A program made the translations under genes and the position numbers. From contig NZ_JAFLNM010000001.1 of NCBI RefSeq assembly GCF_017313275.1, forward strand, positions 62,001-126,000: a stretch of DNA of 64,000 bases, written 5' to 3'. Position 1 is the first letter of the stretch. Each line of letters begins with the position of its first letter. A model generated the notes under the pieces. That model saw only the letters and a program-made list of their open reading frames with translations. It had not been told where the DNA came from and searched no databases. Shown here in pieces: positions 1-64,000 of the stretch. Source of the stretch: Flagellimonas profundi. GTDB lineage: Bacteria; Bacteroidota; Bacteroidia; Flavobacteriales; Flavobacteriaceae.

Positions 1-1
1 C

Positions 2-1222
2 CTTTTTTATGGTTTGTTGTTCCGAACTGCTGGAATTGAGCAGGTCACGATTTTTGGCGGAGAAATAGCTAGGGCCCCCTTGATCAGTTATGTTACCTCT
101 TTGGCCTTTGTTTTTATCGCCATTGTGACCCCACTTGTTTCTGGTGTCGCGGATTATCTAGGGAACAAAAAAGTATTCCTCAAGTTCTTTTGTTATTTGG
201 GTGCAGCTTCCTGTATTGGATTATATTGGTTCTCTTTGGAACATATTTATTTTGGCCTCGCATGCTATTTCTTTGGGCTTGTGGGGTTTTGGGTGAGTTT
301 TGCCATAAACAATTCCTATTTGCCCGATATAGCATATCCAGAGCAACAGGACCGTATTAGTGCCAAAGGTTTTTCGCTTGGGTATATTGGTAGCGTGATT
401 TTATTGGTTTTCAATTTGGCCATGGTAATGAAACCAGATGTTTTTGGCATTACCGACAATGGAGGGGAAATCGCAGAAATGAAGGCTATGAAGTATTCTT
501 TTATTTCCGTAGGTATATGGTGGGCACTATTTAGTCAATACACCTTTAAGCATTTGCCCAAAGGGTACAAACGTGAAGGAAAACGGGACCATATCATCCT
601 GAATGGCTTTAATGAATTAAAACTGGTCTGGCACCAACTTGGCGAGAATAGAAAACTGAAACGGTATTTAGGTGCTTTTTTTACCTATAGCATGGCAGTT
701 CAGACCATTATGCTGATTGCCACCTATTTTGGAGAGGAAGAAATAATATGGGGTTCCGATACAGAACGCACTACTGGGTTGATTGTAAGTATTCTGTTGA
801 TTCAAATTGTTGCTATTTTGGGTGCAACTGTCACCGCATGGGCTTCCAAAGCTTTTGGGAACATCAGAACCTTGGTGGTGATCAACGTAATTTGGGCATG
901 TCTCTGTGTGTATGCCTATTTTCTACAAACCCCAATGGATTTTTATGTTGCGGCCGGACTGGTCGGTATTGTGATGGGGGGAATTCAAGCCTTATCACGT
1001 TCCACATACTCCAAGTTTTTGCCGGAGACAACGGATACCACATCGTTTTTCAGTTTTTATGACGTGGCAGAAAAAATAGGGATCATTATCGGTACCTTTA
1101 TGTATGGAATTGTTTCCCAACTTACGGGTAGCATGCGTAACAGTACCATCTTTTTAGGACTGTTTTTTTTGATGGGAATATTTTTATTGCTCCGTGTAAA
1201 TAAGGTGCAAACATCAAATTAA
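2..1222 (+). CDS. MFS transporter, Atg22/UMF1-like (5' end outside window)
   Basis: The reading frame is open from the first codon of the window, so the start lies to the left and about 30 residues are probably missing. The visible 406 residues hold roughly eleven hydrophobic segments. The loop 'SGVADYLGNKKVF' matches the loop between transmembrane helices 2 and 3 of major facilitator proteins, and the overall pattern resembles the Atg22-like UMF1 group of Bacteroidota. Members are thought to be inner-membrane secondary transporters; the substrate cannot be told from sequence. It ends just before a bidirectional terminator. Family assignment is fairly sure, substrate unknown. Confidence 0.8.
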   Translation, partial: LFYGLLFRTAGIEQVTIFGGEIARAPLISYVTSLAFVFIAIVTPLVSGVADYLGNKKVFLKFFCYLGAASCIGLYWFSLEHIYFGLACYFFGLVGFWVSFAINNSYLPDIAYPEQQDRISAKGFSLGYIGSVILLVFNLAMVMKPDVFGITDNGGEIAEMKAMKYSFISVGIWWALFSQYTFKHLPKGYKREGKRDHIILNGFNELKLVWHQLGENRKLKRYLGAFFTYSMAVQTIMLIATYFGEEEIIWGSDTERTTGLIVSILLIQIVAILGATVTAWASKAFGNIRTLVVINVIWACLCVYAYFLQTPMDFYVAAGLVGIVMGGIQALSRSTYSKFLPETTDTTSFFSFYDVAEKIGIIIGTFMYGIVSQLTGSMRNSTIFLGLFFLMGIFLLLRVNKVQTSN

Positions 1223-1230
1223 CACATAAA

Positions 1231-1255
1231 AAAGCCCTGAGAATATCAGGGCTTT
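1231..1255. terminator. Bidirectional terminator
   Basis: A perfect 10-bp stem (AAAGCCCTGA / TCAGGGCTTT) with a 5-nt loop has an A run on its left and a T run on its right. It can stop both the MFS gene arriving on the plus strand and the DUF2807 gene arriving on the minus strand. Confidence 0.85.
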
Positions 1256-1285
1256 TTCAGTCTTTGATTGATGATAAACTCTACA

Positions 1286-2011
1286 TTATCCTTTGGTTAT
1301 GTCTCCAGAACCAGAGGTTTTGGAGTTTATTTTTTTAGGATTTCCACGGTAATGGATGTCTCCAGAACCGGATACCCTCGCTTCAAGGGATTGGTTGGCC
1401 GTAACCTTGATGTCGGCGGAACCCGAAACTGTTGCTTTTACAAAGTCGGCTTCCAAATCGTAGGCTTTAATATCTCCAGAACCAGAAACCGTAACGGTAA
1501 AGTCGGTTGCCCTACCGGATAGGTTGATGTCGCCCGAACCCGATAGTGTAGCGTCCAATTCATCGGCATCTACCATAAGTGTAACATCGCCGGATCCCGA
1601 CATTGCGGTGCTAAAGTGGTCAGCTTTAATGGTTGTTTTTCCGACCAAGTCACCAGAGCCCGAAAGGCTTACCGAATGCACTGATTCCACAGGTACTGTT
1701 ACATGAATACCATTTTTCCAGTTGGAAGACTTCAAATTAACACCTTTTTCTTTTTTAATGACCAATTTTCCGTTTTTCACTTCAGTTATAATGTATTCCA
1801 ACAAGTTGGATTCTCCTGTTAAGGTAATTTCTCCTTCGGTACCCGATACCAGTTCCACATCAAACCAGCCGGCCATGGCGATCTCGTCATAGTCGCCCAC
1901 CGAACGTTCAATGGTAACTACATCCCCGTTGCCCTTAACTCTTTTTCCCCACTGGGCATTGGTACAGGCCAACATTCCCAATGCCAGTGTAAGCGTGATA
2001 AATTTTTTCAT
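1286..2011 (-). CDS. Head GIN domain (DUF2807) exported protein
   Basis: This 241-residue protein starts with a signal peptide; 'LGMLAC' could be a lipobox with Cys16, otherwise cleavage would follow 'TNAQ'. The rest is a DUF2807 (putative auto-transporter adhesin, head GIN) fold, with seven turns carrying S-G-S-G/A-D, as expected for a right-handed beta helix. It is the last gene of the minus-strand run that starts with the sigma factor at 4242. The function of the family is not established; a surface or periplasmic role is inferred from the signal peptide. The repeats are at protein level and account for the repetitive look of the DNA. Confidence 0.8.
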   Translation of the reverse strand: MKKFITLTLALGMLACTNAQWGKRVKGNGDVVTIERSVGDYDEIAMAGWFDVELVSGTEGEITLTGESNLLEYIITEVKNGKLVIKKEKGVNLKSSNWKNGIHVTVPVESVHSVSLSGSGDLVGKTTIKADHFSTAMSGSGDVTLMVDADELDATLSGSGDINLSGRATDFTVTVSGSGDIKAYDLEADFVKATVSGSADIKVTANQSLEARVSGSGDIHYRGNPKKINSKTSGSGDITKG

Positions 2012-2043
2012 GATCTTGTGTTTAAATTGTTTTTGATTTGATG

Positions 2044-3144
2044 TTAATTTTGATAAAATGATATGCCGCCGTAGTCACTGGTAATGCTCACTCTGTTTCC
2101 GGAATTCGCTTGTCCGTAGTAACCACTGTAATATTTTTCATTGGATTTTTCCTTGCTGATATTGATTTCAAAATCGTCCTTGCCACTTACTCCGGCATAT
2201 TCTGTTGAGATCTCAAAATCAAAATGATAATCGGTATCATAACCAATTTTTATTCCTGTGTAATCCGAACGTATTTCCAAATTACCGGCATCGGCTGCCA
2301 TACGGTCTATTCTTATGGACCCATAGTCACTGGTAAGGGATACATTGCCGTGGACATTGCCCAGTTTTACACCGATATAGTCTCCTTTACCGTCTACATT
2401 TTTTACATTTTTCACATCAATGGAACCGTAGTCACTGGAATATTGAAGATTTTCCATTTCTTCTATGGTGGCATTGGTGTAGTCGGCCCTAATGTCAAGG
2501 TTACCTGCTTTTTCAATGGTAAAACCAGAGTAATCTGCTGCAATTTCCGCACTGTTTATATAATCAAAAGTGGAGCGAGAGGTATAGTCGAACCTGAGTT
2601 CGTTGTTGCGTCCGCGAAGTTCGCCTATTTCCAATTTACCATAATCGCAGCTAATTTTGGCATGGCCATCAATACGGTCCAAGATAATGCTTCCATAGTC
2701 GTTGCTTAGGTTAACACTGTTTTTTACGGGCAATTTGATCGTATAGTTCACCTGTACACTGACTTTTTTGCGTTTTCCCCAGCTCCATCCCCAACTATTG
2801 CTGCGGTTTCCGAAATCTGTTTTTGCCGAAACCATGCTGGAGCTGTTCTCAAAATCCACATTGATTTCGTCCAATCGTTCCTTTACACGGTCTTCATCGT
2901 TGCCGTTGGTTTTAATGTGCACCTCGATCACAACGCGGTTTTCGTTCCAAGAAGTTATGTTGAGGTTACCGTAGCTATTGTCAACCTTTAATAAAGCATC
3001 GGAATTAACGTTGTATTCCTTTTTAATGGTTTTTTCCTTGGTATACCTGCCATTCAGCTTATCGTTGTCCATATGGGCACTCGCGACAAGGGGAATCAAA
3101 GCCAAGGCGAAAAAGATGTGTTTAAATTGTAAAGCTTTCATCAT
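2044..3144 (-). CDS. Exported beta-repeat protein, DUF4097-like
   Basis: The 366-residue product has an N-terminal signal peptide (hydrophobic 'HIFFALALIPLVASA', cleavage likely after SAHA-type small residues). About ten later repeats are centred on (S/A/C)-D-Y-(G/T/S), for example SDYGSIRI and ADYTNATI, spaced about 20 residues apart. This looks like a stacked beta-strand solenoid of the DUF4097/adhesin-like kind. Its 5' end overlaps the anti-sigma candidate by 23 bp, so the two are translationally linked. A second Met follows the first, so the start could be one codon later. Function unknown. Confidence 0.72.
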   Translation of the reverse strand: MMKALQFKHIFFALALIPLVASAHMDNDKLNGRYTKEKTIKKEYNVNSDALLKVDNSYGNLNITSWNENRVVIEVHIKTNGNDEDRVKERLDEINVDFENSSSMVSAKTDFGNRSNSWGWSWGKRKKVSVQVNYTIKLPVKNSVNLSNDYGSIILDRIDGHAKISCDYGKLEIGELRGRNNELRFDYTSRSTFDYINSAEIAADYSGFTIEKAGNLDIRADYTNATIEEMENLQYSSDYGSIDVKNVKNVDGKGDYIGVKLGNVHGNVSLTSDYGSIRIDRMAADAGNLEIRSDYTGIKIGYDTDYHFDFEISTEYAGVSGKDDFEINISKEKSNEKYYSGYYGQANSGNRVSITSDYGGISFYQN

Positions 3145-3682
3145 TTTGTGTTTTTAAATTCTTAATATTTTCTATTTGGCTCAAAACTTCTTTCAAAAGG
3201 TCGATTCGTGTTTGGAAATTGGTGATCATCGCGCTCAAGATGATCTTGCTGTCACCACCGTCTACCAGATCTTGCTCAAGGGATTGGTAATCTTTGTCCA
3301 ACCGTTGTAGTTGTGCCAAGGTGTCATCCACCAATTGGGCGGTCTCCGGTGTTTCTTCTTCCTTCAGTACTTCTACCTGCTGCTCTATAAGATTGGCAAA
3401 GTAGAACTCCGTTTCGGAAACTTCCGGGGCAATTTTCACCACCTGTTGTTTAATGTTCGGTTGAGGTCCGAAAGCTTGGTACCCCAAAATGGCTACCAAG
3501 GCTATGGATGCGGCAATGGACAAAGTTTTCCACCAAGGTGTCTTCTTTTTATTTAGGGCAATGGTGCCCTGGTTTTGGTTTAATTTTTCCAAAAACCGTT
3601 CTTGGTGTCCGCTTTGTGGCTCGGCTACATCGAACTCCCCTTGGAGTCTCTCAAACAAACTATCTAAACTATCCTTGCTCAT
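3122..3682 (-). CDS. Putative anti-sigma factor, single membrane span
   Basis: The 186-residue protein has a charged N-terminal cytoplasmic part (about 1-45), one transmembrane helix (about 48-66, 'TLSIAASIALVAILGYQAFG') and an acidic, helical C-terminal part with coiled-coil character. It starts 2 bp after the sigma factor stop. That layout (cytoplasmic head, one helix, periplasmic tail, directly after an ECF sigma gene) is typical of anti-sigma factors. No zinc-binding anti-sigma motif is visible, so the role rests on position and topology, not homology. Confidence 0.62.
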   Translation of the reverse strand: MSKDSLDSLFERLQGEFDVAEPQSGHQERFLEKLNQNQGTIALNKKKTPWWKTLSIAASIALVAILGYQAFGPQPNIKQQVVKIAPEVSETEFYFANLIEQQVEVLKEEETPETAQLVDDTLAQLQRLDKDYQSLEQDLVDGGDSKIILSAMITNFQTRIDLLKEVLSQIENIKNLKTQNDESFTI

Positions 3683-3684
3683 AA

Positions 3685-4242
3685 CTAAACATTTACGGTC
3701 AACTTTTTTCTAAGGCTCTGTTTGGCCCTCGAAATCATGGTTCTACAATTAGCATAGCTAATGTTCATTATTTCACTTATTTCTTCGTAATCGTACCCTT
3801 CAATTAAATGTAAGGTCAAAGAAACTCTGTAATTGTCTTTCAAACTTTTCATGGTTTCCATCACTTTTTGAGCCTTCAGTTCTGTATAACCATTTTGATC
3901 CGAAGCAACTCCATCATTATCTTCGACCTTGTACATTACATCATCCAAATCTGCAGCACGTTTTTTTTGCTGTTTTTTGTAATGATAAATACTGTTATTG
4001 ATCACGATCCGCTTTAACCATGCCCCAAAAGTGACGTCTCCTTTAAAGGTGTGCAGTTTGGTAAATGCGCTCAGGAACGATTCCTGCATCACATCCTCGG
4101 CTTCGGCAGTGTGTTTTACAATCCTAAAAGCAGTGTTGTACATTGCTTTGTAATAGCGGTTGTAAACCTCTAGCTGCGCACTTTGTTGCCCCTGCATGCA
4201 CAATTTGAGCAGTGTGTCAATATGTTCATTTTGTTGGCTCAA
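3685..4242 (-). CDS. ECF-type RNA polymerase sigma factor
   Basis: The 185-residue product has the two-domain layout of an extracytoplasmic-function sigma factor. The sigma2 region includes 'AEDVMQESFLSAF' and the -10-binding 'FGAWLKRIVINNSIYHYKK' stretch. After an acidic linker comes sigma4, with 'YEEISEIMNISYANCRTMIS' as its helix-turn-helix. It leads an operon with the anti-sigma candidate and two exported beta-repeat proteins, which suggests it controls cell-envelope products and probably its own operon. The inducing signal is unknown. Confidence 0.9.
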   Translation of the reverse strand: MSQQNEHIDTLLKLCMQGQQSAQLEVYNRYYKAMYNTAFRIVKHTAEAEDVMQESFLSAFTKLHTFKGDVTFGAWLKRIVINNSIYHYKKQQKKRAADLDDVMYKVEDNDGVASDQNGYTELKAQKVMETMKSLKDNYRVSLTLHLIEGYDYEEISEIMNISYANCRTMISRAKQSLRKKLTVNV

Positions 4243-4386
4243 AAAATGAATGGTTTGTCTTATAGATTACCCAATTTACCATTTGTTACACTTTTTTCTT
4301 AAAATTTGATTTTTAATGGCACAGGAATTGCCAATTAATGGGTGATAATACGTCTTCGATTCGCTATAAACATTGATTTTGAGGGG

Positions 4387-4417
4387 TTTGCGAAGACTCG
4401 AATGTTGAATAAAAATG
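4387..4417 (+). promoter_or_regulatory. Probable lon promoter
   Basis: TTTG at 4387-4390 and TAAAAATG at 4410-4417 are separated by exactly 19 bp, fitting the Bacteroidota -33/-7 consensus with two mismatches in the -7 box. Transcription would start near 4424, about 36 nt before the lon start codon. Confidence 0.5.
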
Positions 4418-4459
4418 TTGGTCGATCGTCTATTCTGACAAAATGACCGAAAAGATGAT

Positions 4460-6910
4460 ATGGGAGAGATGAAAATTACCAAATTTGACAATATAGATTT
4501 GCAAGGGCTTGATGAAGATGCGGAATTGATTCCGTTGTTGACCCCTGAAGACGAAGAACAGATGAACAGGGAGAGCTTGCCGGAAACTTTACCGGTACTG
4601 CCGCTTAGAAATACGGTTTTGTTCCCTGGCGTTGTTATTCCGATTACAGCTGGAAGGGATAAATCCATCAACTTGATCAAGGATGCCAATAATGGTTCCA
4701 AGACCATTGGTGTAGTGTCCCAAAAAGACGAAAGTGTCGAAAACCCAGGCCCGGAGGACATTAATACCATGGGAACGGTCGCACGTATTTTAAGGGTGCT
4801 TCAAATGCCAGATGGGAACACTACCGTGATCATTCAGGGAAAGAAACGGTTTAAAATAGACGCCGTGCTTACCGAGAAGCCTTACATGACCGCCAAGGTC
4901 AGCGAGGCCAAGGAAGAGCGTCCCGATGAAAAAAGCAGTGAATTTGAGGCGATAATAGATTCTATCAAAGAATTGGCCTTTAAGATTATCAAGGACAATC
5001 CGAATATTCCGAGCGAGGCTACTTTTGCCATCAAGAATATTCAGAGCAATTCGTTCTTGATCAATTTTGTGTCATCCAACTTGAATCTTGCCGTAAAGGA
5101 AAAGCAGCAACTTTTGGAAATGCCAAATCTTCAGGAAAGGGCTTTGGCCACCTTGAAGTACATGAACATGGAACTTCAAAAGTTAGAGTTGCGCAACGAT
5201 ATACAAAGCAAGGTCCGTAGCGATATGGACCAACAGCAACGTGAATATTTCCTTCACCAACAAATGAAGACCATCCAAGAGGAACTTGGTGGACTTTCTT
5301 ATGAGGAAGAGGTGGACGAAATGGCCGAAAAGGCCAAAAAGAAAAAGTGGAGCAAAAAAGTGCAAGAGCATTTTGAGAAGGAACTCTCCAAAATGCAGCG
5401 CATGAACCCACAGGTAGCCGAATACTCCATCCAACGGAACTATTTGGACCTGTTGTTGGATTTGCCATGGAACGAGTATTCCAAGGACAAGTTTGATTTG
5501 AAAAGGGCCCAAAAGATTCTGGACAGAGATCATTATGGTCTGGAAGATGTAAAGCGCAGAATTATTGAATATTTGGCAGTTCTGAAATTGCGAAACGATA
5601 TGAAGTCGCCGATCCTTTGTTTGTACGGTCCTCCCGGTGTGGGTAAAACCTCTTTGGGGAAATCCGTGGCAGAGGCCTTGGGCAGGGAATATGTGCGCAT
5701 GTCCTTGGGTGGTCTCCGTGATGAAGCGGAAATCCGCGGACACCGAAAAACATATATCGGAGCCATGCCGGGTAGGATTATCCAGAGCTTGAAGAAAGCT
5801 GGAACGTCCAACCCTGTATTTATCTTGGACGAGATAGATAAGTTGGCCAGTAGCCACCAAGGGGATCCATCTTCGGCCATGTTGGAGGTTTTGGATCCCG
5901 AGCAAAACAGCGATTTCCACGATAATTTCTTGGAAATGGGCTATGATCTATCCAAGGTCATGTTCATCGCAACAGCGAACAACCTGTCCACCATACAGCC
6001 AGCTTTACGTGATCGTATGGAAATTATCAACGTGACCGGGTACACCATCGAGGAGAAGGTGGAGATTGCCAAGCGTCACTTGTTGCCCAAGCAGTTGGAG
6101 GAGCATGGGTTGTCCAAAAAAGATTTGAAAATCGGCAAGCGCCAATTGGAAAAAATCGTCGAGGGCTATACTCGTGAATCCGGGGTGCGAAGCTTGGAAA
6201 AACAGATAGCCAAGGTAGTGCGTTACGCTGCAAAGTCCATCGCGATGGAAGAAGAGTACAACGTTACCTTGACCAACGAGAATATTGAGGAAATCTTAGG
6301 CCCTGCCCGATTGGAACGCGACAAGTACGAAAACAATGATGTGGCAGGCGTTGTCACAGGTTTGGCGTGGACCAGCGTAGGAGGCGATATTTTGTTCATT
6401 GAATCCATTCTTTCTCAAGGAAAAGGGACTATGAACATTACGGGTAACCTTGGTAAAGTAATGAAGGAGTCCGCCACCATTGCCATGGAATACATCAAAT
6501 CCAATGCGCATGAATATGGTATTGATTCCAGCGTATTTGAAAAGTACAATGTGCATATTCACGTTCCGGAAGGAGCTACGCCAAAAGATGGCCCAAGTGC
6601 AGGTATCACCATGTTGACCTCATTAGTGTCCCTTTTTACGCAGCGCAAAGTGAAAAAGAGCTTGGCCATGACCGGTGAGATCACCCTTCGTGGTAAAGTT
6701 TTGCCGGTAGGTGGAATCAAGGAAAAAATCTTGGCGGCGAAAAGAGCTCGAATCAAGGAGATTATTCTTTGTACGGACAATAAAAAGGATATTGAGGAAA
6801 TCAAACCGGAATACCTGAAAGGGCTTACATTCCACTATGTTACCGATATGAGCGAGGTTATCGATATTGCCATTACCAAACAGAAAGTGAAAAACGCCAA
6901 GACACTTTAA
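4460..6910 (+). CDS. lon: ATP-dependent protease Lon
   Basis: This 816-residue serine protease degrades misfolded and regulatory proteins in the cytoplasm. In order it has an N-terminal LON substrate-binding domain (about 40-240, with '[19 protein letters not shown]'), a coiled-coil helical region, an AAA+ module with Walker A GPPGVGKT (about 390-397) and Walker B '[10 protein letters not shown]', and a C-terminal protease domain. The catalytic Ser lies in KDGPSAGI (about 713) and the Lys in '[10 protein letters not shown]'. Length and domain order are those of LonA. A start three codons later (4469) is possible. Confidence 0.97.
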
Positions 6911-6959
6911 ATGACTTTGGTCATAACAGCATAAGACCTTTTCTGCCTATTTTTGGTAT

Positions 6960-7652
6960 ATGGGAAAAATAACGATAGCAATTGATGGATATTCCTCCAC
7001 GGGAAAAAGTACGATCGCCAAAAGGTTGGCCTCTACCTTAAACTATATTTATGTGGACACAGGTGCCATGTACCGCGCCGTAACTCTTTTTGCGCTGCAA
7101 CAAGGCATTATAAGTGAAAGGGGAGAGGTGGATGAGGCCACTTTAATTGATAAATTATCCGAGGTGCATCTCAAATTTGTGCCCAATCAAGAAACAGGGA
7201 AGTCCGATATGTTCCTAAACGATGTGAACGTAGAGAAGGAAATCCGTACGATGCAGGTGTCTCGTCTGGTCAGTAAAGTTTCCGCTATTAAAGAAGTTAG
7301 GGGGAAATTGGTGAAAATCCAGCAAGAAATGGGCAAGGACAAAGGTATTGTAATGGATGGCCGTGATATTGGCACCGTTGTTTTTCCAGAAGCGGAGCTA
7401 AAACTGTTTATGACGGCGTCTCCCGATAAGCGAGCGGCAAGGCGTTATAAGGAATTGTTGGAGAAAGGCGAGGAAGTTACCTATCCTGAAGTATTGAAAA
7501 ACGTGGAGGAAAGGGACCGTATCGACTCCACCCGAACCATATCCCCCCTTACCAGGGCCAAAGATGCCATTGAGTTTGATAACAGTGACATGGGCTTGGA
7601 GGAGCAGTTTGAACGAATCCATGAGTTTGCCAAAAGGGTGATTGCGAAATAG
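6960..7652 (+). CDS. cmk: (d)CMP kinase
   Basis: The protein transfers phosphate from ATP to CMP or dCMP in pyrimidine salvage and dNTP supply. The P-loop is at the N-terminus (IAIDGYSSTGKST), followed by 'YVDTGAMYRAVT', the 'MDGRDIGTVVFP' substrate-binding segment and the LID-type arginines near 'RDRIDSTR'. At 230 residues it is normal for the short cytidylate kinases. It lies 49 bp after lon on the same strand, with no terminator seen between them, so the two may be partly co-transcribed. Confidence 0.95.
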   Translation: MGKITIAIDGYSSTGKSTIAKRLASTLNYIYVDTGAMYRAVTLFALQQGIISERGEVDEATLIDKLSEVHLKFVPNQETGKSDMFLNDVNVEKEIRTMQVSRLVSKVSAIKEVRGKLVKIQQEMGKDKGIVMDGRDIGTVVFPEAELKLFMTASPDKRAARRYKELLEKGEEVTYPEVLKNVEERDRIDSTRTISPLTRAKDAIEFDNSDMGLEEQFERIHEFAKRVIAK

Positions 7653-7661
7653 GTGAGTGGG

Positions 7662-7952
7662 TTATTTTACTATGATTTTACCCTTCATCATTTCAGGTGG
7701 ATATCCCATTATTCCGTCATGATGTTCATTACAGTAAAATCCATACTCGCTGCCGTCATGGGTTCCCAAATGTTTATGGATTTCTACGCATTCATCCAAA
7801 TCAAGTCTTTGGGAGAGCGAAACAGCATCTATAAAGCACTCGTAATACACCCACTCCCGACAATTATTGGACCATGCTGGCCCACGATACTTTTCTTTTA
7901 TCCTTTTTTCTTGTATTATTTTTTCAATCGGTTGTAGGTGTTCGCAAATCAT
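7662..7952 (-). CDS. Conserved hypothetical protein with Cys/His residues
   Basis: This 96-residue protein has Cys and His residues spread through 'NCREWVYYECF' and 'GFYCNEHHDGIMG', which could bind a metal, and a charged N-terminus. I recognise the pattern as a small conserved hypothetical of Bacteroidota but know of no function. The opposite strand also has an open frame here; I prefer this strand because of the patterned Cys/His and acidic residues and the natural start context. It converges with cmk, ending 9 bp from it. Confidence 0.6.
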   Translation of the reverse strand: MICEHLQPIEKIIQEKRIKEKYRGPAWSNNCREWVYYECFIDAVSLSQRLDLDECVEIHKHLGTHDGSEYGFYCNEHHDGIMGYPPEMMKGKIIVK

Positions 7953-8051
7953 TTGTTTTGTTTTAAAAATAGTTGATCAGGAGCGATGAATTTTGGTCAG
8001 GTAATAAAGCGTAGCGAGTAATAATCAATGTTGTACTTCAATTAAAAAAAA

Positions 8052-8840
8052 TCATTGATTGAATCTCCCCAACTCCTTACTAAGTTCTTCCAAAATTTCA
8101 TAGATCTGCATATTTATTCTTTGGGTATATTGAAAATTTAGTTCAGCATCCACTCCAATCAAAGTACTCACATGATATAGTGAATTTGAATCGTTTTTAA
8201 AGCTTTCGATATCGATTTTAAAGTCCTCCATGGCTTTTTGAGTAATTATCCTATCTTCCCTTCTGTTATGGTTTTTCCATAAATATGTCATGATCTCTGA
8301 ATCAAAATATTGATAGAGATGTGAATTGTACTTCTTCTTGAGTTCATGGGCTTCCATGAACAGAAAGGAATTTGCAGAACTAATATTGCTCTTATAGTTG
8401 GAGATTTTGGTTTTTAAATTTTCACTGGTGATTAAACTCAAATTTCCCGAAGATATGATTTCATCATAAGTGGGGGTATGGCTTTGAAACAACAAGGTTT
8501 TCCCGTTAAAAAACAAAAAACTCACTAAAGAATCTGAGCGTAAATCATTCTTCCCTCGTAAAAATGATTTTATCATCTTGCCATCATGTACTTTCAAATT
8601 TGTCAGCCAAGCCTGTGTGGCGATTGTACTACTGTCCTTTTTGAACTCTTTTTGAAGTTGTTCCAATAAATAATATTCCTTTTTCGAATTCTTTTTTGAC
8701 TCATTCCAGCTATTGATTTGTATAGCAATTAAAATTCCTATAACAACCAGAATAATTTCACCAATTGCATATTTCAAATACTTTCCGGTTCTACCCTCTG
8801 AAAGTAAAATCTGTCTAGTTTTTCTAAAGAATTTTATCAT
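8052..8840 (-). CDS. DUF6090 family membrane protein
   Basis: The 262-residue protein has the DUF6090 signature: a short basic N-terminus (MIKFFRKTRQ), 'GKYLKYAIGEIILVVIGILIAIQINSWNE' as one N-terminal transmembrane helix with flanking residues, then a largely helical, charged domain. The helix is close to the N-terminus, so the bulk probably faces the periplasm. Members are common and often multicopy in marine Flavobacteriaceae; no function is established. Monocistronic here. Confidence 0.8.
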   Translation of the reverse strand: MIKFFRKTRQILLSEGRTGKYLKYAIGEIILVVIGILIAIQINSWNESKKNSKKEYYLLEQLQKEFKKDSSTIATQAWLTNLKVHDGKMIKSFLRGKNDLRSDSLVSFLFFNGKTLLFQSHTPTYDEIISSGNLSLITSENLKTKISNYKSNISSANSFLFMEAHELKKKYNSHLYQYFDSEIMTYLWKNHNRREDRIITQKAMEDFKIDIESFKNDSNSLYHVSTLIGVDAELNFQYTQRINMQIYEILEELSKELGRFNQ

Positions 8841-8973
8841 TGGTTAGTGATTGGCAACTGTGAAACACAACTATTGCCAATTATGGTTTTAATGATTGTT
8901 ATTGGAGGTTTGTTGAAACCAGTTCAACTTATTAAGTGAATGTAACAATTTTAATTCTAAACTTAATTAAACC

Positions 8974-8999
8974 AAAAAACGCCCATCGGGCGTTTTTTT
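8974..8999 (-). terminator. Terminator of the LysM gene
   Basis: CGCCC-ATC-GGGCG is flanked by an A run on the left and a T run on the right, so the extended A/T stem works in both directions. It lies downstream of the minus-strand LysM gene. Confidence 0.75.
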
Positions 9000-9028
9000 A
9001 TTTTATAACGACATTTTGTCCCAAACTG

Positions 9029-9412
9029 TTATTGCAAATTAGGAATTACCAATACCTGATCGGGGTGGATTACGTTGGGGTCCTTTAAAATATTGGTGTT
9101 CGCTTCAAAAATTTTGGTGTACTTCATCGGGTCGCCATAATAATGCTTCGCAATCTTGCTCAACGATTCTCCGCTTTTTACCGTATGTCTGTGATACACG
9201 GAATCATCCTCCACCGTAATGTTCGCTTTAATATCCGAAGGGTGCTCTCCACCAATTTCTTTGATCTTGTCCCATAACAGGTTCTTTTCATACTGGGTCT
9301 TGGTCATTCCCTTTATCTTCAAAATGTCGCCTTCAACATTTACATCGCCGTTTTTTACCTCCAACTTTTCACCTAAGTCGAGTACAGGTTGATACTTTGC
9401 TTTTACATTCAT
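9029..9412 (-). CDS. BON-like/LysM domain protein
   Basis: The 127-residue product has a BON-like N-terminal part (about 1-70, with 'GDILKIKGMTKTQYEKNLLW'). A clear LysM peptidoglycan-binding motif follows from about residue 76 (H-T-V-K-S-G-E-S-L-S-K-I-A through 'IHPDQVLVIPNL'). This architecture resembles E. coli Kbp (YgaU), a small potassium-binding protein of 149 residues. No signal peptide is evident, so it is probably cytoplasmic like Kbp. Function by analogy only. Confidence 0.82.
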   Translation of the reverse strand: MNVKAKYQPVLDLGEKLEVKNGDVNVEGDILKIKGMTKTQYEKNLLWDKIKEIGGEHPSDIKANITVEDDSVYHRHTVKSGESLSKIAKHYYGDPMKYTKIFEANTNILKDPNVIHPDQVLVIPNLQ

Positions 9413-9522
9413 AAGGGTTCTTTTTTATAGTTAATAATTAGAACATTCAAGATAATCAATCCGCGAACATTTTGCCATTAAATAACAGCAATACTTTTTT
9501 TGTGTAAACCTTGCTTGTAGGC

Positions 9523-9553
9523 TTTGTATATCAATAATTTAATTGTATTTTTG
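9523..9553 (+). promoter_or_regulatory. rpsA promoter
   Basis: TTTG at 9523-9526 is followed after exactly 19 bp by TATTTTTG at 9546-9553, a perfect match to the Bacteroidota -33/-7 consensus. The predicted transcript has a leader of about 110 nt before rpsA, long enough for autoregulation; I see no strong hairpin in it. Confidence 0.8.
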
Positions 9554-9671
9554 CACCCCTTTTGGCAAGGAGGCAAGAGAAAAAGGGAATTTAGAAAATC
9601 AATTTAAAACCACTTCCGCGGTAATTGTTCAACTCTTGTAAAACGTGGAATACAAATTTTAATCAGCAAGC

Positions 9672-11504
9672 ATGGCTGAAGAAAAACAAAACGTTGAGGT
9701 AGAAGAAACTGCCGCAGCACCAGAAGTAAAAGAAACAGAACCCAAACAAGATCCTCAGGAATTTCTTGAAAATTTTGACTGGGAAAAGTATGAAGAAGGA
9801 ATTGAGCGCGTTGACGATAGCAAGCTTAAAGAATTCGAAACACTTGTAGAGGAAAACTTTGTGGACACTGCCGATGAGGAAGTAGTGGAAGGAGAAGTTG
9901 TTCACATGACGGACCGTGAGGCCATCATTGACATCAATGCCAAGTCCGAAGGTGTAATTTCCTTGAATGAGTTCCGCTACAATCCCGATTTAAAAGTTGG
10001 AGATAAAGTTGAGGTACTTATAGATATCCGTGAAGACAAAACCGGTCAGTTGGTATTGTCCCACAGAAAAGCAAGAACCATCAAGGCGTGGGAGCGTGTA
10101 AACAATGCACACGACAAGGAAGAAATCGTTACTGGATTCGTTAAATGTCGTACCAAAGGTGGTATGATCGTTGACGTATTCGGAATCGAGGCGTTCTTGC
10201 CAGGTTCTCAAATCGATGTGAAGCCTATCCGCGATTACGATCAGTATGTAGGTAAGACCATGGAGTTCAAAGTAGTGAAGATCAACCACGAGTTCAAGAA
10301 CGTTGTGGTATCGCACAAAGCTTTGATCGAAGCGGACATCGAAGAGCAGAAAAAAGAAATCATCGGCCAACTGGAAAAAGGTCAAGTATTGGAAGGTGTG
10401 GTCAAGAACATTACATCTTACGGGGTATTTATCGACCTTGGAGGTGTGGATGGATTGGTACACATTACCGACCTTTCATGGAGCCGAATCAATCACCCGA
10501 ACGAGGTGGTGGAGTTAGACCAGAAATTGAACGTTGTTATCTTGGATTTTGATGATAACAAGTCTAGAATTCAGTTGGGTCTTAAGCAATTGGAGAAACA
10601 CCCATGGGATGCCCTAGGTGATGAGATCAAAGTAGGTGACAAAGTAAAAGGTAAAGTAGTGGTAATCGCTGATTACGGTGCCTTTATCGAAGTTGCCGAA
10701 GGTGTTGAAGGTTTGATCCACGTTTCAGAAATGTCATGGTCTACGCACTTAAGGTCTGCTCAGGACTTTGTAAATGTAGGTGATGAAGTTGAAGCCGTTG
10801 TATTGACCTTGGATAGAGAAGATCGTAAAATGTCGTTGGGTATCAAGCAATTGACTCCAGACCCATGGACCGATATCACTTCAAAATACCCTGTTGGATC
10901 AAGACACAAAGGAATCGTTAGAAACTTTACCAACTTTGGTGTATTCGTAGAGTTGGAAGAAGGAATCGACGGTTTGATCTATATCTCCGATCTTTCTTGG
11001 ACCAAGAAAATCAAGCACCCATCCGAGTTTGTAACCGTAGGTGACACCTTGGAAGTGGAAGTGTTGGAATTGGACGTGGAAGGTCGCAAATTGAGCCTTG
11101 GTCACAAACAGACCACAGAGAATCCTTGGGACAAGTACTCCGAAGAGTTTGCTGAAGGAACAATTCACAAAGCTGCCATTGCCGAGGTTGTTGATAAAGG
11201 AGCAACTATCAACTTCAACGAGGACATCGTTGGATTTGTTCCACAACGTCACATGGAAAAAGAAGACGGCAAGAAACTTGTTAAAGGTGAAGAGGCCGAA
11301 TTCAAGATCATCGAGTTCAACAAAGATTTCAAAAGAGTTGTGGCCAGCCACACTGCGATCTTTAGAGAGCAAGAAGATAGAAATGTGAAGGCTGCTGCCA
11401 AGAAAAGAGCTGCATCTAAAGACGAAGCCGCTCCAACCCTTGGAGATGCCAACTCACAGTTGCAAGCATTGAAGGACAAAATGGAAGCCGATAAGAAAAA
11501 GTAA
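9672..11504 (+). CDS. rpsA: 30S ribosomal protein S1
   Basis: This 610-residue protein recruits mRNA to the small ribosomal subunit. It contains six S1 RNA-binding repeats in series after an acidic N-terminus. Repeats 3-5 are very alike, with G-x-V-K-N-I-T-S-Y-G-V-F-I-D-L and 'GLIHVSEMSW'-type cores. A basic, Lys/Ala-rich tail closes the protein. Six repeats and the length are normal for the full-size S1 of Bacteroidota. Codon use is highly biased, as in other ribosomal protein genes. A terminator follows. Confidence 0.97.
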   Translation: MAEEKQNVEVEETAAAPEVKETEPKQDPQEFLENFDWEKYEEGIERVDDSKLKEFETLVEENFVDTADEEVVEGEVVHMTDREAIIDINAKSEGVISLNEFRYNPDLKVGDKVEVLIDIREDKTGQLVLSHRKARTIKAWERVNNAHDKEEIVTGFVKCRTKGGMIVDVFGIEAFLPGSQIDVKPIRDYDQYVGKTMEFKVVKINHEFKNVVVSHKALIEADIEEQKKEIIGQLEKGQVLEGVVKNITSYGVFIDLGGVDGLVHITDLSWSRINHPNEVVELDQKLNVVILDFDDNKSRIQLGLKQLEKHPWDALGDEIKVGDKVKGKVVVIADYGAFIEVAEGVEGLIHVSEMSWSTHLRSAQDFVNVGDEVEAVVLTLDREDRKMSLGIKQLTPDPWTDITSKYPVGSRHKGIVRNFTNFGVFVELEEGIDGLIYISDLSWTKKIKHPSEFVTVGDTLEVEVLELDVEGRKLSLGHKQTTENPWDKYSEEFAEGTIHKAAIAEVVDKGATINFNEDIVGFVPQRHMEKEDGKKLVKGEEAEFKIIEFNKDFKRVVASHTAIFREQEDRNVKAAAKKRAASKDEAAPTLGDANSQLQALKDKMEADKKK

Positions 11505-11524
11505 TCGGACTTTTCAATGATACG

Positions 11525-11555
11525 AAGCCCCGCTGGAAACAGTCGGGGCTTTTTT
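11525..11555 (+). terminator. rpsA terminator
   Basis: An 8-bp stem (AAGCCCCG / CGGGGCTT) with an 11-nt loop is followed by a T run. It separates rpsA from the pyr operon. Confidence 0.88.
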
Positions 11556-11582
11556 ATGTCTCGAACATTTTAAAGAATTGCT

Positions 11583-11590
11583 TACTTTTG
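11583..11590 (+). promoter_or_regulatory. -7 box of the pyr operon
   Basis: TACTTTTG fits the TAnnTTTG -7 element and lies about 30 bp before the pyrR start. No good -33 TTTG is seen 19 bp upstream. Confidence 0.5.
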
Positions 11591-11619
11591 TACTCAACCG
11601 AGTTGGTCGCACATAGCAT

Positions 11620-12156
11620 ATGAGTCAAAAAGTTCTGCTTACTTCAAAGGAAATCAACATCATACTGCACCGGTTGGCCTGTCAGCTAATGGAGAATCAT
11701 TTGGATTTTAAGGATACCGCATTGATCGGTATCCAGCCCAGAGGCGTTTTTTTGGCAGAAAGGTTAGTAAAGATTCTCAAAAAGGAATACAAGATCAAAC
11801 ATATTGACCTTGGTTTCTTGGACATCACATTTTTTAGGGACGATTTTGGAAGAGGGGAAATCCTGAAGGCCAATTCCACGCAAATGAATTTTTTGGTGGA
11901 AGACAAAAAAGTGGTGTTCATAGATGATGTACTTTACACGGGAAGAAGTATCAGGGCGGCCCTAACGGCCATCCAATCCTTTGGAAGACCTAGCAATATA
12001 GAACTCTTGACATTGATCGATAGGCGTTTCAGTAGACATTTGCCCATACAGCCTACTTACCGCGGTAGACAAGTGGATGCCATAAACGAGGAAAAGGTTA
12101 AGGTAATGTGGGAAGAGAACGATGGAGAAGATAAAGTTTATTTAGTAAGCAAATAA
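11620..12156 (+). CDS. pyrR: PyrR-type phosphoribosyltransferase
   Basis: The 178-residue protein belongs to the type I phosphoribosyltransferases, with the PRPP-binding signature 'VVFIDDVLYTGRS' at residues 98-110. Length, the 'IGIQPRGVFLAERL' segment and its place before pyrB identify PyrR, which in Firmicutes is an mRNA-binding attenuation protein with weak uracil phosphoribosyltransferase activity. It heads the operon pyrR-pyrB-STAS-like-rnz. I see no PyrR-binding attenuator upstream, so how it regulates in this organism is open. Confidence 0.92.
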   Translation: MSQKVLLTSKEINIILHRLACQLMENHLDFKDTALIGIQPRGVFLAERLVKILKKEYKIKHIDLGFLDITFFRDDFGRGEILKANSTQMNFLVEDKKVVFIDDVLYTGRSIRAALTAIQSFGRPSNIELLTLIDRRFSRHLPIQPTYRGRQVDAINEEKVKVMWEENDGEDKVYLVSK

Positions 12157-12162
12157 AAGATA

Positions 12163-13089
12163 ATGAGCGAGTTAAGTGTAAATCACTTGTTGGGAATAAA
12201 GTATCTGAACAAAAAGGATATATCGCTCATTTTTGAAACGGCCGATCATTTTAAGGAAGTGATCAACCGATCTATCAAAAAAGTGCCTACCCTTCGAGAT
12301 ATTACCATTGCCAATATCTTTTTTGAGAACAGCACCCGTACAAAACTATCTTTTGAACTGGCCGAAAAACGGCTTTCTGCCGATGTGGTGAACTTTTCGG
12401 CGGGGCAATCCTCTGTTAAAAAGGGAGAGACCCTGATAGATACCGTGAACAATATCCTGTCCATGAAAGTGGACATGGTAGTGATGCGTCATCCCAATCC
12501 GGGAGCTGGGATTTTCTTGTCCCAGCATGTTAATGCGTCCATTGTAAATGCAGGTGACGGTGCCCATGAACACCCAACGCAAGCGCTGTTGGATTCCTTT
12601 TCCATTCGTGAAAAATTAGGTGATGTGGGCGGAAAAAATGTTGTGATCGTGGGGGATATTTTACATTCTCGAGTGGCACTGTCCAATATTTTCGCCTTAA
12701 AATTACAGGGCGCCAATGTAAAGGTCTGCGGTCCAAAAACCCTTATCCCCAAGCATATTGAATCATTGGGAGTTGGGGTAGAGACCAATTTAAGAAAAGC
12801 CTTGGAGTGGTGCGACGTGGCCAATATGCTCCGTGTACAGAACGAACGGATGGATATCAGCTATTTCCCGTCCACAAGGGAGTACACCCAACAATTTGGG
12901 GTCAACAAAGAACTTTTGAACAGTTTGGACAAACAAATTGTAATCATGCACCCCGGTCCTATAAACCGAGGGGTGGAAATCACCAGTGATGTGGCCGATT
13001 CCGATCAGTCCATTATTTTACACCAGGTAGAAAATGGAGTAGCTGTACGTATGGCCGTACTCTATCTATTGGCATCAAAAATTAAGTAA
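12163..13089 (+). CDS. pyrB: Aspartate carbamoyltransferase catalytic subunit
   Basis: This enzyme joins carbamoyl phosphate and aspartate, the committed step of pyrimidine synthesis. The carbamoyl-phosphate loop S-T-R-T is at residues 57-60 within 'FFENSTRTKLSF'. 'HEHPTQALLDSF' and 'HPGPINRGVE' supply the other conserved active-site residues. At 308 residues it is a standard catalytic chain. It begins 6 bp after pyrR. No pyrI regulatory subunit is adjacent. Confidence 0.96.
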   Translation: MSELSVNHLLGIKYLNKKDISLIFETADHFKEVINRSIKKVPTLRDITIANIFFENSTRTKLSFELAEKRLSADVVNFSAGQSSVKKGETLIDTVNNILSMKVDMVVMRHPNPGAGIFLSQHVNASIVNAGDGAHEHPTQALLDSFSIREKLGDVGGKNVVIVGDILHSRVALSNIFALKLQGANVKVCGPKTLIPKHIESLGVGVETNLRKALEWCDVANMLRVQNERMDISYFPSTREYTQQFGVNKELLNSLDKQIVIMHPGPINRGVEITSDVADSDQSIILHQVENGVAVRMAVLYLLASKIK

Positions 13090-13092
13090 AAG

Positions 13093-13425
13093 ATGATTTT
13101 CGACAAAGACGGAACAACAACGATTGTTTTCCAGGAAAAAACCACACTTTCCGGTTTTTTGGAAAACCTCAATAAAGCGTATCCAAAACTCAAGCACGAT
13201 AACATTGTGGTCAATCTTTTTTCTTTTGATAAACTGGGTATCAATGACATCTTGGAGTTTTTGGACCTATCCAACACACATAAAGCAGGAGGACAATCAT
13301 TTGTTTTAGTCACCGATAAGCTAAGCTATGATGAAATTCCGGAAGAGATAAGTGTTGTGCCCACCTTGCAGGAGGCCAAGGACCTAATCGAGATGGAAGA
13401 AATTGAACGTGACCTGGATATATGA
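13093..13425 (+). CDS. STAS-like small protein of the rnz locus
   Basis: The 110-residue protein has alternating beta and alpha segments ('NIVVNLFSFDKLGINDILEFLDLS', 'SFVLVTDKL', then an acidic helix), resembling STAS/anti-anti-sigma folds, but no phosphorylatable Ser signature is clear. It starts 3 bp after pyrB and its stop overlaps the ribonuclease Z start (ATGA), so translation is coupled. Relatives are often carried along beside rnz in Flavobacteria. Function unknown; the fold suggestion is tentative. Confidence 0.72.
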   Translation: MIFDKDGTTTIVFQEKTTLSGFLENLNKAYPKLKHDNIVVNLFSFDKLGINDILEFLDLSNTHKAGGQSFVLVTDKLSYDEIPEEISVVPTLQEAKDLIEMEEIERDLDI

Positions 13426-14327
13426 AACTCACTGTACTTGGTTGTTATGCAGCTACACCACGAACATTCACCAATCCTACTTCACAGGTACTCGAGATAA
13501 AGAACCACCTTTTTTTGATCGATTGTGGTGAGGGAACCCAAGTACAGCTCAGAAAATACAAGGTCAAGTTTTCCAGGATCAACCACATTTTTATATCGCA
13601 TCTACATGGAGACCATTTTTTTGGTTTGCCCGGACTCATATCCACCTTTAGGTTATTGGGCAGGGACAAGGAACTGCACATTTATGGTCCAAAGGGCATC
13701 AAAGAGGCCATTACCTTATTTTTAAAATTAGGTGATTCATGGACCAATTACCCCTTAATATTCCATGAGCTGGAATCCAAGGAATCCGAACTCGTTTTTG
13801 AAGACGAAAAAGTTACCGTTAGAACGGTTCCCTTGATCCATAGGGTGTATACCAACGGGTATCTATTTAAAGAAAAGAAAGCTCCCCGGACATTGGACAT
13901 TACGGCTGCCCGAAAATATGGTGTTGATAAGAGCCAATTCAACCATATAAAAAAGGGAGTGGATGGAGTTGATGCATCAGGAAAAACAATACCCAATAAA
14001 AAACTCACCATTGACCCACCTGAGCCCAAAAGCTATGCTTTTTGTAGCGATACGGTTTATAATGAAGCTATCTTACCAACAATAAAGGATGTTACCGTAC
14101 TGTATCACGAATCCACTTTCTTGGATTCAGAGGAACATCTATGTAAAAAAACAAAGCACTCTACCTCCAAACAAGCTGCTCAAATCGCTAAAAAGGCCAA
14201 TGCTAGCCTGTTGATTTTGGGGCATTATTCCACACGCTATAAATCCATCGAACTATTTAAAAAGGAGGCCGAAGAGGTTTTTCCGGTTGTAGAGTTGGCC
14301 GATGATGGCAAAGTGATTGAGTTTTGA
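13422..14327 (+). CDS. rnz: Ribonuclease Z
   Basis: This metallo-beta-lactamase-fold endonuclease trims the 3' trailer of pre-tRNAs. The zinc motif H-L-H-G-D-H is at residues 60-65. Further ligands are likely in 'VRTVPLIHRVYTNGY', 'YAFCSDTVYNE' and the late 'LILGHYSTRY' His. At 301 residues it is the normal short form. The start overlaps the preceding gene by four bases. Confidence 0.95.
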   Translation: MKLTVLGCYAATPRTFTNPTSQVLEIKNHLFLIDCGEGTQVQLRKYKVKFSRINHIFISHLHGDHFFGLPGLISTFRLLGRDKELHIYGPKGIKEAITLFLKLGDSWTNYPLIFHELESKESELVFEDEKVTVRTVPLIHRVYTNGYLFKEKKAPRTLDITAARKYGVDKSQFNHIKKGVDGVDASGKTIPNKKLTIDPPEPKSYAFCSDTVYNEAILPTIKDVTVLYHESTFLDSEEHLCKKTKHSTSKQAAQIAKKANASLLILGHYSTRYKSIELFKKEAEEVFPVVELADDGKVIEF

Positions 14328-14387
14328 CCTTCCATTTTAAAGCAACCAACGGATGGTCTCCGTATCTTGAAATAAAAGCGTTGTCGC

Positions 14388-14795
14388 ATGGGGAAAATAG
14401 TTGTAGGTCTTTTGGTCCTATTGTTATCTATATCATCTTGTTCAAAGGATTCTTCGAAAGCAGAAAACATTGCAGTAGATCTTATTGGAAGTTGGAGTTC
14501 AAGTAATGACCAAGTAGAAGGCAAAATAGTATCTACTTATACATTCAACGATAATTCGACTTATTTGTTCAGGACAGATTGGTTTGGTTTTAACGGAGAA
14601 CCTAAGACAAAACTTACGGAGTTTTCGGAAAACTCAGGAGCTTTTGAAGTAGAAAGGGACAGTCTTTTTTTGGGATCATTTAGCAGTAGATATTGGATCA
14701 AGGAAGATGTTCTTTACTTGGAATATATAACTTACCCTGCAGACGCCCCAGTCCTTACACAAATGAAATACAATAGGATTGATGTACCGGAATAG
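14388..14795 (+). CDS. Small lipoprotein, lipocalin-like
   Basis: The 135-residue protein has a lipoprotein signal peptide ending in 'LLLSISSC', with Cys18 as the lipidated residue. 'LIGSWSSSNDQ' and later beta-strand-like segments recall the lipocalin-like small lipoproteins of Bacteroidota. No catalytic motif is visible. Probably exported to the outer membrane. Function unknown. Confidence 0.7.
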   Translation: MGKIVVGLLVLLLSISSCSKDSSKAENIAVDLIGSWSSSNDQVEGKIVSTYTFNDNSTYLFRTDWFGFNGEPKTKLTEFSENSGAFEVERDSLFLGSFSSRYWIKEDVLYLEYITYPADAPVLTQMKYNRIDVPE

Positions 14796-14875
14796 ATTCT
14801 TGCCCACTGGATAAAAACCCTCTTTTTTGCTCATCTATCTTTTGTTGACATTTGAATTTTACCGAACTTCACGTC

Positions 14876-15523
14876 ATGCAAAAAGACCTTGGCGATTACA
14901 GAAAATCTTACGAGAAAAGTGAGCTGACCGAAGCATCGGTAAAGGAAAATCCATTGGAACAATTTCAAAAATGGTTTCATGAAGTAGAAGCGGCCAACGG
15001 CGTGGATGAGCCCAATGCCATGACGGTCTCTACCATTGGTTTGGACGGTTTTCCCAAAAGCCGTGTGGTATTGATGAAAAAATTCACCTATGAAGGCTTT
15101 ATTTTCTATACCAATTACCAAAGTGAAAAAGGTAAAGCCATTGAAGCCAATCCATCGGTTTGCCTATCCTTTTTTTGGCCGAATATGGAGCGTCAGGTGA
15201 TCATAAAGGGAAAAGCTGAAAAAATTGCAGAAAACCTTTCAGACGGTTATTTTGAATCTCGTCCGCACGGCAGTCAATTAGGTGCCGTTGTTTCCGATCA
15301 GAGTGAAGTGGTCCCTTCCCGAGACTATCTGGAGGAGAAATTAAAGGAACTCGAACAGCAATACGAAGATAAGGAAGTGCCCAGACCGGAATATTGGGGG
15401 GGATATTTGGTGCGCCCCATTTCCATTGAATTTTGGCAGGGACGCCCTAATAGATTGCACGATCGGATACGGTATTCCCTACAGGATGATCTGGATTGGA
15501 AAATAGAACGTTTGGCGCCATAA
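14876..15523 (+). CDS. pdxH: Pyridoxamine 5'-phosphate oxidase
   Basis: This FMN enzyme oxidises pyridoxamine or pyridoxine phosphate to pyridoxal phosphate. The FMN-binding segments 'SRVVLMKKFTYEGFIFYTNY', 'VCLSFFWPNMERQVIIKG' and the C-terminal 'EFWQGRPNRLHDRIRY' are all present. I chose the Met of 'MQKDLGDYRKSYEK' as the start because homologues begin there; an earlier in-frame Met at 14852 would add eight unsupported residues. Length from this start is 215, normal for the family. Confidence 0.92.
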   Translation: MQKDLGDYRKSYEKSELTEASVKENPLEQFQKWFHEVEAANGVDEPNAMTVSTIGLDGFPKSRVVLMKKFTYEGFIFYTNYQSEKGKAIEANPSVCLSFFWPNMERQVIIKGKAEKIAENLSDGYFESRPHGSQLGAVVSDQSEVVPSRDYLEEKLKELEQQYEDKEVPRPEYWGGYLVRPISIEFWQGRPNRLHDRIRYSLQDDLDWKIERLAP

Positions 15524-15533
15524 ATCCAAAAAA

Positions 15534-16022
15534 ATGAAACAACTTATATTAATGAGACATGGGAAATCCTCATGGGAATACGATGTCTCCGACAAGGATA
15601 GACCACTAAAAAAAAGAGGGATAAACGATGCTCATTTGGTTGCCAAAACCTTCGGTTTGCATGCGCCCTCCATTGATTTTATATATTCCAGCCCCGCCAA
15701 CCGTGCCTTGCACACCAGTATGATCTTTACGAGAAATTTGGATTTTGATTTATCAAAATTCGGCGTGGTCGATGCGCTTTATGATTTTTCCGGCAACAGT
15801 GTGGAGCAATTTATACATTCCCTGGACAATGATTTGGAAACCATAGCGATCTTTGGACATAACTATGCCTTCACTTCACTTGCAAATACTTGGGGAGATC
15901 AGTATATTGAGAACGTTCCCACGGCAGGTCTTGTCCACATTACATTTGGTGTGGACGATTGGTCCAAGATATCAGAGGGAACCACCAAGCAAATGGTCTT
16001 TCCAAAACACTTGAAAAAATAA
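15534..16022 (+). CDS. SixA-like histidine phosphatase
   Basis: The 162-residue protein opens with the phosphoglycerate-mutase-like motif L-M-R-H-G-K-S-S, whose His is the phospho-acceptor. The second catalytic His is in 'AIFGHNYAFT'. Size and motifs match SixA-type phosphohistidine phosphatases. It sits between pdxH and ppk1, 10 bp after the former, and its stop abuts the ppk1 start, implying co-transcription with ppk1. The true substrate is unknown. Confidence 0.88.
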   Translation: MKQLILMRHGKSSWEYDVSDKDRPLKKRGINDAHLVAKTFGLHAPSIDFIYSSPANRALHTSMIFTRNLDFDLSKFGVVDALYDFSGNSVEQFIHSLDNDLETIAIFGHNYAFTSLANTWGDQYIENVPTAGLVHITFGVDDWSKISEGTTKQMVFPKHLKK

Positions 16023-18098
16023 ATGGTAAAAGCAAAGAACGAATATATAAATAGGGAAATCAGCTGGCTGCAATTTAATGCCAGGGTATTGCAAGAGAGT
16101 AAGGACCATAGGGTTCCACTCATCGACAGATTACGATTTTTGGGCATTTTCAGTAATAACCTGGATGAATTTTTTAAGGTTAGATATGCTACCGTAAAAC
16201 GAATAGTTGATGCTGGAAAAACCGGTAAAAGTGTTTTGGGCGGCGAAAGGGCGAAAGACCTTTTGGAGGAAATCACCAAAATTGTGATAGATCAGCAGGC
16301 CCGCAGTCTGGAGGTTTTTAAGCAAATTGACAAGGAACTTCGTCAAGAAAATATTTTCATTATCAGGGAAACCGAAGTCAACGAAAGCCAAGCTGAATTT
16401 ATTCGGGACTATTTCTTTAAAAAGGTAAACCAAGAGTTGATGACCATCATCTTGAACGACCTTACAGAATTTCCTCTTTTAAAGGATACTGCGGCTTATT
16501 TGGCCGTTAAAATCGTAATGAAGAATGGTTCGTCAAAAGGGAAGCACAACCGATATGCTTTGATTGAGATTCCAAAAGGCATCGACCGTTTTGTGGTATT
16601 GCCCAAAGAGGGGGACAAGGACTATGTTATCATGTTGGACGATTTGATTCGTTTTTGCTTGGATAGTGTGTTCACCATGTTCGAGTTTGAATCCATTTCT
16701 GCCCATATGATCAAGATAACTCGGGATGCTGAATTGGATATCGACAATGATTTGAGCAAGAGTTTTATTGAAAAGATTTCCTCAAGTGTTGAACACAGAA
16801 AAATTAGTGATCCGGTTCGTTTTGTTTATGATAAGAGCATTGATAAGGACACCCTTCAATTCCTAAAGGAAAAAATGGATATCATGGATACCGATAGCGT
16901 TATCCCTGGTGGCCGTTACCATAATAGAAGGGATTACATGGGCTTTCCCAGTTTAGGAAGACATGACCTTATGTACGATAAAATAGAGCCTTTACCGGTA
17001 AAGGGATTAAGTATGAAGGGTAGTTTGCTGGATATGATCGCCCATAAAGATTATATGATCTATGCCCCTTACCATACATTTAGTTATGTAACGAAGTTTT
17101 TACGTGAAGCTGCACTGGACCCCCAAGTACGAAGTATCATGATTACGATATATCGATTGGCAAGTGATAGCCAAATAGCCTCGGCTTTGGTCAATGCGGT
17201 TAAAAATGGAAAGCAGGTAACGGTACAGATTGAATTGCAGGCGAGATTTGATGAGCAGAACAATATTGAATATGCCAATCATTTACAGGATGAAGGGGTA
17301 AATCTGATTTTTGGTGTTCCCGGATTAAAAGTACACAGTAAGGTTTGCTTGGTGGAACGCGAGGAGGATGAGGGCATCAAAAGGTATGGCTTTATCAGTA
17401 CCGGAAACTTTAATGAATCAACAGCGAAAATTTATACGGATTACACCTTGTTTACGGCCCATCAAGGTATTTTAAAGGATATGAGCAAAGTGTTCGCCTT
17501 CTTTGAGACCAATTACAAAATCAATAAGTACAAACACTTGGTTGTGTCTCCGCATTACACCAAAGCAACTTTTATGAAGTTGATAGATAAGGAAATCGAA
17601 TATGCCAAAGCAGGTAAAGAGGCTTACATCAAAATAAAGATTAATAGCCTAACTTCTTATAAGATGGTGGACAAGCTCTACGAAGCCAGCAGGGCAGGGG
17701 TTAAAATACAAATGATAGTAAGGGGTATTTGCTGTCTTATACCGGGTGTTGAGGGAATGAGCGAGAATATTGAGGCCATTAGTGTGGTGGATAAGTTTTT
17801 GGAACATCCAAGATTGTTCATTTTTGGTAACAATGGTGATCCAAAAATCTATATTTCCTCAGCTGATTGGATGACGCGTAACCTTGACTTTAGGGTAGAA
17901 GTGGGTTGCCCTATTTACGACCCTGACATTAGGCAAGAACTTCTGGATACTTTTGAGATATCCTGGAAAGATAACTCCAAGGCGAGGGTGTTTTCGGAAA
18001 AACAGGACAACGCCTATAGAAAGCGAGCCAAAGGGGAACCTGAACTACGTTCCCAATTTGAGATGTACGATTACTATAAAAGAAAATTGGAGGCCTAG
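16023..18098 (+). CDS. ppk1: Polyphosphate kinase 1
   Basis: The 691-residue enzyme reversibly makes polyphosphate from ATP. It has the N domain with 'EYINREISWLQFNARVLQE', a head domain, and two phospholipase-D-like catalytic domains. The autophosphorylated His is in 'GLKVHSKVCLVERE' and the second conserved His in 'FLEHPRLFIFGN'. Length is typical. The start codon follows the SixA-like stop directly. Its 3' end overlaps miaE on the other strand by 4 bp. Confidence 0.96.
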   Translation: MVKAKNEYINREISWLQFNARVLQESKDHRVPLIDRLRFLGIFSNNLDEFFKVRYATVKRIVDAGKTGKSVLGGERAKDLLEEITKIVIDQQARSLEVFKQIDKELRQENIFIIRETEVNESQAEFIRDYFFKKVNQELMTIILNDLTEFPLLKDTAAYLAVKIVMKNGSSKGKHNRYALIEIPKGIDRFVVLPKEGDKDYVIMLDDLIRFCLDSVFTMFEFESISAHMIKITRDAELDIDNDLSKSFIEKISSSVEHRKISDPVRFVYDKSIDKDTLQFLKEKMDIMDTDSVIPGGRYHNRRDYMGFPSLGRHDLMYDKIEPLPVKGLSMKGSLLDMIAHKDYMIYAPYHTFSYVTKFLREAALDPQVRSIMITIYRLASDSQIASALVNAVKNGKQVTVQIELQARFDEQNNIEYANHLQDEGVNLIFGVPGLKVHSKVCLVEREEDEGIKRYGFISTGNFNESTAKIYTDYTLFTAHQGILKDMSKVFAFFETNYKINKYKHLVVSPHYTKATFMKLIDKEIEYAKAGKEAYIKIKINSLTSYKMVDKLYEASRAGVKIQMIVRGICCLIPGVEGMSENIEAISVVDKFLEHPRLFIFGNNGDPKIYISSADWMTRNLDFRVEVGCPIYDPDIRQELLDTFEISWKDNSKARVFSEKQDNAYRKRAKGEPELRSQFEMYDYYKRKLEA

Positions 18099-18676
18099 CC
18101 GTGCATGGTTTCCTTTTTTCCCAAGTCTTTCATTAGTTGGGCTTCGTACTCCAAAAGATCGTTCCATTTTTGGTCCACTTCCTCTTTGTTGCCATATTTT
18201 CGGGCAAATTTTAGGAACATGGTGTAATGGTTCGCTTCACTGACCATAAGGTTTCGGTAGAATTCGGATAATTCTTCGTCATCTATTTCTTCAGAAAGTA
18301 ATCTAAAGCGTTCACAGCTGCGCGCTTCAATTAGGGCGGCATACAATAGCTTGTGTACCAAATGGGTTTCTCGGCTACCACCTTTAGGGAAGAATTTCAT
18401 CAATTCAACAACATATTCATCCTTTCGTTCGCGACCCAAGACCCAACCGCGATTTGTAATTTTATCATGGACCATGTTGAAGTGTCCCATTTCCTCACGG
18501 GCAAGAGCGGTCATTTCCTTTACCAATTCCGATTTTTCAGGAAAACCGATAATCAAAGAAATCGCTGTACTTGCTGCCTTTTGCTCGCAATAGGCATGAT
18601 CGGTCAATATTTCTTCGATATTCTTTTCAACAATGTTTACCCATCTTGGGTCCGTAGGTAGTTTTAGGCCTAACAT
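18095..18676 (-). CDS. miaE: tRNA-(ms2io6A)37 hydroxylase
   Basis: The 193-residue ferritin-like di-iron monooxygenase hydroxylates the isopentenyl group of ms2i6A37 in tRNA. The iron ligands are visible as Glu/His pairs: 'DHAYCEQKAAST', 'AREEMGHFNMVHD', 'EARSCERFRLL' and 'VSEANHYTMFLKFA'. Length fits MiaE of Bacteroidota. A TATCTTTG -7 box at 18704-18711 (minus strand) lies 27 bp upstream. Confidence 0.93.
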   Translation of the reverse strand: MLGLKLPTDPRWVNIVEKNIEEILTDHAYCEQKAASTAISLIIGFPEKSELVKEMTALAREEMGHFNMVHDKITNRGWVLGRERKDEYVVELMKFFPKGGSRETHLVHKLLYAALIEARSCERFRLLSEEIDDEELSEFYRNLMVSEANHYTMFLKFARKYGNKEEVDQKWNDLLEYEAQLMKDLGKKETMHG

Positions 18677-18703
18677 GACTATGCTTTTTGAATGTTACAG
18701 GTG

Positions 18704-18711
18704 CAAAGATA
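18704..18711 (-). promoter_or_regulatory. -7 box of miaE
   Basis: Read on the minus strand it is TATCTTTG, a perfect TAnnTTTG element 27 bp from the miaE start. No clear -33 element is seen. Confidence 0.5.
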
Positions 18712-18730
18712 AAAGTATTGTGCGGTAAGT

Positions 18731-20488
18731 TTAAAAATCGAGGTCAAACTCTTTTCTGAGCAAATCCAAATTTGGATTTTTCTCTCTCAACTTTTCATAT
18801 TTTTCTTCTGGAGTAAAGGCAAACTTTTTGGCAACTTCCTCGTTTACTGTAATGTAAAGAGTAATGGAATAGTTGTTCAATTTTTGTTTCAAGTAATCTA
18901 GCATTAGACTTTGTTCCCGCTCAATTTCTTTTTTCATGGTGCCATTGGGGAGCTCTATCCAGATGGTATTCTCATTTTTTAGCTTGGGAACATCGGTTTG
19001 CAAATTGCTGGCCAAAATCTTTCTGCCCTGCTTTTCCAATATGTTCACAAAGTCGGTCCAATGCTGCTGCATGTCTTTTTCCTCAAAGGGATCTTTGGGT
19101 AGATCCTTTTCCTCTATGCTTGGGGATTTCGTGTTCTCGTGAGCCTTTTTAACCTTAATGCTGGAAAGGGAGAGCCCTGAGACTCTTTTTTCCGAAGTCT
19201 TGATATTGATTTTTTTGGATTGATAGGGTTCTTTTGGCTCGTCGACTTGTTCTTTTACCGCTTCCTTGGGCTCAGGGGCTTCTTTTAAAGTATTGGAAGG
19301 TATCGGTTTTTCTACTTTTGGTGGTGGAGTGGCACCATTGGTTTGAGGCGATGTGGATGTGCCGTTTGATGATGTTGTTTTCCCGGAAAAATAAGAGGCC
19401 GGAATTATGAAATTAGAGTTTTTTTTTTCTCCATCGAAAGTGATGGATGCCAATTTCATAAGCGTTAGTTCAACCAACAATCGCTGGTTTTTACTGGTTT
19501 TGTATTGCAGGTCACAATCGTTTGCCAGATCTATGGCTTTTAAAAGGAACTCTTTTGAACTCTTTTTTGCTTGATCTTTGTATTGTTGGGTTACATCTTC
19601 ACCCACCTCCAATAAATTTAAGGTATCTGGGTGTTGACATACCATCAAATCCCTAAAGTGTGATGCCAAACCTGAAATAAAGTGATGGCCATCAAAACCG
19701 AGGGACAGGGTTTTGTTGAAAAGAATCAAAAGTTCTGGTATGTTGTTCTCCAGAATCAAATCCGTGGCAGAGAAATAAATGTCGTAATCCAGAACGTTTA
19801 GGTTTTCGGTTACCGCTTTTCGGGTCAATTCTTTACCCGAAAAACTTACCACACGATCAAAAATGGATAGGGCATCCCGCATGGCACCATCTGCCTTTTG
19901 GGCAATGATGTTCAGTGCGCTTTCCTCCGCTTCGATACCTTGCTGCTCAGCGATATACTTTAGGTATTCCGCAGCATCCTTTACGGTGATGCGCTTAAAA
20001 TCAAATATTTGGCACCGGGAAAGTATCGTCGGAATTATTTTGTGCTTCTCCGTGGTTGCCAAAATAAATATGGCGTGTTTTGGAGGTTCTTCCAATGTTT
20101 TTAAAAAGGCATTAAATGCCGATTGGGATAGCATATGAACCTCATCAATAATGTACACCTTGTACTTACCCGTTTGAGGTGGGATTCGAACTTGATCTAT
20201 TAAGCTGCGAATATCGTCTACGGAGTTGTTGGATGCAGCATCCAGCTCAAAAATGTTGAAGGCAAAATCTTCATCTTCCCTTTCCGTACCATCTTGGTTT
20301 ATTTTTTTGGCCAGAATACGGGCACAAGTGGTCTTTCCAACACCTCTTGGACCACAGAACAACAGCGCTTGGGCCAAATGGTTGTTGTCAATTGCATTGG
20401 TTAAGGTATTTGTAATGGAGGATTGGCCCACAACATCCTTGAATGTTTGGGGTCTATATTTTCTAGCTGATACTATAAAAGGTTCCAA
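18731..20488 (-). CDS. dnaX: DNA polymerase III subunit gamma/tau
   Basis: The 585-residue clamp-loader ATPase has Walker A GPRGVGKTT, the DExx box 'YIIDEVHMLS', sensor 1 'FILATTEKHKIIPTILSRC', the gamma oligomerisation domain, and a Pro/Lys-rich tau linker before a C-terminal domain. Between Walker A and 'FELDAASNNSVDDIR' the Cys4 zinc module of the E. coli protein is missing; the corresponding stretch is 'KKINQDGTEREDEDFAFN'. No internal frameshift site for a short gamma form was recognised. Confidence 0.95.
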   Translation of the reverse strand: MEPFIVSARKYRPQTFKDVVGQSSITNTLTNAIDNNHLAQALLFCGPRGVGKTTCARILAKKINQDGTEREDEDFAFNIFELDAASNNSVDDIRSLIDQVRIPPQTGKYKVYIIDEVHMLSQSAFNAFLKTLEEPPKHAIFILATTEKHKIIPTILSRCQIFDFKRITVKDAAEYLKYIAEQQGIEAEESALNIIAQKADGAMRDALSIFDRVVSFSGKELTRKAVTENLNVLDYDIYFSATDLILENNIPELLILFNKTLSLGFDGHHFISGLASHFRDLMVCQHPDTLNLLEVGEDVTQQYKDQAKKSSKEFLLKAIDLANDCDLQYKTSKNQRLLVELTLMKLASITFDGEKKNSNFIIPASYFSGKTTSSNGTSTSPQTNGATPPPKVEKPIPSNTLKEAPEPKEAVKEQVDEPKEPYQSKKINIKTSEKRVSGLSLSSIKVKKAHENTKSPSIEEKDLPKDPFEEKDMQQHWTDFVNILEKQGRKILASNLQTDVPKLKNENTIWIELPNGTMKKEIEREQSLMLDYLKQKLNNYSITLYITVNEEVAKKFAFTPEEKYEKLREKNPNLDLLRKEFDLDF

Positions 20489-20512
20489 TGCTGGGAAATA
20501 ATAGAATTACTA

Positions 20513-20520
20513 CAAATATA
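20513..20520 (-). promoter_or_regulatory. -7 box of dnaX
   Basis: TATATTTG on the minus strand, 24 bp upstream of dnaX, in the divergent gap shared with rnpB. Confidence 0.5.
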
Positions 20521-20585
20521 AAAATAGGATTATGTAAAGTTACCTGCAAGAGGATAGTTAAGCTGTTTTTTATTAACAATTGGAT

Positions 20586-20593
20586 TATCTTTG
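20586..20593 (+). promoter_or_regulatory. -7 box of rnpB
   Basis: TATCTTTG matches TAnnTTTG exactly and ends a few bases before the predicted 5' end of RNase P RNA. The -33 region is weak. Confidence 0.6.
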
Positions 20594-20597
20594 CAAA

Positions 20598-20893
20598 CAG
20601 CAGGCCACCTTATCGCTGCAAGTATGGATAACCATGCTTGAAGAGGAAAGTCCGGACACCACAGTGCGGCATAGCGGGTAACGCCCGTCCGCCGTAAGGC
20701 GAGGACCAGTGCAACAGAAAGCAAGTACAGTTCGGCTGTAGTGAAATCGGCAAACTCTATGCGGTGAAACGCCATGTAAACCAATGTTTGAGGGCGGCAC
20801 GTCCGAGTTGGAGGGTAGGCGGTTGGAACACTTGGGCAACCATGTGTCTAGATAAATGATAAGAGTATACAGAATCCGGCTTATGGCCTGCTT
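20598..20893 (+). ncRNA. rnpB: RNase P RNA, bacterial class A
   Basis: This is the catalytic RNA that removes 5' leaders from pre-tRNA. Hallmarks are the 5' core GAGGAAAGTCCGGAC at about 20641-20655, 'GGGTAACGCCC', 'GTGCAACAGAAAG', 'GTGAAACGCCATG', and the 3' core ACAGAATCCGGCTTA. Stem P1 forms between AGCAGGCCA (20599-20607) and TGGCCTGCT (20884-20892), which fixes the ends. The length of about 296 nt is short for class A but normal for Bacteroidota. The rsmD stop codon on the other strand is immediately adjacent. Confidence 0.95.
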
Positions 20894-21433
20894 TTATTCC
20901 ACTTCAAAAAAACTGAAAATACTTCCACCATATTTTCTTTGCTCCGAAAATTTTGGATGTTCGGAAAGATCGGTTTGGTCGGAATGTTCAATGATTAGTA
21001 GACCATCTTCCAGTAAAAGTTCTTTTTCAAAAACCAAATCGGCAATGTTGAGAAATTGTTCGGTATCAAAATCGTAGGGCGGGTCAGCGAAAATAAGGTC
21101 GTATTTTTCGGTAGTTCGCTGTAAAAACTTAAAGACATCGGATTTTACGGTATTTATGGAAAATTCCAATGCTTCGGCAGTTTTTGAAATATAGCGAACG
21201 CAACCCTGAAACCCATCTACCGCAGTTATCTTTTCTGTTCCTCTGGATGCGAACTCAAAACTAATGTTGCCCGTACCCGAGAATAGGTCAAGAACTTTGA
21301 GTTCATCAAAATAGAATCGATTGTTCAGAATATTGAACAGTGCCTCTTTGGCCATATCCGTAGTTGGACGAACTGGTAACTTTTTTGGGGCAGTTAGTCT
21401 TTTGCCCTTATATTTTCCCGATATGATACGCAT
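20894..21433 (-). CDS. rsmD: 16S rRNA (guanine966-N2)-methyltransferase
   Basis: This SAM-dependent methyltransferase of 179 residues modifies G966 of 16S rRNA. The start 'MRIISGKYKGKRL' and 'RPTTDMAKEALFNIL' are diagnostic; the SAM loop is 'LDLFSGTGNISFEFASRG' and the catalytic motif is 'FADPPYD'. The start follows the upstream DUF3822 stop directly, so they form an operon. Its stop abuts the 3' end of rnpB. Confidence 0.94.
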   Translation of the reverse strand: MRIISGKYKGKRLTAPKKLPVRPTTDMAKEALFNILNNRFYFDELKVLDLFSGTGNISFEFASRGTEKITAVDGFQGCVRYISKTAEALEFSINTVKSDVFKFLQRTTEKYDLIFADPPYDFDTEQFLNIADLVFEKELLLEDGLLIIEHSDQTDLSEHPKFSEQRKYGGSIFSFFEVE

Positions 21434-22192
21434 TTAGAGGGAGCTTAAAATCGAAAAATCTATGCTCTCGTTTTCCAATTGCTCCATTGGAAAAGATGGA
21501 TTGTTGGGAACAAAAACAGATACGTTTTTTATGTATTGGTAGCAGAGGTCATAAATGGGATCTCCCTCTTCAACCGCACCAAAAAGTTTTAGGTTGACCT
21601 TTTCAAGGTCTAGTTGCATTTGCTCCAAACTGAATAGTAAGTAATATAGAAAGTCTTCTTTGCTCCCGTACTCGAACTGATTGTAGAATTTTAATTTCTT
21701 GTCGGAGATTATCATCATTTCCATCTCTCGTTCTGAAACCTGAACATAGCAGACCGGTTCCGATACCGTCCTGTTTTGGTTTAATAGTGTATTGAGAAGA
21801 ACAGTTCCACTGTGTTTAAATTCAAATTCACCAAAAAGTTCAAATATATAATTGTTTACATTGGTATATGGGACGTAAACATTGATGATTTCTTGATTTG
21901 GAATCTCGTCATACGCTATCAGGTCATTTGGCATGATCTTAGCGTTGAACTTTAGGTAATTTGGTAGCTCCTCCTTATTGAACAATGGTTTGGGAACCAA
22001 ACCGAACATGTTGTTCTTATGGATTACCATTACCTCTGAAAAGTTTGTTCCCACATCGCCTTGTTTGCTGAGTTTCTGCTTTAACTCCTTGAGCATCAGG
22101 TAGGGGGTGAGCTGTGTTTTGAAGCTCATACGCTCAAATGCGAGAATCTTATTTGTAATGGTATCCACTACACAAAAAGAAAGTCCATTCAA
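21434..22192 (-). CDS. DUF3822 family protein
   Basis: The protein has the DUF3822 pattern, with 'NGLSFCVVD' near the N-terminus and an actin-like/ATPase-like alternation of strands through 252 residues. The listed start is TTG; the frame stays open to about 22258, giving '...YRKLSIQAGLNGLSF', which matches the normal N-terminus of the family. The true start is therefore probably upstream at a non-ATG codon, overlapping the end of the preceding gene. It is regularly found next to rsmD in Flavobacteria. Function unknown. Confidence 0.78.
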   Translation of the reverse strand: MNGLSFCVVDTITNKILAFERMSFKTQLTPYLMLKELKQKLSKQGDVGTNFSEVMVIHKNNMFGLVPKPLFNKEELPNYLKFNAKIMPNDLIAYDEIPNQEIINVYVPYTNVNNYIFELFGEFEFKHSGTVLLNTLLNQNRTVSEPVCYVQVSEREMEMMIISDKKLKFYNQFEYGSKEDFLYYLLFSLEQMQLDLEKVNLKLFGAVEEGDPIYDLCYQYIKNVSVFVPNNPSFPMEQLENESIDFSILSSL

Positions 22193-22248
22193 GCCAGCTT
22201 GAATGGACAGTTTTCTATAAGTGCTATTTGATTCGTTCTGTGCTATAG

Positions 22249-22986
22249 CTAGTTCTTCTTTTTCCTATCGTAGATAGGTGGCCAGTTACCATTTGTACTA
22301 ACTTCGGTCAAAGAACCTACTTTTATTTCAGTACCATTGACCTCCTCTACGCTTTGGTATGATTTTTCTTTTTCAAGCAAATCTGCCGGTTGATCGTAAA
22401 GAACAACTTCTTTTTTCACCTTTGCTTCAAAAACAGGAGCGTTGTATCCACTTTTTTCGATAATGTCCGCCTTCATTTCAAACTTTTCATTGTTTTGAGC
22501 GTAAGGAACATTCATCATGGTTTTGTAACGGTCGTCAGCGCCAAAAAGGGAATCTTTTACCTGAACTGTGCCCAAGGTGTCAATAATTATTGTATCCTGT
22601 TGCATTTCGATCTGATACACTCGGTCATACCTCATAAAAGAGGAATCACGCTGTGTGGTGATGGTATAGTTTCCGGTATCGATGAATTTGATCAAGCTTT
22701 CAAAATCACCAGCGTACTTGCCGTTTACAGTTTTATAGGCTTCTTGTGAATCCCTGATATCCTTTAGTTTGTTGATGACCTGGGTGAACCTTTCGTTTCT
22801 TACCTTATTGAACTCAATGGGGGCGTTGATGGAATCGTATATTTTAAACCCAAGGTAAATACTTAGAATTCCAAATAGGATTACTAATACAGGCTTTACT
22901 TTTTGAGGTAAAAATCTATCGATCAAGAAAACAAGCCCTATGGTCACAAGGCATATTAAAACAACAATAAGAATTAAGTTTAACAT
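22249..22986 (-). CDS. Membrane-anchored hypothetical protein
   Basis: The 245-residue protein has two N-terminal hydrophobic helices (about 3-22 and 33-48), then a soluble domain with 'LKDIRDSQEAYKTVNGKYAGDF', a pattern seen in pilin-like or G-protein-like N-terminal helices, and a charged C-terminus. It precedes DUF3822 and rsmD, and the reading frames run into each other, so the three are probably co-transcribed. Function not recognised. Confidence 0.7.
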   Translation of the reverse strand: MLNLILIVVLICLVTIGLVFLIDRFLPQKVKPVLVILFGILSIYLGFKIYDSINAPIEFNKVRNERFTQVINKLKDIRDSQEAYKTVNGKYAGDFESLIKFIDTGNYTITTQRDSSFMRYDRVYQIEMQQDTIIIDTLGTVQVKDSLFGADDRYKTMMNVPYAQNNEKFEMKADIIEKSGYNAPVFEAKVKKEVVLYDQPADLLEKEKSYQSVEEVNGTEIKVGSLTEVSTNGNWPPIYDRKKKN

Positions 22987-23093
22987 ATCTGATACTGTCT
23001 TTCAAAGTTAATTTAGTGGTTACTGACAAATCTACAATATTTTTTTTATTGGGAAACTTTTTGCTTTAAAAAAGACCACTATATTTAGCACTC

Positions 23094-24527
23094 ATGAAGG
23101 ATTTTAACGCACCTGGATTTTTAAAGATTTTAAACGAAAAATTCCCCCACACACCTACCCGAAAACAAGGTATTGCCCTTAATAAGCTGGCTAACTTTGT
23201 TTTAGAGGGCAAAAAGGATGAAGTATTCCTTTTAAAGGGTTTTGCCGGAACTGGGAAAACAACACTTGTAGCTACTTTGGTCAGCAGTTTGTGGAAAGTA
23301 AAAATGAGTTCCGTACTAATGGCTCCCACAGGAAGGGCGGCAAAAGTTATGTCTGTGTATTCGGGGAACAAGGCCTTTACCATTCATAAAAAAATATATT
23401 TTCCAAAGAAACAATCGGGTGGAGGCATTCAGTTTGTTTTGGCTCCCAACAAGCACCGCAATACGGTATTCATTGTAGACGAAGCATCTATGATCCCGGA
23501 CACGCCGGCTGATTCGAAACTGTTTGAAAATGGTTCCCTTCTGGACGATTTAATGTATTATGTACACTCTGGCCATAATTGTAAACTAGTATTGATTGGA
23601 GATACTGCACAATTGCCCCCGGTAAAATTGGAACTTAGTCCAGCCCTTGATGAAAACCGTTTATCCTTAAATTATGATAAGGAAGTGGAATGTTTGGAGC
23701 TGGATGAAGTTATGCGCCAATCGGACGATTCCGGTATTCTTCACAATGCAACGAACCTTCGGGAGCAATTGCAATCGGAGTTTTTTGATGATTTTAGATT
23801 TGATGTACATAAATATAAGGATATTGTCCGTTTGATCGATGGCAACGAGATTCAGGAAGCCATCGATTCTTCATACAGTCAAAATGGGAAAGAACAAACC
23901 GCTATTATTGTTCGATCTAACAAAAGGGCCAACCTTTACAACCAAAATATAAGGGAGCGCATCCTTTTTTTGGACAACGAAATTTCCGTGGGCGACTATA
24001 TGATGGTCGTAAAGAACAATTACTTCTGGTTAAAGCCCAATTCCGAAGCTGGCTTTATTGCCAATGGAGATATTATCGAGGTACTGGAACTTTTTGCCAT
24101 TAAGGAACTTTATGGTTTCAAGTTTGCCGAAGTAAAGGTGAAAATGGTGGATTATCCCAATCAAAAACCATTTGAGACGGTCCTGTTATTGGACACAATA
24201 ACTGCTGAGACCCCTTCGCTATCCTATGAAGATGGAAACAAACTTTATCAAGAAGTGATGAAGGACTATGCACATGAAAAATCCAAATACAGAAAATTCT
24301 TGGGCGTAAAGAACAATAGGTTCTTTAATGCCCTACAAGTAAAGTTTTCCTATGCGATAACGTGTCACAAATCCCAGGGAGGGCAATGGGATACGGTTTT
24401 TGTGGAACAGCCCTATTTGCCCAACGGTGTGGACAAAGATTACCTCAGATGGCTTTATACAGCGGTAACAAGGGCGGAGCGACAACTCTATTTGATAGGT
24501 TTCAAGGATGATTTTTTTCTTGACTAG
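23094..24527 (+). CDS. RecD-like ATP-dependent helicase
   Basis: The 477-residue superfamily 1 helicase has Walker A 'GFAGTGKTTL', Walker B 'VFIVDEASMI', 'LIGDTAQLPPV' (motif III), and the C-terminal UvrD-like block 'FSYAITCHKSQGGQWDTV' with 'WLYTAVTRAERQLYLIG'. It is shorter than RecD/RecD2 and matches the AAA-domain exodeoxyribonuclease-V-like helicases common in Bacteroidota. Likely a 5'-3' DNA helicase in repair; the partner is unknown. Confidence 0.88.
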   Translation: MKDFNAPGFLKILNEKFPHTPTRKQGIALNKLANFVLEGKKDEVFLLKGFAGTGKTTLVATLVSSLWKVKMSSVLMAPTGRAAKVMSVYSGNKAFTIHKKIYFPKKQSGGGIQFVLAPNKHRNTVFIVDEASMIPDTPADSKLFENGSLLDDLMYYVHSGHNCKLVLIGDTAQLPPVKLELSPALDENRLSLNYDKEVECLELDEVMRQSDDSGILHNATNLREQLQSEFFDDFRFDVHKYKDIVRLIDGNEIQEAIDSSYSQNGKEQTAIIVRSNKRANLYNQNIRERILFLDNEISVGDYMMVVKNNYFWLKPNSEAGFIANGDIIEVLELFAIKELYGFKFAEVKVKMVDYPNQKPFETVLLLDTITAETPSLSYEDGNKLYQEVMKDYAHEKSKYRKFLGVKNNRFFNALQVKFSYAITCHKSQGGQWDTVFVEQPYLPNGVDKDYLRWLYTAVTRAERQLYLIGFKDDFFLD

Positions 24528-24551
24528 GAAAAACCTATTTTAGACATCGAC

Positions 24552-25124
24552 ATGAATATTGAACCGGATACCATAATAAGTTTGTTCCTCGGAATCGGAT
24601 TGGCCGCTTCTGTTGGTTTTCGTGTTTTTCTACCCCTTTTTGCCCTTAGTTTTGCGGCGTACTTGGGAGTATGGGACCTAAACGAGAACTGGCAATGGAT
24701 TGGAAGTTTAACAGCGCTCATTACCTTGGGTGTTGCGACCATTGTTGAGATTTTTGCCTATTTCATCCCATGGGTAGACAATGCTTTGGACAGTCTTGCT
24801 ATTCCTTTAGCGGGAATAGCAGGCACGGCCGTAGTCGTATCCACTGCTGCGAATTTGGATCCAGTAGTTACTTGGTCTTTGGCCATTATAGCCGGAGGTG
24901 GAACGGCAACAGCCATTAAAGGGGCCAATGCCGCAGGAAGGCTCACTTCCACAGGAACAACAGGTGGTTTGGCCAACCCTCTGGTATCCACAGTGGAAAC
25001 CGGTGCGGCCGTTGCCGTGAGTACAGCGTCGATTTTGGTGCCACCCATAGCTGCCATCCTGGTTATTATCATATTATTGATCATATTCAGGATCTATCGA
25101 AAAATAAGACCAAAAGCGAAATAA
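24552..25124 (+). CDS. DUF4126 membrane protein
   Basis: The 190-residue protein has about five hydrophobic segments with many small residues (for example 'LAIPLAGIAGTAVVVST' and 'SLAIIAGGGTATAIKGANA'), matching DUF4126. The Gly/Ala-rich helices suggest a compact membrane bundle, possibly a channel or transporter. No characterised role is known to me. It follows the helicase by 24 bp and precedes kdsB by 23 bp on the same strand. Confidence 0.8.
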   Translation: MNIEPDTIISLFLGIGLAASVGFRVFLPLFALSFAAYLGVWDLNENWQWIGSLTALITLGVATIVEIFAYFIPWVDNALDSLAIPLAGIAGTAVVVSTAANLDPVVTWSLAIIAGGGTATAIKGANAAGRLTSTGTTGGLANPLVSTVETGAAVAVSTASILVPPIAAILVIIILLIIFRIYRKIRPKAK

Positions 25125-25147
25125 CCTAATCATCCAAAAACCTAAAA

Positions 25148-25876
25148 GTGAAAATAATTTCCATGATCCCCGCTCGCTATCAAGCCTCCAGGTTTCCTGC
25201 CAAACTAATGCAGGACCTTAGCGGTAAGCCTGTAATTGTACGAACGTATGAAGCGGCGGTGAACACGGGGCTTTTTGATGAGGTATACGTAGTGACAGAT
25301 AGCCCCATAATTTCCGATGTGATCCAGGGAATAGGAGGAAAGGTGATCATGAGCAAAAGGGCACATGAGAGCGGCAGCGATAGAATTGCCGAAGCAGTGG
25401 AGGACATGGATGTTGATATAGTGATCAATGTGCAGGGTGACGAACCCTTTATTGATGCCGAAAGCTTGGGTAAGATCATCAAAGTCTTCAAAAACGACAC
25501 AGAAAAAGAGATCGACCTTGGGTCCTTGATGACCCCAATAACCGATTGGGAAGAAATATCCAACCCTAATACGGTAAAAGTAGTTGTGGATAACCAGGGT
25601 TTTGCGCTCTATTTTTCACGTTCCCCGATTCCCTACCCGAGGGACAAGGAGGTGAAAGCAACCTATTACAAGCATAAAGGGGTCTATGTTTTTAGAAAAC
25701 GGGCATTGATGGATTTTCAAAAATTGCCCATGCTACCTTTGGAGGCAAAAGAGAAAATTGAGGCCATACGTTTTTTGGAGTATGGCAAAAAAATAAAAAT
25801 GGTGGAAACCCACGTCACGGGCATCGAGATAGATACTCCTGAAGATTTGGAACGTGCAAGAAAAGTATGGAAGTAG
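25148..25876 (+). CDS. kdsB: CMP-Kdo synthetase (KdsB)
   Basis: This 242-residue enzyme activates 3-deoxy-D-manno-octulosonate (or its 8-amino form) with CTP for lipopolysaccharide core synthesis. Conserved segments are '[15 protein letters not shown]', '[11 protein letters not shown]' and '[11 protein letters not shown]'. The start is GTG. It overlaps the next gene by 10 bp. The kdnB homologue two genes downstream suggests that the sugar activated may be Kdo8N rather than Kdo. Confidence 0.94.
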
Positions 25877-26571
25877 ATTTCTCCAACATAAAGACCATTG
25901 GCTTTGATGCGGACGATACCCTTTGGGTAAACGAGACCTATTTTAGGGATACGGAAGAAAAATTTGCGGAATTATTGGAAAACTATGAGACCAAAAATAA
26001 GATAGACCAGGAGCTGTTTAAAATGGAAATGGACAACTTGGATATATATGGATATGGTATAAAAGGATTCATGCTTTCCATGATAGAATCGGCCTTGGAC
26101 CTCTCCAATAACAAAGTGTCACAAGAAACCATTGGAGAAATAGTAAAGCTCGGAAAAAGGATGATATCGCATCCTGTGGAATTGCTCGATGGAGTAGAGG
26201 AAGTCCTGTCCAAATTGATGGGCAAGTATAGATTGATCATACTTACCAAGGGAGACCTTTTAGATCAAGAGCGGAAACTGGAAAAATCGGGATTATCAAA
26301 ATATTTCCACCATGTTGAGGTGTTGAGCGATAAAAAAGAAATTAATTACAAGAATTTGTTGGACCATTTGAATATAGATGTCAACGAATTTTTGATGATA
26401 GGCAATTCCCTAAAGTCGGATGTATTGCCCATATTGAATATTGGGGCAAAGGCAGTACATGTGCCTTTTCATACCACTTGGGCCCATGAAATGGTGGCCG
26501 AAGACGAAATGGTGAACAATCACCTAAAATTGAATAGCCTCAAAGATATTTTGAAGTATTTGGACAACTAA
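25867..26571 (+). CDS. HAD-superfamily hydrolase
   Basis: The 234-residue protein shows HAD motif I 'GFDADDTLW' (nucleophile Asp), a helical cap, motif II 'IILTKGD', a motif III lysine and motif IV '[13 protein letters not shown]'. It overlaps kdsB and abuts the kdnB-like gene, so the three are translationally coupled. A phosphatase is the likely activity. The context hints at sugar-phosphate metabolism, but no KdsC-type tetramer signature is evident. Confidence 0.85.
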
Positions 26572-27698
26572 TGAAGACAGAAGATAATTTGAAGAACCAA
26601 GGAACTACACCGACCCATAAAACTGCGTTCAAGAACTTCCCTATGGTGCCCAGGGTAATTTTTGGGGCGGGATGTTTTACGCAATTGGGGGATATTTTGT
26701 TACACATGCGAAAGAGTTCGGAAACACCATTTATATTTTTGGTGGACGATTTCTTCGAAAATGAGGAGTTTTTGGCGAAAGTTCCATTGATGTTCAACGA
26801 TGAGGTCATTTTTATATCGGCAGATGAAGAACCCAAAACAGCCCAAGTAGATGCCTTGGTGGCCCGGATAAGGGAAAAATACAACGAACTTCCTTCTGGG
26901 GTGATAGGTATTGGCGGCGGAACATTGCTGGATTTGGCAAAGGCTGTTTCTATTCTATTGAACAATAATGGATCGGCCAAGGATTATCAAGGTTGGGACT
27001 TGGTGAACAAACCTGCCTTGTACCATGTGGGTATTCCCACGATCAGTGGGACTGGAGCAGAGGTTTCCCGTACCACCGTATTATTGGGGCCGGAAAAAAA
27101 ACTGGGAATCAATTCGGACTTTACTCCATTTGACCAAGTATTGTTGGATCCAGATTTTAGTAAAACGGTGCCCAAGGAACAATGGTTTTACACCGGAATG
27201 GATTGTTTTATCCATTGCGTGGAGTCGTTGACAGGAACTTATTTAAACGCCTTTAGCCAGAGTTATGGCGAAAAGGCAATGGAACTTTGTAAGCAAGTCT
27301 TTCTCGAAGATATAGCTCCAGAGGAATCCAGGGATAAACTCATGATGGCGTCTTGGCATGGTGGAATGAGCATCGCCTACTCTCAAGTAGGTGTGGCACA
27401 TGCCATGAGTTATGGACTTTCCTATCTTTTAGGAGTTAAACATGGAATTGGCAATTGTTTGGTATTCCAGCATTTGGAAGAGTTTTATCCCGAAGGAGTG
27501 GCACTTTTCAATAAAATGATGGAAAAACATCATATAAAATTACCGAAGGGCATTTGTGCAGAACTTACTCAAAACGATTTTGATGTAATGATAAATATTT
27601 CCTTGAGCCTTCGACCACTTTGGGAAAATGCTTTGGGAAAGGATTGGAAAACTATTATGACACCTGAACGGCTTCAGGCCCTATATCAAAAAATTTAA
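26571..27698 (+). CDS. kdnB: Iron-containing alcohol dehydrogenase, KdnB-like
   Basis: The 375-residue protein belongs to the iron-dependent alcohol dehydrogenases: the NAD-binding 'GVIGIGGGTLLDLAKA' and 'IPTISGTGAEVSRTTVL', and metal ligands in 'GMDCFIHCVESL', 'VGVAHAMSYGLSY' and 'GVKHGIGNC'. In Shewanella, KdnB oxidises C8 of Kdo on the way to 8-amino-8-deoxy-Kdo. The assignment here rests on family resemblance plus coupling to kdsB. The partner aminotransferase KdnA is not in this window. Start overlaps the HAD stop by one base. Confidence 0.75.
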   Translation: MKTEDNLKNQGTTPTHKTAFKNFPMVPRVIFGAGCFTQLGDILLHMRKSSETPFIFLVDDFFENEEFLAKVPLMFNDEVIFISADEEPKTAQVDALVARIREKYNELPSGVIGIGGGTLLDLAKAVSILLNNNGSAKDYQGWDLVNKPALYHVGIPTISGTGAEVSRTTVLLGPEKKLGINSDFTPFDQVLLDPDFSKTVPKEQWFYTGMDCFIHCVESLTGTYLNAFSQSYGEKAMELCKQVFLEDIAPEESRDKLMMASWHGGMSIAYSQVGVAHAMSYGLSYLLGVKHGIGNCLVFQHLEEFYPEGVALFNKMMEKHHIKLPKGICAELTQNDFDVMINISLSLRPLWENALGKDWKTIMTPERLQALYQKI

Positions 27699-27734
27699 AG
27701 GTCCGCTTACTAAAAAGCAGATAACTACCACTAC

Positions 27735-28277
27735 ATGCAAAGGCTGGCTAAATTTATCTATTTTAAAATTTTGGGATGGAAACTGAAAGGTTCTTTTCCC
27801 GAAGTGGATAAATGTGTTGTTATCGTTGTGCCCCATACACATTGGTTGGACTTTTTTCTGGGACTGTTGATTCGGAAAGTAATTGACCAAGAAATCAATT
27901 ACATCGGAAAAAAGAGTCTTTTTAAACCGCCTTTTGGATGGTTTTTTAGATGGACGGGCGGTGCTCCTGTGGACCGATCTAAAAACTCCAACACGGTAGA
28001 TAGTATCGTGCAGATTTTCAATGAAAGAAAAGTATTTCGATTTGCCCTTGCCCCCGAAGGAACCCGTAAAAAAGTAGAGGCTTTAAGAACCGGATTTTAT
28101 CATATTGCAAAAAAAGCCAAAGTTCCCATTGTTATGGTGGCCTTTGATTTTGGTAAAAAAGAAATCAAAATAGCAGAACCCTTTCTCCCCACAGAAAATC
28201 AAGAAAATGATTTTCAAAAAATCCACAACTTTTATAAAGGGGTCAAGGGAAAGATCCCTGAGTATAGTTTTGAATAG
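27735..28277 (+). CDS. 1-acylglycerol-3-phosphate O-acyltransferase family protein
   Basis: The 180-residue protein carries the PlsC-type H-x4-D motif in 'VVPHTHWLDFFLG', 'APVDRSK' and 'LAPEGTRKK'. It lacks long N-terminal membrane helices, as in the short Bacteroidota forms. It probably transfers an acyl chain to lysophosphatidate or another lipid. It is the last recognisable core gene before the junction region. Confidence 0.85.
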   Translation: MQRLAKFIYFKILGWKLKGSFPEVDKCVVIVVPHTHWLDFFLGLLIRKVIDQEINYIGKKSLFKPPFGWFFRWTGGAPVDRSKNSNTVDSIVQIFNERKVFRFALAPEGTRKKVEALRTGFYHIAKKAKVPIVMVAFDFGKKEIKIAEPFLPTENQENDFQKIHNFYKGVKGKIPEYSFE

Positions 28278-28369
28278 TCTACTCTTTCATGCTGTGGAAA
28301 ACGTTCTGTGTATCGTATATTTACAATTAAATAATTGATATTGAATTTATTGAGTGTAATTTTATTTTG

Positions 28370-28391
28370 ATTAGTTCGATATTAGTTCGAT
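28370..28391. repeat. 11-bp perfect tandem repeat
   Basis: ATTAGTTCGAT occurs twice in a row. It could be an arm-type recombinase site or chance in AT-rich DNA. Confidence 0.5.
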
Positions 28392-28461
28392 TTTAAGAGA
28401 TAATTCTAATGAGTAATTGCGTTATTCTCACTAATAATAATCAAAATTTCAAAGAGATTAG

Positions 28462-28504
28462 TCGGGTTATGAGCCCGACGAGCTACCTACTGCTCTACCC
28501 TGCG
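28462..28504 (-). pseudogene. tRNA-Met (initiator-like) 5' fragment
   Basis: Read on the minus strand this has the acceptor 5' arm, the D-arm with 'GGTAGAGCAGTAGGTAGCTC', and a full anticodon arm TCGGG-CTCATAA-CCCGA with anticodon CAT. Homology stops directly after the anticodon stem; the variable loop, T-arm and acceptor 3' arm are absent. This is half a tRNA gene and cannot be functional. A break at the anticodon arm is typical of integration sites for tyrosine recombinases. Confidence 0.72.
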
Positions 28505-28671
28505 GTTTTGTAACTTTATGACTGACAGTTAGTTAAATTTTGTATGAATTTCATGTAATACCCATTCCGTATGCGTTTCCGTATTCGGAAGAGAAAAACA
28601 AAAGTATCATAAATAAATGTAATTTCACAGGATTGGTATGTTTATTCAGGAGCCTGATGTGGTTTTTACCG

Positions 28672-28692
28672 TTGTGTAGCCTTACCCCTTTT
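28672..28692. repeat. IS3 terminal inverted repeat, left copy
   Basis: Identical over 21 bp to the reverse complement of 29898-29918. It overlaps the last codon of the transposase gene. Confidence 0.92.
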
Positions 28693-29467
28693 AGGACATC
28701 GATAAATTCATAAAATTATCATTAATGTCGTCCGTTTCGGGGAAGAATTCTTCCCCGAAACGGTTCTTGTATTCCCTGGGCGGCATATCCCCGATGGATG
28801 AATGGGGATGCCTTGTATTGTAATCCTCCATCCATTTTTGGGTCAGCGTCCTTACTTGGTGCAGGTCGTTGAACCAATAGGCATCTAGCACATCTTCCCT
28901 GTAAAACCTGTTGAGGTGTTCCATATATCCTTTCTGCATGGGCTTGCCGGGCTGGATGAACTGCAGCTCCACCCGTCTGCTCTTGCACCATTGTGATAGG
29001 GCCTTGGATATGAACTCCGGACCGTTATCGCAGCGTATGGACTTTGGCAGGCCTATCTCTTCCTCCAATTGTGACAAGGTCTCCACGACCCTTATCGCCG
29101 GATAGTTGAGCCCCACGTCCATGGCCAGTGCCTCCCGGTTGCAGTCATCCATGACATTGAACACCCTTATCTTCCTCCCATCTGACAGCACATCCGCCAT
29201 AAAGTCCATGCTCCACACCTCGTTGAGCTCCATAGGGGCCTCCAATGGGTTCTTTGTCCTTGTGGGAAGCCTCTTCTTGTGCTTCCTCCTGAGCTTTAGG
29301 TTCATGGACCTGTAGACCCTCAACACCCGTTTCCTGTTCCAGTTGCGGCCTTCGCGACGCAGACGCTTGTAATATACCTCGAATCCCCTTGTCGGCAGCT
29401 CTGCGGCCAGCCTAGAAAGGGCATCGATCACCTCAGTGTCGTCCCTTTTGCTATGGTAGTACCACAT
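28691..29467 (-). CDS. IS3 transposase OrfB (rve integrase core)
   Basis: From this Met there are 258 residues, but in the intact element the frame is entered by a -1 ribosomal slip at the A6G run 29569-29575, so the real OrfB part is longer ('VLGPSDKKQ...' upstream). The DDE triad is visible as Asp in 'VWSMDFMADV', Asp in 'IRCDNGPEF' and Glu in 'GYMEHLNRFY'. The HTH_21-like N-terminal part and the 'HSSIGDMPPREY' C-terminus are typical. The segment before the Glu reads QKGYMEH instead of the usual QNGYIER, perhaps drift. Confidence 0.88.
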   Translation of the reverse strand: MWYYHSKRDDTEVIDALSRLAAELPTRGFEVYYKRLRREGRNWNRKRVLRVYRSMNLKLRRKHKKRLPTRTKNPLEAPMELNEVWSMDFMADVLSDGRKIRVFNVMDDCNREALAMDVGLNYPAIRVVETLSQLEEEIGLPKSIRCDNGPEFISKALSQWCKSRRVELQFIQPGKPMQKGYMEHLNRFYREDVLDAYWFNDLHQVRTLTQKWMEDYNTRHPHSSIGDMPPREYKNRFGEEFFPETDDINDNFMNLSMS

Positions 29468-29562
29468 CGAACGGGCAAGGTCCAGTACCCCGCAGGAACG
29501 CGATACACATACCGAATAGGCCTCCTGGAGGTATTTGGCGCGCTGCTTCTTGTCGGAAGGCC

Positions 29563-29831
29563 CTAGAACTTTTTTGACAGTACGTCCTTGAGCATACGGA
29601 TATCAAGGCTGGCATCGGCGTACATCTGCTTTAGCTTGCGGTTCTCCTCCTCGAGTTCCTTCAAGCGCTTCATATGGGCCACTTCCATGCCCCCGTACTT
29701 CTTTTCCGCCAATAATAGAAAGTGCTGGTGTCAATGCCCATCTCACGGGATATATCACCCACCTTGCGGCCCTGTTCGTTCTCTTTCAGTGCCTTGATGA
29801 TCTGGCTCTCGGTAAATTTGCTTTTTTTCAT
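29563..29831 (-). pseudogene. IS3 orfA, frameshifted
   Basis: The frame opens with 'MKKSKFTESQIIKALKENEQ' and runs through the helix-turn-helix to 'TFYYWRK'. It then shifts near 29705-29712 and stops at 29670-29672. The correct continuation (GGMEVAHMKRLKELEEENRK and 'ADASLDIRMLKDVLSKKF') is in another frame and ends at 29563. A one-base loss, or two-base gain, in the AAAAGAAG stretch explains it. The leucine-zipper region needed for transposase assembly is thus out of frame. Confidence 0.85.
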
Positions 29832-29897
29832 GTGACAGTTAAAATTTAAAGTTAGAAAATCTGAATTTTAAACTGTCCTATTTTTAGGGAGGGCTAC

Positions 29898-29918
29898 AAA
29901 AGGGGTAAGGCTACACAA
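29898..29918. repeat. IS3 terminal inverted repeat, right copy
   Basis: Mirror copy of the left repeat, 21 of 21 matching. It lies upstream of orfA. Confidence 0.92.
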
Positions 29919-30033
29919 TGAATTACTTTGTTCATACGTCAATTCATTTATTCTGTCGTCTAATTCGCTTATTATGGTTTGGCAATAATCTATTATCGAG
30001 ACCGGAATTTAAAGTTTGAAACCAATTAAAAAG

Positions 30034-30087
30034 TATAAAATGAGGCAGCAATTGCAGATATCCCACAATAAATTACCTCATTTTATA
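30034..30087. repeat. 12-bp perfect inverted repeat
   Basis: TATAAAATGAGG (30034-30045) and CCTCATTTTATA (30076-30087) are separated by 30 bp. It is not followed by a T run and is not needed as a terminator, because a better one lies at 30109-30141. It could be an element end or a protein-binding site. Confidence 0.6.
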
Positions 30088-30108
30088 TGTATTGGAAGGG
30101 TATGAAAA

Positions 30109-30141
30109 AGCCCTATCCTTTATTAGAAACTGGATAGGGCT
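30109..30141 (-). terminator. Terminator of the HMA gene
   Basis: A 10-bp stem (AGCCCTATCC / GGATAGGGCT) with a 13-nt loop is followed on the minus strand by CTTTTTC. Confidence 0.85.
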
Positions 30142-30147
30142 AAGAGA

Positions 30148-30369
30148 TTAAACCGTTAATGGTTCTGCTTTAAAGCCTTTTTTCTTAACGATGGCAACTA
30201 TTTCATCTTGTGTTATACCCTCTGATTTTACGGTTAAAATTTTGTCATTATTAGCTGTATCTACATTCCAATCGCAGATACCATCCGCACTATCCAAATC
30301 CGCTTTTACCTTTGATACACACCCGCCACAATTAAGATTGGTCTTGAACTGAAATTCAGTATTTTCCAT
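30148..30369 (-). CDS. Heavy-metal-associated (HMA) domain protein, CopZ-like
   Basis: This 73-residue cytoplasmic protein is a single HMA ferredoxin-like domain with the metal-binding C-x-x-C at residues 14-17 (NLNCGGCVSK). Such proteins carry Cu(I) between partners. It is 54/73 identical (hand count) to the HMA protein at 35736-35957, so the pair arose by duplication. It is monocistronic, with its own AraC-type box and terminator. Confidence 0.88.
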   Translation of the reverse strand: MENTEFQFKTNLNCGGCVSKVKADLDSADGICDWNVDTANNDKILTVKSEGITQDEIVAIVKKKGFKAEPLTV

Positions 30370-30406
30370 ATTTTTTGAACTTTATCTAATTTTTCTTGAA
30401 CTGCCA

Positions 30407-30475
30407 CAAAATTCAACATAATCCCTAAGCCTGCTATTGTGATATTTCGTGTTTAATTTGTGAAATTTACTGTTT
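30407..30475 (-). promoter_or_regulatory. AraC-type box A plus -7 element
   Basis: The 39-bp box is 30437-30475, with half-sites (plus strand) TTGTGATATT and TTGTGAAATT offset 21 bp. After 22 bp comes the -7 element GAATTTTG (minus strand, 30407-30414). It drives the HMA gene starting at 30369. Confidence 0.8.
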
Positions 30476-30489
30476 CCTGTTGCAGATTA

Positions 30490-31443
30490 TTAATGTTTGT
30501 GTGCGTGGTGGCTGTGGTCTTCTGCCGATTTTTCTCCCTCTGATACGGTAATCGTGAAATCTGCCGTATGCACCACGTTGTCTATTTTGAACTGTACCCA
30601 CACTCTATAAAGCCCTGCCTTTTTGATAAGCGTTTCGGCATAGATTGGGAAATTCTCTTTAGATACCGGGTGTATATGTAGAAAATCCTTATCGGCTTTG
30701 CTTATCATTACGATATGGGCAGTTGCTCCAAGAAAATTTTGCATATCATTTTCCGTTAACTTCTTATCGTCCTTTTCTACTGAAAATTGCAAGCCCTGAT
30801 TTCTGTTTGTTTTGAAATCCTCGCCGTTAAGCAGCGTTACCGTAAAACCATCTACGGTTGAAACCAACTTTGTTTTTAACTCGGTGGTTTGGGCTGATGC
30901 CGTACCTTTTACCTCAATGGTTTGCTTATTGACCTCTCCCTCGGCTCCGTTCGGTTTGTAGTCCGTAAATAACAGGTATTTGCCTGCAGCCGGGAATGTT
31001 TCTGAAACCTTATAAGAACCGTCTGCCTGTTCTTCGGGGTGGATATGGTCAAACCAGGTCAGCTCCTCATTCACTGCCAAAAGGTGCATTTTCATTTCGT
31101 GCACTACTTCCAACGGTACATTTTTACCATGTTCTGTAATGGCGATGGATAGATTTGTCATTTTACCTGCTTCCACATTTTGCGGGTCGGCAGCCACTTT
31201 TACTTTATACTGGCTTTTCTCTTTTTTGACAGGGGTCAAAGCCATGCCACATTTAGGGCATTTATCGCCTTTGTTTCCTGTTACTTCCGGGTGCATCGGA
31301 CAAGCGTATGCGCTGTCGTGATTTGCGTGCTGATGTGCATTCATATCCTCTGATTTTTTATTATTACTTTCCGAATTGTTACAGGCAGATAAGGCTGCCA
31401 GTGAAACAAACGTGCTTAGCAATATGGTTTTTAAATTATTCAC
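30490..31443 (-). CDS. Heavy-metal-binding lipoprotein
   Basis: The 317-residue protein has a lipoprotein signal ('VSLAALSAC', Cys21), a His-rich spacer and the heavy-metal-binding motif C-P-M-H-P with 'GDKCPKCGMAL'. Two beta-sandwich-like halves follow, each with His/Met residues ('HEMKMHLLAV', 'FDHIHPEEQ', 'FLHIHPVS'), and a His-rich tail. It is probably a periplasmic or outer-membrane-attached copper chaperone. Monocistronic with its own AraC-type box. Confidence 0.82.
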   Translation of the reverse strand: MNNLKTILLSTFVSLAALSACNNSESNNKKSEDMNAHQHANHDSAYACPMHPEVTGNKGDKCPKCGMALTPVKKEKSQYKVKVAADPQNVEAGKMTNLSIAITEHGKNVPLEVVHEMKMHLLAVNEELTWFDHIHPEEQADGSYKVSETFPAAGKYLLFTDYKPNGAEGEVNKQTIEVKGTASAQTTELKTKLVSTVDGFTVTLLNGEDFKTNRNQGLQFSVEKDDKKLTENDMQNFLGATAHIVMISKADKDFLHIHPVSKENFPIYAETLIKKAGLYRVWVQFKIDNVVHTADFTITVSEGEKSAEDHSHHAHKH

Positions 31444-31467
31444 TTATCTATCTCTCTTACTACAATA

Positions 31468-31536
31468 CAAATTTCCGCATTAAATAGGTTGTATCTATTG
31501 TGATATTCTTTGTTTGATTTACGATTTTTACTGATT
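31468..31536 (-). promoter_or_regulatory. AraC-type box B plus -7 element
   Basis: Box 31498-31536 has half-sites TTGTGATATT and TTACGATTTT (plus strand). The -7 element GAAATTTG (minus) is at 31468-31475 after 22 bp. The box overlaps the last codons of the MFS gene upstream. It drives the lipoprotein gene starting at 31443. Confidence 0.82.
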
Positions 31537-32724
31537 GCTAACGCTGTTCTTTTGGCTCATAACAATCCTGGTAACGACTATCAATGTGATGATAAGCATC
31601 GGTATCAATGCAATGTTTACGCCGTTCCAACCCCAGTAATTAAACAAGCTGCCTGCGAAGAAGCTCGCTATACTGATTACTGCAAAGACCGTGAAATCGT
31701 GGAAAGCCTGCGTTTTTTCTTTCTCTTCAGGTCTGTACACTTTGGTTAGCAAGGATGAACCACCGATAAACAGGAAGTTCCAACCTAAACCCACAATAAA
31801 CAATGCAGAAACGAAATGTACAAAGCCTGTTCCCATCAGGGCAATAACGATGTACAGGGACAAAATCGCCAAGCCTGAAATAATGATACGGTAAACACCG
31901 AATTTCTGAATGAGCATACCTGTAAAGAACGAAGGCAGGAACATACCTAATACGTGCCATTGGATAACCGTTGCTGAACTATCTGACGAATGTCCTACAC
32001 TATGCATCGCTATCGGTGTAACGGTCATTGACATTCCCATTACGGCAAATGCGGTAGATGATGCCAGTATTGCAAGGATGGTATCTTTATTCTTAATGAT
32101 TTCTTTTAACGGGCGACCTTTCTTAACTGCTTCCTTGGTTTGTACCGCAGATGTTCTTTGCAGCTTTAGAAAGGAAACAACGCACAAAGCGAACACACTT
32201 AACAGGATAATGGAAAAGTAGGAATAAGCGTAAGGAACCGCCCCTAAATGTTGTGTAAACCTCGCTAAGTTGGGTCCGGCGAAAGCCGCAACAACGCCAC
32301 CCGCAATAACGAAAGAAATTGCCTTGCTTTTCGCATTGTCGGGAACGGCATCTGCCGCCGCAAAACGGTAGTATTGCGAAAAGCCCTGATAAGCACCAAT
32401 GAGCATATTACCTACTGAAAACAGCCAAAAGGAATTTTGGATAATGGCGTACCACGAAACCAAACCCGACAAAACGCCTATCAGCGTACCTATCATAAAG
32501 GCATTGCGCTGACCTAATTTTCTAATGATGAGGGATGCGGGTATCATCATACCTGCCGTACCTACGGTAATCATTGCCAATGGCAAGGTCGCCAGGTTTT
32601 TATCGGGAGCCATTCGTAAGCCTACCACACCCGAAAGCGTAATTACCAATATGGATGCAGTCTGAAACAGCGCCTGCGAGGTAAACAGAAGATACACGTT
32701 GTTCCATTTTATTTTTGCTGTCAT
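31528..32724 (-). CDS. MFS transporter
   Basis: The 398-residue protein has twelve hydrophobic segments and MFS-like loops ('RKLGQRNAFMIGTLIGVLSG', the helix 2-3 equivalent). The family substrate is unknown; its promoter carries the same box as the copper genes, so a role in metal or metal-complex export is inferred from regulation alone. No His-rich loops are present. Confidence 0.85.
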   Translation of the reverse strand: MTAKIKWNNVYLLFTSQALFQTASILVITLSGVVGLRMAPDKNLATLPLAMITVGTAGMMIPASLIIRKLGQRNAFMIGTLIGVLSGLVSWYAIIQNSFWLFSVGNMLIGAYQGFSQYYRFAAADAVPDNAKSKAISFVIAGGVVAAFAGPNLARFTQHLGAVPYAYSYFSIILLSVFALCVVSFLKLQRTSAVQTKEAVKKGRPLKEIIKNKDTILAILASSTAFAVMGMSMTVTPIAMHSVGHSSDSSATVIQWHVLGMFLPSFFTGMLIQKFGVYRIIISGLAILSLYIVIALMGTGFVHFVSALFIVGLGWNFLFIGGSSLLTKVYRPEEKEKTQAFHDFTVFAVISIASFFAGSLFNYWGWNGVNIALIPMLIITLIVVTRIVMSQKNSVSNQ

Positions 32725-32743
32725 AATCTTAAAATTTATGATA

Positions 32744-32812
32744 CAAAATTGGCAATTTGCTTCGGGCTGTCTATTGTGATATTTCTTGTTTGATTTGTGA
32801 GGTTTACTGATT
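32744..32812 (-). promoter_or_regulatory. AraC-type box C plus -7 element
   Basis: Box 32774-32812: half-sites TTGTGATATT and TTGTGAGGTT. The -7 element CAATTTTG (minus) is at 32744-32751 after 22 bp, 19 bp from the MFS start. Confidence 0.82.
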
Positions 32813-32886
32813 TAGCCCGGTATTGTAAATGCAAAAAGGTCATAGCATAATCGCTACAACCTTTACTTGTTCTTTGAATAGTTCTT

Positions 32887-35187
32887 TTAGTAATTGAGCG
32901 AAAGCCCTGCACCAAAGCCCATATCACTATCATAGTGCGCCCTGATACCGATATGCCTTGTCAGGATGTACCGCAGGTCTGCCATATACTCCAAATCGGT
33001 ATTGACCATAAACCCGGCTCTTAACCGTCTGGAGATAGGTATATCCTCCCGCATCAATGAAACCCTGAAAATACCATCGTGGTAAACTTCTGCCTGTACA
33101 TTAACCAACATCGGTAAGGTGTACATTACTCCTAAGCTCACAGCAGCCCTGTTGTCCTTTTTATTAACCTGTCCGAAGAGGTTTTTCTCGTGCTCGTCCA
33201 TTCCCATTCTGCGGTATCGCCAGTCGAAGCCGACAAAAGGCATCAGCCATTGCATTTTACCGATGTAACGCCCTAAATGGGTTTCCACTTCGTAACCGTG
33301 CATATCGTTGTAACCCAAACGCCACTCTGTGCCTAAGCTGTAACGGGCATTCATCAGCATTGCTTCCCCGTCTATACCGTTGGTAGCAAAATCGCTCTGC
33401 GCCATCAGGTGCGGCATATTGCTTTCACGCTGTAACATCTTGTAGGCTTTAGCCTTGTTGGGCAATTCGGGATTTTTATAATCGTCCACTGCAAACACCC
33501 TGTTCATTCCCGCCATCATATGATACAGGATATGACAATGAAAAAACCAATCGCCCTCGGTATTGGCAAGGAACTCTATGGTATCGGTTTCCATCGGCAT
33601 AATATCAATGATGTTTTTCATCGGTGCATTTTCGCCGTGCTCATTAAGTACCCTGAAATCAAAACCGTGCAGGTGTATCGGGTGGCGCATCATTGAGTTA
33701 TTGTAAATCGTAATCCTTAATACTTCGCCTTTTTTAACAGGTATCTTATCCGTTTCTGTCAAAACCTTATTATCCATACTCCAAACGTAACGGTTCATAT
33801 TTCCCGTTAAAGTAAATTTCAGTTCCTTGACCGGGGCATCTGCCGGAAGCGTGGTATTATGCGGCGATTTCAACATTGAGTAATTCAGTGTTTTAATATC
33901 GCTCAACGCATTGGCATTATAGCGGTTGGGGTCTTCGTCCTTGCTCATATTATGGTCGCCGTGATGCTCCATAGCTGGCTCTTTATCCTTACTTTTCTTA
34001 CTTTTTTCTTCGCCTGTAATCTCCGGGTACATTACTACGTTCATATCCATTTGGTTCAGGCTCATATTCATTCCCATATCGTCAAGGTCGCCGTTCATCT
34101 TCATCATATCGTTCATCATCTGCATACCCTCAAAATATTTCAGGCGTGGCATTTCCCCTACTAACTGTTTTTTACCGTTTCCAATAAAATAACTTGTGGA
34201 TTGGGTGCGGTCTTCAGTGGTTGCCATAAACTCAAACGCTTTACCGTCTTCGGGAATGGTAACGACCACATCGTAAGTTTCAGATACAGCAATTATCAGT
34301 CTGTCCACCTCAACAGGCTCCACATCGTTACCATCACTTGCCACTACGGTAATTTTACCGCCTGCGTAGCGTAGCCAAAAGTAAGACGATGCACCGCCAT
34401 TGGAAATGCGCAAGCGTACTTTATCACCTGCTTTTAAGGGCTTGCCGTCAATGCTTTTTAAATCGGTATGATGATTACCATTCATCATTACACGGTCGTA
34501 ATACACATCGCTCACGTCCATTGCCAACATACGCTTCCATTCGTTGGTCAGCTTGGTTTTGAATTTACCGCTTCTAATGGCTTCGGCGTAGCTTTGTGTT
34601 GCGCCTTTCCTTATCGCAAACCAATCACTTGCAGCGTGCAACATACGGTGTACATTGTTGGGATTGAGGTTCGTCCATTCGCTTAGCATAATGGGGATTT
34701 CCGGCAAATCGTCAATTCCTTTTCTGAATGTTTTATCATTAGCCCTTTTGTGCATTATAAAGCTGCCGTACATACCAATTTGCTCCTGTAAACCTGAATG
34801 GGAATGATACCAATGCGTTCCTGTCTGGATAATCGGGAAACGGTAAGTATAGGTTGTGCCCGGCTCAATCGGCATTTGTGTTAAGAAGGGTACGCCGTCT
34901 TCTTTGTTGGGCAGGAACAAGCCGTGCCAGTGCAGGGATGTACTTTCTTTTAACTGGTTATGCACTACGATTTCCGCCGTGTCGCCCTCTGTAAATTCAA
35001 GTGTGGGCATCGGGATTTGCCCGTTTATAGCGATGGCCCTCTTCTCCTTGCCTGCAAAGTTTACCACCGTATCTTTTACATACAGGTCGTAATGAACTAC
35101 CTTTTGGGCAATGCTGACTTGTGATATAAAGAGTGCCAACAGGGTTAGCGGCAACAGCTTTTTGTAAAAATTTTTTTGATTATCCAT
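32887..35187 (-). CDS. Multicopper oxidase (CopA-type) with C-terminal barrel-like domain
   Basis: The 766-residue exported protein probably oxidises periplasmic Cu(I). After the signal peptide come three cupredoxin domains with the copper motifs H-W-H-G, H-W-Y-H-S-H, H-P-I-H-L-H-G and H-C-H-x3-H ('FHCHILYHMMAGM'). A Met/His-rich insert ('MQMMNDMMKMNGDLDDMGMN') lies before the third domain. From about residue 610 the sequence resembles the CopB/PcoB outer-membrane barrel ('ETHLGRYIGKMQWLMPFVG'). I took Met of 'MDNQKNFYKK' as start; the upstream Met lies in the intergenic leader and would spoil the signal peptide. Confidence 0.88.
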   Translation of the reverse strand: MDNQKNFYKKLLPLTLLALFISQVSIAQKVVHYDLYVKDTVVNFAGKEKRAIAINGQIPMPTLEFTEGDTAEIVVHNQLKESTSLHWHGLFLPNKEDGVPFLTQMPIEPGTTYTYRFPIIQTGTHWYHSHSGLQEQIGMYGSFIMHKRANDKTFRKGIDDLPEIPIMLSEWTNLNPNNVHRMLHAASDWFAIRKGATQSYAEAIRSGKFKTKLTNEWKRMLAMDVSDVYYDRVMMNGNHHTDLKSIDGKPLKAGDKVRLRISNGGASSYFWLRYAGGKITVVASDGNDVEPVEVDRLIIAVSETYDVVVTIPEDGKAFEFMATTEDRTQSTSYFIGNGKKQLVGEMPRLKYFEGMQMMNDMMKMNGDLDDMGMNMSLNQMDMNVVMYPEITGEEKSKKSKDKEPAMEHHGDHNMSKDEDPNRYNANALSDIKTLNYSMLKSPHNTTLPADAPVKELKFTLTGNMNRYVWSMDNKVLTETDKIPVKKGEVLRITIYNNSMMRHPIHLHGFDFRVLNEHGENAPMKNIIDIMPMETDTIEFLANTEGDWFFHCHILYHMMAGMNRVFAVDDYKNPELPNKAKAYKMLQRESNMPHLMAQSDFATNGIDGEAMLMNARYSLGTEWRLGYNDMHGYEVETHLGRYIGKMQWLMPFVGFDWRYRRMGMDEHEKNLFGQVNKKDNRAAVSLGVMYTLPMLVNVQAEVYHDGIFRVSLMREDIPISRRLRAGFMVNTDLEYMADLRYILTRHIGIRAHYDSDMGFGAGLSLNY

Positions 35188-35253
35188 TTTAAAAATCGCA
35201 TTGGTTATAAAAGTTAAAAGGCATTGCCCAATGAGCAATGCCTTACTGGGTTA

Positions 35254-35697
35254 TTATTTAGTTTCGGCAACTTTGCCACAGGTAAGCATAGAGGAACCGT
35301 AGTAAGGATTTTTAATTTCCTTTTCTTTGCTCAACCAATATGCTTTTTTCATCGGGCAATATTGGTGGTAAACAGGTTGGGTGACTTTGTCAGAGCCTTT
35401 TACCAATTTCCACAGTACGGTAGATACATCGTTGAAAGCGGCTCTTTGCTTTTCAAGGTTATTACCTGCTTTGCTTAACTTGTCTGTGGCTTTCTGCAAT
35501 TCTGCTTTCTGTGCAAAATTGCCCTCACTTTTTACGGCTTCATTCAGTGCGGTAATGGCGGTGCTTGCCGCTTTGCTATCGCTGCTTACTAAAGCATTTT
35601 TTACGCTGATGTAGTTTTTCAACAGGTTGCCTGTATTCTGTGCATAAGCAGAAACTCCAAACAACATTACGGTCATTACTACTATTAGATTTTTCAT
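35254..35697 (-). CDS. DUF3347 exported protein
   Basis: The 147-residue protein has a signal peptide ('VVMTVMLFGVSAYAQ') and a helical DUF3347 domain ending in Cys/Met/His-containing 'YHQYCPMKKAYWLSKE' and 'YGSSMLTCGKVAE'. DUF3347 domains occur in copper and silver efflux loci next to CusB-like or oxidase proteins and probably bind metal in the periplasm. It lies between the HMA gene and the oxidase in one operon. Confidence 0.85.
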   Translation of the reverse strand: MKNLIVVMTVMLFGVSAYAQNTGNLLKNYISVKNALVSSDSKAASTAITALNEAVKSEGNFAQKAELQKATDKLSKAGNNLEKQRAAFNDVSTVLWKLVKGSDKVTQPVYHQYCPMKKAYWLSKEKEIKNPYYGSSMLTCGKVAETK

Positions 35698-35735
35698 TTT
35701 TATCCTTTTTAATGATTAGTGAATGGCTGATTATA

Positions 35736-35957
35736 TTATTGTGAAATGGGTTCAGCTTTAAACCCTTTTTTCTTGATGATGGCGACAATCTCGTCTTCGG
35801 TAATACCCTCTGCTTTTACAGTAAGTATTTTTTCGGCGTTCGTAGTATCAACGTTCCATTCGCAGATACCGCCTGCGTTATCTAAATCTGCCTGCACTTT
35901 TGATACACAGTTACTGCAATTAAGGTTTGTCTTGAATTGAAGATTTTTGCTTTCCAT
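35736..35957 (-). CDS. HMA domain protein, second CopZ-like copy
   Basis: A 73-residue single HMA domain with C-x-x-C (NLNCSNCVSK, residues 14-17). It is the first gene of the operon HMA-DUF3347-multicopper oxidase. It is a paralogue of the copy at 30148-30369; most differences are conservative. Likely a cytoplasmic Cu(I) carrier. Confidence 0.88.
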   Translation of the reverse strand: MESKNLQFKTNLNCSNCVSKVQADLDNAGGICEWNVDTTNAEKILTVKAEGITEDEIVAIIKKKGFKAEPISQ

Positions 35958-35989
35958 TGTCTTGAACTTTTATATTGTTTTTGTTAGTA

Positions 35990-36058
35990 CAAATTTCGGG
36001 ACAGAATGCGCTATACTGTTTGTGAAATTCCTTGTTTGATTTATGATATTTACTGATT
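35990..36058 (-). promoter_or_regulatory. AraC-type box D1 plus -7 element
   Basis: Box 36020-36058: half-sites TTGTGAAATT and TTATGATATT. The -7 element GAAATTTG (minus) is at 35990-35997 after 22 bp. It drives the HMA-DUF3347-oxidase operon. Confidence 0.84.
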
Positions 36059-36079
36059 GTACTTCAAAACAGCTTCAAC

Positions 36080-36118
36080 TTGTAATATTTCGGTTTTGTT
36101 TTGTGACTTTTACTGATT
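36080..36118 (-). promoter_or_regulatory. AraC-type box D2 (upstream copy)
   Basis: Half-sites TTGTAATATT and TTGTGACTTT plus the TACTGATT end. Its first base is exactly 60 bp from that of D1, in the same orientation. It has no -7 element of its own at the usual distance, because D1 occupies that spot. It may be an auxiliary site or the remnant of a lost gene's promoter. Confidence 0.72.
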
Positions 36119-36302
36119 ATAGTGCCCATTCAGAATAAGCGGAATACATTTACTACCGAATAACGCTAACTGTTTATAAAATGGCTATCAAAACCTTTCT
36201 CTCGGTTTTGCATCGGGCTATGTTGTAGCTCTGGTTCCCCAACCCATACACGGTTGCACTAATCCCATTTGTGCAACAATCTTTATTGCAAAATCACACT
36301 GA
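36119..36302. other. Non-coding stretch before the OsmC remnant
   Basis: No gene seen. It holds a hairpin GTTGCAC-N11-GTGCAAC (36253-36277). The gene-free part including boxes D1 and D2 is 345 bp (35958-36302). It probably marks the break point that removed the start of the OsmC gene. Confidence 0.5.
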
Positions 36303-36698
36303 TATAATTTTAAAAACGGAAATGGAAATTTTTACGCTCCGCATTCGACAATTGGAACCAACATATTTAAGCACAATAAAGTAGAAGGAGAAAATACAGC
36401 TACAAATCCTGAAGAACTCATGGCAGCAGCCCACGCTGCGTGCTACACTATGACACTTAACTATATTCTCACGAGTAAGGGTGTCGAAGTAATCCAATTG
36501 GAAACTTCATGTACAATTACGGCTACGAGTTTTGAGATTACCAATTCCAATTTAGAATTAACAGCAATAATTCCTGATATTAGTGAGGAGGATTTCAAAA
36601 ATTACGTGGAACAGGCAAAAGAAATGTGCCCAGTTGGAAAAGCTTATAATTTGGAAATTTCTTTGTATGCCCACTTAAGCGACAATCAAATTAAGTAA
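36303..36698 (+). pseudogene. OsmC-family protein, 5' truncated
   Basis: The frame is open from 36303 (after a TGA) and reads 'KNGNGNFYAPHSTIGTNIFK' then 'GENTATNPEELMAAAHAACY', the OsmC/Ohr-like core, to 'CPVGKAYNLEISLYAHL'. The two family cysteines are present (AACYTM and MCPVGKA). The normal first dozen residues (M-K-R-x-A-x-A-x-W) and start codon are missing, and the only later Met (36420) would cut into the core. OsmC proteins reduce organic peroxides. Probably a remnant, though a short product from 36420 cannot be excluded. Confidence 0.72.
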
Positions 36699-36722
36699 TG
36701 TAAGATAAATCACTTTTATCAC

Positions 36723-36754
36723 AAAAGGCTGTTTCAAGAATGAAATAGCCTTTT
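36723..36754. terminator. Bidirectional terminator
   Basis: Stem AAAGGCTGTTTCA / TGAAATAGCCTTT (one mismatch, 4-nt loop) with an A run left and a T run right, between the converging OsmC remnant and Nramp gene. Confidence 0.8.
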
Positions 36755-36758
36755 ATTT

Positions 36759-38636
36759 TTATGGGATTACTAAAACAGGGCATTTTACTAAATGCCTTAC
36801 CTGATTTATGGTGGTGCCGTACAACAAATCTTTCAATCCATTATGTCCGTGCGCACCCATTATCACTAGTTCAGCACCAGACTGATTGACGATTTCGGCA
36901 ATGGCATCGGCGGTTTTTCCAAAACCCAGTTTTGCTTCAGCTAAATATCCGTTGTTCTGTAACTGCTTTGCGTATTCGTCCAAGAACTCCCTGTCCTTTA
37001 CCGTTTCCTCGTCTGTACTGTCGTGAAAGTGAGAAGCAGATGCAACACTCTCCACGATATGAATGAGTGTGTACCTGCTGTCTTTACCCCCCTGCGTAAT
37101 AGCGTGGTTGATAACCTTGTGGTCAAGGGTTTTAAAATCCACCGTAAGCGCAATATTTCGGTACGGTACGAATGGTTGTAGCTGCAAAGGTTCCGGCTTG
37201 TCGTGCGGTGTAATTTCGCAAAATGCCTTTCTGCTGAACAAAGGGTAAAACATGGTATAAACCATCAAGATTACAAAGCCAATTCCACCTAAAATAATCA
37301 GCCCTTTCCAAATGATATTGCCCGGAGTGCCGAAGAAATTTAAAGCTTCCTCCATCAATAATTTAGAATTGAGGCAAACCAGTACGATTGTAATAACCCA
37401 AGCTGCAATTTTTATCTGGGGCTTAATGGCAAACTTGCCCATTGTCTTTTTATCGCTCACAAAATGAATAAGCGGGATAACCGCAAAGCCTAACTGCATA
37501 CTCAACACGACCTGACTAAATATAAGCAGGCTATCTACATTGCCCTCGCCCTTGATGAATATTACCAACGCTGCCGGAACGATGGCAAGCAACCTTGTGA
37601 TGAGCCTACGCAATAATGGGTTCATTCGGAACCGCAAATAACCCTCCATTACAATCTGTCCGGCAAGCGTTCCAGTAATGGTGCTGCTTTGCCCGGAGGC
37701 TATCAAAGCCACGGCAAAGAGTTTGGCGGTAAAATCGCTACCCAAATGCTGCGGCAATAATTCGTAAGCCTGCTTTAGCTCCGCTACATCTGAACGTCCC
37801 GTTTTGTAGAAAACCGTAGCCGCAAGGATTAATATTGCAGCATTTACAAGCAATGCGATATTCAGGGCAATGGCACTATCCCAAAAATTCAGCTTAATGG
37901 CTTTTTTGGTGCTCGCATCATCTCTGTTAAATTTCCTTGTCTGTACCAATGCGGAATGCAGGTACAAATTGTGAGGCATTACCGTTGCCCCGATGATACC
38001 GATAGCAATGTACAATGCCTTATCGTTCTGAATATGCGGTATTAGCCCCGATGCAATTTCCCCGGCGTAGGGGTCGGCAACCAATATCTGCACCAGAAAC
38101 GACATACCAATAACGAATATTAACCCGATAATAAAGGCTTCGAGTTTGCGCATTCCCCATTTTTGCAGGGTCATGAGCAGGAATGTATCTAATGCTGTAA
38201 TGGCAACGCCCCATATCAAAGGCATTCCAGTAAGTAGTTGTAAACCGATTGCCATACCTAATATTTCGGCAAGGTCAGTTGCTACAATGGAAACTTCCGC
38301 GAGAATATATAATACAAAATTTACTTTCTTCGGATAGGTTTCCCGGTTTGCCTGAGCCAAATCTCTGTTGCGGACAATGCCTAACCTTGCCGACAGGCTC
38401 TGGAGTAACAGCCCCATAATGCTGCTCGTCACTAAAACCCACAATAAAGAATATCCAAATTGGCTACCACCAGCTAAGCCTGTTGCCCAGTTGCCGGGGT
38501 CCATATAGCCAACACTTACAAGGTAGGCGGGGCCGAAAAAAGCCAGTACCCGCCGCCAACGGGACTTACCAGGCATGTTTGTGTCCACGGAATTATGCAC
38601 GTCGCTAAGCGAAGCTTGGGATTGTTGTTTCACCAT
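36759..38636 (-). CDS. mntH: Nramp divalent metal transporter fused to a UspA domain
   Basis: The 625-residue protein joins an Nramp transporter (about 1-470) and a universal stress protein domain (about 480-625). Nramp helix 1 has the metal-binding D-P-G-N in 'YMDPGNWATGLAGGS' and helix 6 has M-P-H-N ('GATVMPHNLYLHS'), so Mn2+/Fe2+-type uptake is expected. The UspA part shows the ATP-binding G-x2-G-x9-G(S/T)-like end 'VIMGAHGHNGLKDLLYGTT'. It is the only importer in a resistance island. Its start is 64 bp from the preceding ATPase stop, inside whose terminator region its promoter must lie. Confidence 0.9.
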   Translation of the reverse strand: MVKQQSQASLSDVHNSVDTNMPGKSRWRRVLAFFGPAYLVSVGYMDPGNWATGLAGGSQFGYSLLWVLVTSSIMGLLLQSLSARLGIVRNRDLAQANRETYPKKVNFVLYILAEVSIVATDLAEILGMAIGLQLLTGMPLIWGVAITALDTFLLMTLQKWGMRKLEAFIIGLIFVIGMSFLVQILVADPYAGEIASGLIPHIQNDKALYIAIGIIGATVMPHNLYLHSALVQTRKFNRDDASTKKAIKLNFWDSAIALNIALLVNAAILILAATVFYKTGRSDVAELKQAYELLPQHLGSDFTAKLFAVALIASGQSSTITGTLAGQIVMEGYLRFRMNPLLRRLITRLLAIVPAALVIFIKGEGNVDSLLIFSQVVLSMQLGFAVIPLIHFVSDKKTMGKFAIKPQIKIAAWVITIVLVCLNSKLLMEEALNFFGTPGNIIWKGLIILGGIGFVILMVYTMFYPLFSRKAFCEITPHDKPEPLQLQPFVPYRNIALTVDFKTLDHKVINHAITQGGKDSRYTLIHIVESVASASHFHDSTDEETVKDREFLDEYAKQLQNNGYLAEAKLGFGKTADAIAEIVNQSGAELVIMGAHGHNGLKDLLYGTTINQVRHLVKCPVLVIP

Positions 38637-38659
38637 TGAAAAAATCTTTTTATTACAAA

Positions 38660-38689
38660 AACTGCCGAAAAATAAATCCTTCGGCAGTT
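38660..38689 (-). terminator. Terminator of the PIB-2 ATPase gene
   Basis: Perfect 10-bp stem AACTGCCGAA / TTCGGCAGTT with a 10-nt loop, followed on the minus strand by a T-rich stretch. It overlaps the space available for the mntH promoter. Confidence 0.78.
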
Positions 38690-38699
38690 AAAATGGCAT

Positions 38700-40874
38700 T
38701 TAAAATTTCATTCTCTGTATGCGTACAGCATTAAGAATAGCTAATAAAGCAACACCTACATCTGCAAATACGGCTTCCCACATTGTTGCTAATCCGCCTG
38801 CACCAAGAATTAATACGACAGCTTTTACTCCGAAAGCAAGTAAAATATTCTGATAAACAATTTTCTTTGTCTGTTTACCAATGTTGATTGCCATAGGTAT
38901 TTTTGATGGCATATCATCCTGTATAACAACATCTGCTGTTTCAATAGCCGCATCGCTTCCTAAACCACCCATTGCAATGCCAGCATCGCTTAGAGCAATT
39001 ACAGGGGCATCGTTTACACCGTCGCCAACAAAAGCTACACTTCCGTTATGAGCTTTGATTTCTTTTACTTTATTTACTTTATCTTCCGGTAACAAATCCC
39101 CATACGCACTATCAATCCCCAATTGTCCTGCAACGTATTGTACGACGGCACTTTTATCTCCACTTAGCATAGTAGCTCTGACCCCCATTTTGTGCAGCTT
39201 ATCAACTGCTATTTTTGCATCCACTTTAATGCTATCGGAAATAGTTAAGTAACCTACAAACTGACCATCATAAGCTATGGCAATAACTGTGTAAACAATG
39301 TTTGCCGTATCTGCGTCGTGGCTGATATTAAATTTATCAAGTAACTTGAAATTACCTGCCAAAAGCTGTTTGCCGCTTAAAGTACCTTTTAATCCATACC
39401 CAGCAATTTCTTCGATATTTTCAAAATGAACATTGTTATCTACCTCTCCACAATAGTTATGGATTGCCGTTGCTACAGGGTGTGTACTTTGACTTTCCAA
39501 CGAGTTTACAAGATTTAGAATTTTATCTTTATTGAAGTTTGGTTTTATGAAAACTTCCTGTACTTTAAACACTCCCTTTGTCAGTGTCCCAGTTTTATCC
39601 ATTACAACGTTTTGTACTTTGGCAAGAATATCTAAAAAATTAGAACCCTTGAACAATATACCGTTACGGCTTGCTGCCCCAATACCTCCGAAGTATCCCA
39701 GTGGAATAGAAATTACCAATGCACAGGGACAAGAGATAACCAGGAATACCAATGCTCTATAAAGCCATTCGCTAAATACATAGTTTTCTACAAAAAGTAT
39801 CGGCAACAATGTAATGGCAATTGATAAATACACAACTATTGGGGTATAGACCTTAGAAAATTTACGAATAAACAATTCCGTAGGCGCTTTTTGCGATGTA
39901 GCATCCTGTACCAGTTCTAGTATCTTACTTAACTTACTATTAGAATAGTCAGTTGTTACTTTTATTTGACTTACAGTGTTGAGATTAATCATCCCTGCCA
40001 GTACGATTTCGCCTTTGCTTTTAGTGTCAGGTTTACTTTCTCCAGTAAGAGCTGCCGTATTGAATGCAGCACTTTCTGAAAGAAGTTCTCCATCTAGACC
40101 TAATTTTTCTCCTGGTTTTAGCTGAATAATATCGCCAATGTTTGCATCTTCAGCTTTAATGATAACAGATTTACCGTCTTTAACAACCGTAACCTCATCG
40201 GGACGCTGGTCTAATAAAGCTTTGATACTTCCTTTTGCCCTTGATACGGCAAGGGTCTGGAATACTTCACCTACTGAATAGAATAACATAACAGCCACGG
40301 CTTCAGGATATTCACCAATAGCAAAAGCCCCAATCGTAGCAATGCCCATTAGAAAAAACTCTGAATAGAAATCTTTGTAACGGATACTTTCTATGGCTTC
40401 TTTGATAACTGGCAACCCAACAGGAATGTATGCTATGATGTACCAGGCAATTCTTACCCAACCTGAAAACCAATTCTGTGGAAAGTAGTTGTCAAAACCG
40501 ATTGCGATAAGCAATAAAATCAATGATATTGCCGCTGGTGTAAACAATTGAAATGCTGATTTGCCCTCTATTTCGTGACTGTGGTCGTGGTCATGGTCGT
40601 GGTGGTGACCATGACTATGATTATGATGACTATGGTCTACGTCATCTTCACAATTTCCTGTATCTTTTTCATTGCAGCTAGTTCCATCTGAATGCCCATG
40701 TCCATCATTATAATGATTAGCATTCTTCGAGAAATGCACTGAATTTGTATTACTACTGAGGTTATTTTTTTCTGAACAGCAAAGTTGTTTTTGATGATTA
40801 TCATCATTATGCTTATGTTCTTTTTTCTTTACTAGGGTCAGACCATTGTCTGTGCTACAACATATTTTTGACAT
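38700..40874 (-). CDS. PIB-2 type P-type ATPase (Zn/Cd/Pb/Co exporter)
   Basis: The 724-residue pump exports divalent soft metals with ATP. There is no HMA domain; instead an N-terminal Cys-Cys pair (SKICCST, QLCCSE) and a long His-rich stretch ('HSHHNHSHGHHHDHDHDHSH') may bind metal. Then come 'LTGESKPD', C-P-C in 'SCPCALVISIPLG', phospho-site DKTGTLTKG, the nucleotide-binding HP in 'STHPVATAI', and 'GDGVNDAPVIA'. The last helices have the PIB-2 Lys and Asp ('FGVKAVVLILGAGG', 'MWEAVFADVGVAL'). It is preceded by the second operator type, not the AraC-type box. Confidence 0.93.
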   Translation of the reverse strand: MSKICCSTDNGLTLVKKKEHKHNDDNHQKQLCCSEKNNLSSNTNSVHFSKNANHYNDGHGHSDGTSCNEKDTGNCEDDVDHSHHNHSHGHHHDHDHDHSHEIEGKSAFQLFTPAAISLILLLIAIGFDNYFPQNWFSGWVRIAWYIIAYIPVGLPVIKEAIESIRYKDFYSEFFLMGIATIGAFAIGEYPEAVAVMLFYSVGEVFQTLAVSRAKGSIKALLDQRPDEVTVVKDGKSVIIKAEDANIGDIIQLKPGEKLGLDGELLSESAAFNTAALTGESKPDTKSKGEIVLAGMINLNTVSQIKVTTDYSNSKLSKILELVQDATSQKAPTELFIRKFSKVYTPIVVYLSIAITLLPILFVENYVFSEWLYRALVFLVISCPCALVISIPLGYFGGIGAASRNGILFKGSNFLDILAKVQNVVMDKTGTLTKGVFKVQEVFIKPNFNKDKILNLVNSLESQSTHPVATAIHNYCGEVDNNVHFENIEEIAGYGLKGTLSGKQLLAGNFKLLDKFNISHDADTANIVYTVIAIAYDGQFVGYLTISDSIKVDAKIAVDKLHKMGVRATMLSGDKSAVVQYVAGQLGIDSAYGDLLPEDKVNKVKEIKAHNGSVAFVGDGVNDAPVIALSDAGIAMGGLGSDAAIETADVVIQDDMPSKIPMAINIGKQTKKIVYQNILLAFGVKAVVLILGAGGLATMWEAVFADVGVALLAILNAVRIQRMKF

Positions 40875-40903
40875 ATTTAAAAACTTTTTTTTATTTTCTT
40901 TAA

Positions 40904-40940
40904 CAAAATTACCGAGCAGTTTTGGGAACTAGGTTGCAAA
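40904..40940 (-). promoter_or_regulatory. Second-type operator, copy 1, with -7 element
   Basis: Operator GTTTTGGGAAC-TA-GGTTGCAAA (40919-40940), then 7 bp, then the -7 element TAATTTTG (minus, 40904-40911), 29 bp from the ATPase start. The position over the -33/spacer region suits a repressor. Confidence 0.72.
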
Positions 40941-41019
40941 AACATTCCGATAAACTTTTTGGCGAAATTCTTTTGTACTGTTTATTTAAGCAACTACTGG
41001 GAGGTGCTCTATTTTAGCT

Positions 41020-42336
41020 TTAATGTGCATGAGCGTGCCCGCCGCCGCCTGATAATTTCGCATTGATAAAAAATGCCCCTTTGATAACTATTCTTGCCTC
41101 TTTAGGAATTTCCGTCACTGGAGTAATGGTTGTATATCCCAGTTCGGTAACACCTGTAATCACTTCGATTTTTTGAAAATTTACTGTGCCTGCCGTCTCC
41201 TGTTTATGTGCTGTCTTTTCATCGCCGTGGTCGTGACCGCCGTGACCGTGCCCGTCTTCTTCTTCGGCTGCCTGCGGCTCTTTTTTGGTAATGACAAAGA
41301 TGTATTTCTTGCCGTCCGCATCTACCAACGCATCATTGGGAACTGATGGGGAAAGCAAATTGTTGAGGCTCACAATCGCAGTAATGTTCATCCCGTCAAT
41401 CAGCCCCTTAACATTGCCTTTTACACGGGCGTGTACCGGAATGGTCTTACTCTCGTTTTCAAATGCGGAACCAATACCGTAAATAACCGCATCGTACTCA
41501 TTTACTGGGTTATTGGTCAGGGTAAAATGTATGGTCTGCCCGGCTTTAAGTAAGGGCAAATCTTTTTCAAATACGTTCAAATGCAAATGCAGGGAACTGT
41601 TATCTACAATTTCAGCCACAGGCGAAGAAACATCTACATAGCTGCCGATTTTGCCGTACATATTGCTGATGGCTCCGCTTATGGGGCTTGTTACCAGCAA
41701 AGAAGATTTCAGGGAATTGTTGCTGACTGAATTGGGATTGATGCCCATTAGCTGTATCTGCTGATGCAAAGAGGCTTTTCGGGTTGTCAACGCATTGAGT
41801 TCAGCAGTGGCGTTTTGCAGGTTTTTCAATGCTCCGGCATTGCCTGTGTTCAGTTGCTTTTGTCTTTGCATTTCCTGTTCGGCAAAAGCTATTTTGCTGT
41901 TGATGGTCAGGTATTCTTCCTGCAACTGGATAAACTGCGGGTTGGCAATGGTGGCAATAACCTGTCCTTTGCTCACATAATCCCCAATCTGCACATTAAT
42001 GGATTTTATCACGCCACCGTATAAAGAGGTAGCGTTTGCCTTGCTGCTGTTGGGTAAGCTCAAAATACCGTTCGCTTTAATGGTGGCGGTAAGTTCTTTC
42101 ATTTCAACCACACCGTATTTGATGCCTACAGCTTCAATCTGTTGGGGCGTAAGTGCCACAACCGTGGCGGAACCCTCTTCGGCTCCGTGCTTGTCCCCGT
42201 GTCCTGCATCGGCTTTTACTTTCGTTTTGTGCTCGTGGTTATGACCGTCTTCGTTTTCCTTTTTCTGACTATCTCCGCAGGCGGTCAGTGAAACTGCGAA
42301 GAGTGCTGCCAAAAGCATTTTCGATATATTGTTCAT
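41020..42336 (-). CDS. CzcB/CusB-type periplasmic adaptor
   Basis: The 438-residue lipoprotein (lipobox 'VSLTAC', Cys20) links the inner-membrane RND pump and the outer-membrane channel. It has a His-rich N-terminal part, a barrel-sandwich hybrid ('SLYGGVIKSINVQIGDYVSKGQ' start and 'SPISGAISNMYGKIGSYVD' end) with an alpha hairpin between, a beta barrel, and a second His-rich loop ('DGHGHGGHDHGDEK') plus His tail. It starts one base after the CzcA stop. Confidence 0.92.
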   Translation of the reverse strand: MNNISKMLLAALFAVSLTACGDSQKKENEDGHNHEHKTKVKADAGHGDKHGAEEGSATVVALTPQQIEAVGIKYGVVEMKELTATIKANGILSLPNSSKANATSLYGGVIKSINVQIGDYVSKGQVIATIANPQFIQLQEEYLTINSKIAFAEQEMQRQKQLNTGNAGALKNLQNATAELNALTTRKASLHQQIQLMGINPNSVSNNSLKSSLLVTSPISGAISNMYGKIGSYVDVSSPVAEIVDNSSLHLHLNVFEKDLPLLKAGQTIHFTLTNNPVNEYDAVIYGIGSAFENESKTIPVHARVKGNVKGLIDGMNITAIVSLNNLLSPSVPNDALVDADGKKYIFVITKKEPQAAEEEDGHGHGGHDHGDEKTAHKQETAGTVNFQKIEVITGVTELGYTTITPVTEIPKEARIVIKGAFFINAKLSGGGGHAHAH

Positions 42337-42337
42337 C

Positions 42338-45300
42338 TTATTTGTTATTAAGGTAATTGTATTGAATTGCTGATTGATTGTAACTGTTCAGAACTTCCAG
42401 GTAATTTTGGCGGATATTAATTGCTTGTGTTATGAACTGGCTTAGTTCCGCAAAGCTGATTTCTCCCGAACGGTAGCTTTGTGATGCAGCTTCGGTAATA
42501 TCCTTTGCCTGTTGCAGTCCTGATGTTTCGTAAAAATTCAACAAAGCCATATTCTTTTCCATTTCGACAATGGCAGATTTCTTGTCCGTTGCCATTACCT
42601 GCGTTTGGTAAGACAATAGGTTATCCTGTACTTCTTTTTCCTTTTTTGCTACATTCACCTTGTTCTTATACGAAGCTGCGCCAAACAAGGGGAAGCCTAC
42701 CGAAACCGAAAAGCCTGTAAATGGGTCTGAAATGCCATACAATCTCTGGCTGAATACCCTTGCCGCAAATTCGGGCAAATTGCTGTTCTTCTGTACCTTG
42801 ATATTGGCTACCGCAACGCTTACATTTTGCTGCTGCAACTGCAATAGCGGGTGCAGATTGTTTTCATCATACAAGCCCGTTTCCAATTTCTGCAATGGCT
42901 CATCTACCGGGAGCATCCATTCGTTACGATTGAGCAATACCATTAATTGCTGTTGCTGTATTACGATTTCCTTATTATTCTGCTCCACGTAGGCTTTTAA
43001 CTGTTTGAGTTGTGCATCAGCCGCAATCTGGTCGAGCTTTGCAACGTCGCCCGTTCTAACCCGAACCTGCGTTGTATTCAAGAGGTTGGTATAAATGCTG
43101 TCAAGGCTTTTCAGTAACAGGTTTTTATCCTGTAAAAACCACAACTGGTAATAAGCGGTTCTAACGTCTTTTCGGATATTGGCATTCATAACCTCTGTAT
43201 TCAATTTGGAATATTTTAGCTGTGCTTTTAAATAGTCCCTGCGGGCAGCATATAAGCCCGGCCACGCAATACTTTGTGTAAGCCCAATTTTCCATATACC
43301 CGTTTTGTCCGATGGTCTTAAATCCTCATTTTCTACAAATACCTGTGTCATTGGTATATCGTTAGCGGTCTTTACATTGTATTTAGCCGCATCAATCTCC
43401 GATTTATTGACGTTGACCTGCCCATTGCTTTGCAATGCGGTATTGATAACATTATCTATGCTTACCCTTTCCTGGGCAGTGGCAGTGGTCACACCACCGA
43501 TACCCAGTAAAAGAGCGATTACGGTTGTCTTCACACCTTTACTGCTTTTGAAATTAAATTTTGAATTGAATATGATGTAGAGCAATGGCAGTACAAACAG
43601 GGTAAGGAATGTAGCGGTTATCAATCCGCCAATCACTACCGTAGCTAATGGCTTTTGTACTTCTGCCCCGGCACTTGTGCTGATTGCCATCGGCAGGAAG
43701 CCCAGTGATGCTACCGTTGCTGTCATTAATACAGGGCGCAAACGGATTTTTGTACCCTCGATTGTCCGTTTTATCACATCATCCCAACCGTCTTTTTTCA
43801 GTTGGTTAAATGTGCCTATCAATACGATGCCGTTCAATACGGCTACACCAAAGAGGGCAATAAAGCCGATACCTGCGCTGATACTGAAAGGCATTCCCCG
43901 AAGCATCAAAGCAAACACCCCACCGATGGCACTCATCGGGATGGCGGTAAATATCAAACCTGCCTGCTTGAATGAACGGAATGTGAAATAAAGCAATGCG
44001 AAAATCAATAACAGCGATACAGGTACGGCAATCATCAGGCGGTTACTGGCTTCTTTCAGGTTTTCAAACTGACCACCGTAAGTAAAGTAATAGCCCGTGG
44101 GTAATTTCACTTTTTCCGAAAGCTGCTGCTGAATATCGGTAACAACGCTTTGCACATCACGCCCTGCTACGTTAAAGCCAATCACAATACGACGTTTTCC
44201 CGCTTCGCGGGTGATTTGCGCCGCATCTAACTTGTAATCGACATCGGCAACCTGCGATAAAGGTATCTGATATCCTGTGTTTGTCGGCATCATTAGGTTT
44301 CGGACGTCCTCGATGCTGCTGCGGTGTATGCTGTCCAACCTTACCACAAGCTCAAACTGCCTTTCATTCTCGTAAATAACTCCTGCGGCTTTGCCTGCAA
44401 AGGCGGTACTCACAATATCGTTTACCTGCTGTATCGTCAGCCCGTAATTCGCCATTCGGGTACGGTCGTAGTCGATGTTAATCTGTGGCAGACCGCCTAC
44501 CTTTTCTACCTGTGGCGGTGTGGCTCCTTTTACCTGCTGTACTACTTCGCTAACCTTATTGGCATACAGGCTTAACGTGTCCATATTTTCCCCGAATATC
44601 TTAACAGCAACGTCCTGACGAATACCTGTCATCAGCTCGTTGAAACGCATCTGTATCGGTTGGTTCTTTTCAAAGAAGACACCTGGAATAACAGACAGCT
44701 TTTCCATCATTTCATCGCCTAACTCGCTGTAGCTTTTTTGGGTTTTCCATTCGTCCTGCGGTTTCAGGATAATCATCATATCCGTAGCTTCAGGCGGCAT
44801 CGGGTCGGTGGGTACTTCGGCGGCTCCGGTCTTGCCGACCACCATTTTAACCTCATCAAATTCTTTCAGGATGCGGGACGCCTGCATCGACGTTTCTATA
44901 CTCTGGTTGAGTGAGCTACCTTGTGGTAAAATACAGTGAAAGGCAAAATCTCCCTCCTGCAACTGCGGGATGAACTCGCCGCCCATTCTGCTGAACAAAA
45001 CAACACTAACTATAAACACGGCAGTGGTAACGCCCACCAACCAATATTTAACCCTAATAGCTTTCTGCAATAAAGGTTGGTAGAAGCCTTGCAGTTTATC
45101 CATAAACTTATCGCTGAAATTCGGCTTGTCGTGCCCTTTTTTCGGCAGGAACAACGCACACATCATCGGGATATAGGTCAGGGATAAAATCAATGCGCCG
45201 AAAATGGCAAAGCCTACGGTTTGCGCCATGGGCGTGAACATTTTACCCTCAACACCTACCAACGTTAGGATGGGTATATATACGATAAGGATAATGATTT

Positions 45301-46654
45301 CGCCGAATGCGGCACTTGTCCTGATTTTGGAAGCGGACAAAAATACTTCTTCGTCCATTTCGCTCTGTGTCAGTTTATTGGTGGATTTCCGCAATCCCAA
45401 ATGGTGCAGGGTGGCTTCCACCACAATAACTGCTCCGTCCACAATCAAACCGAAGTCAATCGCTCCCAAGCTCATCAGGTTGGCACTCACGCCAAACACG
45501 TTCATCATTCCCAATGCAAACAGCATCGCTAACGGAATGGCAGATGCTACGATTAGCCCGGCTCTTAGGTTGCCCAGGAACAGCACAAGGACAAAAATCA
45601 CAATCAAAGCCCCCTCAATCAAATTCTTTTCCACTGTGCTCATGGCCCTGCCTACTAATTCGGTACGGTCTAAATACGGTTCGATGGTTACATCTTCCGG
45701 TAATGATTTCTGAATGGTGGGTATTTTTTCTTTAATCCTTTTTACGACCTCGTTACTGTTCTCGCCTTTGAGCATCATTACCACGCCGCCTACAGCATCC
45801 ACTTCGCCATTGTATGTCAGTGCTCCGTAACGTACTGCACTACCATAGCGTACATCTGCCACGTCTTTAATAAAAACGGGGGTATGCCCTGTGATTTTTA
45901 CGGGAATGTTTTTAATGTCTTCCAACGATGTAGCCAAGCCCACACCACGGATAAAATAAGCGTTGGGTTTCTTGTCGATATACGCACCGCCCGTATTCTG
46001 ATTGTTTTGTTCCAGTGCGTTGAAAATATCGGGAATGCTTACGCTCATTGCTCTTAATCGGTCGGGGTTTACCGCAACCTCGTATTGCTTCAATTCCCCG
46101 CCAAAGCTGTTTACTTCGGCAATGCCCGGCGTACCGTACAACTGGCGGGCAACAATCCAATCCTGCATTGTACGCAGGTCTTTGCCATTGTATTTATGCT
46201 CGCTGCCTTTTTTGGGGTGGATGATGTACTGATAGACTTCTCCAAGCCCTGTACTTACCGGAGCCAGTTCGGGTGTACCGATACCTTTCGGGATTTTTTC
46301 TTCAGCTTCTTTCAGTTTTTCATTGACCAACTGCCTTGCAAAGTAGATGTCCGCATTTTCTTTGAACACTACCGTAACTACGGAAAGCCCGAACCGGGAT
46401 ATACTTCTTGTTTCTTCTAAATCGGGAATGTTAGCGATGCTCTGCTCAATGGGGAACGTAACCAACTGTTCAACTTCCTGCCCCGCCAGTGTAGGACAGG
46501 CAGTAATAATCTGTACCTGATTATTGGTAATATCCGGTACGGCATCTATCGGCAATTTGGTAGCACTCCATACGCCCCAAATGATAAGAACCAATGTCAT
46601 TATACCAATGACGATTTTGTTCTTAATGCTGAACTTTATTATACTATCTAACAT
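42338..46654 (-). CDS. czcA: CzcA-type RND efflux pump fused to a TolC-like channel
   Basis: The 1438-residue protein has an HME-type RND pump (about 1-1040) and a TolC-like outer-membrane factor (about 1062-1438). Helix 4 reads D-F-G-L-I-V-D-G-A-V-I-V-V-E, keeping both Asp and the Glu of divalent-cation pumps; CusA-type Cu(I)/Ag(I) pumps differ here. Between the parts lies 'TTVIALLLGIGGVTTATAQ', which looks like a signal peptide with cleavage near residue 1061. No frameshift is needed to join the parts. Start 40 bp after the short N-domain gene, stop one base before czcB. Confidence 0.93.
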   Translation of the reverse strand: MLDSIIKFSIKNKIVIGIMTLVLIIWGVWSATKLPIDAVPDITNNQVQIITACPTLAGQEVEQLVTFPIEQSIANIPDLEETRSISRFGLSVVTVVFKENADIYFARQLVNEKLKEAEEKIPKGIGTPELAPVSTGLGEVYQYIIHPKKGSEHKYNGKDLRTMQDWIVARQLYGTPGIAEVNSFGGELKQYEVAVNPDRLRAMSVSIPDIFNALEQNNQNTGGAYIDKKPNAYFIRGVGLATSLEDIKNIPVKITGHTPVFIKDVADVRYGSAVRYGALTYNGEVDAVGGVVMMLKGENSNEVVKRIKEKIPTIQKSLPEDVTIEPYLDRTELVGRAMSTVEKNLIEGALIVIFVLVLFLGNLRAGLIVASAIPLAMLFALGMMNVFGVSANLMSLGAIDFGLIVDGAVIVVEATLHHLGLRKSTNKLTQSEMDEEVFLSASKIRTSAAFGEIIILIVYIPILTLVGVEGKMFTPMAQTVGFAIFGALILSLTYIPMMCALFLPKKGHDKPNFSDKFMDKLQGFYQPLLQKAIRVKYWLVGVTTAVFIVSVVLFSRMGGEFIPQLQEGDFAFHCILPQGSSLNQSIETSMQASRILKEFDEVKMVVGKTGAAEVPTDPMPPEATDMMIILKPQDEWKTQKSYSELGDEMMEKLSVIPGVFFEKNQPIQMRFNELMTGIRQDVAVKIFGENMDTLSLYANKVSEVVQQVKGATPPQVEKVGGLPQINIDYDRTRMANYGLTIQQVNDIVSTAFAGKAAGVIYENERQFELVVRLDSIHRSSIEDVRNLMMPTNTGYQIPLSQVADVDYKLDAAQITREAGKRRIVIGFNVAGRDVQSVVTDIQQQLSEKVKLPTGYYFTYGGQFENLKEASNRLMIAVPVSLLLIFALLYFTFRSFKQAGLIFTAIPMSAIGGVFALMLRGMPFSISAGIGFIALFGVAVLNGIVLIGTFNQLKKDGWDDVIKRTIEGTKIRLRPVLMTATVASLGFLPMAISTSAGAEVQKPLATVVIGGLITATFLTLFVLPLLYIIFNSKFNFKSSKGVKTTVIALLLGIGGVTTATAQERVSIDNVINTALQSNGQVNVNKSEIDAAKYNVKTANDIPMTQVFVENEDLRPSDKTGIWKIGLTQSIAWPGLYAARRDYLKAQLKYSKLNTEVMNANIRKDVRTAYYQLWFLQDKNLLLKSLDSIYTNLLNTTQVRVRTGDVAKLDQIAADAQLKQLKAYVEQNNKEIVIQQQQLMVLLNRNEWMLPVDEPLQKLETGLYDENNLHPLLQLQQQNVSVAVANIKVQKNSNLPEFAARVFSQRLYGISDPFTGFSVSVGFPLFGAASYKNKVNVAKKEKEVQDNLLSYQTQVMATDKKSAIVEMEKNMALLNFYETSGLQQAKDITEAASQSYRSGEISFAELSQFITQAINIRQNYLEVLNSYNQSAIQYNYLNNK

Positions 46655-46694
46655 TTGAATTTGTATTAAGCCTGAAATGTTTTGTGATTGGTGT

Positions 46695-47108
46695 TTATTG
46701 TGGATATTCCATCATTATAAAGCATCCAGAATATCGGTCGTCAATCATAATGAGGATTACAGGCTCCCGCAGTTCGTCGAGGCTTTCATCGTAGTAGAAG
46801 TCGTAAGATTTCATCAGGGCTAAATTGCCAATGATGACTTCGTGCCCGTTCACAAATCCTTTGATACCGTAACCGGGTATTTCTTCAAACTTTTCGACCT
46901 TGTAATCGGGTAGCCTGATAGCCGGAAGAAATTTGAGCACACTGCTTGCTATCGGGTGCGTGGAATGGGATTGCAGTGCCGCCGTGTAAGCAATCACGGT
47001 TTCTTTTTCGGGCACTGCACATTCAAAGGAAATTATATCAAACAGGCGGTTGCTTTTGTAGGCTGTATCTGTATCTGCTGAATAATGATTTTTTATTGCC
47101 ATTGTCAT
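46695..47108 (-). CDS. Stand-alone P-type ATPase N-domain-like protein
   Basis: The 137-residue protein matches only the nucleotide-binding domain of a PIB ATPase: the HP loop 'LQSHSTHPIASSVLKF' and 'FEEIPGYGIKGFVNGHEVIIGN'. It has no membrane helix, no DKTG phosphorylation site and no metal site. It keeps a full promoter with the second operator and leads the operon N-domain-czcA-czcB, so it may be a functional accessory protein rather than debris. Start could also be two codons later (47102). Confidence 0.75.
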   Translation of the reverse strand: MTMAIKNHYSADTDTAYKSNRLFDIISFECAVPEKETVIAYTAALQSHSTHPIASSVLKFLPAIRLPDYKVEKFEEIPGYGIKGFVNGHEVIIGNLALMKSYDFYYDESLDELREPVILIMIDDRYSGCFIMMEYPQ

Positions 47109-47127
47109 ATTATTTTAATTTACAAGG

Positions 47128-47164
47128 CAAAATTATCAGTCGGTTTTGGGAACATGGTTGCAAA
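47128..47164 (-). promoter_or_regulatory. Second-type operator, copy 2, with -7 element
   Basis: Operator GTTTTGGGAAC-AT-GGTTGCAAA (47143-47164), 7 bp, then TAATTTTG (minus, 47128-47135). It controls the N-domain-czcA-czcB operon. Confidence 0.74.
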
Positions 47165-47222
47165 TGCAAAGCCGACATATTTTGGTATGGCGGCTTAAAA
47201 AAAGGATTGGGTTTTAAAGGAA

Positions 47223-47648
47223 TTATTTTGACTTGTGGAACCTTGCGCATTGCCCGCACATTCCTTTCATTACGAAGTTCACGCTTTCCAAAAGGAACTT
47301 ATCGGGTAGCTGTATCGAGGGTATCGAAATGCTTTCCATGCAAAATGTATTCTTACACCTGATGCAATTGAAATGTACGTGCAGCTCATCAATGACACAC
47401 ATACAACCATCGTTGCAAATAGCATATTTGATAGAACCTGAACCGTCGTCAATGCTATGGATAAGCAGGTTTTCTTGGAAGAGGCTCAACGTTCTGAATA
47501 TGGTCGATTTATTGACTGTTTCAAGTTTGGTTTCCAAATCAGTCAGGCTGAAAGCCTTTTTAAAGTCAGACATTGTTCTAAAGATTAACAGCCTAACCGA
47601 AGTTGGTTTTATATTCCTGCGCAATAGTTTTTCTTCTAAATCTTTCAT
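47223..47648 (-). CDS. Fur-family metalloregulator
   Basis: The 141-residue protein has the Fur winged helix (N-terminal 'LLRRNIKPTSVRLLIFRTM', recognition region 'NKSTIFRTLSLFQENLLI') and the dimerisation/metal domain 'HVHFNCIRCKNTFCM' with a C-terminal C-G-Q-C. Cys and His ligands suggest structural zinc and a Zur- or Fur-like sensor site. It lies next to the czc operon and is the best candidate to bind the second operator. Its own promoter carries an AraC-type box. Confidence 0.88.
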   Translation of the reverse strand: MKDLEEKLLRRNIKPTSVRLLIFRTMSDFKKAFSLTDLETKLETVNKSTIFRTLSLFQENLLIHSIDDGSGSIKYAICNDGCMCVIDELHVHFNCIRCKNTFCMESISIPSIQLPDKFLLESVNFVMKGMCGQCARFHKSK

Positions 47649-47688
47649 TTTGTCATTGTCGGTTTTAGAGCCGTATTTAAAATCTATG

Positions 47689-47757
47689 TAAAATTATAGA
47701 AGCTGCTGCGCACAAGTATTATAATTTTCTTTGTTAGATTTGTGATTTTTACTGATT
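47689..47757 (-). promoter_or_regulatory. AraC-type box E plus -7 element
   Basis: Box 47719-47757: half-sites TTATAATTTT and TTGTGATTTT, then TACTGATT. The -7 element TAATTTTA (minus, 47689-47696) is at 22 bp. It drives the fur-like gene. Confidence 0.74.
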
Positions 47758-47762
47758 GGGTT

Positions 47763-48326
47763 TTACAGGTAATGTATATAACCTATTGCGGGCAGATACT
47801 TACAATCTTCGCACTTATCGTATTCTAAAGTAGATTTTTCGGGATAGTCGAAGTTGGCTTTTAAAAAAGCATCTGAAAACAAGGCATATGGCGGGTATTC
47901 TGCAATATGGTTTTTCAACATTTTGTGAGCTTCTACCACTGGTGCGCCGTAGAGTTTCTCGAATTTCCCTATTTTGTATCTAGTAAACTCGCCGTAGTGT
48001 ACAATTATCTTCAAGGATAAAGGAATTTCGATTCCAAGTTGTTTTACTAAGCGATTGAGTTCATTTTTAAAATCATTGTACATCTGTTCAATTTGTATTA
48101 ATGTTTCTTCAAACGTGGGAAGATTATGGTACTTGTAAAAAAGTATCGCATCGCCCTCAATCTCGGAAATTTCAAGGCAGAGGATATTGCTATCCATTAC
48201 TGATTTGAGCAGGCTTTCTGTTATGTATTTGCCAACAAACATATTTGATTTGATAACGAAATCCGTAAAGCCTGAAATATCGGGTATCATTAACATACCA
48301 TTTCTATTGGCTGTATCGTTTTGCAT
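47763..48326 (-). CDS. DUF2652 nucleotide-cyclase-like protein
   Basis: The 187-residue protein resembles class III cyclase domains: 'MIPDISGFTDFV' corresponds to the first metal-binding Asp region and 'SEIEGDAILFYK' to the second. The later transition-state residues are not obvious. DUF2652 proteins are uncharacterised. It lies 80 bp after the TolC gene of the RND operon on the same strand and may be its last cistron. Four Cys/Asp near the C-terminus ('YDKCEDCKYL') could bind metal. Confidence 0.75.
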   Translation of the reverse strand: MQNDTANRNGMLMIPDISGFTDFVIKSNMFVGKYITESLLKSVMDSNILCLEISEIEGDAILFYKYHNLPTFEETLIQIEQMYNDFKNELNRLVKQLGIEIPLSLKIIVHYGEFTRYKIGKFEKLYGAPVVEAHKMLKNHIAEYPPYALFSDAFLKANFDYPEKSTLEYDKCEDCKYLPAIGYIHYL

Positions 48327-48406
48327 TTATCTTATTGTATTTTCAATTAAAATGCAGGGACTTGTTACCGCCCCCGCAAATTGAGTATATCTAAACTCTG
48401 ATAAAA

Positions 48407-49702
48407 CTATTTTATCTGTCCGGTAGCTTTGTGGTACACAGCCTCGGCAATCTTGTACCGTACTTTTGCATCCAACATATTGCTATATGCTCTTTGCCAA
48501 AGCGTTTCTGCTATCAATACATCTTCCCCGGTAATGGTTCCGGCTTTAAAGCGGTCATTACTTAGTTTCAGGTTCTCGTCTGCTTCAATTAACGATGCCT
48601 GCATTAAATCAATGTTGTTCGCCTGCAATTGCAGGTTAAGCGTAGCTTGCTCAATCTCCACAGTGATTTGGCTTTTCAGTTCTTTCAGACCATATTCAGC
48701 CGAACGAATGTTGGCTTCCTGCTGCTTTGCTTTTTCTTTTCTGCTGCCCCAGTCGAAAACCGCAATTTTAACGCTTAACATACCGAAGTAGGTCAGCATA
48801 TGGTTTTTGGTCGGGTCGCCAAAGTTGATGCCGTCTTTTCCAAAAGCTGCCATTCCGTTAAGTGATAAACCTACCGATGGTTTCAGGTTGGCTTTGAGCA
48901 TACTTTTTGTAAGCTCGCTCATTTTAATGCCATTGGTTGCCAACTCAATTTCCGGACGGTTCGCATCGGCAGCCTCCAAAATACCCTGCTTTAAAAATTC
49001 CCTCGTACTCAATGTATCGGCTACGTCTATACCTGTGGGGTCTTCCATCCCGATTAACTGGGTCAATCTTCTTTTTGCCAAGATGAGCTTATTATCCGCA
49101 GCCTGCAAACGGGCTTCGTTTTCGTTCTGGAGCACCTTTGCCCGTAACACATCGTTTTTGTAAATCAATCCTGCCTCAAACTGGTTATTCAGGAATGTAT
49201 AATGCGAAGCCAGTTGCTTTTTAACCTGCTGTTCCATTTTGATTTCTTCCTTAGCCTGAACCACAAGCCAGTAAGCGGTTTCGGTAGCCAGTAATACTTC
49301 ATCCTCTACCAATCGTTGTTGAGCGTTGCTCATCTGTATATTGGTTTCTGCCATCTGCTTACCGTACTTAATCTTACCGCCAGTATAAATCGGCTGTGTA
49401 ACGCTGAACATTGGTGCAAACCCATATTCGGGCAGCATCGTATTCAATGGCTCTCCAAAGTAAAAGGCTGTTGCCGATGCATCCAGTTTTGGTCTGCCTG
49501 CCACATCTGTAATCAGTTTGTCGGATTGGGTGGCAATTACGTCTTCTTTGGCTTTGCCTATCCTGTTGTTGTTTTTTAATGCCAGTTCTTTACTTTCCGC
49601 AAGGGTTAACTGCTGTTGTGCAAAGAGGTTGTTTGTCCCCTGCAAAAGAGCGAAACCGCATACAAAAACCTTTATGACTGTTTTATATCTTTTCTGTAAC
49701 AT
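48407..49702 (-). CDS. TolC-family outer-membrane efflux protein
   Basis: The 431-residue exported protein (signal peptide ending 'NLFAQQQ') has the duplicated helical layout of TolC, with 'LTLAESKELALKNN' at the start of repeat 1 and long coiled-coil helices. It is the channel of the tripartite pump whose RND and adaptor genes lie immediately upstream; it starts 9 bp after the pump gene stop. Confidence 0.9.
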   Translation of the reverse strand: MLQKRYKTVIKVFVCGFALLQGTNNLFAQQQLTLAESKELALKNNNRIGKAKEDVIATQSDKLITDVAGRPKLDASATAFYFGEPLNTMLPEYGFAPMFSVTQPIYTGGKIKYGKQMAETNIQMSNAQQRLVEDEVLLATETAYWLVVQAKEEIKMEQQVKKQLASHYTFLNNQFEAGLIYKNDVLRAKVLQNENEARLQAADNKLILAKRRLTQLIGMEDPTGIDVADTLSTREFLKQGILEAADANRPEIELATNGIKMSELTKSMLKANLKPSVGLSLNGMAAFGKDGINFGDPTKNHMLTYFGMLSVKIAVFDWGSRKEKAKQQEANIRSAEYGLKELKSQITVEIEQATLNLQLQANNIDLMQASLIEADENLKLSNDRFKAGTITGEDVLIAETLWQRAYSNMLDAKVRYKIAEAVYHKATGQIK

Positions 49703-49711
49703 AATCCCTTT

Positions 49712-52700
49712 TTATGATAAGTATTTTTGGTTGTGAGCATCAGCATTCAATTCTTGCTGCTCATCCAGCTGTTTGTTTTTTGAGGGTTTTACGAACCTGT
49801 AATACAATACCGGAACGATAAACAAAGTAGTAATCATTGATACCAGAATACCGATTGAAATGGTGCTCGAAATCGGTCCCCATTCAGGAGAGCCACTCGC
49901 CATTAACGGTATCAAACCGATAGCCGCCGCCATAGAGGTAAGGAAGATGGGGCGCATTCTACGTTTAGCTGCAAATAAAGCCGCTTCTCTGATGCTGTGA
50001 CCGTGTTCTCTTACCAGTTCATCTGCATAGTCCACGAGGATAATCCCATTGCGGACTACGATACCCAGTAAGGCGGTAATACCAATGATTGCCATAAACC
50101 CGAACTCGTAACCTGTAAGGAACAAGCCTAACATTGCACCAAGCAAGCTCAACGGGAATGAAGCCAGGACAATGAATACTTTACCCACACGCTTGAACTG
50201 GAATAAAAGGACAAGGAAGATGAGCACGAAACTTATCATAAAAGCCTTTCCCATTTTAGGACCGCTTTCCAGTCCGTCTTCATATTCGCCGCCGTATGCA
50301 ATCTTAACGCCTTTTGGTAACTTCAGGCTGTCGATTTTCGGCTGTACCTCTGCAAATACTTCTGCGGGTTTTCTGCCCAACTGCGCTTCGGAAGAAACGG
50401 TTAAGGTTCGTAGCCCGTTACGGTGTACAATAGCCCCAGTATGCCAAGACGGTTGTAAATCTACCACCTGCTTTAAAGGCACTTTAGCACCGAATGTTGA
50501 GTTGATATACATATTGCCTAAAGCATCCAAATTTTCCCTGTCGCTTTCGTCTGTACGCAATACAATGTCGATGGCTTTATTGCCCTCCCACATCTGCGAT
50601 ACTGGATAGCCTTTTATCTTAGCTCCCAATGCCTGTGCTATCTGCGCTTTGGTAACTCCCAAACGCAAGGCTACATCTTCTTTAACAACGGCTTTCAGCC
50701 CTACATAATCATTCTGATAATCGGTGCGCACCCAGTTAGAGCCTTTGGTATTTTCCAATATTGCAGCAACCTGTTTAGCTACTTTTTTCTGCTCGGTCAT
50801 ATCTTTGCCAATCACTCGGATTTCAATCGGTGCGGGCTGTTGCTTCTTGCTTAGCTGCCTTACCCTTACATAACCGTTCGGCAGGTAGTTGTTGAACTTC
50901 TGCACAAATTCGTCTATCATTTCTGCCGTAGCATCTTTGCTTGTGGTATTGATGAATATCTGTGCAAAGTTTTCCCGAGGATGCTCCGGTGCGTAGGTGG
51001 AGTAGAAACGTGGCGAGCTTGTACCTATAAAACTTGCGGTGTTTACAATGCGTTTATCGCCTGCAATTTCTTTTTCTATCTTCCTAACGGCTGCTTCGGT
51101 TTCGTGGATATTCGTACCGTTGTCCATCCACAATTCAAGGTTGAACTGGTTTCTTTCCACGATAGGGAAAAACTCGGTTTTAACCTGACTGCCTACTACG
51201 AAAGACAATAAGAAGATAACCAAACCTGCTACCAAAGTAGTTTTCTGCCATTTCATACAGAACTCGATTGCCCGGTCGAAACCGTCCTGCATCCTGTCTA
51301 AGAAATTGCGTTTTTTCGGTTTATCATCGTGCTTTTTCAATCCTTTTTTCAGGAAGTGGTAACACATATACGGCGTAAGGAATAAGGCTACCAAGAACGA
51401 AACTGCCAAAGCGATGCTAACGGTAATCGGTATCCATTGCACAAACTCCCTTGTTAGCCCAGTAAGTGTAAATGCCAACGGCAGGAACGATAGGACAATG
51501 GTTAGCGTAGCCGTAAAAATGGGAACCATTAACTGTGTGGCACTCTGCCAAGCGGCAGTCCAAGATGGTATTTTTTCGTCCACTTTCTCAATGTAGTTAT
51601 CCACTACGATAATGGCATCATCTACTACCATCCCCAGTACAATAATCATTGCCGCCAAACTAACCTGGTGCATTTCAATACCAAGCAAATTGAGGATAGC
51701 GAATGTTACGGCAATAGTAACGGGTGCTGCAATGGCTGAAATGGTGGCAACCCTGAACGGCAGCAAAAGCATCACAACCAAGATAACGGCGGCAATTGCA
51801 ATACCGAACTCAATAAAGAAATGCCCTAAGTTCATTTTGACCACTTCGGGTTGGTCAACAATAGTGTTGACCTGTACATCTGATGGCAGGATTTCTTTTA
51901 CTTCAGCAACCTTTTGTGCTAAGGCATTACCCAAATCGACAATGTTCTGTCCGGGCTGCATTTCTACCGTCAGCATCATTACATCGTTTCCCGAAACTGT
52001 AATTTTACTTTTGAGATCTTCGTATTTTCTATCAATGTTGGCTATATCACGCAAGCGGATATTGCCGCCCTGTGGAGAACTATAGACAATCAGGTTCCCG
52101 ATTTCATTTTCATTCTGATACTGTGAATCTGTGAAAATGAGGAAACGGTTTTTGCCAATCTCAATATCGCCACTCGGTATGGTAACATTCTGTTGACTTA
52201 ATGTGTTTGCGATTTTGTTGATACCGAAACCATACTGTTTTAATACGTCTTCACGCAGGGTAATGAATATTTGCTGCTTCTGACCTCCGTATCGCTTGAT
52301 TTTGGAAACCTGCGGAATGGTCTTAATACCGTCTTCCAGTTCGTCCAGATAGTTTTCCAACTGGGCGTAAGAACGACCAGGAGCAGATACGGCAATCATC
52401 TGAACGACCACATCGCCGAAGTCGCTGTTCACATACGGTCCCTGTACGCCCCGTGGCAAAGCCAAAGGCATATTTGTATCCAAACCGTGCTGTAAAGTAT
52501 TCCAGAATTTTTTAGTGTCTTTTACATAATCCTGCAATTCGACCGTTACCACCACCTGCCCGGGCTTACTCTCTGAATGTGTTTTTTCTTTTTTGATTTC
52601 CTCGAAACCAAATAGGTATTGTTCCAGTTTGTCGGTTACTTCTTTTTCTATCTGTTCTTCGTCGGCTCCGGGATAGAAAGCCACGACAAGGCCCTGTCTA

Positions 52701-52837
52701 ACTGTTACACGGGGGTCTTCACTTCTTGGCATCTTCATTAGTGAAATTAATCCGGCAAGTACCATAATAATAGTAATCGCTATTGGTACTTGCGGAAATT
52801 TCATTGCCGCTTCAATGAGGTTTATCTTTCTTTTCAT
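49712..52837 (-). CDS. RND efflux pump, HAE type
   Basis: The 1041-residue inner-membrane proton antiporter has twelve helices and two large periplasmic loops. Helix 4 reads 'VLGMVVDDAIIVVDNYIE', the double Asp of hydrophobe/amphiphile exporters, not the DFGxxVDGA pattern of metal pumps. It therefore probably exports organic compounds, although it shares an operator with the two divalent-metal efflux units. Gap to the adaptor is 3 bp. Confidence 0.92.
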   Translation of the reverse strand: MKRKINLIEAAMKFPQVPIAITIIMVLAGLISLMKMPRSEDPRVTVRQGLVVAFYPGADEEQIEKEVTDKLEQYLFGFEEIKKEKTHSESKPGQVVVTVELQDYVKDTKKFWNTLQHGLDTNMPLALPRGVQGPYVNSDFGDVVVQMIAVSAPGRSYAQLENYLDELEDGIKTIPQVSKIKRYGGQKQQIFITLREDVLKQYGFGINKIANTLSQQNVTIPSGDIEIGKNRFLIFTDSQYQNENEIGNLIVYSSPQGGNIRLRDIANIDRKYEDLKSKITVSGNDVMMLTVEMQPGQNIVDLGNALAQKVAEVKEILPSDVQVNTIVDQPEVVKMNLGHFFIEFGIAIAAVILVVMLLLPFRVATISAIAAPVTIAVTFAILNLLGIEMHQVSLAAMIIVLGMVVDDAIIVVDNYIEKVDEKIPSWTAAWQSATQLMVPIFTATLTIVLSFLPLAFTLTGLTREFVQWIPITVSIALAVSFLVALFLTPYMCYHFLKKGLKKHDDKPKKRNFLDRMQDGFDRAIEFCMKWQKTTLVAGLVIFLLSFVVGSQVKTEFFPIVERNQFNLELWMDNGTNIHETEAAVRKIEKEIAGDKRIVNTASFIGTSSPRFYSTYAPEHPRENFAQIFINTTSKDATAEMIDEFVQKFNNYLPNGYVRVRQLSKKQQPAPIEIRVIGKDMTEQKKVAKQVAAILENTKGSNWVRTDYQNDYVGLKAVVKEDVALRLGVTKAQIAQALGAKIKGYPVSQMWEGNKAIDIVLRTDESDRENLDALGNMYINSTFGAKVPLKQVVDLQPSWHTGAIVHRNGLRTLTVSSEAQLGRKPAEVFAEVQPKIDSLKLPKGVKIAYGGEYEDGLESGPKMGKAFMISFVLIFLVLLFQFKRVGKVFIVLASFPLSLLGAMLGLFLTGYEFGFMAIIGITALLGIVVRNGIILVDYADELVREHGHSIREAALFAAKRRMRPIFLTSMAAAIGLIPLMASGSPEWGPISSTISIGILVSMITTLFIVPVLYYRFVKPSKNKQLDEQQELNADAHNQKYLS

Positions 52838-52840
52838 AAA

Positions 52841-53911
52841 TTATTCAGATTTTGGGGCTGATGCGGTTACGGATGCTGTTTGCGTTTTTACTTTCTGCCC
52901 GTCGTTCACGTTGTTTTGTCCGGCAAGGATAATTTTCTGGCTCTCGTTAAGACCATCGGTAATAATAACCTCATCGCCCATGATTTTGCCCACTGTAACC
53001 CTTGTCAGTTTAGCGGTGTTGTTTTTATCCACCACATACACGTGTGGGATTTTATCTACATTATTGATGATAGCAGTAAGCGGTACACGCACCTGCCTAA
53101 CCTTTACCGGAACTCCTGCAAGTACTTCTGTAATCATTCCCGGCATTAGCACACCACCCGGATTGTCCAAGCGAACTTTCAGCGTGTAGGCTTTTGAAAT
53201 TTCATCAGCTACGGGATTGATTATAGTGATTTTGCCAGTGAAATTGCGTTGCAGTGTAGGAATGTTTACGGCTACCTGCATTCCTTGTTTGAAGCTCCCG
53301 ATTTCGCTTTCGGGTACGGCAAACTGTGCATATACCATATCTGTTTTTACAATGGTAAAGGCAGGAACGCCCGGTGCTGCCATACCGCCAACCTCGGCAG
53401 TTTTAACGGTTATAATACCATTGGTCGGTGAATGCAAACGGCTGTCGGTAATACGCTTGCGGTTGATTTTTTTATTGGCTTCCGCCTGCGCTACTTTAGT
53501 TTTGATGTCGATATAGTCCTTTTCGGGGAAACTTCCTTTTTTATACAATTCATCAAATCTTCTGAACGCATCCTGGCTCTGGTCTAAGCTGGCATTGGCA
53601 ATCTGCAATGCAGCTTCGTACTCAGTGGCATCAATGCTTGCAAGGAACTGTCCTTTGCTGACACGTTGCCCCTCATTCACGCCCACGCTGTTTATCGTTC
53701 CGGGAACGGCAAAACTTACGGTGGTCATATTGTCGGGTACAATAGAACCCGAATAGGAAACGGATTGCTCGGTTTCCGAACTGCTGATAGTGGCCACGGT
53801 GACTACCGGAGGCTCATCTTTTAACTGTTTTTCTTCTTTTTGTTTGCAACTCTGTATCAATCCTGCTCCGATAAGGAAGATGGATAACAAACCAATTTTA
53901 CTTGTTCTCAT
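52841..53911 (-). CDS. RND periplasmic adaptor lipoprotein
   Basis: The protein begins 'MRTSKIGLLSIF' with lipobox 'GAGLIQSC' (Cys21). The barrel-sandwich halves are 'VSFAVPGTINSVGVNEGQRV' and 'LHSPTNGIITVKTAEVGG', around a short alpha hairpin. I chose this start because the longer frame (to 54004) would run through the -7 element and operator and lacks a signal peptide. It is the first gene of adaptor-pump-channel. Length from here is 356 residues. Confidence 0.9.
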   Translation of the reverse strand: MRTSKIGLLSIFLIGAGLIQSCKQKEEKQLKDEPPVVTVATISSSETEQSVSYSGSIVPDNMTTVSFAVPGTINSVGVNEGQRVSKGQFLASIDATEYEAALQIANASLDQSQDAFRRFDELYKKGSFPEKDYIDIKTKVAQAEANKKINRKRITDSRLHSPTNGIITVKTAEVGGMAAPGVPAFTIVKTDMVYAQFAVPESEIGSFKQGMQVAVNIPTLQRNFTGKITIINPVADEISKAYTLKVRLDNPGGVLMPGMITEVLAGVPVKVRQVRVPLTAIINNVDKIPHVYVVDKNNTAKLTRVTVGKIMGDEVIITDGLNESQKIILAGQNNVNDGQKVKTQTASVTASAPKSE

Positions 53912-53954
53912 TATAATAACAACTTTAATTTTTAGTGATAATGCTTCTTCATTG

Positions 53955-53991
53955 CAAAATTGCCAACAGGTTTTGGGAACTTGGTTGCAAA
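53955..53991 (-). promoter_or_regulatory. Second-type operator, copy 3, with -7 element
   Basis: Operator GTTTTGGGAAC-TT-GGTTGCAAA (53970-53991), 7 bp, then CAATTTTG (minus, 53955-53962), 43 bp from the adaptor start. It controls the tripartite RND operon. Confidence 0.74.
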
Positions 53992-54115
53992 TACAAAACA
54001 TCAATTATTAATAATGGCAAAGGTCGGGTTACAGCTAAGGCGCAGCTATACGAAATGACGGGTAAAAGTTGTGAAATTTACTTTTTTGATTTGGTGGTAT
54101 CTACCTGAAACAAAT

Positions 54116-54141
54116 AGAGCTACTGATGTTTCAGTAGCTCT
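54116..54141. repeat. 11-bp perfect inverted repeat
   Basis: AGAGCTACTGA-TGTT-TCAGTAGCTCT lies downstream of the HMA-AraC gene. On the minus strand it is followed only by a weak T-rich stretch, so it may be a terminator for that gene, with moderate support. Confidence 0.6.
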
Positions 54142-54193
54142 GATGCTCGCATTAAAAAAATAGCAAAATGCCCGCGAATGGATTGAAAAAGCC

Positions 54194-54784
54194 TCAATGC
54201 GGGGTATGCTCTTCGTCCATCTGCATAGTAACGTTTTGCCCCTGTTCCTGCTTTAACTGCTTGAAATAGCTTGATGTAAAGCCGGTGTGTTTTTTCAACT
54301 GGTTGGAAAGGTATGCCTGACTGCTGTAACCCAGCACGTGGGCAATATCGGTCAGCGACATTTCGGTATGTACCAAAAGGTCTTTTACCTTTTCAATCTT
54401 CCGATGAATGATGTACTTTTCGAGTGTTATTCCCTCCACCGAAGAAAATAAGGCACTCAATGTATCGTAGTTCTTGTGCAGCTTACCACTGATTAAGGTT
54501 GTAAATTTGGTAGGAGTGCCGCTTTGCAGTTGCAACGTGATACCTTTCTCCACCAACTCTTTTATCCTGTTTATCGTCTTTTGGTTCTTGTCGTACATCA
54601 GTTCTAAGCCGATGCTTTTCAGCATCGTTTTTATGGCTCCCAACTTTTGCGAAAAGTCTGCCGTATCTTTTATGATGACTTGCCCCAGTTTTATATCCAA
54701 GACCTCAAAACCCAAAGCTGTTAATTCCTGTTCAAGAACATACGTACATCTATTGCACACCATTCCTTTTATTAATAGTGTCAT
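54194..54784 (-). CDS. HMA-AraC fusion regulator
   Basis: The 196-residue protein has an N-terminal HMA-like fold with C-x-x-C at residues 10-13 ('GMVCNRCTYVLEQEL'), a linker, and a C-terminal AraC DNA-binding domain with two helix-turn-helices ('MSLTDIAHVLGYSSQAYLSN' and 'KKHTGFTSSYFKQLKQE'). It is best read as a one-component metal sensor and activator. Its own promoter contains the 39-bp box, so positive autoregulation is likely. It is the leading candidate to bind all thirteen boxes. Confidence 0.88.
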   Translation of the reverse strand: MTLLIKGMVCNRCTYVLEQELTALGFEVLDIKLGQVIIKDTADFSQKLGAIKTMLKSIGLELMYDKNQKTINRIKELVEKGITLQLQSGTPTKFTTLISGKLHKNYDTLSALFSSVEGITLEKYIIHRKIEKVKDLLVHTEMSLTDIAHVLGYSSQAYLSNQLKKHTGFTSSYFKQLKQEQGQNVTMQMDEEHTPH

Positions 54785-54820
54785 AGCTTTTAAAGTGTAT
54801 AAGTTCCTTTATTCAATAGT

Positions 54821-54889
54821 CAAAATTCTGCATTTGCCACCGACAAACTATTATGATATTCCGGCTTTGTTTTGTGAAATTTTATGAAA
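54821..54889 (-). promoter_or_regulatory. AraC-type box F plus -7 element
   Basis: Box 54851-54889: half-sites TTATGATATT and TTGTGAAATT; the end (TTATGAAA) departs from the usual TACTGATT. The -7 element GAATTTTG (minus, 54821-54828) is at exactly 22 bp. It drives the HMA-AraC gene. Confidence 0.8.
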
Positions 54890-54990
54890 TCGAGTGCTGC
54901 AACATTAAATATCATAAACTAAACAAGGAAAAGTACATAGCAGCTCCCGCTAATCTTACGGAATTTTGTAACAGACAACATCCGTATAAA

Positions 54991-55257
54991 ATGAAGAATA
55001 AAAAGATTAACGAACATCAGGTTTTAAAGGTGCTTAAAGATTACAACACAGGCAAAAGCGGACTGGAGCTTTTTGAGAAATACGGCGTTTACGGCACTAA
55101 CATTTTTGAACTGAAACACAAATACAAGGATTTGGGGATGGATATTCTTGTAGAACTGGTAAATTTAAACGAAGAAAACAGCAGGCTGAAAACAATGTAT
55201 GCCGAATTGTGCATACAGCACCGGAAGCTCAAAGACCTGTTGAAAGAAGATTTCTGA
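54991..55257 (+). CDS. Solitary IS3 OrfA-like helix-turn-helix protein
   Basis: The protein begins 'MKNKKINEHQVLKVLKDYNT' and has an 88-residue HTH plus leucine-zipper-like helix ending 'LKTMYAELCIQHRKLKDLLK', the layout of IS3-type OrfA. No OrfB, inverted repeats or slippery site follow. I chose this start because the longer frame to 54853 crosses box F. It may be a transposase remnant or a domesticated DNA-binding protein. Confidence 0.62.
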   Translation: MKNKKINEHQVLKVLKDYNTGKSGLELFEKYGVYGTNIFELKHKYKDLGMDILVELVNLNEENSRLKTMYAELCIQHRKLKDLLKEDF

Positions 55258-55302
55258 CAGGACAGTCGGAAACGATAAGCAACAATATAAAATACTATTA
55301 CT

Positions 55303-55613
55303 ATGACAAATGTAACGTACAAATATGCTACGGTTTTGGTAGCGATACAAAACCTACGCAGGAAGGTTATAATGTGGATTTCAATCTCGAAGAGAACTGT
55401 TTAATCTGTGGAGCCAACAAATATACTGTTGATGATTTTGAAATTGAGCAGGTCTATCGCTATGAGGGAGAAAGCAATCCAAGCGATGAGGCTACGGTGT
55501 ATGGGATTGTATCGAAAGACGGATTAAAAGGCATTTTGGTTACGGCTTACGGAGCTTACACGGATAGTATGAGTACGGCAATGCTCCGCAAACTGGCACT
55601 AAAGAAAGATTGA
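55303..55613 (+). pseudogene. Small conserved protein, frameshifted
   Basis: Starting 'MTNVTYKYATVLVAIQNLRR', the frame breaks at about 55361-55365 (AGGAAGG, one base short) and continues in another frame as 'GYNVDFNLEENCLICGANKY' to 'GAYTDSMSTAMLRKLALKKD'. The joined product of about 103 residues matches small Bacteroidota proteins often labelled phosphoribosylpyrophosphate synthetase-like, with no proven activity. The two halves fit end to end, so a single-base loss is the simplest explanation; a sequencing error is possible. Confidence 0.68.
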
Positions 55614-55637
55614 CAACTCCCATTATTATTTAAAATA

Positions 55638-55661
55638 AGGGCAAAGCAATCGTTTTGCCCT
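55638..55661. terminator. Bidirectional terminator
   Basis: Stem AGGGCAAA / TTTGCCCT (8 bp, 8-nt loop) between two converging genes. Confidence 0.65.
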
Positions 55662-55677
55662 ATGTATGATAAGGTTG

Positions 55678-56748
55678 TTATTGTATCGTAACACAAACAT
55701 CTGCATTCATTGGATAGCTTTGGCATAGCAAAATTATTCCCTCTGCCATATCCTGTTCTGTTAATGCGCCGTTATGGAGCATCCTAACTTCTCCATCTGT
55801 TTTTAATGCCCAACAAGCCCCGCAGGTTCCGTTCTTACAGGAACTTGACACTTTGATATGATGCTCTTTCATCGCATCCAAAAGCGACTGCTTCGGCTGC
55901 ACCTCAATGAGTGAAGTGCATTCATAGGTTTGTTTTTCATCATTTTCGTAATAATCCTCGTAATAGTTTACAATCACATCTTTGGCAATACCGTTCGTTT
56001 CCAAATCGCCCGGATCCAACGGAACCGGGTCAAAGTATTCCAAATGGATATGGTCTTTGGGAATGTTCAAACCAATTAAAGCATCCCGGTACAAATCCAT
56101 CAGCCCATTTGGTCCACAGATGAAGTAATGGGCTGCCTGAACCTCGCCAACAAGTCTTTTAATAACCGAACGTAAAACAAGCAGATTAAACCTGCCTGCA
56201 ACGTGGTTGATTTTGGTGGAAATAAAATCGGGTGCGGTAAAGGAATAACAAATATTCAGTTCTTGCGCTGCCTGCATCGCTTCCAATTCATTCCAAAATA
56301 TGGTATCTTCCGGTGTTTTGTTACTGTACACCAGTAAGGGAATTTGGCTGCTGCTTTCAATACTTTTTAGCATTGAGAACAAAGGCGAAATGCCGCTACC
56401 ACCTGCCAACAGTACGATTTGGGATTGGGTTGCTATCTGCTCTTCCAAGACAAAGCTGCCAAAGGGGGCTTCTATTTCCCAGGCTTCGATATGGTATGCA
56501 TTATCCAGTATGTAATTGCTCATCTTGCCACCAGTAACCCTTTTGATAGTAATGGCAGGAAATTCGTCAGAAGGCACCGAACTGAACGAATACGAACGTA
56601 TAAGTAGTTCGCCATTTATGGTAAGCCTGATGTTGAGATACTGACCGGGCAAGTAAGTAAATGCCTGCTGCTCCGTGTCAAAGTATAGGGTAATGGTATC
56701 TTCTGTTTCCTTTGTAATTTTATGTGTTCGCCACGTGTATTTCTTCAT
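55678..56748 (-). CDS. Ferredoxin reductase-like 2Fe-2S flavoprotein
   Basis: The 356-residue protein has an FAD domain ('YLPGQYLNIRL', 'IRSYSFSS'), an NAD(P)-binding domain ('IVLLAGGSGISPLFSML', 'HYFICGPNGLMDLYRD') and a C-terminal plant-type 2Fe-2S ferredoxin domain with C-x4-C-x2-C in 'SSSCKNGTCGACWAL' and a later Cys. This order matches PaaE/Hmp-type reductases. Why it lies in a metal island is unclear. No AraC-type box precedes it. Confidence 0.88.
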   Translation of the reverse strand: MKKYTWRTHKITKETEDTITLYFDTEQQAFTYLPGQYLNIRLTINGELLIRSYSFSSVPSDEFPAITIKRVTGGKMSNYILDNAYHIEAWEIEAPFGSFVLEEQIATQSQIVLLAGGSGISPLFSMLKSIESSSQIPLLVYSNKTPEDTIFWNELEAMQAAQELNICYSFTAPDFISTKINHVAGRFNLLVLRSVIKRLVGEVQAAHYFICGPNGLMDLYRDALIGLNIPKDHIHLEYFDPVPLDPGDLETNGIAKDVIVNYYEDYYENDEKQTYECTSLIEVQPKQSLLDAMKEHHIKVSSSCKNGTCGACWALKTDGEVRMLHNGALTEQDMAEGIILLCQSYPMNADVCVTIQ

Positions 56749-56788
56749 TCCTGGGTAGTTTCCTGTCTTGCATTGCTGATAAAAAGAA

Positions 56789-56819
56789 AACCTCTGCTTC
56801 TGTACACAAAGCGAGGTTT
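56789..56819 (-). terminator. Probable terminator of the short AraC gene
   Basis: Stem AAACCTC...GAGGTTT with an inner GCTT/AAGC pairing; the minus strand continues with CTTTTTATC. Confidence 0.6.
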
Positions 56820-56857
56820 CATCAAGACTTCTATTTAAAAGTTTGCTGTTCTGACAA

Positions 56858-57274
56858 TTATAGTCCGTTTTGCTTTTCCTGTTGTCTTTTGATGATTTCG
56901 AGCTTGTTTTTTCGTATCTGCTTAAAATGGGCAGATGTTAATCCTGTGTAAGTCATTAATTGCTCGGATAGTTCAGTTGGCTTCTGATAGCCCAACGCTT
57001 TAGCGATTTGTGACAACGATTGCTCGGTGTACACCAGTAACTCTTTTACCTTTTCGATAATACGCCTGATATAGATAATTTCAAGGCTTATATCGCATTT
57101 AACGAGAAACAGATTGTTCAACTGTTGATAATCCGTTTTAAGTTCGTTAGTAACCTGCACGGCAAACGGTGCAGATATACCTGTATCCAATCGGGTCTGA
57201 ATTATCCGGTCTGCTACATTGCAAACTTTCGTCATTATGTCCGAACAGTCGCCTGAATTTTGTTTCTGTAACAT
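56858..57274 (-). CDS. AraC-family regulator without HMA domain
   Basis: The 138-residue protein has a short N-terminal helical region with two Cys (residues 10 and 18) and a C-terminal AraC domain ('QSLSQIAKALGYQKPTELSE', 'TYTGLTSAHFKQIRKNK'). An in-frame stop lies 12 bp upstream of the Met, so no hidden HMA domain precedes it. It lies 107 bp after the HMA gene (57382) and may share transcription from box G. It may bind the same box as the HMA-AraC protein, perhaps as an antagonist or co-regulator. Confidence 0.82.
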   Translation of the reverse strand: MLQKQNSGDCSDIMTKVCNVADRIIQTRLDTGISAPFAVQVTNELKTDYQQLNNLFLVKCDISLEIIYIRRIIEKVKELLVYTEQSLSQIAKALGYQKPTELSEQLMTYTGLTSAHFKQIRKNKLEIIKRQQEKQNGL

Positions 57275-57381
57275 AGCTTTTCATTTATGGAACGAGGTTT
57301 TTAACTGTTTCATACTTTGGTGTAGCTTTGGTAAAAATCCCGAAGATGTACCTGCGTACACTCTCCGGGACTGCCCAAAAC

Positions 57382-57627
57382 TTATCCGCAGCATCCTGTT
57401 GAACAACTTGAAGCCTTTTCGCTGTCGTCGCCGCCAACTTTGTAGCCTGCTTTTTCAATAGCCTCAACCAACTCTTCTTTCACTTCATCGCTTTCAACCG
57501 AAACAGATAATTTTCCTGCTTCCAATTTTTCTACTTTAATGCCGTCAATGTCTTTGATTGCTCCGTTTACTCTTGACTGGCAATGTGCACTTTGCATATC
57601 TGGTATGCTTAATTCTACATTTTTCAT
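57382..57627 (-). CDS. HMA-like protein with single-Cys motif and Cys-rich tail
   Basis: The 81-residue protein has an HMA fold, but the metal loop is 'PDMQSAHCQSRVN', with one Cys preceded by S-x-H instead of C-x-x-C. The tail S-S-C-S-T-G-C-C-G supplies three more Cys. The same variant loop is found in the first HMA-like domain of the CopA ATPase nearby. Probably a copper carrier with an altered site. Confidence 0.82.
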   Translation of the reverse strand: MKNVELSIPDMQSAHCQSRVNGAIKDIDGIKVEKLEAGKLSVSVESDEVKEELVEAIEKAGYKVGGDDSEKASSCSTGCCG

Positions 57628-57652
57628 TTTGAACTTATTTTTTATTGTTATA

Positions 57653-57721
57653 CAAATTTCCGTATTAAACGGGGTGTTACTATTATGGTATTCCTTGTAA
57701 GATTTGTGATTTTTACTGATT
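57653..57721 (-). promoter_or_regulatory. AraC-type box G plus -7 element
   Basis: Box 57683-57721: half-sites TTATGGTATT and TTGTGATTTT. The -7 element GAAATTTG (minus, 57653-57660) is at 22 bp. It drives the HMA-like gene and probably the downstream AraC gene. Confidence 0.83.
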
Positions 57722-57735
57722 TGGAAATCGCCGTG

Positions 57736-58245
57736 TTATTCCACGATTAGTTTGCCTTTCATATAGATGTAATGACCGGGAAACGAGCATAAGAAATCAT
57801 ATGAACCTTTAGTCGGAGCCGTAAAAGTAATTTCTGTGGTTTGCCCGCCGCCAATCATTTCTGTTTTAGCGATTACGGCGTTTTCCATTCCTTTAGGTAT
57901 GTAGCCGTTGTCTTTAGCATCTATTGCAGCATTAGCAAAGGCATTAAAGTCCGTGCCCTGGGCAAGAATGACAACATTGTGTCCCATTGCCTCAATCGGC
58001 ACTTTACCCACGTGCTTTAGGATGAGCTTTACGGTTTCGCCTGCTTTGGTTTTCAGTTCGGTTTTGTCGAACTTCATATCATCGCCGCCATTTATGGTAA
58101 TTACGTTTTCGTTCCCTGTTTCTGCCGGGGCAACAGTTTCTTCTGTTACAGGCTTATTACTCTCCTGTGTGTTCTGTTCTTTTTGCTGATTGTTGTTACA
58201 GGCAGTAAATGCAATTACCGACAATGCTAACACTAACTTTTTCAT
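57736..58245 (-). CDS. Azurin-like blue copper lipoprotein
   Basis: The 169-residue protein has a lipoprotein signal ('ALSVIAFTAC', Cys16), a low-complexity linker and a cupredoxin domain with the type 1 copper ligands: His in 'EAMGHNVVILAQ' and C-x4-H-x3-M in 'FLCSFPGHYIYMKG'. It is a periplasmic electron carrier, here probably part of copper handling. Monocistronic with its own box. Confidence 0.93.
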   Translation of the reverse strand: MKKLVLALSVIAFTACNNNQQKEQNTQESNKPVTEETVAPAETGNENVITINGGDDMKFDKTELKTKAGETVKLILKHVGKVPIEAMGHNVVILAQGTDFNAFANAAIDAKDNGYIPKGMENAVIAKTEMIGGGQTTEITFTAPTKGSYDFLCSFPGHYIYMKGKLIVE

Positions 58246-58279
58246 TTCTATTTGAGATTTTATTTGTTATCTGATAGTG

Positions 58280-58348
58280 CAAATTTCAGTACAACAGGTT
58301 AGTTCCTTATTACGCTTTTCCGTGTTTGATTTGTGATATTTACTGATT
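58280..58348 (-). promoter_or_regulatory. AraC-type box H plus -7 element
   Basis: Box 58310-58348: half-sites TTACGCTTTT and TTGTGATATT. The -7 element GAAATTTG (minus, 58280-58287) is at 22 bp, 34 bp from the azurin start. Confidence 0.82.
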
Positions 58349-58359
58349 TGGCAAGGCAC

Positions 58360-58395
58360 AAAAAAAGAGTGTTTAAACAAACCCTCTTTTTTTAC
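58360..58395 (-). terminator. Terminator of the DUF326 gene
   Basis: Stem AAAAAAGAG / CTCTTTTTT with an inner GTTT-AAAC pairing, directly after the gene at 58411-58755 and directly before box H. Confidence 0.72.
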
Positions 58396-58410
58396 AATGA
58401 TAATAACAGA

Positions 58411-58755
58411 TTAAGCAGCTTTAATCATTTCTTCACAAGCCTGTGCACATTTTCTACACGCTTCAGCGCATTCTTTACAGTGCTCCATTCCCATATTTGC
58501 GTGTGCTTCGCACTCATCGGCGCAAGCATTGCAAATTTCGATGCACAGTTTACAAATTTCTTTGCTGAATTTACCATCAAGGCTCAGAACATTTGCTGCT
58601 GCCTGGCATATAGCTACGCATTCAAGATTAAGCTGAATACACTTTTTAAGATGTGCTACATCTTTCTCGTTTAAACACGCTACGGCACACTGATTACATA
58701 GAGCTATACAATTAAGGCAGGCTTCGATGCAAGATTGGAATTTTGTTTGTATCAT
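58411..58755 (-). CDS. Cys-rich four-helix copper-binding protein (DUF326)
   Basis: The 114-residue protein has fourteen Cys in helical C-x3-C-like spacing ('CIEACLNCIALCNQCAVAC', 'CKLCIEICNACADECEAHA', 'CKECAEACRKCAQACEEMI'). This is the pattern of the copper storage protein (Csp) family, whose bundle stores many Cu(I) ions. There is no signal peptide, so it is the cytosolic type. Confidence 0.9.
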   Translation of the reverse strand: MIQTKFQSCIEACLNCIALCNQCAVACLNEKDVAHLKKCIQLNLECVAICQAAANVLSLDGKFSKEICKLCIEICNACADECEAHANMGMEHCKECAEACRKCAQACEEMIKAA

Positions 58756-58799
58756 AATCTTAAAATTTAAAAAATGTGAATAAATTAAGCGATATCACA

Positions 58800-58868
58800 T
58801 AAATGTTAGACCTTAACACAAATGATTTCGTGTAAAATTCCTTGTTTAATTTGTAAGATTTACTGATT
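58800..58868 (-). promoter_or_regulatory. AraC-type box I with weak -7 element
   Basis: Box 58830-58868: half-sites GTGTAAAATT and TTGTAAGATT, end TACTGATT. At 22 bp the -7 region is AACATTTA (minus), the poorest of the set. It drives the DUF326 gene. Confidence 0.72.
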
Positions 58869-58926
58869 TGGGATTACGTGATATTTAAGGTATTATTTTA
58901 CAAAGGTGAATATCACTTTTTGATTG

Positions 58927-59400
58927 CTATTCATACTTAGTGGACTTATCGGCTCTCTGATAAGAGCCAAGATTAATAATGTTACTTGCTAAAGTTGTAG
59001 CATACAATTCACGTTCTTTTAGTGCTACGGCTTCTTTTAGGACATTATACCTGTCTGGTAACTTATTTACATTACTATAATAGTCGAAAAGTATTGGATT
59101 ATTTCTAAAATAAATTGTCCTCAATTGCTTCAGTTCAACTGTAATCAGTTCTTTGCTATCAATTGCAATAACATTTTGCGAGATGAGTTGGTAACATTTT
59201 ATAAGTTCTTCTGAAATTACCAACTCTAATATCGTATTAATGCTTCCAAAAAAGCTAAAGAACCTGCTTCTTGATATTTCCGCAGCCGATATAATGTCAA
59301 ATATTTTCAAGTCCTTTAAGCTCTTGCTCATTAAGACTGTCCTTACGTTTTTAATGGATTTGCGGACAAGGCTCGCATTCTTTATATCATTGTTCATCAT
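58927..59400 (-). CDS. TetR-like regulator
   Basis: The 157-residue protein has an N-terminal helix-turn-helix ('IFDIISAAEISRSRFFSFFG') followed by helices, matching TetR family organisation, though it is short (usual about 190). The second Met at residue 2 could also start it. It stands between the DUF326 and CDF-operon genes, with a degenerate AraC-type box upstream. Targets unknown. Confidence 0.72.
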   Translation of the reverse strand: MMNNDIKNASLVRKSIKNVRTVLMSKSLKDLKIFDIISAAEISRSRFFSFFGSINTILELVISEELIKCYQLISQNVIAIDSKELITVELKQLRTIYFRNNPILFDYYSNVNKLPDRYNVLKEAVALKERELYATTLASNIINLGSYQRADKSTKYE

Positions 59401-59433
59401 TAGGAAATTCCCTCTGTATCGTTAGACCATAAA

Positions 59434-59502
59434 CAAATCTACCTATAAGCTAAGGGCTTGAAAGTGCGATATGACTGCTAAGATTTGTAATTTTTACGGG
59501 TG
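59434..59502 (-). promoter_or_regulatory. AraC-type box J (degenerate) plus -7 element
   Basis: Box 59464-59502: half-sites GTGCGATATG and TTGTAATTTT; the end reads TACGGGTG. The -7 element TAGATTTG (minus, 59434-59441) is at 22 bp and fits the general TAnnTTTG consensus perfectly. It drives the tetR-like gene. Confidence 0.62.
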
Positions 59503-59507
59503 TAGGG

Positions 59508-59544
59508 TAAAAAAAAACGGCAGTCCCAATTAAGGAACCACCGT
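59508..59544 (-). terminator. Terminator of the DUF5661-CDF-lipoprotein operon
   Basis: On the minus strand ACGG-TG-GTTCC / GGGAC-TG-CCGT with a 6-nt loop, followed by nine T. Confidence 0.82.
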
Positions 59545-59575
59545 CTTAGCAAACGCAATAAAGCTAAGTTCTACA

Positions 59576-59959
59576 TTATTTTTTCAGTTTGTCAGCAGGC
59601 GGGTTATAATCAGCCAATTTCGTTACTTTTACGGTATCAACCCCTGTAATATCCCAAGTGATAGGTATCATTGTCATATACTCACATTTTGGGCACATAT
59701 CGCCCTCTGAACCTACCATTTCTTTATGACCTGGGCAACCTGTAATCAGGTGTCCGTGGGCATCAATCAGTTCGCCTTTTTCATTCCTATTTTTGGCTGC
59801 AATTTTTTCGGCAGGCTTATCAACCACTTGTTCAGTTGCGTGGTCGTGTCCATCGCCCTCGGTGTGTGCGTGTCCGTCCTTTGCAGTTTTGGTATCGCCA
59901 CCACAAGAGGCTAAGAAGATGGCTAAAGAGGCGAATGCACCTATCAATAATTTGTTCAT
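59576..59959 (-). CDS. Small heavy-metal-binding lipoprotein
   Basis: The 127-residue protein has lipobox 'AIFLASC' (Cys19), a His-rich segment and the heavy-metal-binding motif 'TGCPGHKEMVGSEGDMCPKC'. It is the last gene of the operon DUF5661-CDF-lipoprotein, 50 bp after the CDF exporter. It could pass exported cations to the outer membrane. Confidence 0.82.
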   Translation of the reverse strand: MNKLLIGAFASLAIFLASCGGDTKTAKDGHAHTEGDGHDHATEQVVDKPAEKIAAKNRNEKGELIDAHGHLITGCPGHKEMVGSEGDMCPKCEYMTMIPITWDITGVDTVKVTKLADYNPPADKLKK

Positions 59960-60009
59960 TTTTATTTTTTTAGAGATTAAAACTTAATTATAAACAGTAT
60001 TCAATTAGA

Positions 60010-60963
60010 TTAATGATGATGATGGTGGTCGTGTCCTGACGGGTCTGCCTTTACAGTACACAACATCGAATTGTCGTGCTTGTGTTCAGGCGTTTCTAAT
60101 TGTATAGTGACGTGATGGATGTTCAGGTGTTCCAGTGTGTGTTCGACTTTGCGGAGCAATGTTTCACTTTCCCCAATCGTCATTTTCCCATCCACAACCA
60201 AGTGGCAAGTAAGTGCATTCAAGCCGCTTGTAATCGTCCATATATGTAGGTCGTGCATACCGATAACACCATCCGTTTTCAGGATTTTTTCTGTTACCTT
60301 TTCGACCTCCACATTTTCCGGTGTTCCCTCCATCAGTATATGTACCGATGATTTGGTAACATAGTAACCGCTTCGCAATACCAGTATGGAAACGATAATA
60401 CTTGCCAATGGGTCTGCCCATCCCCAACCGAAGAACATAATCAGTAAAGCTGCAATGATAGCACCTACCGAACCCAGCATATCGCTGATAACGTGAAGGT
60501 AGGCTCCACGCATATTGAGGTTTTCTTTTACATCAGCACCACGTATCATTATCCAGGCTACAAGTACATTAACCAGTAAGCCGATGAATGCCACAATGAG
60601 CATACCGCTTGATTGTATTTCCGGTGGGTTCTGAAAGCGTTCTATCGCTTCGTAAATAATATAGCCTGAAATCAGTATCAGCGTTGCGCCGTTGATAACT
60701 GCTGCAAGTATTTCAAATCGTTTGTAGCCATACGTCTTCCCGTAGTCAGCTACTTTACTGCTGAACTTAAATGCCATCAATGCAATGAATAATGATACTG
60801 CATCGCTCAACATATGCCCGGCATCGGCTAATAGAGCAAGGCTATTGGTCAGTAATCCGCCGATTACCTCTATTGCCATATAAGCAGTGATGATAATTAA
60901 GCTAATGGTCAGTGTCTTTTTATTTGCACTGTGCGAGTGGCTGTGCCCGTGGTCATGTCCCAT
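60010..60963 (-). CDS. CDF-family cation exporter (CzcD/ZitB-like)
   Basis: The 317-residue proton-coupled exporter has six helices. The two H/D-x3-D metal sites are 'LADAGHMLSDAVSLF' in helix 2 and 'HVISDMLGSVGAI' in helix 5, the His/Asp set of Zn2+-type members. It has a His-rich start (GHDHGHSHSHS), a His-rich end, and a C-terminal cytoplasmic dimer domain ('HDLHIWTITSGLNALTCHL'). It begins 11 bp after DUF5661. Confidence 0.94.
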   Translation of the reverse strand: MGHDHGHSHSHSANKKTLTISLIIITAYMAIEVIGGLLTNSLALLADAGHMLSDAVSLFIALMAFKFSSKVADYGKTYGYKRFEILAAVINGATLILISGYIIYEAIERFQNPPEIQSSGMLIVAFIGLLVNVLVAWIMIRGADVKENLNMRGAYLHVISDMLGSVGAIIAALLIMFFGWGWADPLASIIVSILVLRSGYYVTKSSVHILMEGTPENVEVEKVTEKILKTDGVIGMHDLHIWTITSGLNALTCHLVVDGKMTIGESETLLRKVEHTLEHLNIHHVTIQLETPEHKHDNSMLCTVKADPSGHDHHHHH

Positions 60964-60974
60964 ATTTTCTTGAA

Positions 60975-61247
60975 TTATTGTTTGTCTAATTGAGGCACTT
61001 CCATTCCAAAACCTTTGTACAGTCTTGTATAGTAATCTGAAAAAGCGTTTAAATGTGCCAAGGCGATTTTTGCCGTAAGAATAGGGTCGTTACCTGTAAC
61101 ATTGGTTGCCTCATCATGTAATCCATGTTCAAGTTCTACTTCAAGACCAATGCGAAATTCACTTAACGGTATTTTGTTCCAATCAATTTTCAACTGGTCG
61201 CCGATAGATTTAGCTTCTTCTGCTGTAAAATGTGCTTTCTTTTCCAT
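60975..61247 (-). CDS. DUF5661 protein
   Basis: The 90-residue protein 'MEKKAHFTAEEAKSIGDQLK' is a helical DUF5661 member with Glu/His residues ('VELEHGLHDEAT') that could bind metal. The start at 61247 is chosen because the longer frame runs through the -7 element (61277-61284). It leads the CDF operon. Function unknown. Confidence 0.8.
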   Translation of the reverse strand: MEKKAHFTAEEAKSIGDQLKIDWNKIPLSEFRIGLEVELEHGLHDEATNVTGNDPILTAKIALAHLNAFSDYYTRLYKGFGMEVPQLDKQ

Positions 61248-61276
61248 TGTTATATTTAATTTTTGATTTGCTGTAG

Positions 61277-61344
61277 CAAATTTCACAGCAAAACATTTGT
61301 AATTAGTTCGTTATTCCTTGTTCCATTTGTAAGGTTTACTTCTT
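61277..61344 (-). promoter_or_regulatory. AraC-type box K plus -7 element
   Basis: Box 61306-61344: half-sites GTTCGTTATT and TTGTAAGGTT. The -7 element GAAATTTG (minus, 61277-61284) is at 21 bp, one less than the others. It overlaps the CopA stop codon. It drives DUF5661-CDF-lipoprotein. Confidence 0.75.
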
Positions 61345-63747
61345 CCATTTCAAACGTAAACTGTTACTTACCACGCTAACACTACTTAGAGCCATCGCTG
61401 CACCTGCAATCATCGGGTTTAATAAAAAGCCATTAATGGGGTAAAGAATACCTGCGGCAATCGGAATACCAATAAGGTTATAGATGAACGCCCAAAACAG
61501 GTTTTGCTTAATGGTGGCTACTGTCTGCTTTGACAATCTAATCGACTGTGGTATTTTGGTCAGGTCTGATGAAATGATGGTCATTTTAGCCACGTCCATT
61601 GCGATATCCGAACCTTTGCCCATTGCTATACTTACGTCGGCTGTTGCCAGTGCGGTACTGTCATTGATACCATCCCCAACCATCGCTACCATTTTGCCTT
61701 GTGCTTGCAGTTCTTTTACAAAGTCTGCTTTGTGCTGTGGCAATACTTCTGCCTTATAATGCTTGATGCCTGTTTGTAATGCAATCGCTTTTGCGGTAGC
61801 TTCATTATCTCCGGTCAGCATATAAAGGTCTATGCCCATTTCCTGCATTTCTTTGATAGCTGCTACCGATGTTTCTTTGATTTTATCGGCAATAGCCACT
61901 ACCGAAAGAGCTTGTTTGCTGTTCGCAAACCAAATAACGGTTTTAGACTGTGTGCCCCATTCGTCCGCCTGCTGTTGCAGTTGGTCGGCAATGGTAATAT
62001 TGTTTTCGGCTAACAGCTTTTTATTACCTACATAGTAGGTATCGTTGTTGTAATCGGCTTTTGCGCCTTTACCTGTGATACTATCGAAGTTGGATAATGC
62101 AGTGGCGGAAACGCCTTCCAAATGTTTCACAACGGCTTCAGCTAATGGGTGCTCCGATTGCTTTTCAATACTCAATAAAACATCTTTAGTTGTATCATCA
62201 TTGTTCAGCCATTGTATGCCAGTTACCTGTGGTCTTCCCTCGGTAATTGTTCCGGTTTTATCCAGTACGATAGCATTTATTTTTTTCGCTAATTCAAGAC
62301 TTTCGGCATCTTTAATCAGGATGCCGTTTTCAGCACCTTTACCCACGCCTACCATAATAGCGGTCGGTGTAGCTAAGCCTAAAGCACAAGGACAAGCGAT
62401 AACCAGTACGGTAACGGCTGCTAAAAGACCTTGCACTACGCCGTTGTCGCCTCCTAAGAAGTACCAAAGAATAAATGTAAGAATGGCAATGCTGATTACT
62501 ACGGGAACGAAAATCCCTGCGATTTTATCTACCAGTTTTTGTACCGGAGCTTTACTCCCCTGTGCATCCTGTACCATTTTGATGATGTGGGCAAGCATTG
62601 TTTCTTTACCCACTTTTACCGCCTTAAATTGGAAGCTGCCTTTTTGGTTGATGGTTCCTGCAAATACTTTTTCGTTCTCTTTTTTCAGTACCGGAATAGG
62701 CTCGCCGCTTAGCATACTTTCATCTACATACGAGTTGCCCGATACGACCATTCCGTCCACTGCGATTTTTTCGCCCGGCTTAACCAAAATAATGTCGCCT
62801 GCGTTTACATCTTCGATAGCTTTTTGTCTTTCGGTTCCGTCAGCTTCTATCACTATAACCGTTTTCGGCTGTAAGCCCATCAGCTTTTTAATAGCTGATG
62901 AGGTGTTGCCTTTGGCTTTTTCTTCCAATAGCTTACCTAACAGGATGAATGCGATAATAACGGCTGCTGCTTCAAAATAGACGTGAGCGTGTAAACCCCT
63001 TTGATGCCAAAAGTCCATAAACAGCATATTGAACACGCTGAATATGTAAGCAATACCTGTACTCAATGCTACAAGCGTGTCCATATTGGCAGAACGATGT
63101 TTCGCCTGCTTCCACGCATTGATAAAAAAGTCTTTGCCTAACCAAAGCACTACCGGAGTGGAGAATGCCCACATTATTTCATTACCATAGGGCATATCCA
63201 TAAAGAACATACCGATAATGACTACCGGGAGCGATAAGATTACCGCCCAAATGGTTTTGTTTTTAAGTTTTCTGAATTTTTCGGCGTGGATAGCTTCTAA
63301 GGTTTCCTGCTGCTTGTTCTCGTCTTCAAGTAAAAGGTCATAACCGCCGTCCTGCACCGCTTTTCTGATTTGCTCGGAATTGGTCATATTTGGCAGGAAC
63401 TCGACGGTAAGATTGCCTGTACCGTAATTCACTTCGGCATTTACCACACCCGGAGCGTATTTAACCATACTTTCGGCACTGCCTGCACAGGATGCACAGG
63501 TCATACCTAAAACGGGATAGGATTGTTTAACGGTCGGAACGCCGTAGCCTAAATCTTTGATTGCTTTTACAGCTTCGCCTACTACCTCATTATCATTTAC
63601 GGTAATAGCCGCTCTGCGGTTATTTAGCTCTACCTGATAGGTTTCTATGCCTTTTACCTGTGCAAGTCCTTTTTCAACGATTAATGCACAGTGCTCGCTT
63701 TCTACATCCTCTAAAGGAATGTATATTGTTTCATTATTTGTTGCCAT
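61336..63747 (-). CDS. copA: CopA-type Cu(I)-exporting P-type ATPase
   Basis: The 803-residue PIB-1 ATPase has two N-terminal HMA-like domains. The first has the variant loop 'EDVESEHCALIVEKG' with one Cys, the second the normal 'GMTCASCAGSAE'. Then come 'MLSGEPIP', C-P-C in 'IACPCALGLATPTA', phospho-site DKTGTITEG, 'SEHPLAEAV' and 'GDGINDSTALATA'. Helices 7 and 8 contain the Cu(I) residues Y-N ('AFIYNLIGIP') and M-x2-S-S ('AAMALSSVSVVSNSLRL'). Its stop lies in box K and its promoter is box L. Confidence 0.95.
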   Translation of the reverse strand: MATNNETIYIPLEDVESEHCALIVEKGLAQVKGIETYQVELNNRRAAITVNDNEVVGEAVKAIKDLGYGVPTVKQSYPVLGMTCASCAGSAESMVKYAPGVVNAEVNYGTGNLTVEFLPNMTNSEQIRKAVQDGGYDLLLEDENKQQETLEAIHAEKFRKLKNKTIWAVILSLPVVIIGMFFMDMPYGNEIMWAFSTPVVLWLGKDFFINAWKQAKHRSANMDTLVALSTGIAYIFSVFNMLFMDFWHQRGLHAHVYFEAAAVIIAFILLGKLLEEKAKGNTSSAIKKLMGLQPKTVIVIEADGTERQKAIEDVNAGDIILVKPGEKIAVDGMVVSGNSYVDESMLSGEPIPVLKKENEKVFAGTINQKGSFQFKAVKVGKETMLAHIIKMVQDAQGSKAPVQKLVDKIAGIFVPVVISIAILTFILWYFLGGDNGVVQGLLAAVTVLVIACPCALGLATPTAIMVGVGKGAENGILIKDAESLELAKKINAIVLDKTGTITEGRPQVTGIQWLNNDDTTKDVLLSIEKQSEHPLAEAVVKHLEGVSATALSNFDSITGKGAKADYNNDTYYVGNKKLLAENNITIADQLQQQADEWGTQSKTVIWFANSKQALSVVAIADKIKETSVAAIKEMQEMGIDLYMLTGDNEATAKAIALQTGIKHYKAEVLPQHKADFVKELQAQGKMVAMVGDGINDSTALATADVSIAMGKGSDIAMDVAKMTIISSDLTKIPQSIRLSKQTVATIKQNLFWAFIYNLIGIPIAAGILYPINGFLLNPMIAGAAMALSSVSVVSNSLRLKWKK

Positions 63748-63773
63748 ATTTCGATTGCTTTATTTTCATAATG

Positions 63774-63842
63774 CAAAGGTGGCAACAATAAAGAGGACTG
63801 TTATTGTGAAATTCTGGGTTTGATTTGTAAGATTTACTTAAA
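63774..63842 (-). promoter_or_regulatory. AraC-type box L plus -7 element
   Basis: Box 63804-63842: half-sites TTGTGAAATT and TTGTAAGATT, end TACTTAAA, which includes the stop codon of the AraC gene upstream. At 22 bp lies CACCTTTG (minus, 63774-63781). It drives copA. Confidence 0.78.
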
Positions 63843-64000
63843 CCTTATCCAGTGGCTTGCGTTTGTCTTCCCGTATCTGCTTGAAATGGCTCGGTGTAAG
63901 CCCCGTTACTTTCTTAAACTGGTTGCTCAAATATGCCACGCTCGAATAATTCATACGGTCGGCAATCTCGCTCAACGACAGCTCATCGTACACCAACAGT
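63838..64000 (-). CDS. AraC-family regulator (runs off right edge)
   Basis: The 53 visible C-terminal residues carry both helices of an AraC domain ('ELSLSEIADRMNYSSVAYLS' and 'KKVTGLTPSHFKQIREDK'), closely like the HMA-AraC protein at 54194. The N-terminal part, and whether it has an HMA domain, is outside the window. It lies directly upstream of copA with its stop in box L. Confidence 0.85.
   Translation of the reverse strand, partial: LLVYDELSLSEIADRMNYSSVAYLSNQFKKVTGLTPSHFKQIREDKRKPLDKV

What the first reader, a model, noticed from the sequence alone, without database searches (positions are those of the whole stretch)
30407..63842. Thirteen copies of a 39-bp AraC-type box define an island-wide metal regulon
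Seen directly: plus-strand consensus TTGTGATATT-N11-TTGTGATATT-TACTGATT at 30437, 31498, 32774, 36020, 36080, 47719, 54851, 57683, 58310, 58830, 59464, 61306 and 63804. The two half-sites are direct repeats offset 21 bp, the classic spacing for a two-HTH AraC protein. In 12 of 13 copies a GAAATTTG-like -7 element follows at 21-22 bp (22 in 11 of 12) and a start codon 19-44 nt later. Three AraC proteins are encoded nearby. Inference: one regulator family activates all of these units from a site at or just upstream of the -33 position. I know of no described regulon with this exact layout.
Basis: partly seen in the sequence, partly recalled or inferred. Interest (0 to 1): 0.93.

Follow-up and report, generated by a model that had tools for sequence, protein, structure and literature searches.

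The report
Copper-chaperone AraC switch across Bacteroidota
Fifteen copies of one DNA element sit in the promoters of a genomic island of copper-type genes, and they are likely switched on by a sensor protein whose predicted structure joins a copper-chaperone-like domain to an AraC-type DNA-binding domain; the same pair of gene and DNA element recurs across the Bacteroidota, where it would be a main way of sensing excess copper.

Summary
The 13 boxes are real, lie where stated, and are promoter elements of minus-strand genes; a weight matrix adds two (54900 +, 54048 -). Read with the genes, the box is AATCAGTAAAnnTCACAA-ATC-AAaCaaggAATATCACAA: two 18-bp half-sites 21 bp apart, followed about 22 bp later by a Bacteroidota -7 element. 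Two of the three AraC proteins carry an N-terminal CxxC domain, predicted (for the one modelled) to fold like CopZ copper chaperones. Of 75 named loci around homologues of this HMA-AraC protein, 64 hold the box (>=16 bits); permuted matrices give 0.55 sites in all 75 together. 187 of 205 sites lead into gene families of the island, chiefly copper genes, and TTTG starts exactly 26 nt after the box in 135 of 153 distinct sites. Divergent members keep a 21-bp tandem operator with altered letters, including two chromosomal copA promoters of this genome. The HMA-AraC N-terminus matches in 213 of 395 Bacteroidota genomes, CueR (curated cut-off) in none, the CsoR family in 108. Best reading: a Cu(I)-responsive one-component activator with a conserved operator. 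Copper binding, DNA binding and direction of regulation are untested. Nine full-text searches of an open-licence library found no description.

The parts
30437..30475 (-). operator box (CopZ-like gene 30148-30369)
   Evidence: -7 GAATTTTG at offset 22
31498..31536 (-). operator box (HMBD lipoprotein 30490-31443)
32774..32812 (-). operator box (MFS transporter 31528-32724)
36020..36058 (-). operator box, promoter-proximal of a tandem pair (CopZ-like 35736-35957, then DUF3347 and multicopper oxidase)
36080..36118 (-). operator box, upstream member of the pair; no -7 element of its own
47719..47757 (-). operator box (Fur-family gene 47223-47648)
   Evidence: -7 TAATTTTA at 22
54048..54086 (-). 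additional weak operator box (RND operon 54004-48407)
   Evidence: 24.2 bits; E 0.12 with R1 in the genome, 1.6e-6 with R2; -7 GACCTTTG at 22
54851..54889 (-). operator box of the type A HMA-AraC gene (autoregulation, inferred)
   Evidence: 22 such sites in other loci
54900..54938 (+). additional operator box, divergent (88-aa OrfA-like gene 54991-55257)
   Evidence: 27.6 bits; E 4.1e-5; -7 GAATTTTG at 22
57683..57721 (-). operator box (CopZ-like 57382-57627, AraC 56858-57274)
58310..58348 (-). operator box (cupredoxin 57736-58245)
58830..58868 (-). operator box (DUF326 protein 58411-58755)
59464..59502 (-). operator box, degenerate (157-aa gene 58927-59400)
61306..61344 (-). operator box, degenerate (DUF5661 60975-61286, then CDF 60010-60963)
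   Evidence: -7 at offset 21
63804..63842 (-). operator box (copA 61336-63747), overlapping the 3' end of the third AraC gene
   Evidence: sites just after the AraC gene in other loci
54194..54784 (-). HMA-AraC type A, 196 aa: CopZ-like residues 1-66 (CxxC 10-13) + AraC DNA-binding domain 64-184; likely regulator
   Evidence: HTH_18 E 1.5e-14; model pLDDT 86; folds
63838..64000 (-). C-terminal end of HMA-AraC type B, 187 aa, complete at L032:839-1402 (window 63838-64401); likely second regulator
   Evidence: HTH_18 E 1.6e-14; aligned with type A, CxxC kept
56858..57274 (-). AraC-type protein of 138 aa without HMA domain
   Evidence: HTH_18 E 5.8e-8, just under its cut-off; near-full-length relatives in 16 of 75 loci
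54991..55257 (+). 88-aa protein like the OrfA of IS3 elements, divergent from the HMA-AraC gene
   Evidence: HTH_Tnp_1 E 0.0024, below cut-off; 16 of 75 loci; 32 database clusters
61336..63747 (-). CopA-type P1B ATPase with HMA domains
57736..58245 (-). cupredoxin (plastocyanin/azurin family)
   Evidence: PF00127 E 1.1e-17
58411..58755 (-). DUF326 four-helix copper-storage-like protein
   Evidence: PF03860; function recalled
32887..35238 (-). multicopper oxidase
42338..46654 (-). CusA-type RND pump fused to an outer-membrane efflux domain
48407..54004 (-). second RND efflux operon (TolC, RND, MFP)
35736..35957 (-). CopZ-like 73-aa HMA protein
   Evidence: NCBIfam CopZ E 1.5e-5, below cut-off
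57382..57627 (-). CopZ-like 81-aa HMA protein
   Evidence: NCBIfam CopZ E 1.6e-9, below cut-off
60010..60963 (-). CDF cation efflux protein

Best explanation
The boxes are conserved promoter-proximal elements that are likely operators of HMA-AraC, an AraC-type protein with a predicted CopZ-like domain, which would switch on the copper genes behind them when Cu(I) rises. Shown here: box anatomy, fixed promoter geometry, genomic linkage of box and regulator gene, copper genes downstream, predicted fold. Inferred: Cu(I) binds the CxxC of the N-terminal domain, directly or passed on from CopZ-type chaperones of the same regulon; the metal-loaded domains pair; the dimer then places one AraC DNA-binding domain on each 18-bp half-site, two helical turns apart on one face of the DNA, with the downstream half-site ending where a -33 element would be, so that it can contact sigma/RNA polymerase (class II activation). 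The promoters have an off-consensus -7 (TA in 15 of 142) and no -33 TTTG, as expected of activator-dependent promoters. The type A gene itself carries the box, so that loop would be autoregulated. Cu(I)-driven dimerisation is the least certain step (about 0.35); HMA-AraC binding the box about 0.9; activation rather than repression about 0.8.
Confidence: 0.8

Rival explanations
1. HMA-AraC binds the box as a repressor that leaves when it binds copper, in the manner of CsoR or CopY.
For: The downstream half-site ends at the -33 position, where a bound protein could block RNA polymerase. Many metal sensors are repressors (established knowledge).
Against: -7 elements are off-consensus (TA only 15 of 142) and there is no TTTG 16-23 nt upstream (0 of 142), so the bare promoters look weak; spacing to the -7 is fixed almost to the base pair, which an activator touching polymerase needs more than a blocking repressor. 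[quoted passage not shown]
Confidence: 0.14
2. Another regulator of the island binds the box: the 138-aa AraC without HMA, the Fur-family protein, the 157-aa TetR-like protein, or the 88-aa OrfA-like protein.
For: All four genes lie in the island and each has a box in front of it or of the small gene(s) before it.
Against: Near-full-length relatives are in 16, 9, 4 and 16 of 75 loci, while the box is in 64. The loci were found by HMA-AraC, so its presence in all 75 is by construction; the counts for the others are not. They cover at most 10 kb on each side.
Confidence: 0.05
3. The box plus -7 element is a promoter of an alternative (ECF) sigma factor, not an activator site.
For: Fixed spacing between the two elements; a copper-responsive ECF sigma factor, CorE, is known (PMC10141476, passages read).
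Against: A 39-bp tandem repeat of 18-bp half-sites is far longer than a -35 element; the -7 element keeps TTTG as in the primary-sigma motif TAnnTTTG (PMC7366714, passage read); no sigma-factor family was met among the 27 proteins scanned with Pfam.
Confidence: 0.03
4. The copies are a dispersed repeat spread by the mobile element, without regulatory role.
For: The island lies beside conjugation genes and is shared at high identity across genera.
Against: The copies sit in promoters at one spacing (12 of the 13 stated sites, both additional ones, and 142 of 153 sites elsewhere); the same architecture with different letters is kept in divergent chromosomal loci.
Confidence: 0.01

Closest known systems
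AraC of Escherichia coli on araI1-I2 (AraC/XylS family)
   Same: AraC-type double-HTH DNA-binding domain; tandem direct half-sites 21 bp apart, the downstream one at the edge of the core promoter (AraC side recalled).
   Different: Sensor is a predicted CopZ-like ferredoxin fold of about 66 residues instead of an arabinose-binding cupin; signal predicted to be Cu(I); Bacteroidota -7 promoter.
CueR (MerR family)
   Same: Cytosolic one-component activator of copA, as proposed here.
   Different: No MerR match in the regulators; 0 of 395 Bacteroidota genomes reach the CueR cut-off, though 237 have a weaker MerR-type match.
CsoR and CopY
   Same: Cytosolic copper sensors of copper efflux genes (CopY: PMC10141476, passages read; CsoR partly recalled).
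   Different: Unrelated folds and repressors (recalled); the CsoR family is in 108 of 395 genomes, 20 of 171 genera, against 213 and 121 for the HMA-AraC N-terminus.
YbtA
   Same: AraC-type regulator tied to copper (PMC8725597, search listing and start of abstract only; the name YbtA is recalled).
   Different: Responds to a siderophore complex; no metallochaperone domain (recalled).
CopZ metallochaperones (6ff2, 2qif)
   Different: Here fused to a DNA-binding domain; motif MVCxRC.

Membership tests
AraC/XylS regulators | C-terminal AraC DNA-binding domain with two HTH motifs | tested here: met
AraC/XylS regulators | operator of tandem half-sites about two helical turns apart | tested here: met
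   offset exactly 21 in the boxes and the single peak in divergent loci
AraC/XylS regulators | binding to that operator and contact with RNA polymerase | not testable with these tools
   only linkage and geometry
HMA / CopZ-like copper-binding domain | ferredoxin-like fold | tested here: met
HMA / CopZ-like copper-binding domain | CxxC metal site | tested here: met
   C10 and C13 invariant in 53 aligned rows and in the 27 rows of A3
HMA / CopZ-like copper-binding domain | match to curated profiles | tested here: inconclusive
   no Pfam HMA match at E <= 0.001; NCBIfam CopZ E 3.1e-4, below its cut-off
HMA / CopZ-like copper-binding domain | Cu(I) binding | not testable with these tools
   none
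CueR (MerR family) | MerR-type DNA-binding domain | tested here: not met
   regulators match AraC models; no CueR over cut-off in this genome
CsoR family | PF02583 domain in the regulator | tested here: not met
   the genome's two PF02583 matches lie elsewhere, C2:718013 and C2:1680313
Bacteroidetes conjugative transposon as carrier | tra gene cluster adjoining the island | tested here: met
   TraG P-loop, TraM, TrbL and DUF4138 (TraN-like by recall) in L032
Bacteroidetes conjugative transposon as carrier | defined ends with integrase and attachment repeats | tested here: inconclusive
   tyrosine recombinase at C2:173138; no shared exact repeat >=15 bp between window 27301-30700 and C2:159000-178500

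The most novel reading that the evidence does not exclude
HMA-AraC is the general cytosolic copper sensor of the phylum Bacteroidota: a separate family of metal sensors in which a copper chaperone has become the sensor half of an AraC activator, whose Cu(I)-paired chaperone domains set the dimer on a 21-bp tandem operator. It does the work of CueR, CopY and CsoR, has diversified into several operator dialects per genome, and travels on conjugative elements as a self-contained copper regulon of up to 15 operators.
Probability: 0.6. Interest if true: 0.85.

Novelty: new variant of a known kind. Interest (0 to 1): 0.74.

Why it matters
How Bacteroidota sense cytosolic copper looks open in the papers seen: an HMM survey of marine bacteria reports that its few Bacteroidota representatives had only two-component and ECF-sigma homologues (PMC10141476, passages read), and a genome study of Bizionia argentinensis found MerR- and CopY-like proteins without the copper sites, lists two ArsR-family proteins as cytoplasmic candidates, and does not mention AraC (PMC11213822, passages read). 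A sensor-operator pair whose sensor is in about half of the sampled genomes, with an operator sharp enough to list targets from sequence, would supply a candidate, make copper regulons of the phylum predictable, offer a copper-inducible promoter for these bacteria, and show how a mobile element brings its own regulatory code.

Tried and rejected
Exact consensus scan: finds 6 of 13 at 3 mismatches, too strict. R1 across 395 genomes: 22 genomes, so this exact box is not phylum-wide; this led to the generalised model R2. First spacing test in loci: 14 of 30 loci were not located because only one strand was read, and 8 box-less loci showed no peak at 21 with the narrow half-site matrix; redone on both strands with a matrix trained on the named loci, which finds 18 of 30. 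The 11 loci had been looked at by eye first. Control: of its 35 'other AraC' loci five hold HMA-AraC paralogues; without them 30 loci and the same single hit remain. The control drew on L001-L030, which hold one of the five. Specificity code (Tyr/His against C/T): not significant after correction for relatedness, kept as a hint only; five His-type proteins were left out of the raw count because the helix pattern did not match them, and four of these have C in the operator, which weakens the raw test; the pattern for the tree set was widened to admit them. Attachment repeats: none found. Repressor, ECF promoter, dispersed repeat and other regulators: see rivals. Literature: ten searches, nine aimed at a copper/AraC/HMA regulator in Bacteroidota and one at the promoter; none listed a description of this regulator or operator; the library holds open-licence papers only, and most listed papers were seen as listings.
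Full report
1. The observation. They belong to the minus strand, where most genes of the island lie, so the motif is best read as AATCAGTAAAnnTCACAAATCaAACaaggAATATCACAATA. The stated consensus finds 6 of 13 at up to 3 mismatches and none in 100 shuffles. With each site left out in turn, a weight matrix scores the 13 at 18.7-54.2 bits; the best non-site in 64 kb scores 4.6. Two further copies appear: 54900 on the plus strand, divergent from the AraC gene, and a weak one at 54048 before an RND operon. The real repeat is an 18-bp half-site, AAnCAnnnAATATCACAA, twice at an offset of 21 bp. In the whole genome (4.0 Mb) the box model, built from these 15 sites, finds nothing outside the island at E < 0.25; 14 island sites have E <= 4.1e-5 and the fifteenth 0.12 (150 of 4079 first-look candidates were scored).

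2. Promoter geometry. In the window an exact TTTG -7 element follows in 10 of 13 sites and a TTTA form in two more; all but one of these twelve are at offset 22. Over 153 distinct sites (>= 16 bits in the 75 loci, with enough flank), TTTG begins exactly 26 nt after the box in 135 and 25 nt after it in 7. Of the 142 sites with TTTG, the first two bases of the -7 are GA in 75, CA in 48, the canonical TA in 15, GT in 3 and TT in 1; none has TTTG 16-23 nt further upstream. The primary-sigma consensus of the phylum is TAnnTTTG at -7 with TTTG near -33, the latter not identified in F. johnsoniae (PMC7366714, passages read). The downstream half-site therefore ends where a -33 element would lie and the -7 is off-consensus: the expected anatomy of a class II, activator-dependent promoter (inference).

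3. Genes. Pfam and NCBIfam give CopA, a second P1B ATPase, CusA- and CusB-type pumps, a multicopper oxidase, DUF3347, CopZ-like proteins (below the curated cut-offs), a cupredoxin, a DUF326 protein, a CDF transporter and a Fur-family protein. The right flank holds conjugation genes (TraG, TraM, TrbL, DUF4138), and stretches of the island are shared at 76-90% DNA identity, 8.7-18.7 kb in all, with each of the 16 best of the 75 loci. Some loci with the box are near-identical between genera: L118 Nubsella against L122 Empedobacter, 99.8% over 20.5 kb. Mobility is inferred; ends were not found.

5. Linkage. 181 sites >= 20 bits lie in 62 of them; 20 column-permuted matrices gave a mean of 0.2 sites and at most 2. 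At >= 16 bits, 64 of 75 loci are positive (permuted mean 0.55 sites, maximum 4). In 55 loci one HMA-AraC gene was recognised; 45 of these have the box. Around 30 loci of other AraC genes of this genome (101 kb), one hit of 9.1 bits appears. Of 205 sites >= 12 bits, 187 lead into families of the island by best BLAST match; the 18 others are the 88-aa protein (15), an MFS transporter (2, one contig) and a DoxX-like protein (1, named by eye). Near-duplicates exist (L071/L072, L118/L122/L125/L126, L077/L107 on one contig) and L069-L075 are close to the window, so the counts are not independent events.

6. Generality. In 11 loci without the box, including a chromosomal HMA-AraC locus of this genome (L033), the half-site matrix from the window shows one peak, at offset 21 (mean 12.4; other offsets 3.2-6.7). 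A matrix trained on the named loci and tested on 30 loci from another search finds the operator in the AraC flanks of 18, against 0.3 for permuted matrices; without the window's own locus and one that shares a training site it is 16 of 28; 12 are negative. A generalised model with the -7 element (R2, 52 sites) hits this genome 17 times at E < 1e-4: the 15 island sites, many of them training sites, and two outside the training set, each just before a chromosomal copA-type gene (60-63% identical to the island's CopA) in a locus with an HMA-AraC paralogue. Two of five chromosomal paralogues have no operator nearby. In 119 other genomes of the family, 18 of 19 with E <= 1e-4 have HMA-AraC (E <= 1e-8) against 43 of 100 of the rest; at E <= 0.01 it is 31 of 43 against 30 of 76. 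Of the 19 strongest new loci, 14 lead straight into copA; of all 29 fetched, 18 do.

7. Phylum survey. In 395 Bacteroidota genomes the HMA-AraC N-terminal profile matches in 213 (E <= 1e-5; weak matches may include other HMA proteins), the CsoR family in 108 and CueR over its curated cut-off in 0, although 237 have some MerR-family match and the best reaches 137.6 of 147.4 bits. By genus: 121, 20 and 0 of 171. HMA-AraC and CsoR avoid each other (both in 16, tallied by eye; Fisher), but most CsoR genomes come from one family, so this is partly ancestry. The exact box is in 22 of 395 genomes at E <= 0.01, 17 of them with HMA-AraC; all 7 at E <= 1e-3, this genome included, have it.

8. Helix and operator. 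Among 93 distinct helix-site pairs, Tyr in the recognition helix goes with C and His with T at column 16 (57/9 against 6/21, p 5e-9), less so at column 37. Five His-type proteins were missed by the pattern of that count; four of them have C. On a tree of 99 proteins only 5 supported independent pairs exist; column 16 goes the same way in 2.2 and never the other way, which cannot reach significance; column 37 shows nothing. Suggestive only.

9. Mechanism and rivals. I take HMA-AraC to be a Cu(I)-responsive class II activator, type A being autoregulated through its own box. Anatomy, linkage and predicted fold are shown; copper binding, dimerisation by copper, DNA binding and direction of control are inferred. 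Repression is the main rival.

10. Known or new. AraC-type one-component control and HMA domains are both known; their fusion with this operator was not found in nine full-text searches aimed at it of an open-licence library. Two papers read in passages point to a gap: PMC10141476 (Bacteroidota representatives with only two-component and ECF homologues) and PMC11213822 (no MerR or CopY protein with a copper site in Bizionia, two ArsR-family candidates, AraC not mentioned). I call it a new variant of a known kind.

Noticed in passing
window 54991-55257 (+): An 88-aa protein resembling the OrfA of IS3 transposases (HTH_Tnp_1 E 0.0024) is conserved divergently from type A HMA-AraC in 16 of 75 loci (65-98% identity), in 15 cases behind its own box; 32 database clusters. 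It looks like a domesticated transposase part, perhaps an extra regulator.
   Followed up: partly
window 56858-57274 and 57382-57627 (-): An AraC protein without HMA domain lies behind a CopZ-like protein whose motif is SAHC rather than CxxC; relatives of both occur together in several loci. It could be a split or decoy version of HMA-AraC.
   Followed up: partly
L118, L122, L125, L126: A locus with HMA-AraC, copA and boxes is 99.5-99.8% identical over 13.7-20.5 kb between Nubsella, Empedobacter, Chryseobacterium and Moheibacter records: very recent transfer, or contaminated assemblies.
   Followed up: partly
window 28691-29831 (-): An IS3-type element (OrfA-like HTH pieces and an OrfB integrase core) sits at the left edge of the copper island.
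   Followed up: no
window 36020-36118: Two boxes 60 bp apart in tandem before one CopZ-like gene; only the proximal one has a -7 element, so the distal one may be an auxiliary site.
   Followed up: no
window 46695-47108 (-): A 137-aa fragment of a P1B ATPase lies between the Fur-family gene and CusA: probably the remnant of a broken copy.
   Followed up: no
G000:C2:749348 and C2:1596235: Two more chromosomal HMA-AraC paralogues have no operator detected by R2 at E <= 1; they may use other operators or sense another metal.
   Followed up: no
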